A DNA stretch of 27,458 nucleotides from a virus. Below, one piece after another: positions 1 through 27,458 of the stretch (the first letter of the stretch is position 1; each line of letters starts with the position of its first letter). Under the pieces are notes generated by a model. That model searched no databases. It saw only the letters and a list, made by a program, of their open reading frames with translations, and had not been told where the DNA came from. A program made the position numbers and the translations under genes. The DNA is taken from IMG/VR virus record IMGVR_UViG_3300048589_001621, positions 1-27,458 of that record; one strand, 5' to 3'.

Positions 1-636
1 GCCCTTGCGGAGTTGCGAGTAGTCGCGCCGCATGTGGGGGTGGTGCTTGAGGGCGGCGGCGACGCCGAGGTTGCCGAGCTTGAGGAGGCCGAGGGGGCCC
101 ATCCTGCGGCAGACGGTCTTGACGGACCAGGGGAAGTCCGGGGCGGCCTGGGGGGCGGGGAGGCCGGGGCGGGCGGCGGACCACCACTCGCGCCAGGTGC
201 CGACGCCGGGGAGGGCTTCGCCACGTTTCCAGCGGCGGGTGAGCTCCTTGTGGAGGTCGGTGGCGTTGATGCCTTTCTGGTGCTTGTCCCGGCCACCGTA
301 GGAGGCGGTGGCGATTTTCTGGATCTCGGCGGCGAGGGGGTCCGGCAGGCGCTGGACATGGGCGGGGCTCTTGTAGCCGGGGAGGAGGGCGGCGGAGCGC
401 CGGCCGCCGGCCTGCCAGGCGTAGTAGGCGCGGGTGAGGGTGCCGAGGCTGGCGCGGAGGAAGCGGGGCTTCGACGGGGACTTGAGCGCGGTGCCATCGA
501 GCCGGGCGGCGCATTCCTCCAGGCTCTTGACCAGTGGCGCGCCCTCATGCTCGACAGCCGCGGCAATGGCGGTGAACTCGGCATGGAGCTTGGCTGCGCG
601 GTCGGCCTGCCAGGCGGGTGCGGCGGTGAGGTTCAT
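1..636 (-). CDS. Probable Mu-type DDE transposase, N-terminal part (runs off window)
   Basis: This frame stays open from an ATG at 636 to the window edge, giving 212 residues without a stop, so only the N-terminal part is visible. The segment around residues 65-90 (TLTRAYYAWQAGG) and the later SVKTVCRRM and MRRDYSQLRKG motifs resemble the helical DNA-binding region that precedes the catalytic core of MuA/rve-type phage transposases. In that family a basic 'RD.s.LR' stretch leads into the first catalytic Asp. The DDE residues themselves would lie left of the window and are not seen. It is the last visible gene of the leftward operon and is followed by Mu-type head genes elsewhere, which supports a transposable phage. 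It could instead be another integrase-core recombinase. The start follows directly after the heptamer repeat that separates it from the DnaA-like gene. Confidence 0.55.
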   Translation of the reverse strand, partial: MNLTAAPAWQADRAAKLHAEFTAIAAAVEHEGAPLVKSLEECAARLDGTALKSPSKPRFLRASLGTLTRAYYAWQAGGRRSAALLPGYKSPAHVQRLPDPLAAEIQKIATASYGGRDKHQKGINATDLHKELTRRWKRGEALPGVGTWREWWSAARPGLPAPQAAPDFPWSVKTVCRRMGPLGLLKLGNLGVAAALKHHPHMRRDYSQLRKG

Positions 637-640
637 TTGG

Positions 641-677
641 AAAAGCTGAAACGCTGAAAACTGAAACGCTGAAATCA
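641..677. repeat. GCTGAAA heptamer repeat, gap before the transposase gene
   Basis: Imperfect tandem units GCTGAAA, CGCTGAAA and ACTGAAA at 7-8 bp spacing fill the gap between the DnaA-like gene and the transposase gene. The right end overlaps the stop codon of the DnaA-like gene (675-677). The TGAAA units read on the plus strand although both flanking genes are on the minus strand. The same family recurs near 11833, 14733, 15084 and 15941. Confidence 0.85.
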
Positions 678-1289
678 GAGGGTGGCGGCGGGGGCGAGTT
701 CCTGGGCGCGGCGCTCGCAGGCCTTCACTTCGCCGGTCCAGAGGAGGACGCGGGCGGCGGCGTTGGTCCGGTCCTCTTCGCGGATGGCGCGGACCTTGGC
801 GGCAGTCCAGTAGGAGAGTTGCTCCTTGGCTTCCTCCAGCTTACGGTCGAGTGCCTTGGGGCCGAGCTGGTGGAGAGCGCCGTGGGTGGTGACATGGACG
901 AATGTTCCGCCGCCGGCATTGATGCCGGCCCTGGTGGCGCGGAGCTTCTTGACGCCGCATTTGCTGCGGGGCGCGGGGAGCTGGCGGAGGATGGGGCGCT
1001 TGCCAATCAGGCCGGTGTATTGGCGGACGAATCCGGCGTCGGAGACGAGGCGATCGCGGACGCGGTCCAGGGCGTAGTGGACGGCGTTTCGGTCGCGGCG
1101 GAAGCAGCCGCCGATGTCATCCACGGGGATGTCGGTGGTCTGATAGATGAGGGCGATGGCGGTATATCGGGCGGCACGGGCAGGCGCGGCATTGGACGGG
1201 CCGGTGATGGTGGGGACGAGGATGCCGGTTGTCTGGTGGACCTGCCGGATGCAGGCGTCCGCGGCGGGGAAGGAGGAGGTGGTGTTCAT
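675..1289 (-). CDS. Protein with DnaA domain IV-like HTH, probable DNA binder
   Basis: The protein has 204 residues. Residues 11-81 match the layout of the DnaA C-terminal duplex-DNA-binding domain: an N-terminal helix (DACIRQVHQTTGI), an Arg-rich helix (PARAARYTAIALIYQTTDIP), then VDDIGGCFRRDRNAVHYAL. The last part parallels the DnaA signature 'IG..F.gRDHsTV.hA', with Asp66 and Arg67 kept and His-Ser replaced by Asn-Ala. No AAA+ domain is present. Residues 140-204 are charged and helical (KALDRKLEEAKEQLSYW) and may oligomerise. Known family role: domain IV binds DnaA boxes. Inferred role: an origin-binding or end-binding factor, or a regulator, acting with the neighbouring transposase. The ATG at 1289 lies 5 bp past the MarR-like stop. 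An upstream extension in the same frame overlaps the MarR-like gene and looks like out-of-frame sequence, so I left it out. Confidence 0.7.
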   Translation of the reverse strand: MNTTSSFPAADACIRQVHQTTGILVPTITGPSNAAPARAARYTAIALIYQTTDIPVDDIGGCFRRDRNAVHYALDRVRDRLVSDAGFVRQYTGLIGKRPILRQLPAPRSKCGVKKLRATRAGINAGGGTFVHVTTHGALHQLGPKALDRKLEEAKEQLSYWTAAKVRAIREEDRTNAAARVLLWTGEVKACERRAQELAPAATL

Positions 1290-1293
1290 GGCT

Positions 1294-1611
1294 TCAAGCG
1301 GCGAGGATGCTGCGGACGGCTTCACGGCCGAGGAAGGTGATCTCCACGCGGATGGCGCGGCGGTCGTGCGGCTCACGGACACGACGGACGAAGTCCCGCT
1401 GCTCCAAGGTGTCGATGGTGCCGGTGAGGGCGGCGGTGGACTTGCCGGTGTGGGCGGCGATCTCGCTGATGCAGGGGTTCCCCTGGTCGTGGATAAACAG
1501 AAGGGCGCGGAGCGTGGCGAGGGTATTGAGGTCGAGCCGGGCGGCGCGGCCAAAGAGGGCGCTGATGTCCAGCGCGGTGGATTGGTCGAGGGTGGCGGTG
1601 TCCTGGTTCAT
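1294..1611 (-). CDS. MarR-like winged-helix regulator
   Basis: The 105-residue protein has a compact winged-helix pattern: ISEIAAHTGKSTAALTGTID (residues about 48-67) is the HTH. LEQRDFVRRVREPHDRRAIRVEITFLGREAV is the wing and following strand; the 'DRRA.RV..T..G' element is diagnostic for MarR proteins. It is shorter than typical MarR proteins (about 140 aa), with reduced dimerisation helices. Known family role: transcription regulators that bind palindromic operators as dimers. It lies inside the leftward early operon between the 340-aa unknown gene and the DnaA-like gene. An ATG preceded by ACAGCC fits the local start context, with no Shine-Dalgarno. It could act as a late-gene activator, as Mor or C do in Mu, but nothing here shows its target. 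Confidence 0.75.
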   Translation of the reverse strand: MNQDTATLDQSTALDISALFGRAARLDLNTLATLRALLFIHDQGNPCISEIAAHTGKSTAALTGTIDTLEQRDFVRRVREPHDRRAIRVEITFLGREAVRSILAA

Positions 1612-1659
1612 GGCTGTGGTTCGAGGTGCGCGGGTTGGATCTACTTGAGGTGTAGTATG

Positions 1660-2682
1660 TCAAAGGGCGATGGTGTCGGGATCGATGGTGCCGAGTTCGT
1701 GCGCCTCGTCGGAGGGCTGCCAGTGGGTGCCGGTGAGGGCGTGGAGGCTGGCGTAGAAGCGGGCGACGAGCTGCTTGCGCAGGGGCTCCGGCATGTCCTT
1801 GGCCTGCTCGATGGCCTGCTCCGAGTCCTCCCGGATCTGCTTGAGCGTGGCGACGTAGTCGTCAAAGGTGAGCTGGTGCGGCGGCGCGGGCGGCTCGGCC
1901 GGCGGGGCGATGCGATCGGTGGCGGCGGCGACGAGGGAGGCGAGGGTGACTTCCTCGCCGGACTTTTCCCGACGCTTGAGTTCGGCGGCGATGTGCCGAT
2001 CGGTGGCGAGATGGTCGAGCCCCAGCCCGCGCAGGGCGGTCATGTATTTGTAGGCGGCGGGCTTCTTGAGATCGGTGCCGATGGACTCCAGCCAGCCTTC
2101 GAAGCCGCCGTCCGGAATCACGTCACGCGTGACGTGATTGGCGGCTTTCCTCCCCTGCCCGCGCTTCGCGGGATCGACCATGGCGAAGACCATGTGGGCC
2201 TTGAAGCAGGCGAGGCCGAGGCCGAGCTTGTTGGCGAGGGTGAGCCTGTCGAAGGACTCGATGTGGCGTTTGATGGCGGAGCCGTGCTTTTCCAGGGATG
2301 CCTGGGCGGCCTTGAGGATGTCCGCGGGCGGCGGGGCGGCGGGAACGACTTCAGCCTTGCCGTTCTTGGCGGCGGGCGCGCGCGCTTCATCAGAGGGAGT
2401 GGACGCCTTGGCCCGCATGTCGAAGGTCCAGACGCTGAAGACCTGCTTGCGCTTCGGATCCCGGAAGAAGTCGCCGACCAGGCTTTCGATCTCCGCGCCG
2501 TCCTTGACCTGCCGGACTTTCCCGGCGGCGATGGCCCCGAAGTTCTTCTCGACCACGGCCTTGGCGGCGTGCTCCTCGCTCATGGTGCAAGAGGCGCTGT
2601 AGAGCTGCTTGAAGCCGCTCGCCAAGGACGAGCGGATCTGGGCCTTGTAGGTGTTGGCGGTGTAGCTGGTGAGGATGTTCAT
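1660..2682 (-). CDS. Hypothetical early phage protein, 340 aa
   Basis: I do not recognise the family firmly. Three parts can be seen. Residues 1-110 are mixed alpha/beta. Then comes a low-complexity Ala/Pro/Lys linker near residues 110-135. A helical part follows with KLGLGLACFKAHMVFAM, then GGFEGWLESIGTDLKKPAAYKYMTALRGLGL. That last motif resembles proteins of the DUF3102 type, where a 'W....g.s..tAy.Ym..' helix pair is typical; this is a weak similarity. The C-terminal third is charged and coiled-coil-like. Translation is probably coupled to the gene upstream, because the ATG at 2682 overlaps that gene's stop (ATGA). A perfect 24-bp palindrome (2116-2139) encodes the residues NHVTRDVI just before the GGFEGW motif. 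A role in replication, partition or host takeover is possible but not shown. Confidence 0.7.
   Translation of the reverse strand: MNILTSYTANTYKAQIRSSLASGFKQLYSASCTMSEEHAAKAVVEKNFGAIAAGKVRQVKDGAEIESLVGDFFRDPKRKQVFSVWTFDMRAKASTPSDEARAPAAKNGKAEVVPAAPPPADILKAAQASLEKHGSAIKRHIESFDRLTLANKLGLGLACFKAHMVFAMVDPAKRGQGRKAANHVTRDVIPDGGFEGWLESIGTDLKKPAAYKYMTALRGLGLDHLATDRHIAAELKRREKSGEEVTLASLVAAATDRIAPPAEPPAPPHQLTFDDYVATLKQIREDSEQAIEQAKDMPEPLRKQLVARFYASLHALTGTHWQPSDEAHELGTIDPDTIAL
2116..2139. repeat. Perfect 24-bp palindrome inside a coding region
   Basis: The sequence from AATCACGTCAC to GTGACGTGATT reads identically on both strands over 24 bp, with no central spacer, and breaks at the flanking G/G. It lies in frame within the 340-aa early gene and encodes NHVTRDVI in a linker before a conserved-looking motif. 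It could be a protein-binding site, a hairpin-forming element or an inserted mobile palindrome. Confidence 0.9.
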
Positions 2683-2858
2683 GGCTGGTCGCTGTGGCGG
2701 TGGAGGGTTTCGGACATGCGCCAGGCCTGGTCGGCGGCGCGGCGTTCGGCCTTGGCACGGCCGGCGCGGCCGGTGGCGAAGCCGAGGAGGAAGGCGAGGG
2801 CAGCGGCGACGAGGTAGATGACCAGGTCGAGGAGGAAGGCTTGTTCGGTGGGTTCCAT
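2679..2858 (-). CDS. Small single-pass membrane protein
   Basis: This is a 59-residue protein starting MEPTEQAFLLDLVIY. One strong hydrophobic segment spans about residues 8-28 (LLDLVIYLVAAALAFLLGF) and contains a small GxxxG-like spacing at its end. A basic, helical tail follows (GRAGRAKAERRAADQAW). The charge pattern predicts N-terminus outside and a basic tail in the cytoplasm. The stop overlaps the ATG of the 340-aa gene by four bases, so the two are probably co-translated. The function is unknown. Small early membrane proteins of phages often block superinfection or poison the host membrane, but no family is recognised here. I chose the ATG at 2858 because the frame upstream is proline-rich antisense-like sequence. 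Confidence 0.65.
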   Translation of the reverse strand: MEPTEQAFLLDLVIYLVAAALAFLLGFATGRAGRAKAERRAADQAWRMSETLHRHSDQP

Positions 2859-2883
2859 GGCGTGGTGGCGCGGGGTTGGATTG

Positions 2884-3108
2884 TTAGAGGCGGGCGAGTG
2901 CTTTCCGGTGGCGGCGGCGGCGGGCTTCGGCGCGCTTGGAGAAGGATTCCAGCCTCGCGTCATGGAGGGCCTGCTGTGCCTGGTCCCAGATGACCCATGC
3001 GGGATCTCCGGCGGCGTGCAGCTCGTCGGCCTTGGCGCGGAATTGGTCGGCGAGCGCGTCGCACTCGGCATCGGTCAGGAGCATCGGGGTGGGCGTGAAT
3101 TGGTTCAT
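2884..3108 (-). CDS. Small helical hypothetical protein
   Basis: This 74-residue protein starts MNQFTPTPMLLTDAEC. It is predicted to be all helical, with an acidic first half (DALADQFRAKADELHAAGDP) and a strongly basic C-terminus (KRAEARRRRHRKALARL) that could contact nucleic acid. No family is recognised. The ATG at 3108 abuts the stop of the sigma-like gene (3105-3107) and is preceded by ACAGCC, the same start context used by the MarR-like gene. Membership of the early operon suggests a small regulatory or host-interaction role, but nothing more can be said. Confidence 0.6.
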   Translation of the reverse strand: MNQFTPTPMLLTDAECDALADQFRAKADELHAAGDPAWVIWDQAQQALHDARLESFSKRAEARRRRHRKALARL

Positions 3109-3365
3109 GGCTGTTGGCGGGGCGGGGAATCGGCGAGGGCCTCGCGGAGCTTGGAGAGGGCGCGGGCGAGGACGCGGCGGCATTGGCGGCGGGACAGACC
3201 CAGGCGGGCGGCGACCTCTTCCTCAGGCCGCGGGCCGCCGGGGAGCCGGCCGCTGCGCTGGAGGTATTCCCAGGCCAGGCCATGCAGACGGCAGCGCAGC
3301 TCGGCGTGCTCCCTTTCAAGGGCTTCGAGTTCGGAGGCGGTCAGCTCTGGTTCTTCGGCGGGCAT
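3105..3365 (-). CDS. Sigma-70 region 4-like HTH protein
   Basis: The protein has 86 residues. Residues 48-77 (EEEVAARLGLSRRQCRRVLARALSKLREAL) fit the sigma-70 region 4 helix-turn-helix, whose usual form is 'eEIA..LGiS...V...l.RAL.kLR'. The preceding part (ELEALEREHAELRCRLHGLAWEYL) is a helical segment. No region 2 (core and -10 binding) is present, so it cannot be a full sigma factor. Region-4-only phage proteins can redirect RNA polymerase or recruit it to phage promoters. As the second gene of the early operon it is a good candidate for an early-to-late switch factor. It could also be a plain DNA-binding regulator of the LuxR/sigma-4 superfamily. The ATG at 3365 lies 15 bp after the RHH stop. 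Confidence 0.65.
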   Translation of the reverse strand: MPAEEPELTASELEALEREHAELRCRLHGLAWEYLQRSGRLPGGPRPEEEVAARLGLSRRQCRRVLARALSKLREALADSPPRQQP

Positions 3366-3379
3366 GGGTGGCGGGAGAA

Positions 3380-3553
3380 TCAGGCGATCTTGCCGAGGTG
3401 GTTGCGCAGGGCCTTGCGGATCTCCTTGGACCGATCCGTGTCGGCGGCCCGGACGCGATGATCGAGGAGCTTGAGGACTTCGATGGGGAGCCACACGGCA
3501 ACGAGGGTGGACTCGCCCTTGGTGACTGCTCCGCGTTGTTGTTTCTTGGCCAT
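3380..3553 (-). CDS. Ribbon-helix-helix DNA-binding protein (leftward)
   Basis: I translated this by hand. It has 57 residues, starts MAKKQQRGAVTKGEST, and ends in a TGA at 3380-3382. A single beta strand (STLVAVWLP) is followed by two helices, IEVLKLLDHRVRAADTD and RSKEIRKALRNHLGKIA. This is the Arc/CopG/MetJ ribbon-helix-helix layout, with a basic N-terminal tail. RHH dimers place a two-stranded ribbon in the major groove and often bind tandem sites 10-12 bp apart. It is the first gene of the leftward operon, 14 nt downstream of the predicted transcription start. It sits beside a 10-bp-spaced direct repeat, so autoregulation is the simplest reading. It probably corresponds functionally to a lysis-lysogeny repressor or an Arc-like anti-repressor. 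Confidence 0.8.
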   Translation of the reverse strand: MAKKQQRGAVTKGESTLVAVWLPIEVLKLLDHRVRAADTDRSKEIRKALRNHLGKIA

Positions 3554-3573
3554 GGTTCGTGTCGGTGTCGGGT

Positions 3574-3601
3574 GTTATACTGAGTTTTACTGAGTAGGCA
3601 A
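3574..3601 (-). promoter_or_regulatory. Leftward early promoter with 10-bp direct-repeat operator
   Basis: On the minus strand a -35-like TTGCCT (3596-3601) and a -10-like TATAAC (3574-3579) are separated by 16 bp. Between them, on the plus strand, TACTGAG occurs twice (3578-3584 and 3588-3594), with TTT between the copies, giving an exact 10-bp period. One helical turn places both copies on the same DNA face and inside the promoter, the arrangement expected for cooperative repression by an RHH protein. A second short tandem, GTGTCG twice (3559-3570), lies in the leader. Confidence 0.6.
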
Positions 3602-3610
3602 CAAAATCTT

Positions 3611-3639
3611 TTGGCGTTTGGTTTTCCGGGGTGTATAAA
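3611..3639 (+). promoter_or_regulatory. Rightward promoter for the second RHH gene
   Basis: TTGGCG (3611-3616), a 17-bp spacer and TATAAA (3634-3639) make a good sigma-70-type promoter. Transcription would start near 3646-3648, at or just before the GTG start of the next gene, so the mRNA would be leaderless or nearly so. The promoter is back-to-back with the leftward one. Confidence 0.55.
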
Positions 3640-3647
3640 TTCGGCGC

Positions 3648-3950
3648 GTGGCAGGACAGAGAGGTGCAGGACAGAAGCTCGTGGCGTTTCCGCTGGACGA
3701 GGAATTCCTCGCTGCTCTCGACAAAGCCCGCGGCGCGAAGAGCCGCAGCGCGCTCGTGCGCGAGGCGATCTACGAGCACCTGACTTCGCTGGGTTACGTG
3801 CTGCCGAAAAGCCTGACGCACCCGCCCGACCGGGCGGGCAAGGGCGGGCGTCCGGCGAAGGTGGTGAAAGCGCCAAAGGCAAACGCGGAGGAGATTGAAA
3901 ATCCGCTCCCACCCACGACCGGCAAGAAGGTGACCCGCCCCGAGAAGTGA
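3648..3950 (+). CDS. Ribbon-helix-helix DNA-binding protein (rightward)
   Basis: Read from GTG at 3648, the protein has 100 residues. Residues 10-48 (KLVAFPLDEEFLAALDKARG, then AKSRSALVREAIYEHLTSLG) form a strand-helix-helix RHH domain; the second-helix motif SALVREAI is typical of CopG-like proteins. The tail (residues 50-100) is Pro/Lys-rich, with GKGGRPAKVVKAPKA, and probably disordered and DNA-contacting. Another GTG at 3681 would shorten the protein but cut into the ribbon strand, so I prefer 3648. With the divergent RHH gene across a shared control region, it forms a likely two-repressor switch comparable in layout to Arc/Mnt of P22. Which of the two maintains lysogeny cannot be told from sequence. 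Confidence 0.75.
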   Translation: MAGQRGAGQKLVAFPLDEEFLAALDKARGAKSRSALVREAIYEHLTSLGYVLPKSLTHPPDRAGKGGRPAKVVKAPKANAEEIENPLPPTTGKKVTRPEK

Positions 3951-3984
3951 ATCCATCGGGAATTTTCGGATTCTCGGCCCCAGG

Positions 3985-4020
3985 GCGTGAGGCATCCCCC
4001 ACCCTCTCCCGCCGGGCCGT
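3985..4020 (+). repeat. Upstream element, copy 1 (GCGTGA...CCGCCGGG)
   Basis: GCGTGA, about 12 bp, then CCCTCTCCCGCCGGGCCGT lies upstream of the membrane-protein gene. A close relative, GCGTGA followed by CCCTCCCGCCGGGGCGT, lies at 5296-5327 upstream of the excisionase-like gene. The remaining 77 bp up to the next start hold TAGAGT- and TAGATG-like hexamers, but I see no convincing -35 box. Confidence 0.5.
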
Positions 4021-4097
4021 GACAGGCTAGAGTCGCCGCTACGGGCCGGGCCTTTGGGAGCTAGACCACGGGAGGCGAAACGGGTAGATGCCGGGGT

Positions 4098-4760
4098 ATG
4101 GATTACCTTCAGGTTCTAGCGCAGTCCCGGATGACGGGTTTTTTGGTCCTCGTGGTGGTCGTGTTCGCCGCCATCGCCGTGGCCGCATGGTGGCAGATGC
4201 GCGAGAAGCGGCTGAAGGATGGCGAGAGGGCCGACGATCTCGAAGCAATGAAGGCGGCGGACACGCGCTCCCTGCACGACCTGAGAGACATGACGGGGGC
4301 TAGCGGCATCCTGGTGCCGGTCCCGACTTCCTTGATCCTGAAGGACGGGGAGAAGGCCTATTGCGTGAGGAGCGCGGGCTACATGGAGCTCCGGGCGGTG
4401 AGGCACAGCCGGACCGCGGGGGCGGCGGTGCGGGTGGCGAAAGGGCTGACATTGTTCGGAGCGCGTGGTCGCGGCCACAGCACGGAGGAAATGACCATGC
4501 TGTGCCGCGGGGTGCTCACGGTGACAAACCAGCGGCTGGTCTTCGACGGGGACGGAAGGTCGAAGAGCTACAAGCTCGCCGAGATTTCCAGCATCGATGT
4601 CTTCCCGGAAGGGATTGAGGTTTCGTCCGCCCGTGGAGGGAAGGACGCGGTTTTCAAGATCGACCGGCCAAGGACGACGAAAGCCATCATCATGCTTTGC
4701 CTGCGCGCGAAGGATCTGACGCGGGTGAGCCGATCCGAGCTGGATGCGGCGCTCCGTTGA
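4098..4760 (+). CDS. Membrane-anchored PH/GRAM-like protein
   Basis: The protein has 220 residues. A transmembrane segment near residues 13-32 (TGFLVLVVVVFAAIAVAAWW) is followed by a basic stop-transfer and a helical linker. From about residue 80 a beta-rich domain begins with KDGEKAYCV. It continues with GVLTVTNQRLVFDGDGRSKSY, residues KLAEISSIDVFPEGIEVSSA, and an amphipathic final helix. 'G.l.vTNqRLvF.g' and 'l..I..Id...eGi.v' are hallmarks of bacterial PH/GRAM-like domains. One membrane anchor and a cytoplasmic domain are likely. In a phage this sits where accessory (moron) genes lie, between repressor and lysis genes, and could exclude other phages or sense the envelope. No partner is visible. 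An ATG lies just 7 bp after a TAGATG hexamer, with no Shine-Dalgarno. Confidence 0.65.
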   Translation: MDYLQVLAQSRMTGFLVLVVVVFAAIAVAAWWQMREKRLKDGERADDLEAMKAADTRSLHDLRDMTGASGILVPVPTSLILKDGEKAYCVRSAGYMELRAVRHSRTAGAAVRVAKGLTLFGARGRGHSTEEMTMLCRGVLTVTNQRLVFDGDGRSKSYKLAEISSIDVFPEGIEVSSARGGKDAVFKIDRPRTTKAIIMLCLRAKDLTRVSRSELDAALR

Positions 4761-4827
4761 GACAGGTTACGACACGGCGGCGAGATTGGAATGGCCGGCG
4801 GCCCGCCCGGCTGGTAAATGCCACGCG

Positions 4828-5283
4828 ATGAAGACCATCCCGCTGCTACTTGCCGTGACTTTGCTGGCCGCCTGCAAGGACAAGGACCAAGCCGCCGATT
4901 GGACGAAGGCACCGTCGTTCGAAGTCCAGTCGAAGACTGTGGCCGCAGTGGATGAAGAGGTGCTCCAGGCGGGCGACGAATTCCTGAGCCTGATGAGAAT
5001 CGAGCGCGAGGCGCGGGCTGACGCGGAGCGGTGGAAGGCCGCGGGTGAAGACGCGACGGCGGCCTGGAATAGATTCACGGAGATCAACCTTGCGAAAGGC
5101 GACAAAGGCCGCGAGCACCTTGCGAAGTTCCGCGCCCATCGCGAGCGGGTTTCGAGGCTGGGTGTCGAACAGGAGCGCGCCCGGTCGGCGGGTGGAGATC
5201 AAGCCAAGGTGACGAGCGCCGAGAGGGAGTATCTTGAGTCGCTGGCGTTGAGCGCCGCGGACATCTTGCGGGCCGCGAATTGA
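4828..5283 (+). CDS. Predicted lipoprotein with helical body
   Basis: The 151-residue protein starts MKTIPLLLAVTLLAACKDKD. This is a clear short signal peptide with an LAAC lipobox, so Cys16 would be lipidated and the protein membrane-anchored outside the cytoplasm. The mature part is highly charged and helical (EREARADAERWKAAGEDATA, later LGVEQERARSAGGDQ), probably coiled coil. No family is recognised. The gene is separated from the preceding membrane-protein gene by 67 bp and has no lysis gene next to it, so a spanin role is less likely than lysogenic conversion or superinfection exclusion. The ATG at 4828 is required for the signal peptide; the open frame extends upstream but that part is not signal-like. 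A TAAATG hexamer lies 7 bp upstream. Confidence 0.7.
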   Translation: MKTIPLLLAVTLLAACKDKDQAADWTKAPSFEVQSKTVAAVDEEVLQAGDEFLSLMRIEREARADAERWKAAGEDATAAWNRFTEINLAKGDKGREHLAKFRAHRERVSRLGVEQERARSAGGDQAKVTSAEREYLESLALSAADILRAAN

Positions 5284-5295
5284 AGGCACGCCGGA

Positions 5296-5356
5296 GCGTG
5301 ACGGATTCATTCCCTCCCGCCGGGGCGTCAGACTCCAGAAGGATACCGCCGGGAGG
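5296..5356 (+). terminator. Hairpin and upstream element, copy 2
   Basis: CCTCCCG (5313-5319) pairs with CGGGAGG (5350-5356), and CGG/CCG pairs inside after one mismatch. The left arm belongs to the second copy of the GCGTGA...CCCTCCCGCCGGGGCGT element. It follows the lipoprotein stop by about 30 bp and may terminate that transcript, but it has no T tract, so it could equally be a regulatory structure ahead of the next gene. Confidence 0.35.
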
Positions 5357-5430
5357 TGACAAGGCCCCGGTCCGCCCGACCTGTTAGCGAAAAGCGGACG
5401 GACTGCTCGGCGTGCTGCTAGAGTGCGGGC

Positions 5431-5697
5431 ATGCAGCAGCAGCTTGATCTCCCCAATGTCTCCTGGACGGACGGCACGACGCTGATCGCCAAGAACGGCA
5501 CCAGGCTCCAGCGTTGGGGCAGCGTGAGGAAAGCGTGCAAGATCCTGGACGACTGCGACCGGCAGGTGATCTATGACCTAAAGGACAGCGGGCAGATCGC
5601 GGGTTACAAGTTGAATCCGAAGGCGAGCAACAGCCATTTGCGGATTGATCTGCTGAGCGTTTGGGAGCACAAGCAAAGGCAGCTCCAGCGGGCTTGA
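5431..5697 (+). CDS. Excisionase/MerR-like small HTH protein
   Basis: This 88-residue protein starts MQQQLDLPNVSWTD. Residues 30-80 (GSVRKACKILDDCDRQVIYD, then LKDSGQIAGYKLNPKASNSH and LRIDLLSVWEHKQ) fit the short winged helix of phage excisionases and MerR-type N-termini. Its hallmarks are a first helix with 'a..iL....r.tiy.l...G.i...k', a basic wing and a final 'R....sv..w'. Such proteins bend DNA or regulate transcription. The gene stands alone between hairpins at 5313-5356 and 5705-5723, so it is probably a single transcription unit. TAGAGT at 5419-5424 ends 6 bp before the ATG, which suggests a leaderless mRNA. It might serve as the late-operon activator or as a transposition cofactor, but no evidence separates these. 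Confidence 0.65.
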   Translation: MQQQLDLPNVSWTDGTTLIAKNGTRLQRWGSVRKACKILDDCDRQVIYDLKDSGQIAGYKLNPKASNSHLRIDLLSVWEHKQRQLQRA

Positions 5698-5704
5698 GCT
5701 TTGC

Positions 5705-5723
5705 TGCGGGCGAGCCGCCCGCA
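5705..5723 (+). terminator. Compact GC hairpin after the excisionase-like gene
   Basis: TGCGGGCG (5705-5712), loop AGC, then CGCCCGCA (5716-5723) is a perfect 8-bp stem, 7 bp past the stop codon at 5697. It is followed by CCCCTCTTTCC, a weak pyrimidine tail. The position and stem fit a terminator that separates the regulator from the lysis operon. Confidence 0.6.
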
Positions 5724-5810
5724 CCCCTCTTTCCGGAAGACGAGTAGCGGCAGTGGTGGTGGTGGCGGGAGTGCCGGACGAGGTCCGCGGAGTTGATGCA
5801 GGGTGCGTGC

Positions 5811-6320
5811 ATGACTCCGACGACGAAGCCATTCTGGCAAAGCAAGACGGTGTGGGTGCAGGTGCTGGCGGTGCTCAGCATGTTGATTCCCGCGGTGGGT
5901 GCCTGGGTGGCATCCAACCCGGTCGAGTTCGTGGCCGTGCTGGCCGCGGTCAACACCGTGGTGCGCTTCGCGACCAGCGGGAAGGTTTCGATTTTCCAGG
6001 ACGACAGTGCCAATGATAGCGGAGGGAAATCCGGCGGCGGCTCCGGGGGGAGCTGGCTGCTGGCCATGATGGCGACGGCAGCAGGAGGGCTTTCCATGGC
6101 TGGTGCGCTCCTGCTGTCGTCGTGCGTGGTCGGCGTGGATGACGCGGGCAACTACTCGCTGCGGCCGGATCCGAACACGGTGGACGTGGCGCTCAAGTAT
6201 CTGATCCGCCACGAAGATGATGACGCGAAGTCCGGGATGACGCGCTGGACCTATCACGACCCCGCGACCGGCGAGCTGATCCCCGAGGAGGACTATGCGG
6301 CCTGGGGAATCAAGCCGTGA
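5811..6320 (+). CDS. Holin-like protein with lipoprotein-like C-terminal half
   Basis: From ATG 5811 the protein has 169 residues; an in-frame ATG at 5796 would add five. Residues 13-33 (TVWVQVLAVLSMLIPAVGAW) and 37-55 (PVEFVAVLAAVNTVVRFAT) are two transmembrane helices. They resemble small phage membrane proteins of holin type that carry a 'N.v.RF.T...i' ending. After a Ser/Gly/Asp linker, residues 82-105 form a third hydrophobic stretch ending LSMAGALLLSSC, which looks like a lipobox. The rest (VGVDDAGNYSLRPDPNTVDV onward) is soluble and acidic. Gene order (before the amidase) supports a lysis role. The second half could be made separately from the internal ATGs near 6065 as an outer-membrane spanin-like lipoprotein. 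That is inference. Confidence 0.6.
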   Translation: MTPTTKPFWQSKTVWVQVLAVLSMLIPAVGAWVASNPVEFVAVLAAVNTVVRFATSGKVSIFQDDSANDSGGKSGGGSGGSWLLAMMATAAGGLSMAGALLLSSCVVGVDDAGNYSLRPDPNTVDVALKYLIRHEDDDAKSGMTRWTYHDPATGELIPEEDYAAWGIKP

Positions 6321-6353
6321 AGTGCCGAGTGATCAGTGAGCAGTGATCAGTGG
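6318..6353. repeat. GTGATCA heptamer repeat before the endolysin gene
   Basis: TGAAGTGCCGAGTGATCAGT continues into GTGAGCAGTGATCAGTG, an imperfect (GTGATCA)n array. The TGA stop of the holin-like gene is its first triplet. A 22-bp stretch is identical to the start of the array at 15586-15607, 9.3 kb away. Confidence 0.85.
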
Positions 6354-6367
6354 CAGAAATTTCAGAG

Positions 6368-6431
6368 AGGGAGGGACGGGGCTTGGTGACCGAGTGACTG
6401 CCGGAGTGCAGATCCCAAAGCCCTCCCTCCT
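6368..6431 (+). other. Potential hairpin in the endolysin leader
   Basis: AGGGAGGG plus GGGCTT (6368-6384, three bases bulged) can pair with AAGCCC plus TCCCTCCT (6418-6431), across a loop of about 33 nt. It ends 17 bp before the endolysin ATG. The purine-rich left arm resembles a Shine-Dalgarno but would be hidden in the stem. It could tune endolysin expression; there is no T tract. Confidence 0.35.
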
Positions 6432-6448
6432 GCTCTAACAAGACGACC

Positions 6449-7132
6449 ATGAAGAATCCATCCATCACCCTGGATCCCGGCCACGGCGGGAAGGACAGTG
6501 GCGCGGTCGGGCCAAGGGGCCTGCGCGAGAAGGACGTGGCGCTGGAGGTGTGCCGCCGGCTGGGCATGATGCTGGCGGCCTCCGGGGTGGACGTGACGCT
6601 GACCCGCGGGGACGACCGCTTTCTGGAACTGCACGAGCGGGCGGCGGTGGCCAACAAGGCTGGGACGGACCTGTTCCTTTCGATCCACTGCAACTCCGGG
6701 CCGCCGGGACAAGGCGATGGCTTCGAGGTTTTCACCACTCCGGGCAAGACGGCGGCGGATGCCTTCGCCACGGATCTGTTTCTGGAATACGCGCGGATGT
6801 TCCCGAACAAGCGGAAGCGCGTGGACGACCGCGATGGCGATCCGGACAAAGAGGCCAACTTCGCGGTGATCCGGCTGGCGAAAATGCCGGCCGCGCTCTT
6901 CGAGCTGGAGTTCATCCACACCGGGCCGGGCGAGGCATTCCTGGAGAACTCCCTGAATCATATCTCCATGGCCGAAGCGCTGTGCGACGGGGTGCTGCGG
7001 CACCTGCGCATCTCTGCCGGACCATCCAAGCCGGCTGAAGCCGGCGCTCCATCCACGCCGCCGAAGCGGACGCTGAAGCAGCAGCTGCGCGCGCTGTCCA
7101 CCGAACTCGCCAACCTGGCCGAGGAAGCATGA
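6449..7132 (+). CDS. N-acetylmuramoyl-L-alanine amidase endolysin (Amidase_3)
   Basis: The 227-residue protein is an Amidase_3-type zinc hydrolase that would cut the amide bond between N-acetylmuramic acid and the stem peptide. Visible family motifs are LDPGHGGKDSGAVG (zinc ligand His12), REKDVAL (ligand Glu27), FLSIHCN (ligand His80) and LFELEFIHT, where Glu152 takes the place of the catalytic Glu in the usual 'vElgF'. The domain fills residues 4-185. A Pro/Ala linker and a helical C-terminal tail (TLKQQLRALSTELANLAEEA) follow; the tail may oligomerise. No signal peptide or cell-wall-binding domain is visible, so release should depend on the holin-like protein upstream. The ATG is preceded by ACGACC, as in several other genes here. 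Part of the linker is encoded by a palindromic repeat (7028-7050). Confidence 0.92.
   Translation: MKNPSITLDPGHGGKDSGAVGPRGLREKDVALEVCRRLGMMLAASGVDVTLTRGDDRFLELHERAAVANKAGTDLFLSIHCNSGPPGQGDGFEVFTTPGKTAADAFATDLFLEYARMFPNKRKRVDDRDGDPDKEANFAVIRLAKMPAALFELEFIHTGPGEAFLENSLNHISMAEALCDGVLRHLRISAGPSKPAEAGAPSTPPKRTLKQQLRALSTELANLAEEA
7028..7050. repeat. GCCGGC-TGAA-GCCGGC repeat inside the endolysin gene
   Basis: AAGCCGGCTGAAGCCGGCGC followed by TCC contains two GCCGGC hexamers that are self-complementary and pair across TGAA. It encodes KPAEAGAP in the linker of the amidase. I recall near-identical strings as dispersed repeats in Verrucomicrobiota and Planctomycetota genomes; that memory is not checked. 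Confidence 0.6.
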
Positions 7133-7356
7133 GCGAAGGCCGGGACATCTACGCCGCGGTGAAGGGCGACATGGTGGCGCTGGAGGATCTGCCGGACGGC
7201 GACCTCCGGCAGTTGCTGGGTCACCTCGGCCGCAAGGGCAAGACCTGCGGCAACGCCGGCCGGATCTGGGGCGAGGCGATCGCGGAGGCGACGGTGCGGT
7301 TCATGAAAGCCAAGACTCAAGACCTGAAGACTCAAGACTCAAGACCGGAAGCATGA
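7129..7356 (+). CDS. Small hypothetical protein with repeat-encoded tail
   Basis: The 75-residue protein starts MSEGRDIYAAVKGDMVAL. It has an acidic turn (LEDLPDGDLRQLLGHLGRKG) and a helix (IWGEAIAEATVRFMKAK). The final residues KTQDLKTQDSRPEA come from an AAGACTC heptamer array (7312-7344), so the tail is probably not functional. The ATG overlaps the amidase stop by four bases, and its own stop overlaps the next ATG by four. It therefore sits in a tightly coupled chain at the lysis-to-packaging border, where Mu-type phages carry small poorly conserved genes. No family is recognised. Confidence 0.6.
   Translation: MSEGRDIYAAVKGDMVALEDLPDGDLRQLLGHLGRKGKTCGNAGRIWGEAIAEATVRFMKAKTQDLKTQDSRPEA
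7312..7344. repeat. AAGACTC heptamer repeat at a gene end
   Basis: AAGACTC, AAGACCTG, AAGACTC, AAGACTC and AAGACCG follow each other at 7-8 bp spacing. The array lies within the last codons of the 75-aa gene and stops 9 bp before the next ATG. A related short array (ACAAGAC, TTCAAGACAC) is at 18487-18511. Confidence 0.8.
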
Positions 7357-7826
7357 TCCCCCTTCTAACACTCCTTCTTTCACAAGCGGACCCGACCATC
7401 TCCGGCGCGTGGGCGTTGAAATTGGTGGCGGCTATTTTCTCGGGACTCGGCGTGCTGGTGACCGCGGCGTGGCTCGCCTACAAGCGCGGGCAGGCGGCTC
7501 CCTCCATGGAGACCACGATCAAGGCCCCGGTGCCGGTGGTGACGGTGCAGAGCGCCCCGCGCTGGGCGACGCACGACGAGATGGCGGCGGTGGCGGCCGA
7601 GGTCGCGGAGCTGCGGGAGGACGTGGACAAGAAGCTGGACAAGCTGCTGGCCGGCCAGGCCGAGGAACGGAAGGTGGCCCGCGAGGCGCTGGGGAAAGTC
7701 CACCAGCGGAGCGACAAGAACGCGGAGGCGCTGGCGGAGCTGAAGGGCGAGCTGCACGGGCTGAGCCGGAACGTCGAGCGACTGCTCACGATCGCGACCA
7801 CCCAAACGAAAACCACCGGACGCTGA
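7353..7826 (+). CDS. Mu gp25-like membrane-anchored coiled-coil protein
   Basis: The protein has 157 residues. A hydrophobic segment near residues 22-43 (LKLVAAIFSGLGVLVTAAWL) is followed by basic residues (YKRGQ). From residue 75 to the end comes a long coiled coil (MAAVAAEVAELREDVDKKLD, KLLAGQAEERKVAREALGKV and onward). This layout fits the DUF2730 proteins found just before the small terminase in Mu-type phages, and the position here is the same. Membrane-anchored coiled coils near endolysins can also be inner-membrane spanins, so that reading stays open. The ATG overlaps the previous stop (ATGA). I see no catalytic residues. Confidence 0.6.
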   Translation: MIPLLTLLLSQADPTISGAWALKLVAAIFSGLGVLVTAAWLAYKRGQAAPSMETTIKAPVPVVTVQSAPRWATHDEMAAVAAEVAELREDVDKKLDKLLAGQAEERKVAREALGKVHQRSDKNAEALAELKGELHGLSRNVERLLTIATTQTKTTGR

Positions 7827-7832
7827 ACGACC

Positions 7833-8063
7833 ATGGAGATCCCGATCCTCACCGAACTGGAAAGCGCTCACCCGCGGCTGCTGAAGCGAACGACGCTGGA
7901 AGCCGGCGTGAGGATCGCGACGGACGGCTTCACCAAGACCGCCTTCGACCGAGCGCTGGTGACGCTGGAAGACAAAGGACAGATCCGCATCCAGGCCGGG
8001 GAGGACGTGCAGCGCGTGTCCATCACCGCCGAGGGCCTGAACCGACTCGCCGACTCCCGATGA
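7833..8063 (+). CDS. Small winged-helix protein of the packaging region
   Basis: The 76-residue protein starts MEIPILTELESAHPRLLK. Helices RTTLEAGVRIATDGFTKTAF and DRALVTLEDKGQIRIQAGED, plus a C-terminal VQRVSITAEGLNRLADSR, form a typical winged helix: 'al..Le..G.i.......v...T..G...l'. It lies between the gp25-like and gp27-like genes, where Mu-type phages encode a small gp26-type protein. A DNA-binding role in packaging or regulation is likely; specificity is unknown. The ATG is preceded by ACGACC. Confidence 0.65.
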   Translation: MEIPILTELESAHPRLLKRTTLEAGVRIATDGFTKTAFDRALVTLEDKGQIRIQAGEDVQRVSITAEGLNRLADSR

Positions 8064-8066
8064 ACC

Positions 8067-8591
8067 ATGAGCGAAAAGAAGCCACGAGCCGACAGCAAGC
8101 TGGACGCCATGCCGGAAAGCCGGGTGCTGGAGCTGCGGGACATGCTGCTGGCGAGCAAGGCGCACAAGGAAATCCACTCATGGCTTTTCTCCGAGTGTGG
8201 CGTCACGGTCGACTCCTCGGCGCTCACGCGATTCTACAAGCGGCATTGTGCGCCGGTGATCCGGGAGCGCCGGCAGTTCAGCGTGGTGAAGGCGGAAGCG
8301 CTGGGCTCCGCCATGGCGAAGGACCCGGTGACCTGGGACGACAAGATCGTGGAGCGGACGAAGCAGCTCGCGTTCGAGTTCCTGAGCGAGGACGCGCCGG
8401 ATCCGGAGGCGATCAAGGCGCTGCTCGATGCGCTGACCAAGGCGAACAAGCAGGCGCTGGACCGCGAGAAGTTCGAGGAGGCGAAGCGCAAGGCGCTGCT
8501 GGCGGACAAGGCGAAGGAGGTCAGCGACGACACCGCGCTGAGCGCGGAGGAGAAACAGGCGCGGCTGAAACAGATCTTCGGAATGGGCTGA
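8067..8591 (+). CDS. Small terminase subunit, Mu gp27-like (DUF3486)
   Basis: The 174-residue protein starts MSEKKPRADSKLDAMPES. Its N-terminal third holds an HTH-like region (RVLELRDMLLASKAHKEIHS, then WLFSECGVTVDSSALTRFYK). This is the pattern of DUF3486/Mu gp27 proteins, where a 'lp......i...L.....t..eI...l...g..vs.sal.R' module recognises DNA. A long helical part (residues 75-174) would oligomerise, and the C-terminus ends ARLKQIFGMG. It overlaps the large terminase by one base (TGATG). The known family role is DNA recognition for headful packaging. The assignment rests mainly on order and HTH layout. Confidence 0.75.
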   Translation: MSEKKPRADSKLDAMPESRVLELRDMLLASKAHKEIHSWLFSECGVTVDSSALTRFYKRHCAPVIRERRQFSVVKAEALGSAMAKDPVTWDDKIVERTKQLAFEFLSEDAPDPEAIKALLDALTKANKQALDREKFEEAKRKALLADKAKEVSDDTALSAEEKQARLKQIFGMG

Positions 8592-10117
8592 TGAGCGATC
8601 CCAAGAAAGACGCGATCGAGCAACTGCGCTGCCAGGTGGCCGAGGCCAACCGGGCGGCGAAGGCCAATCCGCTGTGGGAGATGGGGACCGACGAGCTGGC
8701 TCCCCTGGTGGAGAAGCACGAGATCGGGGCCACCTACTCCGGCTGGGAAAATCCCTACCCGTCCGGAGATCCGCGCTCGCTGCTGCTGGAGTATCAGTTC
8801 GTCCCCTTCCACGACCGCAGCCGCTTCAAGATCCAGATCCAGAGCCGGCAGACCGGCAAGGACTTCACCATGGAGGGCGAGGCGGTCGAGGACTGCCAGG
8901 CACGGACTACCGAATGGATGATTGCCGCGCCGAGCGAGCGCCAGTCGCTGGACTCGCTGGACCAGGCCAAGCTCTGGGCGGAGGCGTGGGAACTCCACAT
9001 CCGCGACATCATCGAAGAGCGCGAAGGCAACACCTCGCAGCACCTGCTGAAGTCCGCGGAGATCCTTTTCGAGAACGGTGCCAAGATGCGTGCAGTGCCG
9101 GGCAAGCCGGACACGGTGCGTGGGAAGAGCGCCAATGTCATCCTGACCGAGTTCGATTTCTTCGAGGACCCGTCCGGCACTTGGAGGGCCATCCTGCCCT
9201 CCATCACAAATCCGCTGCGCGGCGGCGAGAAGAAGGTCCGGATCGGCACGACGCCGAACGGCGCGGGCAGCGCGGCCCACAAGATCATGACCAAGGGCGA
9301 TAGCCCGAAGATGAAGTGGAGCCGCCACCTGGTGACCATCTATCACGCGGTGCTGATGGGCCTGCCGGTGGACGTGGAGGCGATCAAGGAAGCGCTGGAT
9401 GATCCGGACGGCTTCGACCAGGAGTTCCTCTGCAAGTTCCTGGACACGGTGAACGTGCTGCTGCCCTACGAGCTGATCGCGCTGGCGGAGAGCATGGAGG
9501 CGACGGAGAGCTGGAGCCTGGCGGACTCCCTGACGGCGCAGCAGACCTTCCTGGGAATCGACTTCGGCCGGGTGAGCGACCCGACCGTCTGCTGGACGCT
9601 CCAGCGGGTGGGCGACATCCTGTGGACGCGCGAGGTGCTGGTGCTGGAGGACACGAGCACGCCGGAGCAGTTCCAGATCCTGAGCGACCGGATCAAGGGA
9701 GCGAACCGGACCTGCTTCGACTACACGGGGCCGGGCATCGGCCTGGGTGACCTGATGGTGAAGGACCACGGCCAGTGGAAGCCGGAGGCCCACACGTTCG
9801 GGCGGGTGGAGCTGTGCACCTTCACTTCCAAGTTCAAGCGGGAGCTGTTCCCGAAGCTGCGGCAGGCCTTCGTGGCCCCGACCAAGCTGCGGATCCCGGT
9901 CTCCACGGTGATCCGCGAGGACCTGCACGAGATGAAGCAGGTGATCCGGAACGGGGAATATTCCTACTGGGCCGCCCGGACCAAGGAAGGCCACTCCGAC
10001 CGCTGCACGGCGCTGGCCCTGGCGGTCCGCGCGGCGGAGGGCGGGAGCGCTCCTTTCGCCTACGCGCCGGTGGCACGGCTGAACCCCACGAACCGGAGGA
10101 AAGGCCGCGGATTGTGA
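8591..10117 (+). CDS. terL: Large terminase subunit, Mu gp28-like
   Basis: The protein has 508 residues and combines an ATPase and an RNase H-like nuclease. The ATPase shows Q motif-like YQFVPFHDRSRF, a Walker A-type SRQTGKD (residues 85-91) and a Walker B region NVILTEFDF (182-190), where the usual Asp-Glu pair reads Thr-Glu. The coupling motif IGTTPNG is at 218-224. The nuclease shows FLGIDFGRVSDP with Asp324, CFDYTG with Asp377 and HSD with Asp470, the three acidic metal ligands expected. It powers DNA translocation into the prohead and cuts DNA. Size and motifs agree with Mu gp28/FluMu-type terminases. The start is ATG at 8591, overlapping the small-subunit stop, as the motifs begin well inside. 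Confidence 0.93.
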   Translation: MSDPKKDAIEQLRCQVAEANRAAKANPLWEMGTDELAPLVEKHEIGATYSGWENPYPSGDPRSLLLEYQFVPFHDRSRFKIQIQSRQTGKDFTMEGEAVEDCQARTTEWMIAAPSERQSLDSLDQAKLWAEAWELHIRDIIEEREGNTSQHLLKSAEILFENGAKMRAVPGKPDTVRGKSANVILTEFDFFEDPSGTWRAILPSITNPLRGGEKKVRIGTTPNGAGSAAHKIMTKGDSPKMKWSRHLVTIYHAVLMGLPVDVEAIKEALDDPDGFDQEFLCKFLDTVNVLLPYELIALAESMEATESWSLADSLTAQQTFLGIDFGRVSDPTVCWTLQRVGDILWTREVLVLEDTSTPEQFQILSDRIKGANRTCFDYTGPGIGLGDLMVKDHGQWKPEAHTFGRVELCTFTSKFKRELFPKLRQAFVAPTKLRIPVSTVIREDLHEMKQVIRNGEYSYWAARTKEGHSDRCTALALAVRAAEGGSAPFAYAPVARLNPTNRRKGRGL

Positions 10118-10119
10118 AG

Positions 10120-10260
10120 ATGCCTTTAAAATCGATTTTAAAGGGGGCTTCTCCGCGGAGCGCCCCGACACCCGCGATTTCCCCGCCGACGCGCGGGAGG
10201 GGCTTGCAGCGCCATGCACGGGGCCACTCCGGCGGCCCTCAAGAAGGAGGTGAGGCATGA
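10120..10260 (+). CDS. Doubtful small ORF between terminase and portal
   Basis: An ATG at 10120 opens a 46-codon frame that ends in a TGA overlapping the portal ATG by four bases. The product (MPLKSILKGASPRSAPTPAI, then SPPTRGRGLQRHARGHSG...) is basic and Pro/Gly/Arg-rich, without a recognisable fold, and its first codons are the 22-bp palindrome. A Shine-Dalgarno-like AAGGAGG near its end serves the portal. It may be only a transcribed spacer with palindromes, or a leader peptide that couples translation to the portal. I favour the spacer. Confidence 0.3.
   Translation: MPLKSILKGASPRSAPTPAISPPTRGRGLQRHARGHSGGPQEGGEA
10123..10166. repeat. 22-bp perfect palindrome plus a second dyad
   Basis: CCTTTAAAATC and GATTTTAAAGG (10123-10144) form a perfect 22-bp palindrome, strikingly AT-rich in a GC-rich genome. 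Just after it, GGGGC (10144-10148) pairs with GCCCC (10162-10166) around the self-complementary CTCCGCGGAG (10151-10160). The block lies 5 bp after the terminase stop. It looks like an inserted repeat or a processing/attenuation site; no T tract follows. Confidence 0.85.
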
Positions 10261-11864
10261 GGCCCTTCACCGGCATTCTGGACCCGTCCGGGCGGGTGGT
10301 TTCGGCGGAGCGCGTGAGGCTGGACAAGCAGACGCGGTTCAACCCGCTGGCGGACTGGACGCCGGACGTGCTGACGCGGCAGCTATCCGCCTGGGCGCGG
10401 GGGGACATCAAGGAGCTGGCGTGGGTGATGGAGTGGCTGGAAACCCACGACGACACGATCAGCGCGGTGGCCCCGAAGGCGAAGAGCGCGGTGTCCCGAC
10501 ACGGCTTCGACACGGTGCTGGTGGACGAGATCCCGGAAGGGCTGGAACAACTGGCGGAAGACCAGCGCGGGGTGCTGCGGAATTTCTACGACGCGATCGA
10601 GGCCCGCCATGCCATCGACCTGGACATGGAGGGCGGCTTCCGACTGCTGGTGTCCCAGGTGATGGACGGGCACGGGAAGGGCTACGCGACGCATCACCTG
10701 GTGTGGAAGCGGACCGCGGCCGGCCTGCGGCTGGAGACGGTGCAGGTGCCGCTGTGGTTCTGGGAGGCGACGGAAGGCGCGCTGCGGTTCCTGCCGGGAA
10801 TCGGCGCGAGCCGGGGAATCGACCGGAACGAGCTGGGCGGACCGTCCGCGTGGATGGTGGCACGCGGGCGCGGGGTGATGACGGCCTGCGCGATCGCGCG
10901 GATGTTCAAGCAGATCCCGCTGCAAGACTGGCTGACCTATTGCGACCGCCACGGGATGCCCGCCTTCGTCGGCAAGACGGCGGCGGCGAAGGGCAGCAGC
11001 GGGTGGAACGATCTCTACGACGCGGTGACGAACATCGGCAGCGAGTTCGGCGCGGTGATGAACACGGGCGACAGCATCGACGTGCTGAACCTGACGAGCC
11101 AGGGCGAGCTGCCTTACGAAAAGCTCGTGGACCGGATGGACCGGGCCTGCGTGCTGCTGTGGCGCGGCGGCGACCTGGGGACGCTGTCCCGCGACAGCGG
11201 CGTGGGGGCGAATCCCCAGGGCGAGGAAACCGACGATCTGGACGCGGACAACGCGGCCTGGGTGAGCGAGACGCTGGACCGGAACCTTTCCCGGCGGGTG
11301 CTGGACTACCACTTCGGCAGCGGCGTGCCGCAGCTCGCGAAGCTGGTGCTGCGGACCAAGACCCGCGAGAACATCACCCAGGATCTGGCCGTCCTCCAGG
11401 CCTTCAAGGGCATGGGCGAGCGGGTCTCGCGGAGCTGGGCGGCCGGGAAGTTCAACGTGGTGCTGGCGGACCAGGGCGACGAGGCGCTGGGCGACACGGC
11501 CGCGCCGCCGGCAACGGTGCGGGCCGCGCCGGCCGCGCCGGTGGACGCGCGCAACATCTCCGCGGACTACCGGGCGCTGCTGGAGACATCCCTGGCGAAG
11601 GCGGTGGGCGTGCGGACGGCGGTGCTGGCCCCCATCCAGCCGGTGATCGACCGGCTGGCGGCGGCCTCGCGGGATGCCCGCATGGACGACGCGGCCTTCC
11701 TGCAACTCGTGGAAGAGGCGGCGGAGTCGCTGCCGGAACTCTTCGACCCGGCCCAGGCGGCCGAGCTGGCTGACGAGCTGGAGGCGGCGCTGGGGACGGC
11801 GGTGCTCCAGGGGACGCGGGACGCTCTGAGGGAAAACGCTGAAACGCTGAAAACTGAAAGCTGA
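10257..11864 (+). CDS. Portal protein, Mu gp29-like (DUF935)
   Basis: The protein has 535 residues and matches the DUF935/Mu gp29 portal layout. It has an N-terminal arm (TRQLSAWARGDIKELAWVME), a core with 'FRLLVSQVMDGHGKGYATHH' and 'VWKRTAAGLRLETVQVPLWF', and the conserved-looking LQDWLTYCDRHGMPAFVGK. A helical crown-and-stem part (NIGSEFGAVMNTGDSIDVLN) follows, and a C-terminal helical extension (residues 440-535) ends near FLQLVEEAAESLPELFDP. Twelve copies would form the DNA-entry ring at the head vertex and bind the terminase. The ATG at 10257 has a good Shine-Dalgarno (AAGGAGG) and overlaps the stop of the doubtful small ORF. Its final codons, NAETLKTES, are read from the heptamer repeat that follows, so the very C-terminus is probably repeat-derived. 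Confidence 0.88.
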   Translation: MRPFTGILDPSGRVVSAERVRLDKQTRFNPLADWTPDVLTRQLSAWARGDIKELAWVMEWLETHDDTISAVAPKAKSAVSRHGFDTVLVDEIPEGLEQLAEDQRGVLRNFYDAIEARHAIDLDMEGGFRLLVSQVMDGHGKGYATHHLVWKRTAAGLRLETVQVPLWFWEATEGALRFLPGIGASRGIDRNELGGPSAWMVARGRGVMTACAIARMFKQIPLQDWLTYCDRHGMPAFVGKTAAAKGSSGWNDLYDAVTNIGSEFGAVMNTGDSIDVLNLTSQGELPYEKLVDRMDRACVLLWRGGDLGTLSRDSGVGANPQGEETDDLDADNAAWVSETLDRNLSRRVLDYHFGSGVPQLAKLVLRTKTRENITQDLAVLQAFKGMGERVSRSWAAGKFNVVLADQGDEALGDTAAPPATVRAAPAAPVDARNISADYRALLETSLAKAVGVRTAVLAPIQPVIDRLAAASRDARMDDAAFLQLVEEAAESLPELFDPAQAAELADELEAALGTAVLQGTRDALRENAETLKTES

Positions 11865-11867
11865 AAT
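11833..11867. repeat. GCTGAAA heptamer repeat at the portal gene end
   Basis: Units CGCTGAAA, CGCTGAAA, ACTGAAA and GCTGAAA at 7-8 bp spacing run through the last portal codons. The portal stop TGA (11862-11864) is part of the last unit. The protease start follows 10 bp later. Confidence 0.85.
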
Positions 11868-11877
11868 TTTGAAGACG

Positions 11878-13077
11878 ATGAAACGGCACTTTCTAACAGG
11901 GCACATCCTGACCGCGCTGAACACGGCGGCGGCGGCGGTGATGGACGGGATCAACTCGGTGGCCGGCGTGTGGTCGGAAATCTCCCTGGCCGAGGGCGAG
12001 AAGGAGAGCCGCTATGTCTTCACCAAATACGGCGAGTATCCGGTGGAGATGTTGATCAACGGGCGGGTGCAGACCGTCACCCAGGTGATCGACCGGGAGG
12101 CCGCGGAGCTGATCGCGTCCAACTACCAATCCCTGACCGGGAAGCTGGCGATGTTCTTCCGCGGGATCCCGATCTACGAGGGCCACGCCGACGATCCGGA
12201 CTGGCTGAAGGAGAACCCCGGTCACAAGCCGGCGGCGGTGGGACGGATCAAGGACATCGCGCCCGGCGCGGAGGGCATCGAGGTCCGCACCGTTTTCAAT
12301 TCCAAGGGCGTGGCGCTGCTTTCCGGCGAGGCCCCGGAATACAGCGGCCACTCGCCACGGTGGCGAATGCGCGAGATCCCCGGCCGGCCGGGCTGCTACC
12401 GCCCCTTCATGGTGTGGAGCGACGCGCTGACGAACTCCCCCAACATCGCGGACTCCGTGATGACCGCCATCAACCAATCTCCCACGACCGCGGCCGGTGC
12501 CACGGGCGAAACCGAGAAACCAACCGACGAAATGAAACTGACCGCTGAAGCGCTCAAGGCTCTCGGGTTCGCGCCCGACGCCATGCCCACCGCAGACGAG
12601 ATCTCCGCCGCCATCGTGAAGATGCTGGGGGAGAAGACCACCGCCGAGACCGAGAAGGTCACCGCGGTCGAGAACCTCACCGCCGCGAACACGAAAGTGA
12701 CGCGGCTGGAAACCGAGCTGTCCACCCTGCGCGAGAGCGGCGTGGTGACCGCGCTGAACACCGCCGTGGCCGCCGGTCGCATCACGGAGGCCGACAAGCC
12801 GAAGTGGGAGAAGCTGCTCAAGGCCGACTTCGAAACCGCGAGCGGCATGCTGGCGGAGCTCAAGCCGGTGGACGCGCTGAACACCGCCAATCGCCTGGGC
12901 AACCTGGGCGAGCGCCGGGGCGAGGGCGCGCCGGTGAAAGGCAGCGCCGCCGCGATGCAGGACGCCGTCCACGCCTACGCGAAGGAGAAGGGAATCGACG
13001 TCTCCAACACCGCGGGCTGGAACCGCGCCTGGAAGGAGTGCTCGGAGGCCAAGCCCGAACTCTTCGCCCGCGGCTGA
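11878..13077 (+). CDS. Head maturation protease, Mu I-like, with fused scaffold
   Basis: The protein has 399 residues. Residues about 25-190 resemble the Mu I protease: YPVEMLINGRVQTVTQVIDR, KLAMFFRGIPIYEGHADDPD, GRIKDIAPGAEGIEVRTVFN and EYSGHSPRWRM, ending in LTNSPNI. The 'G.v.dl.....Gi...v.....g...l......y..SPrw' pattern is typical. From residue 219 a coiled-coil-rich scaffold follows (EKVTAVENLTAANTKVTRLE), then VTALNTAVAAGRITEADKPK, the helical C-terminus common to these proteins. It would guide prohead assembly and then cleave scaffold and capsid proteins. I chose ATG 11878 over TTG 11869. A nested start at 12532 probably makes the scaffold alone. Confidence 0.85.
   Translation: MKRHFLTGHILTALNTAAAAVMDGINSVAGVWSEISLAEGEKESRYVFTKYGEYPVEMLINGRVQTVTQVIDREAAELIASNYQSLTGKLAMFFRGIPIYEGHADDPDWLKENPGHKPAAVGRIKDIAPGAEGIEVRTVFNSKGVALLSGEAPEYSGHSPRWRMREIPGRPGCYRPFMVWSDALTNSPNIADSVMTAINQSPTTAAGATGETEKPTDEMKLTAEALKALGFAPDAMPTADEISAAIVKMLGEKTTAETEKVTAVENLTAANTKVTRLETELSTLRESGVVTALNTAVAAGRITEADKPKWEKLLKADFETASGMLAELKPVDALNTANRLGNLGERRGEGAPVKGSAAAMQDAVHAYAKEKGIDVSNTAGWNRAWKECSEAKPELFARG
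12532..13077 (+). CDS. Nested scaffold protein, in-frame within the protease gene
   Basis: An in-frame ATG at 12532 would give a 181-residue scaffold (MKLTAEALKALGFAPDAM...) without the protease domain. The sequence before it, AACCAACCGACGAA, closely matches the CA-rich leaders ahead of real starts here (for example AACCAACCACGACC before 18781). The first codons ATGAAACTGA also match the next gene at 13124. The start lies exactly at the domain border. Mu I/Z and lambda C/Nu3 use the same nested design, so this is a well-founded inference, not proof. Confidence 0.65.
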   Translation: MKLTAEALKALGFAPDAMPTADEISAAIVKMLGEKTTAETEKVTAVENLTAANTKVTRLETELSTLRESGVVTALNTAVAAGRITEADKPKWEKLLKADFETASGMLAELKPVDALNTANRLGNLGERRGEGAPVKGSAAAMQDAVHAYAKEKGIDVSNTAGWNRAWKECSEAKPELFARG

Positions 13078-13123
13078 TCCGGCCGGAACCACCAACCCCA
13101 ACCGATCCAAGAACGAAACGACC

Positions 13124-13606
13124 ATGAAACTGAACTGCATCCTCGGCCTGCTGATGGCCCTCCTGATCGCCCCCTTCACGGGGCTCGCCCGCGCGCTGGC
13201 CCCGAAAGGGCTGGACGCGTGCAACATCGCCGGTGACCGGGACGGCCCGATCTCCCGCATCGCCGAAGCGGCCATCTCCGCGCACCAACTGGTGGCCACC
13301 GGGACCAACCCGCTGACCCAGGTGATCGTGAACACGGCGCTGCTGCGGCCGCTGGGCACGGCCTACGACGACATCGCGCTGGCGGGCCGCGGCGGGATCC
13401 GCCTGCTGACGGAAGGAGGGACCAAGCGGATGATCGCGAGCAAGGCGATCACCGCCGGCGCCCTGGTCTACACCACGGCCGGCGGCAAGGTGACGGACAC
13501 GCCGGTGAACAACTGCTTCATGGTCGGCCGCGCGCTGACCACCGCGGCGGTGGATACCGACGAGATCGAGGTGGATTCCTGCTTCCCCGTCCTGACCACC
13601 GTCTAA
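13124..13606 (+). CDS. Head decoration protein (DUF2190-like) with hydrophobic N-terminus
   Basis: The protein has 160 residues. From residue 35 on it is beta-rich: PISRIAEAAISAHQLVATG, TALLRPLGTAYDDIALAGRG, TKRMIASKAITAGALVYTTA, GKVTDTPVNNCFMVGRALTT and VDTDEIEVD. The 'G.....i.aG..V.......v......g...v..a.....A...dg..i.v' arrangement fits small phage decoration proteins. Position between protease/scaffold and major capsid supports this. The odd part is the start: MKLNCILGLLMALLIAPFTG followed by LARA looks like a signal peptide, which a cytoplasmically assembled capsid protein should not need. Later starts are not obvious, and the CA-rich leader with CGACC before ATG 13124 supports this start. 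The segment could be cleaved by the phage protease. Confidence 0.65.
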   Translation: MKLNCILGLLMALLIAPFTGLARALAPKGLDACNIAGDRDGPISRIAEAAISAHQLVATGTNPLTQVIVNTALLRPLGTAYDDIALAGRGGIRLLTEGGTKRMIASKAITAGALVYTTAGGKVTDTPVNNCFMVGRALTTAAVDTDEIEVDSCFPVLTTV

Positions 13607-13649
13607 GCGACCGACCCGGACACAACCAACTCACGAACGAAAAGACCGT

Positions 13650-14651
13650 ATGAAATATCTCCCAATCTTCCTCACCCTGACGGGTGCGACCTCGGCCAGC
13701 GTCACGCCCGTGATGGGCGAGATCACGGCGATCAACACCAGCATGAACTACGCGGGCTCCCTCGCGTCCGACGTGCAGGGCTACCTGGCCGGCCTGCCGG
13801 CGACCGACGAGGAGAAGCTGCTCGACATGCTGTTCCCACCGATCGAGACGAACGACTTCTTCCAGTTCCCGAAAATGGACGACGAGTTCTTCCTGACGGA
13901 GGCGGACGACAGCGACATCCGCGCGATCGGGGCCAGCTTCAAGAAGGTGCAGTTCCGCGGCAGCGTGGTGACCGACAGCACCCAGCAGAAGGGGCTGACC
14001 ATGACGGTGGATCACAAGACGCTGCGGAAGGTGAACGGCAAGATCGTCCCCGGCTGGGAGAACGACTACGCCGCGCACCTGAAGAGCCGGCTGATCCGCG
14101 CGGAGATCGTCCGCGGCATCGCGCTGATCGACGCGGCGGCCACGAACGTGGGCGTGGTGTGGAACGCCGCGGGGAATCCCGATGGCGACCTGCGGGCGAT
14201 GGCCCAGCTCGGCCGCACGGCGACCGGGATGCTCCAGACCCACCTGGTGATGGGGAACGCCGCGCAGCAGCTCCGCCAGGACAGCTACGAGGCGGCGGCC
14301 CGCGCGAACCACGTGATGGCGAACCACGCCAGCTACACGATGGAGCAACTGGCCAGCTACGTGGGCGTCAAGAAGGTGATCATCGAAGACGGGATCAAGC
14401 AGCTCAAGAAGGGTGCCGCGAAGGTGGATCGCCTGGGACTGGCCTGTTACACCTACAACGCGACGGAGAGCCCGGTGATCGGCGACCCCAGCAACATCAA
14501 GCGGGCCTGGAACCAGACCCCCTTCGACGGGCGCTGGGCGGTGGCGATCCGGCCGGGGACGGTGAGCACGGAGATCACCGTGTTCCATGAGAGCAAGCTC
14601 TTCATCCCGATCACCACCGGGATCCGCAAGATCACTCCTGCCGCGGCCTGA
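13650..14651 (+). CDS. Major capsid protein
   Basis: The 333-residue product is the likely HK97-fold major capsid protein. Visible parts are a long helical/E-loop-like N-terminal half (EEKLLDMLFPPIETNDFFQF, DSDIRAIGASFKKVQFRGSV), a spine-helix candidate (YAAHLKSRLIRAEIVRGIAL), helices with QLGRTATGMLQTHLVMGNAA, and a beta-rich C-terminus (DGRWAVAIRPGTVSTEITVF). Length, order (after decoration protein, before the gp35/gp36-like genes) and the strong hairpin right after the gene fit a highly expressed capsid protein. I could not tie it to Mu T by a clear motif. Its N-terminus, MKYLPIFLTLTGATSAS, is again hydrophobic and signal-like, as in the gene before it. The leader is CA-rich and lacks a Shine-Dalgarno. 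Confidence 0.8.
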   Translation: MKYLPIFLTLTGATSASVTPVMGEITAINTSMNYAGSLASDVQGYLAGLPATDEEKLLDMLFPPIETNDFFQFPKMDDEFFLTEADDSDIRAIGASFKKVQFRGSVVTDSTQQKGLTMTVDHKTLRKVNGKIVPGWENDYAAHLKSRLIRAEIVRGIALIDAAATNVGVVWNAAGNPDGDLRAMAQLGRTATGMLQTHLVMGNAAQQLRQDSYEAAARANHVMANHASYTMEQLASYVGVKKVIIEDGIKQLKKGAAKVDRLGLACYTYNATESPVIGDPSNIKRAWNQTPFDGRWAVAIRPGTVSTEITVFHESKLFIPITTGIRKITPAAA

Positions 14652-14679
14652 CACTTCGCGAGGCATCTGCCTTCGATCC

Positions 14680-14721
14680 GGATGGCGGGCGGGTTTCTTG
14701 GGTTTTACCCGGCCGCCATCC
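14680..14721 (+). terminator. Strong hairpin after the major capsid gene
   Basis: GGATGGCGG (14680-14688) pairs perfectly with CCGCCATCC (14713-14721), and GGGT (14691-14694) pairs with ACCC (14707-14710) inside. A T-rich 12-nt loop joins them. It starts 29 bp after the capsid stop. There is no U tract after the stem (TCTCCAAGG), so it may be a partial terminator or an mRNA-stabilising structure that raises capsid over downstream products. Confidence 0.65.
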
Positions 14722-14732
14722 TCTCCAAGGCA

Positions 14733-14764
14733 AAAGCTGAAACGCTGAAAACTGAAAGCTGAAA
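14733..14764. repeat. GCTGAAA heptamer repeat after the capsid gene
   Basis: Units GCTGAAA, CGCTGAAA, ACTGAAA and GCTGAAA fill the space from the capsid hairpin to 3 bp before the next ATG. This is the same order of units as at 11833. Confidence 0.85.
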
Positions 14765-14766
14765 TC

Positions 14767-15093
14767 ATGAACAAGAGCGAGATCATCGAGAAACTGAACG
14801 CCCAGGGCGTGACCTTCGACCCGGCGCAGAGCAAGGCCGAGCTGGCCGCGCTACTGGGAACCACGGAGGGAAAGCCTGGCGACGGGACCGCGAGCAACGG
14901 CACCGGCGCAGAGCCGCCCGCCGCAGGGCCGCCGGATCCCGACGAAGAAACGCCGGCGGATCCTGAGCCGGCCGACGCGGAGATGAAGGAGCTGGTGGCC
15001 GCGAAGGTGGCCGCGGGCCTGACCTTCGAGCAGGCGCTGGAGGTGATCTCGCGGCAGCGCGAGGAAGACGCGGCCCGCGGAGTCGAAAGCTGA
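14767..15093 (+). CDS. Mu gp35-like head protein with HeH/SAP-like motif
   Basis: The 108-residue protein starts MNKSEIIEKLNAQGVTFD, then PAQSKAELAALLG. This 'K.eii..L...Gi.fd...sKaeL..lL' motif is a HeH/SAP/LEM-like helix-extended-loop-helix that binds DNA in other proteins. FluMu/Mu gp35 proteins carry such a motif at the same place, right after the capsid gene. A disordered Pro/Asp/Glu-rich linker (residues 35-75) is followed by a helix (MKELVAAKVAAGLTFEQALE). A small head-completion or DNA-contact role is inferred. The final residues ARGVES and the stop lie within the next heptamer array. The start codon follows a heptamer array, with no Shine-Dalgarno. Confidence 0.65.
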   Translation: MNKSEIIEKLNAQGVTFDPAQSKAELAALLGTTEGKPGDGTASNGTGAEPPAAGPPDPDEETPADPEPADAEMKELVAAKVAAGLTFEQALEVISRQREEDAARGVES

Positions 15094-15124
15094 AAGTTGA
15101 AAGCTGAAACTTGAAACGCTGAAA
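15084..15124. repeat. GCTGAAA/GTTGAAA heptamer repeat
   Basis: Six units (GAAAGCT, GAAAGTT, GAAAGCT, GAAACTT, GAAACGCT, GAAAC) run from inside the gp35-like gene's last codons to 3 bp before the next ATG. The stop TGA (15091-15093) is part of a unit. This is the longest array of the family in the window. Confidence 0.88.
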
Positions 15125-15126
15125 CG

Positions 15127-15585
15127 ATGAGCTGGATCACGCTGAGCGCCGGGCACCTGAAGAGCGCGATGACTTCGAAAGAGGTCACCGACTTCGGCCG
15201 CACCGTCACGGACGGGGAGCCGGAGGACCGCATGGTGCCGGTGCTGGCGGACCTGACGCAGGAGATCCGCGGGATGATCGCGAGCTGGACGCAGAACACG
15301 CTGTCCGCGGACACCACGACCATCCCGGAAAGCTTCAAGACCCGCGCGCTGGCGATCGCGAGATACCGGCTGCTGATCACCATCCCCGGCTACAACCCCG
15401 GCGAGGGCCGGAAGCTGGAATACGAGAAGGCCGAAACCTTCTTCCGGGACGTGGCGCGCGGGATCATCCGGCCGGAAGCGGCGGAGGATGCCGTGACGCC
15501 GGACGTGCCGAGCGAGAAGCCGGCCGGGGCGGAATGGTGCGCGCCCGGATCCAGGACGGGGCGGGAGCGGATGAGCGGGCTGTGA
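15127..15585 (+). CDS. Head-tail connector, Mu gp36-like (DUF1320)
   Basis: The 152-residue protein starts MSWITLSAGHLKSAMTSKEV. The helical core (VPVLADLTQEIRGMIASWTQ, then IPESFKTRALAIARYRLLIT) and the closing LEYEKAETFFRDVARGIIRP fit the DUF1320/gp36 family. In these proteins a helical adaptor ring binds below the portal, with 'R..a..ia.yrL......' and 'y..A...l..ia.G.i.l' motifs. The order after the gp35-like gene is the same as in Mu. The tail (residues 118-152) is Pro/Gly/Arg-rich and disordered-looking. The first 40 residues contain a helix and an extended loop typical of the family. Confidence 0.75.
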   Translation: MSWITLSAGHLKSAMTSKEVTDFGRTVTDGEPEDRMVPVLADLTQEIRGMIASWTQNTLSADTTTIPESFKTRALAIARYRLLITIPGYNPGEGRKLEYEKAETFFRDVARGIIRPEAAEDAVTPDVPSEKPAGAEWCAPGSRTGRERMSGL

Positions 15586-15631
15586 TGAAGTGCCGAGTGA
15601 TCAGTGATCAGTGATCAGTGAGAAGTGAAAG
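15586..15631. repeat. GTGATCA heptamer repeat, second copy
   Basis: TGAAGTGCCGAGTGATCAGT continues as exact GTGATCA units (three in a row), then GTGAGAAGTGAAAG. The first 22 bp are identical to 6318-6339. It lies between the stop at 15585 and the ATG at 15642. Confidence 0.9.
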
Positions 15632-15641
15632 ACAGAAGACG

Positions 15642-15965
15642 ATGAACGGACTCCACCAACAACTCGCGGCGAAGCGGCGGCAGATCGCGGCTGACGAGGC
15701 CACGGTGGCGGCGGATGAACATTTGCACGCGACACACCAGGCGAAGGAACGCCTGCCGCGGCTGCGCGCCGAGGCCGCGACGCTGGAGACCGACATCGAG
15801 CTGGGCGAGGCGGCGCACCATCAGATGACGACCGCGCTCTCCAACATGCGGACCATCGGCAACGGCGACGGCTTGCTCTCGCAGGCCATCACCGAGCAGA
15901 AGACCGCCATCTGGTGGCTGCGCGATCACCTGGGGGAACCTGAAACGCCGGAAGCTGAAAGCTGA
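15642..15965 (+). CDS. Small coiled-coil hypothetical protein
   Basis: The 107-residue protein starts MNGLHQQLAAKRRQIAADEA. It is helical throughout the first 70 residues, with heptad-like spacing (HATHQAKERLPRLRAEAATL, then ETDIELGEAAHHQM), so a coiled coil is likely. The second part has SNMRTIGNGDGLLSQAITEQ and an aromatic helix, TAIWWLRDHLG. No family is recognised. It sits between the connector and the F-like minor head gene and could be a head-completion or tail-chaperone-type protein. The open frame extends upstream to a GTG in the heptamer array; ATG 15642 is the natural start. Its last residues (PETPEAES) and stop come from the next array. Confidence 0.6.
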   Translation: MNGLHQQLAAKRRQIAADEATVAADEHLHATHQAKERLPRLRAEAATLETDIELGEAAHHQMTTALSNMRTIGNGDGLLSQAITEQKTAIWWLRDHLGEPETPEAES

Positions 15966-15969
15966 AACG
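15941..15969. repeat. GCTGAAA heptamer repeat before the F-like gene
   Basis: TGAAACGCCGGAAGCTGAAA and GCTGAAACG run from the last codons of the coiled-coil gene up to the ATG at 15970. The stop TGA (15963-15965) is part of a GCTGAAA unit, as at 11833 and 15084. Confidence 0.8.
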
Positions 15970-17331
15970 ATGATCGACTTCACGACAGCAACCCCGCTCC
16001 AGGTGGCGGTGGATTCGCTCGAGCGGCGCTCGCCGCTGGGGCTGGCGCTGTCGTCGGCGGAGATCGAGAGACTGCCCCAGGAGCTGAAGGACCAATCCTT
16101 CTTTTCCGCGACGGTGGAGAACGAGCGGGTGCTGGCGGAAATGCAGGCGAAGATCCTGCGCCGGCTGAAGCTGGAGCGGGACACGCTGGAAGACGGCGGG
16201 CCGGGGACGCTGATGGACCGCAGCGGCTTCATCGAAGACATGCAGGCGGTGCTGGACGCGGAGGGCTACAAGCCGGAGCCGGGGAAGGAAGGCGGGATCC
16301 AGGACGTGAGCAGCGACCGCCGCCTGGGGCTGATCTGGGACATGCAACTGGCGATGGCGCAGGGCTACGCGAAGTGGGTTTCCGGGATGGATCCGGACAT
16401 CCTGCAAGCGGTGCCGGCGCAGGAGCTGCTGCGGATCGAGGACCGGGTGGAGAAGCGGAACTGGCTGGCGGTCTGGAAAGCGGCCGGCGGCAAGACTTTC
16501 AAGGGCGAGGTGATGGATCCCGTGACGGGCGAGATGGTGGAAACCATGCGCATGATCGCGCTGAAGACGGACCCGATCTGGGTCACGATCTCCCGCTTCA
16601 AGAAGCCGTGGCCGCCCTTCGAGTGGGGGAGCGGGATGGGGCTGAAGAACGTGCGGCGCCGGGAGGCGGAGAAGCTGGGGGTGATCGGCCGCGACGACGT
16701 GATGGAGCCGCTGAAGCTGGACTTTTCCGAAGGCGTGGAGGCGAGCGTGCAGGGCCTGCCGGACGCGAGCCTGGAGCGGCTGCGGAGCACGCACGGCGAC
16801 CGCGTGAAGATCAACCGGCCGGCCGCGACCATCACCTGGAAGGGCACGCCGCCGCGGACGAGCGGCCGGGTGGCGAGCGCCGGGGAGGCAATGCAGGCAC
16901 GCTCGCGTGAGCTTGCAAGGTCCCTGCAAGATGCCGGCGAGGATCGCCCGCAGCTGGTGGCGGAGCTGACGGCGGTGGCAACCGGGCGGCTGCTGCTGGC
17001 CACGGTGCCGCTGTCCGCGGAGCTGCCGCGGGGCGTGGACACGATCCGCGCGCCGGACGGGGAGAGCCAGTGGGTCTTCCGCAAGGACCTGGTGAACTTC
17101 GCGGAGCTGATGCGCTCGACGCCGGAAGAGCGGGCACGCTGGCAGGGACTGGCGGCCGCGGGCGAGAAGTCCGCCCTGGTCATCATCCGCGGGCCCCAGG
17201 GCGAGCGGGTGGAGCTGCGCGTGCCGAAGAGCGCGGCCGCTGTGTGGGCGGCGGCGCGGCTGAAGGACTATCGGCTGGCGCTGGGCGACGGCTGGACCGC
17301 CACGGTGGATGGACGGGAGGTGAAGCCATGA
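15970..17331 (+). CDS. Minor head protein, Mu F-like
   Basis: The 453-residue protein has an N-terminal helical half. It includes LPQELKDQSFFSATVENERV and LAEMQAKILRRLKLERDTLE, then SSDRRLGLIWDMQLAMAQGY, which resembles the 'd.r..lI..t......a.g.' helix of Mu F/SPP1 gp7-type head morphogenesis proteins. A middle part reads DPIWVTISRFKKPWPPFEWG, then SGMGLKNVRRREAEKLGVI, also seen in related minor head proteins that embed a small beta barrel. The C-terminal third (residues 300-453) is a mixed domain (LVIIRGPQGERVELRVPKSA). These proteins sit inside the head near the portal and may be injected. A cluster of short inverted repeats at 16901-16930 encodes QARSRELARSLQ. Its end overlaps the next gene by four bases. 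Confidence 0.7.
   Translation: MIDFTTATPLQVAVDSLERRSPLGLALSSAEIERLPQELKDQSFFSATVENERVLAEMQAKILRRLKLERDTLEDGGPGTLMDRSGFIEDMQAVLDAEGYKPEPGKEGGIQDVSSDRRLGLIWDMQLAMAQGYAKWVSGMDPDILQAVPAQELLRIEDRVEKRNWLAVWKAAGGKTFKGEVMDPVTGEMVETMRMIALKTDPIWVTISRFKKPWPPFEWGSGMGLKNVRRREAEKLGVIGRDDVMEPLKLDFSEGVEASVQGLPDASLERLRSTHGDRVKINRPAATITWKGTPPRTSGRVASAGEAMQARSRELARSLQDAGEDRPQLVAELTAVATGRLLLATVPLSAELPRGVDTIRAPDGESQWVFRKDLVNFAELMRSTPEERARWQGLAAAGEKSALVIIRGPQGERVELRVPKSAAAVWAAARLKDYRLALGDGWTATVDGREVKP
16896..16930. repeat. Paired inverted repeats inside the F-like gene
   Basis: GCTC-GCGT-GAGC (16901-16912) overlaps by one base a second inverted repeat, CTTGCA (16912-16917) with TGCAAG (16925-16930). The stretch encodes an Arg/Ser-rich helix, and its base pattern differs from the surrounding gene. 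It looks like a dispersed palindromic element placed in frame. Confidence 0.5.
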
Positions 17332-18011
17332 GCGCGAAGGTGAAGGTGACGGTGGATCCGGCCGGCCGCCAGTTCGTGGTGGACGTGGGAGACGAGGTGG
17401 CGAACCGCCGCGGGCTGAACGCGGTGCTGGCGGACCGTCTGGCGGACGAGCTGGTGGAATACCTGCGGCGCGACAACGCGCGGAAGCCGAACAATATGGG
17501 CGCGCCGCGGACGAACTTTTACAACCGGGTGGCGGACGCCACGGCGGTGGCCTCGGTGAGCGAGACGGGCGCGACGGTGGCGATCGCGGAGCCGCGCTTC
17601 CGGGTGCATGTCTTCGGCGGGACGATCAAGCCGGTGAAGGCGAAGATGCTGACCATCCCGCTGGTGAAGGAGGCGCGCGGGCTGCGGGCTTCCAGCTACG
17701 CGCGGAAGTTCGGGCGGCGGCTCTTCACCCTGCCGGGGATCAACCTGCTCTTCGAAAAGGTGGAGGACGGTGCGCAGAGCCTGGTGAACGAGACGTCCGG
17801 CCGCACGCGCGACGAGGCCGGGGCGAGGCAGGGCGTGACGCTGGCCGCGCGCTCGCGGATCCGCCCGGTCTATGCCCTGGCCAAGAGCGCGAAGATCGAG
17901 AAGGACCCGACCGCGCTGCCGAAGGACGAGGTGCTGGCGAGCATGCTGGCCGAGGAGGCGCGGGACTTCGTGGAACGGCAGCTCCGCCAACCGGGAGGAG
18001 GTCCGGCATGA
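17328..18011 (+). CDS. Tail completion/virion morphogenesis protein, Mu G-like
   Basis: The protein has 227 residues. Its first half (VLADRLADELVEYLRRDNAR, then FYNRVADATAVASVSETGAT) and the strand-turn-strand VAIAEPRFRVHVFGGTIKP fit Mu G-like and tail-completion proteins. These have a helical arm, a beta core and a 'H..Gg.i.p...k.l.iP' motif; here it reads HVFGGTIKPVKAKMLTIPLV. It follows the F-like gene as in Mu. Its expected role is joining head and tail. The second half (TRDEAGARQGVTLAARSRIR) is basic and less conserved. A Shine-Dalgarno (GGGAGG) precedes ATG 17328, which overlaps the F-like stop. Confidence 0.75.
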   Translation: MSAKVKVTVDPAGRQFVVDVGDEVANRRGLNAVLADRLADELVEYLRRDNARKPNNMGAPRTNFYNRVADATAVASVSETGATVAIAEPRFRVHVFGGTIKPVKAKMLTIPLVKEARGLRASSYARKFGRRLFTLPGINLLFEKVEDGAQSLVNETSGRTRDEAGARQGVTLAARSRIRPVYALAKSAKIEKDPTALPKDEVLASMLAEEARDFVERQLRQPGGGPA

Positions 18012-18478
18012 GCGCGAAGATCCAAAGGCTGAAGGCGGCGATCCGCGGGCACCTGGTGGACACCGGGACGTGGGAGGAGGGCGCGGTGCTGATCGAGCGG
18101 CAGGCGGACTTCTGGAACGACGCGGCCATCGCGATGGGCGGCGCGGTCCACGGGGCCATCCTGGTCATCGGCGTGGCCAGCGGGGACGCGACCGAGGAGG
18201 ATAGCCTGGAAAGCGACCTGACGCTGCCGGTGACCATCCTCGCCCAGGCGGTGGTGACTCCGGGCCAGCAACCGGAAGAGGCGCTGTGGGAGGCCACGGT
18301 GCGGGCACTGCACAACTTCATCCCGACCTACGAGGGCGACGCCGGCCACTGGACGCGGCGGCTGCGCTACCAGGGCTTCACGGACGCGGAGGAGCTGCTG
18401 ATCGGCCATTACGAGGTGGCGCAGCTCGCGCGGCAGACGGTCTTCAAGGCGCGCTTCTCGCTGGAGGCGGACTACTGA
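18008..18478 (+). CDS. Probable tail terminator protein
   Basis: The 156-residue protein starts MSAKIQRLKAAIRGHLVDTG. The alpha/beta pattern (AVLIERQADFWNDAAIAMGG, then HGAILVIGVASGDATEEDSL, VTILAQAVVTPGQQPEEALW) resembles minor tail/terminator proteins. In those an N-terminal helix is followed by beta strands, and an 'E...w......L' helix closes the fold. The position before the tube gene is that of tail terminators in siphoviruses. It probably caps the tail tube and joins it to the head. A Shine-Dalgarno (GGGAGGAGG) precedes the ATG, which overlaps the previous stop by four bases. No signature motif makes the assignment certain. Confidence 0.6.
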   Translation: MSAKIQRLKAAIRGHLVDTGTWEEGAVLIERQADFWNDAAIAMGGAVHGAILVIGVASGDATEEDSLESDLTLPVTILAQAVVTPGQQPEEALWEATVRALHNFIPTYEGDAGHWTRRLRYQGFTDAEELLIGHYEVAQLARQTVFKARFSLEADY

Positions 18479-18486
18479 GCGGGACG

Positions 18487-18511
18487 CAAGACACAAGACT
18501 TCAAGACACAT
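18487..18511. repeat. Short AAGAC-type heptamer array
   Basis: AAGACAC, AAGACTTC, AAGACAC at 7-8 bp spacing lie between the terminator gene stop and the next ATG. It is related to the AAGACTC array at 7312-7344. Confidence 0.65.
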
Positions 18512-18722
18512 GACCCCGAACCTACCGATGAACACGAACGACGAACACGAAACCGCCGCCGAGCCCCGCAACGTGGTGGTCCGCGCGCTGAAAGACCGCA
18601 CGAAGCTGGGCAAGGCCATCGTGGCCGCCGGGCGCGTGGACTTCCGCCTGACCCAGACCGAAGCCACTGCCGCGGCGGCCGCGGGACTGGTGGAGATCGA
18701 GGGGGTGGAGTTCGAAGGCTGA
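18510..18722 (+). CDS. Small hypothetical protein before the tail tube gene
   Basis: From ATG 18510 the protein has 70 residues; ATG 18528 would remove six. After an acidic N-terminus (NTNDEHETAAEPR) there is a compact alpha/beta part: NVVVRALKDRTKLGKAIVAA, then GRVDFRLTQTEATAAAAAGL and VEIEGVEFEG. The pattern recalls short phage proteins where 'v.f.lt...a..a...G.v...' follows a strand, but I cannot name the family. Its last codons and stop lie in a GAAGGCT heptamer array. It could be a minor tail or chaperone component. I am unsure of function but fairly sure that it is coding. Confidence 0.55.
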   Translation: MTPNLPMNTNDEHETAAEPRNVVVRALKDRTKLGKAIVAAGRVDFRLTQTEATAAAAAGLVEIEGVEFEG

Positions 18723-18741
18723 AGGCTGAAGGCTGAGATTT
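18714..18741. repeat. GAAGGCT heptamer repeat
   Basis: Three exact GAAGGCT units (18714-18734) and a diverged GAGATTT follow each other without gaps. The stop codon TGA (18720-18722) is part of the array. It is a variant of the GCTGAAA family. Confidence 0.88.
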
Positions 18742-18780
18742 GAGAACGAGACTTAATCAACCGACCAACCAACCACGACC

Positions 18781-19338
18781 ATGGGAGTTCCAACCTTAGT
18801 CCGCCGCGAGCGGAAGAACGCGACGCTTTCCTTCATCCCCGCCGCCGAGGTGGTGGACAGCGTGACGACCACCAAGACCACGTGGCCGGACGGTGATCCG
18901 ACCACGAACTACACCAACTATTCCATCCCCGACATCGAAGAGCTGACCGAGGAGATCCTCTCCGTGATGGAGCCCTTCCGCGTGCCGCGCACCAGCGGGG
19001 GCTACCGGCTGGAAAACGAGAAGCATCTGGAAGGCCTGGCCTTCGAGGCGCTGACGGCCAAGACCAATAGCTTTCTCAAAGGGCTCCAGTGGGCGACGCC
19101 CGCGGTGGTGGTGGCGGCCGCCGCGCAGGCTCCGAACGAGCGCGGGCAACTGTGGATCGACGGCGTGCTCCTGATCGAACTGCGGAGCAACGCGGGCGTG
19201 ATCATCGACCGCGCGCAGATGTGGTGCCGGATGTTCCTGGTGGATCCCGGCGCTGCCGCGAAGGCGGAGACCAGCAAGCTGCGGATCCGCTGGGAAGTGC
19301 TGGACAGCGGGAACAACACCTACCTGGCCGTCGCGTGA
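18781..19338 (+). CDS. Probable tail tube protein
   Basis: The 185-residue protein starts MGVPTLVRRERKNATLSFIP. It is mixed, with an acidic helix (DIEELTEEILSVMEPFRVPR), a helix (KHLEGLAFEALTAKTNSFLK) and strands (GQLWIDGVLLIELRSNAGV, LRIRWEVLDSGNNTYLAVA). Position between terminator and tail distal genes, size, and a CA-rich leader of the kind used by the capsid genes (AACCAACCACGACC) suggest an abundant structural protein, most likely the tube. No family motif proves it. A minor tail protein is the alternative. Its stop overlaps the GTG of the next gene. Confidence 0.5.
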   Translation: MGVPTLVRRERKNATLSFIPAAEVVDSVTTTKTTWPDGDPTTNYTNYSIPDIEELTEEILSVMEPFRVPRTSGGYRLENEKHLEGLAFEALTAKTNSFLKGLQWATPAVVVAAAAQAPNERGQLWIDGVLLIELRSNAGVIIDRAQMWCRMFLVDPGAAAKAETSKLRIRWEVLDSGNNTYLAVA

Positions 19339-19946
19339 TACCTCAACCCGGCCTGGCCTTCGCCTTCCTGGCGATGGCCGGCCTCCTCTTCCTCCTCTTC
19401 GCCATGCCGCCACCAGACGCCCCGCCGGCCATCACGCCGAACTACACGCCCGGAAGCCCGACCGCGCCGCCGGTGGTCACCCCGGCCACGCCGCCTGCCG
19501 CCGCTCACGCGGCGGGCACGGTGACTTTCAACTCGGTCCCGGCGGACGGGGACACCATCACGATCGGCGCGGTGACCTACCGCTGGCAGGATGTGATCAA
19601 CGCCAGCTACGACATCGAGGTCCCCACGGGCGTCGGCGAGGATCCCCCCACCGTGGGGCAGGCGGCGCTGGCGCTCGCGGTGGCCCTCGGCAACATCAGT
19701 CTCTACATCCCGGCGGTCCACCCGACCGTGGAGGTCGCGGGCGTGGCCGGGGCGACGGTCTCGCTGCGGGCGAAGGAGGCAGGGACCGGAGGCAACGCGA
19801 TCGGCCTGAGCGAGACGGGAACCTCCATGACCGTGAGCGGCGCGAACCTGACTGGCGGTGTGGCCGGCACGAACACCTCCGCGCCACCGGCCGCGAGCGC
19901 GAGCTACACCCCGGCGACGCCGTCCCCGCCGCCGGCCATTTCCTAA
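19335..19946 (+). CDS. Membrane-segment and beta-domain virion protein
   Basis: From GTG 19335 (overlapping the previous stop by four bases) the protein has 203 residues. Residues 7-23 (LAFAFLAMAGLLFLLFA) are a strong hydrophobic segment, followed by a Pro-rich linker. A beta domain spans about 62-180 and reads GTVTFNSVPADGDTITIGAV, then TYRWQD, with ALALAVALGN and TVSLRAKEAGTGGNAIGLSE. I know this 'p..Gdti.ig..ty.f.d......a...La.ai' pattern from phage virion and fibre proteins. The linkers on both sides are related: YTPGSPTAPP before and YTPATPSPPP after the domain. A hydrophobic N-terminus is unusual in a virion protein. It may be a decoration or fibre-attachment protein, or a membrane-displayed one. 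Confidence 0.6.
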   Translation: MIPQPGLAFAFLAMAGLLFLLFAMPPPDAPPAITPNYTPGSPTAPPVVTPATPPAAAHAAGTVTFNSVPADGDTITIGAVTYRWQDVINASYDIEVPTGVGEDPPTVGQAALALAVALGNISLYIPAVHPTVEVAGVAGATVSLRAKEAGTGGNAIGLSETGTSMTVSGANLTGGVAGTNTSAPPAASASYTPATPSPPPAIS

Positions 19947-19973
19947 CAACCGACCCACCAACCGACCGATCCC

Positions 19974-20225
19974 ATGGCTGATCTCTACAAGAACACGCTC
20001 GCCGCGGCGGGCACCACGACGCTGACCGGGCTGACCGAGCACGGCCGCGTGAAGATCCTGCACGAAGGCCGCCTGACGGTGGAAGCCGAGCTGGATACCG
20101 ACGACTGGACGCTGCTCTACGACGGCACCGGCCCGGTGGTGGTGGTGGACTACGTGTCCACGAAGCTGCGCCTGACCAACCCCTCCGCGACGGCCACCAA
20201 GGTGCGCGCCGGTCAAGAGCCTTGA
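19974..20225 (+). CDS. Small beta-rich hypothetical protein
   Basis: The 83-residue protein starts MADLYKNTLAAAGTTTLTGL. It seems to consist of beta strands only: HGRVKILHEGRLTVEAELDT, WTLLYDGTGPVVVVDYVSTK, LRLTNPSATATKVRAGQEP. This suggests a single small beta barrel or sandwich, as in fibre-tip or decoration proteins. It is part of a run of small beta-rich genes ending in the tailspike. No family is recognised. The leader is CA-rich (ACCAACCGACCGATCCC) without a Shine-Dalgarno. Confidence 0.6.
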   Translation: MADLYKNTLAAAGTTTLTGLTEHGRVKILHEGRLTVEAELDTDDWTLLYDGTGPVVVVDYVSTKLRLTNPSATATKVRAGQEP

Positions 20226-20230
20226 CGACG

Positions 20231-20746
20231 ATGCGAGGACCCGTCCAGAGCGGCATCGTCCGCGGGGTGTCCACCGGCCTGGGCCGCGTGACGCGGGGGC
20301 GCGCGGCGACGCGGCTGGTGCAGGGGGTGCCGGCGAGCGCTCTGCGAACCGGCTTCACCGGATGGGTGGGCTTCGCTTTCCAGACCTTCGCCCCGATCAC
20401 CGTCACGCACCTGAGCCGGTGGGCGCTGGTGTCCAACACGGCAAGCCACAACCTCGGGCTGTGGGGAAACCTGGGCGAGGTCCTGGCCACGGCGACAGCG
20501 GACTGCGCATCCGTGTCACAAGACGGGTGGGTCGATGTGGCGATCTCTCCGGTCGTGCTCCCGGCCGGTCTCTACCGCGTGGCCAGCTCCGAAACGGATG
20601 GCGGCGACCAATGGCATGACGAGGCGACCTACACGCTGGCCGGCGGCATCACGCTGCTGGCCTCGATCTATGGCATCACCTACCCGAACGAACCGGCGAG
20701 CGCGGGCAAGGCTTACGTCCCGGTCTCGCTGAACTACCGCACCTGA
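20231..20746 (+). CDS. Virion protein with DUF4082-like beta sandwich
   Basis: From ATG 20231 the protein has 171 residues; a TTG at 20222 that overlaps the previous stop would add three. Residues about 43-170 read GWVGFAFQTFAPITVTHLSR, WALVSNTASHNLGLWGNLGE, VLATATADCASVSQDGWVDV and LPAGLYRVASSETDGG. The pattern of 'G..F...api.v..l......t.t..v.Lw...g.vLa.......GW..v....v.L..G.Y.v...' is that of DUF4082-type carbohydrate- or surface-binding beta sandwiches. The N-terminus is basic and may anchor it to the particle. It probably contributes to host adsorption with its neighbours. Confidence 0.6.
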   Translation: MRGPVQSGIVRGVSTGLGRVTRGRAATRLVQGVPASALRTGFTGWVGFAFQTFAPITVTHLSRWALVSNTASHNLGLWGNLGEVLATATADCASVSQDGWVDVAISPVVLPAGLYRVASSETDGGDQWHDEATYTLAGGITLLASIYGITYPNEPASAGKAYVPVSLNYRT

Positions 20747-20751
20747 AACCG

Positions 20752-21102
20752 ATGCCAATCCCCGGCGACTACACCCTCAATCTCTTCCGCGGCCGCGCGG
20801 CCAAGCGGCGCGCGCAGCTCTTCCAGGACGCGGATGCGACGCTGCCGGTGGATCTGACCGGCTGCACGCCGGCCGCCGGCATCACGACGCCGGACGGCAA
20901 GCTGACGCTGGCCTGCGCGGTGGTCGTGGAAGACGGGATCACCGCTGCTGACGGCTGGGTGGACATCACCATCACCGACGAGCAGGCGGCCCTGCTGACG
21001 GGAAGGTACTACACCTGGACGATGGGAGTGACCGATAGCCAGGAGGACTGGAACCCGTGCCTGAAAGGCGCGGTGATCGTGCAGGCCGACGATTCCCTCT
21101 AA
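20752..21102 (+). CDS. Baseplate/fibre-attachment-like Ig-fold protein
   Basis: The 116-residue protein starts MPIPGDYTLNLFRGRAAKRR. It goes on with AQLFQDADATLPVDLTGCTP, VVVEDGITAADGWVDITITD and ALLTGRYYTWTMGVTDSQED, ending with a strand (GAVIVQAD). The sequence is beta throughout and resembles N-terminal modules of BppU-like baseplate proteins. In those a small Ig-like fold ('l..Gdt..l...l.......dLtG......i...') links fibres to the tail. It lies directly before the tailspike gene, which supports a linker role. Two cysteines (TGC, LAC) are present. The family assignment is tentative. Confidence 0.55.
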   Translation: MPIPGDYTLNLFRGRAAKRRAQLFQDADATLPVDLTGCTPAAGITTPDGKLTLACAVVVEDGITAADGWVDITITDEQAALLTGRYYTWTMGVTDSQEDWNPCLKGAVIVQADDSL

Positions 21103-21113
21103 CCGCGACGAAC

Positions 21114-22637
21114 ATGCTGGAATTACGAGTCATCAAAGTGGGAATGCAGGGGCCGGCCGGCCCGGCCGGCGTGCCGGGAGAGGCCGGAGCCATCGGCCCG
21201 GTCGGACCGCCAGGATCCAGCGCGAGCGGCGTCATCGACGCGACGGCCGCGCCCTACAACGCGACGGGCGACGGGGTGACGAACGACACCGCCGCCATCC
21301 AGGCGGCACTGGACGGCGCGGCCGTGAGCGCGTCCACCAGGACGGTCTTCCTCCCGCCGGGCAGCTACAAGTGCAACGTGACCGTGCCGGCCGGCGTCCA
21401 TCTCATCGGTGCCGGCACGGCGCTGGATGGTCTGGATCCGGCGCTTCAGATCGTCACCGAGCTGATCCCCGCGTCCAACGCGGCTCCGGTGGTCTATCTC
21501 CCCGTCGCCGCGAGCAACCGCATCTCCGACTTCCACATCGAGATGAACCCGACGACGACGCACGGTGTGAAGGTCGGGGACGCCGCGGGCAATTTCGCGG
21601 GGATCTCCGCGAAGTTCAGCCGCATCCGCTGCAAGGGAGGGGTCGTCGGATTCGAGCTCAATTTCTGTGTGGGCATCCTGTGCGAGCACGTCCACTGCAA
21701 CTACAACCAATGGGGCTGGCGCTTCCGCCATCTGGCCGATACCTGCCAGCTCATCAGTTGCGGCGCGAACTACTTCACGTCCGGCGGGATCGATCTGGTG
21801 AACTCGGTTTACTCGGGGAGCGTGAGAAACCTGATTGTGCTGGGCGGGGAATGGGGCAACGGCACGGGGCCGTGGATCGAGGCCAGCTCCTCCATCTGCC
21901 AGGTCATCGCCATCGGTTGCAACGTCGAGTCGGTGAACCACCCCTACATCATCAAGACCGACTTCGTTTCCCTTCAGTTGGACAGCATCCGGATGGACGT
22001 GGGGACGGTGAACCCGACGCAGACGAGCTTCATCCGGCAGACCGGCACGGCGTCGGTTAGCATCATCAATCCGTCTTGGCTGGGAGGGTCGCCCGGCTAC
22101 TTGTGGGAGGGAGTCAACGGCATCCGGCCGCCCCACGTGGTGGGCTCCGACAGCGCGGTGCTGCGCTTCTCCCCCGACAGTTCGTTCGCCACAACCACGC
22201 GGACCCTCACGGTGGCGAAGTATCGCACGCCTGGCGTGCTGGCCTACCGCACGGGAAGCCAGACGATCCCGACCGGCGTCGCGACCACCGTGACGTGGGA
22301 CTTCGAGGCCGGGGACGACGGGTATTTCAATCCGGCCACCGGGATCTTCATCGCGCCCACAGCGGGGTGGTATCAGATCACGGCCTCCGTCTTCATGACG
22401 GAGGTGAACGCCGGCTACACCCGGATCGTGGAGATGGTGGACGGCGCGGCGGCGGCCGTGATCGCGAACGGGAACGGAATCGGCCCTTACCACCAGCTCA
22501 ACGGGGCCTGCGCCCGCTACCTCAACGCCGGGCAGTCCTACGCGATCGGCATCCTCCACGACAAGGGCAGCGACATGACGATCTACGGAGGGAGCGGTAC
22601 GGAGACCTTCATGACGATCAACCGGGTGTCCTTCTAG
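21114..22637 (+). CDS. Tailspike: collagen stalk, beta-helix and C1q-like head
   Basis: The 507-residue protein has three parts. Residues 13-34 are seven Gly-X-Y triplets (GPAGPAGVPGEAGAIGPVGP), which would trimerise as a collagen-like stalk. Residues 39-350 fit a Pectate_lyase_3 right-handed beta-helix. It starts with YNATGDGVTNDTAAIQAALD and VFLPPGSYKCNVTVPAGVHL, followed by repeated short strands. Residues about 375-507 form a jelly-roll like C1q/TNF domains (YFNPATGIFIAPTAGWYQIT, then TRIVEMVDGAAAAVIANGNG, NAGQSYAIGILHDKG). This is the likely receptor-binding or glycan-degrading protein. No catalytic residues could be named. ATG 21114 is chosen because it follows directly after the previous gene and gives a short N-terminal attachment peptide. 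Confidence 0.85.
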   Translation: MLELRVIKVGMQGPAGPAGVPGEAGAIGPVGPPGSSASGVIDATAAPYNATGDGVTNDTAAIQAALDGAAVSASTRTVFLPPGSYKCNVTVPAGVHLIGAGTALDGLDPALQIVTELIPASNAAPVVYLPVAASNRISDFHIEMNPTTTHGVKVGDAAGNFAGISAKFSRIRCKGGVVGFELNFCVGILCEHVHCNYNQWGWRFRHLADTCQLISCGANYFTSGGIDLVNSVYSGSVRNLIVLGGEWGNGTGPWIEASSSICQVIAIGCNVESVNHPYIIKTDFVSLQLDSIRMDVGTVNPTQTSFIRQTGTASVSIINPSWLGGSPGYLWEGVNGIRPPHVVGSDSAVLRFSPDSSFATTTRTLTVAKYRTPGVLAYRTGSQTIPTGVATTVTWDFEAGDDGYFNPATGIFIAPTAGWYQITASVFMTEVNAGYTRIVEMVDGAAAAVIANGNGIGPYHQLNGACARYLNAGQSYAIGILHDKGSDMTIYGGSGTETFMTINRVSF

Positions 22638-22638
22638 C

Positions 22639-23064
22639 ATGTCCTACGTCTCCAACTGGAAGCTGACCATCGACCCCGCCGGCACGCCGCGGGTGGTGGT
22701 GACGCACGGCCAGAAGATCACCGACGAGCTGTCGCTCGCATGGATCCAGCAGACCCAGCAGGCCCCGGCGCTGCGGCGGGTGCCGATGGCGAACTTCGGC
22801 CGCGGGAACGTGACGCGTGAGCTGACCTTCGGCGTTTACACGGACCACGCGACGGACAAGGACGCGCGGAACTGGATGTGGGCGCTGGACATCGCGGCGG
22901 ACGGCTACGCGCTCACGACCTTCGCCCTGCGCATGGAGATCCTGGGCGGCAACACCTACAACATGGCGAGCTGCGTGCTGACCGAGTGCTCCTCGCAGAT
23001 GGTGCAAGCCGGCGTGGCGCGGACGCTCACGACCTGGCGCTTCCTGCGCGGGACGGCGGCCTAA
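22639..23064 (+). CDS. Tail protein of the tape-measure region
   Basis: The 141-residue protein starts MSYVSNWKLTIDPAGTPRVV. It is beta-rich with an intervening helix: ITDELSLAWIQQTQQAPALR, FGRGNVTRELTFGVYTDHAT, DARNWMWALDIAADGYALTT, LRMEILGGNTYNMASCVLTE. It ends with TLTTWRFLRGTAA. It lies immediately before the tape measure gene, where tail assembly chaperones or distal tail proteins normally lie. The beta-rich character argues for a structural tail-tip or tube-like protein rather than a helical chaperone. No slippery sequence is seen at its end. Confidence 0.6.
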   Translation: MSYVSNWKLTIDPAGTPRVVVTHGQKITDELSLAWIQQTQQAPALRRVPMANFGRGNVTRELTFGVYTDHATDKDARNWMWALDIAADGYALTTFALRMEILGGNTYNMASCVLTECSSQMVQAGVARTLTTWRFLRGTAA

Positions 23065-23084
23065 CCGGACCCTACCCCGATATC

Positions 23085-24404
23085 ATGGCTGACAAGAACG
23101 TGGAGATCGCTCTGACGACGACCGGGGACACCTCCGGCGCGGAGGAAGTCGTGGACGCCCTGGACAAGGTCGAGGAGAAGATCGAGCAGGTGGAGGACGC
23201 TTCCACCGAGGCGGACGACGACCTGAAGAAGCTGGTCAACATCGAGCGGGCGCGCGTGGTCGCGGACATCGGCAAGATCTTCGGCACGGTGGCGAGCTCC
23301 ATCGCGAACGTGCGGAAAGAGCTGGGGGGCTCCAACCAGGAGCTGGACGCGACGCTGTCCAAGGTGGAGACCGGGCTGGACGCGATCGGCGGCGGACTGG
23401 CAGGGGCGGCGCAGGGCTTCGCGGTGGGCGGGCCGATGGGCGCGGCGATCGGCGGCTTCATCGGGCTGGCCACGGGCCCGCTGAAGAGCGCTTTCAGCGA
23501 CATGATCGGCAGCCTGAAGGCGGCGGACGAGGCGACCAAGCGGGTGGCTGAATCCGAGAAGTTCTACCAGGCGACGCTGGCGGCGCGGAAGGAAAAGCTG
23601 AAGGAGCTGGGCTTCTCGGAGTTCTGGGCGAAGGAGTTGGCGGGCATCACGGCCGCGACGGCCGCGCTGCGCCGGCAGAACGCGGAGATCGAGAGCCGGC
23701 GGCGGGTGGAAGACCAGCGGCGGGAGAGCGCCCAGGCAGCAGCTGCCGCGGGCGGCGCGGCACGGGGCGACGTGGCGCGGGCGGACATCATCGGCGACAT
23801 CGAGTCCCGGCTCGCGGCGATCGAGCAGAAGGAGCGCAGCGCGGTCGCGGCGGTGGAGCTGCTTGGAAAGGCGGCGACTGACGCCGAGCTGAAGGCCGCG
23901 GAGGCCGCCGAGAAGGACCTGGCGGACGCGGACAAGCTGAAGGCGGAATCGAAGAAAGCGAGGGCCGCTGCCGATGAAGCGCAACTCGATCTGGAGAGCG
24001 AGCTGAAGATCCTGGCGGACGAGCGGGAGAGCGCGAACATCGACCTGGTCAACCGGGTGCGCGAGGAGACCGAGAAGTTGAACCAGGACAAGGTCGCGCA
24101 AGCCAAGGCGATCGTGGACACGGTGGAAGCGAGCGGTGCCGAGCTGGACTCCCAGAACCGGGCGGCGCTGGAACGCGTGAAGGCGACGCTGGAGGACGGC
24201 AAGCTATCGCTCGCCGAGTCCCAACAGAACGCGACCGACCTGGCCACCGTGGTGGCGACGATCCGCGTGAACCAGCAGACCCAGGCCGGACTGATCGAGA
24301 GCCTGGGCGAGATGAACTTGGGGCTGGAGAACCGGCTGCGCGCGCTGCAATCGAACTTCGCCGCGCTGGAACGCCGGATCAACACCCCCGGCCCGAACCG
24401 CTGA
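23085..24404 (+). CDS. Tail tape measure protein
   Basis: The 439-residue protein starts MADKNVEIALTTTGDTSGAE. It is helical and charged, with heptad-like stretches (VVDALDKVEEKIEQVEDAST, RADIIGDIESRLAAIEQKER, LKAESKKARAAADEAQLDLE). A central Gly/Ala-rich hydrophobic region (residues 95-130) reads GGGLAGAAQGFAVGGPMGAA and GGFIGLATGPL. Such a hydrophobic hairpin between coiled coils is typical of tape measure proteins. These set tail length and open the host membrane for DNA entry. The protein is short for the family, so a short siphovirus-type tail is expected. The C-terminal part ends with LENRLRALQSNFAALERRIN. Its position before the hub gene agrees. Confidence 0.8.
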   Translation: MADKNVEIALTTTGDTSGAEEVVDALDKVEEKIEQVEDASTEADDDLKKLVNIERARVVADIGKIFGTVASSIANVRKELGGSNQELDATLSKVETGLDAIGGGLAGAAQGFAVGGPMGAAIGGFIGLATGPLKSAFSDMIGSLKAADEATKRVAESEKFYQATLAARKEKLKELGFSEFWAKELAGITAATAALRRQNAEIESRRRVEDQRRESAQAAAAAGGAARGDVARADIIGDIESRLAAIEQKERSAVAAVELLGKAATDAELKAAEAAEKDLADADKLKAESKKARAAADEAQLDLESELKILADERESANIDLVNRVREETEKLNQDKVAQAKAIVDTVEASGAELDSQNRAALERVKATLEDGKLSLAESQQNATDLATVVATIRVNQQTQAGLIESLGEMNLGLENRLRALQSNFAALERRINTPGPNR

Positions 24405-24408
24405 GACC

Positions 24409-26187
24409 ATGCCTGACTTCTGGACCATCCAAGGCGAGGCGGGCAAGGCGCTGGACGCGACGGTGCGGGACGTCTCCGCTCTGGGCTACACGGGACTGAA
24501 GATCATCTTCCCGTCCCTGGGCGTGGACGTCTTCACCTTCGGCAAGGTGCTGGCAAACCTGGCCCCCGGATCCGAGCTGCTGCCGGAGAACAACCAGCAG
24601 GTGACGCTCTACCGGAACGCGGGGAAATTCTTCACCGGCCGCGCCCTGGTGAGCCAGGACGGCTACCAGGTGAGCGTGTCCGTTTACGGCCCCGGCTGGG
24701 AGGCGGAAGCCATCCCGATGACAGGCCTGCTGGCGGACCAGACGGGTGCCCTGGTGGAGCGCGCGCAGATCACCGCCGGGCCGGCCGCGCTGGGCACGAT
24801 GATCACCGGCCTGGTGACCCGCGCGGCCGCCCTCGGCGTGCCCTGGCAAGCCGGCGCGGCCCCCACGACCTGGAACAGCGGCCGGCTGACTCTCCAGCAG
24901 ATGACCTGCATGGGCGCGATCACGGACGTGGCGCGGATGGTGCCGGACCTGATGCAGTGGATCGACTACTCGACCACGCCGCCGACGTGCCGCTTTTCCC
25001 GGCGGCTGGCCGGCCTGGCCGCGGGCTCCGCGACGGCGCTGACACTGGACGCGCGGGAGCTGGATCCGGACGGGCTGCGGGTCCGGCCGATGCTCCAGCA
25101 GAAGATCGAGCAAGTCCGGCTGCCCTACACCGACCGCACCGCCGGCGGGGCGCGGCGCTACCAGGAACAGGCGAGCGGCGCGGCCGCGGTGGCGCGCGTG
25201 ATGTGGCTGCCCTGGAGCGGCCCGGAGAACGACAGCTTCACGCTGCCGGAAGGCGGCGAGACCGCGGTGATCCAGACCACGCCGATCAACGTCACGCTGG
25301 GCACGATCAAGCCGACGATCCTGAGCCTGATCCCGGCCGTGCAGGCGTCCCGCGCGGGCTTCGCGAACTACCCGCGGCCGCAGGACATCACGCTCACCAA
25401 CGGGGAGATCCTGACCTACTGGGTGTCTTCCTCTTTCGGCGTGACCGGGAGCTCCAACAACGCGACGCGGACCTACCAGACCGCGCCCCTGCTCTACCTG
25501 GACGCGGCCACCCTCCAGCCGGTCAGCCCGGTGGGGAAACACCTGGTCATTTCCGCCGATCCACCGTCCTGGCTGGCCGAGTCCGCGGGCTTCCAGAAGG
25601 TGAAGATCACCGGCCAACTGGTCTACCAGAACGCGGTGGCCATGTATCAGGCCCCGAGCTACACTTCCAACCTGGCCGCGCCGGTGCCGCCGAGCTGGTT
25701 CGACGCCTTCGCCTTCGAGACGGTGATCGAGAACATCGGCTTCCAGACTTACTCCGGCGGGCCGGTGAACTACGACCGCGCGCTCTACGATCTGTGGCAG
25801 CACAACTTCGAGATCGACGCCTATCTGACGAGCACGGCCTACACCACGGGGCAGACCTTCCGGAAGCCGGCGGAGTTCGAATGGAGCGAGCCGCCCGCGG
25901 GCTTCGCGGCCGGGCTGCTGGCGGCGCAGAACTGGCTGCCATACGAGGGCCAACTGGCCTTCACCGAGGCCGAGTGCGGAGGCACGCGCTACCGCGGCTG
26001 CATCGTCCATGTCAGCAACGCGCTGCCTGAGCTGGCGACCATGGGCGCGATGGTCCAGAGCGAGGAACTGGACATCGACAACGGCCGCACGATCCTGCGG
26101 CTGGGCGCGCCGGAGCGGCTGAGCTTTTCCCAGGTGATCGAGAAATTCCGGCGGGCACCGGCCGACAACATCACGGTGAACGGATGA
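24409..26187 (+). CDS. Tail hub/baseplate protein
   Basis: The 592-residue protein starts MPDFWTIQGEAGKALDATVR. The N-terminal part has a beta pattern (LKIIFPSLGVDVFTFGKVLA, NLAPGSELLPENNQQVTLYR, GRALVSQDGYQVSVSVYGP), similar to the barrels of hub proteins. The middle (residues 130-300) includes YSTTPPTCRFSRRLAGLAAG and IEQVRLPYTDRTAGGARRYQ, as in tail-hub/gp27-type proteins, where a repeated barrel sits between. The C-terminus (residues 500-592) ends with RLGAPERLSFSQVIEKFRRA. Its position after the tape measure and before a further tail-tip gene matches distal tail proteins. No peptidase motif is visible. It overlaps the next gene by four bases. Confidence 0.65.
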   Translation: MPDFWTIQGEAGKALDATVRDVSALGYTGLKIIFPSLGVDVFTFGKVLANLAPGSELLPENNQQVTLYRNAGKFFTGRALVSQDGYQVSVSVYGPGWEAEAIPMTGLLADQTGALVERAQITAGPAALGTMITGLVTRAAALGVPWQAGAAPTTWNSGRLTLQQMTCMGAITDVARMVPDLMQWIDYSTTPPTCRFSRRLAGLAAGSATALTLDARELDPDGLRVRPMLQQKIEQVRLPYTDRTAGGARRYQEQASGAAAVARVMWLPWSGPENDSFTLPEGGETAVIQTTPINVTLGTIKPTILSLIPAVQASRAGFANYPRPQDITLTNGEILTYWVSSSFGVTGSSNNATRTYQTAPLLYLDAATLQPVSPVGKHLVISADPPSWLAESAGFQKVKITGQLVYQNAVAMYQAPSYTSNLAAPVPPSWFDAFAFETVIENIGFQTYSGGPVNYDRALYDLWQHNFEIDAYLTSTAYTTGQTFRKPAEFEWSEPPAGFAAGLLAAQNWLPYEGQLAFTEAECGGTRYRGCIVHVSNALPELATMGAMVQSEELDIDNGRTILRLGAPERLSFSQVIEKFRRAPADNITVNG

Positions 26188-27458
26188 GCGCGCACTTCAG
26201 GACCTGGACGGACCCGGACGGGAACCTCATCGTGGAGCAAGGGCTGCTGATCGCGCAGCACTCCACGACCACGTGGTTCCCGGTGGGCGGCGCCGCCACG
26301 GTGATCCGGGAGCCGGTCCGCGACGGCTACCAGCAGGCGGCGCAAGCGGCCGCGGGATTCGCCGGCGGCAGCGGCCGCAACCTGCACGCGGACACGGCCG
26401 CGCCGGGCGGGCTGGTGCCGCTGGATTGGTTCGTGCCGACCGGGCCGGACACCTGGGCCGCGCTCGGCAACGAGGAGGTGATCCTCACCTTCGACCCCGG
26501 CGACGGCAGCGCGCAGATCGAGGACGCGACGGACATCATCGCGACGCTGGCCCCAGGCGTGCGGACGAATCCGGCCGGGACCTTCAACTCGACGGCCTAC
26601 GGCGAGACCTTCAACGGCGCGGCACCGTGGACGCTGGACCTGAGCTACGAGGGAGGCCCCGCGTGGGGCGCGCGCAAGGCGGTCGTGCTTTTCGCCGGGA
26701 CCACGGTGCCCGGCGGCCTCTATTCCCGCACCGGCTGGCAGTCCTGGGAGTGCGACACGGACCCGAGCTGGACCATCACCCTGGACGGCACCGGCGCGGG
26801 CGAGCTCAGCGACGGAGTGGACGTGGTGGCCACCCGCGCGGCCGATCCGGACCGGATCTACGACCCCACCGGCCAGTGGGTCTCCACTCCGGCCGGCGCG
26901 GCCGGCTACGGCGAGCAGATCGAGACGGTGGCCGGCGTGGCCTCGGCCGGGGATTTCCCCGACCAGGAATACCGCCTGGCGGACATCACCGGCCCGGACA
27001 GCACCTGGGTGGGCGTGGACGATGCCACGAAGTTCATCATCTTCGAGTCCGCCTTCGGCGACTGCTACCTGCACGACGAGACGGGCGAAATCGGCGAGCG
27101 GACGAGCACGGCGAGCACGGCGCACTTCGACGGGACCTACACCGCGAACAGCGACGGGGAGGACCGCTACAACGGCGGCGCGGGCTGGACCTACACCGTC
27201 ACGACCGTCACGACCGGCGCGGACTTCTACGGCGAGGTCAGCCTGGCGCGCGGCCTGCCGATCGAGGGCGTGGTCTACGTGGAGATCGCGCGGGACGCCG
27301 GCACCGACGTCGTCTCGGCTGTCTCCGGCCCGATCTGGGGCTCCGCCATCCCCGCGAACACGGCGACCGAGGTCTACTGGCCCATCGCGGCGATCGACAG
27401 CCTGGGGACCGCCTACCAGCTCCAGCTCGGCCCGATCCGCTGGGTGCCCGCGCCGTGA
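26184..27458 (+). CDS. Tail-tip protein with three tandem beta modules
   Basis: The 424-residue gene is complete; its TGA is the last codon of the window. Residues 1-95 form a distinct N-terminal part (MSAHFRTWTDPDGNLIVEQG). Three related blocks then follow at about 98-145, 195-246 and 282-331. Each shows a strand pair with 'tl...G.g...d..d.iatr' and then 'dp.Gt....t..ge.yng'. Examples are LTFDPGDGSAQIEDATDIIA, TITLDGTGAGELSDGVDVVA and IIFESAFGDCYLHDETGEIG. The blocks are joined by other beta-rich stretches. The C-terminus (residues 345-424) is another beta domain. Repeated beta modules fit an elongated tail-tip or adhesin protein. No known family is recognised. Confidence 0.6.
   Translation: MSAHFRTWTDPDGNLIVEQGLLIAQHSTTTWFPVGGAATVIREPVRDGYQQAAQAAAGFAGGSGRNLHADTAAPGGLVPLDWFVPTGPDTWAALGNEEVILTFDPGDGSAQIEDATDIIATLAPGVRTNPAGTFNSTAYGETFNGAAPWTLDLSYEGGPAWGARKAVVLFAGTTVPGGLYSRTGWQSWECDTDPSWTITLDGTGAGELSDGVDVVATRAADPDRIYDPTGQWVSTPAGAAGYGEQIETVAGVASAGDFPDQEYRLADITGPDSTWVGVDDATKFIIFESAFGDCYLHDETGEIGERTSTASTAHFDGTYTANSDGEDRYNGGAGWTYTVTTVTTGADFYGEVSLARGLPIEGVVYVEIARDAGTDVVSAVSGPIWGSAIPANTATEVYWPIAAIDSLGTAYQLQLGPIRWVPAP

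Follow-up and report, generated by a model that had tools for sequence, protein, structure and literature searches.

The window analysed here, a 27,458-nucleotide stretch of the virus record IMGVR_UViG_3300048589_001621, contains ten short tandem arrays with units of 7 or 8 nt, nearly all of them exactly intergenic. These heptamer arrays are real, non-random and located at gene borders. From their format and distribution we suggest, with a probability of about one half, that they are REP-like dispersed heptad elements, tolerated and perhaps selected in phages whose hosts are poor in Shine-Dalgarno (SD) signals, where they would be unstructured spacers or leaders of cistrons. The host of the window phage probably belongs to the Verrucomicrobiota. 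Relatives were searched with the portal protein, because the capsid protein gave none in the phage collection and the viral contigs. Portal relatives were found in three genome contigs; these are MAGs and bear the labels Verrucomicrobiaceae, Akkermansiaceae and Lentisphaerae.

Heptamer arrays at the gene borders of the window

The exact heptamer GCTGAAA was found 17 times in the window, compared with 2.75 expected matches (s.d. 1.9; at most 8 in 100 shuffles), and 16 of the 17 are on the plus strand. TRF returned 16 rows with a period of 7, 8, 14 or 15, and 0-2 such rows in 20 first-order Markov shuffles. When the gene calls of the window were used, nine of the ten arrays were no more than 10 nt from a gene edge, whereas 2000 random placements gave a mean of about 1.1-1.15 and a maximum of 6. 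A preliminary description of this DNA had placed GCTGAAA-type arrays at gene borders and had named a random location as what would speak against it; the border location was confirmed and is non-random. Four arrays were added to those described: two of AGTGATC (6322 and 15590), one of CAAGACT (7311) and one of CAAGACA/CAAGACTT (18483). The arrays at 14733, 15085, 15940 and 641 end 1-3 nt upstream of a start codon. It had also been claimed that four arrays supply the stop codon of the preceding gene, and all four stops (11862-11864, 15091-15093, 15963-15965 and 18720-18722) indeed lie inside arrays. An Rfam search of the window returned nothing.

Table 1. The ten arrays of the window and the genes next to them
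Array	Position	Strand	Relation to genes
F1 element AAAA-GCTGAAAC-GCTGAAA-ACTGAAAC-GCTGAAA	640..674	+	occupies the gap of leftward genes 675-1289 and 1-636; ends 3 nt upstream of ATG
F2 element GTGCCGA-GTGATCA-GTGAGCA-GTGATCA-GTGGCAG	6322..6356	+	directly 3' of the stop of gene 5811-6320
CAAGACT array	7311..7345	+	3' end of predicted ORF 7129-7356; possible ATG downstream at 7353
F1 element	11834..11866	+	encodes the stop and last residues (about ENAETLKTES) of the portal gene; protease ATG (11878) 11 nt past the array
F1 element	14733..14764	+	2 nt upstream of the ATG of gene 14767-15093
F1-like array, 5 units	15085..15125	+	encodes the stop of gene 14767-15093; next ATG 1 nt past the array end
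F2 element GTGCCGA-GTGATCA-GTGATCA-GTGATCA-GTGAGAA	15590..15628	+	3' of the stop of 15127-15585
F1-like array, 4 degenerate units	15940..15967	+	encodes the stop of gene 15642-15965; ends 2 nt before ATG 15970
AAGAC-family array GACGCAA-GACACAA-GACTTCAA-GACACAT	18483..18514	+	between gene end 18478 and gene start 18528
GAAGGCT array	18714..18736	+	encodes the stop of gene 18528-18722

Format, dispersal and turnover of the elements

The elements are about 28-36 bp (roughly 35) in size, have fixed ends and include the formats F1 and F2. F1, seen at about 55 sites, has the consensus AAAN-(GCTGAAAN)x4 with sharp ends and mostly four units at a spacing of 8,8,8 or 8,7,8; the format search demanded at least four units, and more than four were present in just 16 of 96 cases. 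In the F2 consensus, GTGCCGA-(GTGAKCA)n-GTGGAAR, the first and last units are distinct from the inner ones.

The array at 640..674 is identical at 35 of 35 positions to an array in another phage, L038. Window positions 636-685, which include the whole stop-to-start gap 637-674, match L038 6011-6060 with 94% identity over 50 bp, and no further similarity between the two phages was detected outside this match. The array at 6322 is identical over 32-34 nt to several dispersed chromosomal copies in the Verrucomicrobiota genome G067, and the one at 15590..15628 has 32 nt in common with the host locus L136. An F2 18-mer was found exactly in 6 of 142 order members (none with a reversed-pattern control), with 12 exact copies in G067; an F2 19-mer was present in nine viral stretches, and F2 copies of about 40 bp are dispersed, with dozens of matches, in 14 of 18 congener genomes. 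The exact AAGAC-family pattern had no match in the viral contigs.

In the favoured reading the arrays would be copies of small elements of four to five heptads each, several families of which may be in circulation in Verrucomicrobiota-type genomes and in the phages belonging to them. We infer from the long identities between otherwise unrelated contigs that these elements spread as whole units and do not grow in place like microsatellites. The alternative of ordinary microsatellites, where slippage makes 7-8 nt repeats anywhere and selection clears the coding sequence, is unlikely. It would fit the period of the intergenic arrays, which is overwhelmingly 7 or 14, and heptanucleotides are, as far as Mrazek (2007) is cited in PMC4679880, the commonest long simple sequence repeats in many prokaryotes. 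Against it stand the fixed size, the distinct end units, the identities of 34-50 bp among otherwise unrelated contigs and a polarity that depends on position. Y1 transposases (PF01797) were detected in 18 of 18 congeners, including four with no F2 match, and with PF01797 present with or without F2, no link of a RAYT or mobiliser to F2 was seen among them. The one orthologous site compared, between G067 and G164 at about 70% identity, gave no clean empty site for an element insertion and differs also in the C-terminus and the leader.

At orthologous borders the relatives carry another heptamer family or no array. In several relatives arrays are few or absent, and therefore no benefit of the arrays is essential. 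The portal relatives had a density of 2.49 arrays per intergenic kb, compared with 0.09 for arbitrary chromosome (500 kb) from order members. One sampled MAG carries a heptamer family of its own, with a density of 0.70 per intergenic kb, so array density cannot simply be put down to phages. Such arrays are present in hosts and related phages, where the preliminary description had proposed a tandem-repeat search. It is most improbable that the arrays are recombination linkers with which phages exchange gene modules at borders. The same arrays do occur in unrelated phages and the patchy genes 14767-15093 and 15642-15965 have flanking arrays, but no excess was observed at synteny breaks (10/63 non-conserved versus 22/122 conserved adjacencies, p = 0.84), and this reading was rejected.

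Polarity, stop codons and RNA structure

Across the phages, the ratio of purine-rich to pyrimidine-rich arrays was 48:5 just after stops and 7:33 just before starts; an independently fetched set gave 35:6 and 11:15. In the portal relatives alone the polarity was not significant (7:3 versus 4:9, p = 0.10), and the rule was not observed in the host chromosomes, where the near-stop arrays among the F2 sites were 5 R and 5 Y. In the window, the array at 640..674 reads TTTCAGC in the sense of the flanking leftward genes and is thus pyrimidine-rich ahead of a start, and the array at 14733..14764, purine-rich yet ahead of a start, is an exception to the rule. The uniform TGAAA reading of all GCTGAAA arrays on the plus strand, described previously, holds in the window but not in related phages, and a tie of a fixed orientation to replication was not supported, as orientation in other phages follows the gene border. 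A replication-strand cause was rejected, since both orientations were found inside phages whose genes run one way.

The supply of stops could be the rationale of the arrays, which would then be kept as TGA-bearing 7-mers that halt readthrough in all frames. Four window genes end within arrays and some purine-rich arrays of other phages overlap the stop, as this would predict. The explanation is very unlikely, since many border families have no sense-strand stop word, as TGTCTTC, CATCCTC and CTCACTTC at the same kind of border. In the first set, the polarity was kept for arrays starting at least 3 nt past the stop (17:4 versus 7:33 before starts) and when stop words were present on both strands (12:1 versus 1:7); the latter subset, too small for replication in the second set, gave 2:1 versus 5:4 there. 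Stop content may contribute to the polarity; the subset with no stop word in the replication set was 4:4 near stops. The stop codons supplied by the arrays look like a by-product of array position, and would arise because elements insert at or over the preceding ORF end, as described for REP elements.

Complementary array pairs in some phages fold into intergenic hairpins. Gaps with at least two arrays had a mean fold z of -4.1 versus -1.35 for gaps with no array. Arms from the same gap paired better than arms swapped with other contigs (mean -20.7 versus -10.2 kcal/mol), and when arms were swapped within a contig, native pairing was better in 23 of 32 cases. Together with the polarity, this would be expected if arrays were arms of intergenic mRNA hairpins, with the purine-rich arm following a stop and the complementary pyrimidine-rich arm preceding the next start. 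Such hairpins would keep cistrons apart, stabilise 3' ends or place stop and start close to each other, and the window arrays would then be solitary arms. We regard this reading as rather unlikely. Inverted array partners are absent from the window, where the arrays are single and the array-only gaps unstructured (fold z about -2 to +2, near shuffles). The polarity was also kept for arrays lacking a partner of at least 9 nt, and the portal relatives gave the non-significant ratios above.

As dispersed elements, the arrays would persist in untranslated gaps of phage genes with one end against an ORF end. Their main candidate role would be that of a structure-free spacer or leader suiting SD-poor translation, and a second, inverted copy, once gained, would give an intergenic hairpin instead. 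SD enrichment over shuffles was not seen in the window and was slight in both the relatives and the hosts. Directly behind an array, start regions were predicted to be more open (0.644 versus 0.564, p = 9e-5), which may be a consequence of composition. It is conceivable, and proposed here tentatively, that a common border grammar exists among phages of Verrucomicrobiota-type bacteria, in which the placement is conserved but not the sequence. Many heptamer families with no relation to each other, purine-rich after the stop and pyrimidine-rich before the start, would then be exchangeable RNA elements organising polycistronic mRNAs.

Relation to known repeat systems

Intergenic heptamer arrays have so far been reported oddities, with one unit per genome in the best-described case. 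The window-type arrays are a multi-family, fixed-format and phage-rich class, with a polarity that can be measured relative to stops and starts and with hosts of little SD signal, and they open a concrete test of cistron delimitation and translation start in these phyla. For annotation, caution is advised, since in such phages a repeat can encode a short C-terminal tail and set the position of the stop. On heptamers in Verrucomicrobia we found no paper, save a mention in a Thiomargarita paper.

The STRR of heterocystous cyanobacteria are heptamer tandem repeats between genes. The window also has heptamer tandem arrays in intergenic DNA, a likeness in unit length only; the host phylum and the units are other ones, and STRR are not fixed-format elements. 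Membership in STRR, with which the preliminary description had compared the heptamers, was not supported: the portal relatives are in Verrucomicrobiota-type MAGs and not in cyanobacteria, judged from the labels of three contigs, and the units form fixed-format dispersed elements. The earlier interpretation by stop codons and STRR is only partly supported.

TAACTGA direct repeats are known from marine Beggiatoaceae, some cyanobacteria and Bacteroidetes (MacGregor 2015, PMC4679880); most of them, about 147 of 170, point forward to the start codon, and one inverted case is described. Both systems are short intergenic heptamer arrays (2-6 units for TAACTGA), often near a start codon, which the four window arrays named above abut. 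In both, some arrays overlap the upstream ORF end, an RBS is rare and the forward translation is stop-rich. However, TAACTGA is a single unit, whereas many unit families in a fixed format of 4-5 units are found here; the polarity before starts is opposite in most phages, and inverted pairs are common in some. No TAACTGA array was among the tandem repeats of the window. With the long simple sequence repeats of prokaryotes, as far as Mrazek et al. (2007) is reported in PMC4679880, the arrays share the favoured period of 7, and by TRF against shuffles they are tandem runs longer than chance, but they have composite units, sharp ends and a dispersal between genomes.

The REP/REPIN sequences comprise the GTAG and CGTC families and are RAYT-associated (PMC3733652, PMC3116915); GTAG REPs are reported in Verrucomicrobia. 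Unlike these, the elements described here have neither a GTAG/CGTC tag in their consensus sequences nor a palindromic stem, and single elements are heptad arrays. Like them, they are dispersed intergenic repeats of 20-40 bp at ORF 3' ends, as singlets or inverted doublets. F2 in G067 and in congeners is such a multi-copy extragenic element, and REP elements, too, can provide a flanking ORF with its stop codon (PMC3733652).

Tandem arrays at the gene borders of the window

In the 27,458-bp IMG/VR virus record, 39 genes were called with a simple home-made codon-usage caller; those in 1-3553 run leftward as a short block, and a long structural block runs rightward. Relatives of the portal protein were found in six IMG/VR contigs (53-63% identity) and in three MAG contigs (54-61%). 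Since the MAGs are labelled Verrucomicrobiaceae, Akkermansiaceae and Lentisphaerae, the host of the phage is likely to lie in or near the Verrucomicrobiota.

The preliminary description had proposed that GCTGAAA arrays mark gene borders and supply stop codons. The excess of GCTGAAA is real, with 17 occurrences against 2.75 expected, and heptamer-type tandem repeats in the window far exceed those in shuffled sequences. The siting at borders was borne out, as 9 of the 10 window arrays lie at most 10 nt from a gene edge, and all four stop codons encoded by arrays were confirmed. Four further arrays with other units fit the same picture (Table). Repeat units are translated into C-terminal tails at 11834-11864, where by sequence and gene call the array encodes the last portal residues (about ENAETLKTES), and at 15940-15965 (ETPEAES). 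Two small genes, 14767-15093 and 15642-15965, are each flanked by arrays on both sides; the former is patchy among the compared phages and the latter has no relative in them.

Table. Annotated structural genes and additional arrays in the window
Feature	Window position	Location	Basis
Portal	10257-11864	rightward block	PHROGs
Head maturation protease	11878-13077	rightward block	PHROGs
Major head protein	13650-14651	rightward block	PHROGs, weak
AGTGATC array	6322		
AGTGATC array	15590		
CAAGACT array	7311		
AAGAC-type array	18483		

Copies and turnover in phages and hosts

When about 55 GCTGAAA sites were aligned with their flanks, sharp ends common to all were observed: AAAN is followed by four GCTGAAA-type units with a free base between them, and then by unique DNA. 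Four units were present in 68 of 96 chains fetched with a pattern demanding at least four, and only 16 were longer; the spacings were 8,8,8 or 8,7,8. Copies of the AGTGATC family start with GTGCCGA, and most end with GTGGAAR or GTGAAAG. An 18-mer of this family had 25 exact matches in 6 of 142 order members and none with the reversed-pattern control, a 19-mer was present in 9 viral stretches, and copies of about 40 bp occurred in 14 of 18 congeners of the bacterial genome G067. The copy at 6322 is identical to chromosomal copies of G067 over 32-34 nt, and the copy at 641 to one in the compared locus L038 over 35 nt. The L038 match spans the entire stop-to-start gap of the 641 array (50 bp, 94%); no protein match was found between the window and L038, and the other DNA matches were further heptamer arrays only. 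The arrays are discrete elements, and the simplest reading of the shared copies is that whole elements were copied, which would make them mobile.

In G067 (locus L128), a dispersed repeat of about 100 bp was seen at G067:C13:137020-137627 and about 15 other places. It adjoins AGTGATC-family copies at several places, lies on either side of a Y1 (RAYT-like) transposase gene and is probably a REP-type family of this Verrucomicrobiota genus. As for a RAYT linked to the AGTGATC family itself, Y1 transposases (PF01797) occurred in all 18 congeners, those with and those lacking a family match.

Among the portal relatives, which were picked regardless of repeat content, 38 of 49 intergenic tandem arrays had a period of 7 or 14. 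Their units vary (ACCAATG, CAATCAT, TGTCTTC, CATCCTC, GTGAGAA and others), and the heptamer-array phenomenon extends beyond GCTGAAA. Depending on the phage, orthologous borders (at the protease, decoration and capsid genes and those after them) carry a GCTGAAA array, a CATCCTC or GGTCA array, or a plain CA-rich leader; in L043/L044, L016 and L018 arrays are essentially absent. The portal-relative phages had 2.49 arrays per intergenic kb; over 500 kb of arbitrary order-member stretches the density was 0.09. The MAG G002 has its own heptamer family (0.70 per intergenic kb). This family, CGAACGTCGAACATC and its complement, is abundant and partly in inverted pairs on contigs L161, L162, L164, L165, L167 and L170.

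Polarity and folding of the arrays

On the sense strand, arrays just past stops are purine-rich and those just ahead of starts pyrimidine-rich. Counted at same-strand borders for all phage arrays, the purine-rich to pyrimidine-rich ratio was 48:5 near stops versus 7:33 near starts (p=3e-13). The polarity was also found in non-GCTGAAA families (32:4 vs 4:21), with a single vote per locus (25:3 vs 3:16), for arrays starting at least 3 nt beyond the stop (17:4 vs 7:33), for units with stop words on both strands (12:1 vs 1:7) and in unpaired arrays. Borders without arrays had no such bias. A second set, fetched later with two other units, was weaker in the same direction (35:6 vs 11:15, p=4e-4; p=0.019 minus both query families), and its stop-word subsets were non-significant or too small. 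Since the polarity was non-significant in the portal relatives alone (p=0.10) and not seen at host AGTGATC-family sites, it is a tendency in many phages and no law. In the window, the arrays at 6322, 18714 and, when read on the strand of its leftward genes, 641 follow it; 14733 is an exception.

Complementary arrays at both ends of one gap, able to fold into long stems, were found in L036, L038, L040, L042, L063/L064, L087 and L106, and the true arms paired better than swapped arms. The mean fold z was -4.1 in gaps with at least two arrays versus -1.35 in gaps without arrays. No significant folding was predicted for the array-only gaps of the window, whose z lay at about -2 to +2. More structure was present in 6321-6448 (z -2.3) and in 14652-14766 (z -3.2), the latter because of a GC-rich hairpin that follows the capsid gene.

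This predicted RNA hairpin (14652-14732) occupies the same place in L040, L045, L047, L049, L016, L018 and others; in three relatives it sits after the small gene downstream of the capsid gene. Its common layout is GGACTCCGGTCCGTGC-stem-GCATCACCGGG, with double-sided changes in 13 of 18 predicted pairs across 10 phages, and it may terminate transcription or stabilise the 3' end.

Proposed role and known systems

Upstream of starts in the sampled hosts and these phages, the Shine-Dalgarno signal was slight (0.13-0.21 vs 0.13-0.21 in shuffles). Start regions with an array immediately upstream were predicted to be more open (0.644 vs 0.564). Because of these two observations, we favour the reading that the arrays are REP-like heptad elements, dispersed and settling in the gaps between cistrons, where they may serve as spacers or leaders free of structure or, if paired, as hairpins. 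An element landing at or over an old ORF end would supply the stop codon; REP termini, too, are reported to supply stops to flanking ORFs (PMC3733652). A role of the arrays as recombination linkers was also tested and was unsupported.

The likeness to the cyanobacterial STRR, named in the preliminary description, is confined to unit length. REP/REPIN sequences are nearest in behaviour, but their defining tag and stem have no counterpart here. The nearest described case is the TAACTGA arrays of Beggiatoaceae. Unlike the arrays here, these consist of a single unit and point mostly forward toward the start; like them, they lie near starts and are RBS-poor, and they have been proposed as post-transcriptional sites (PMC4679880).
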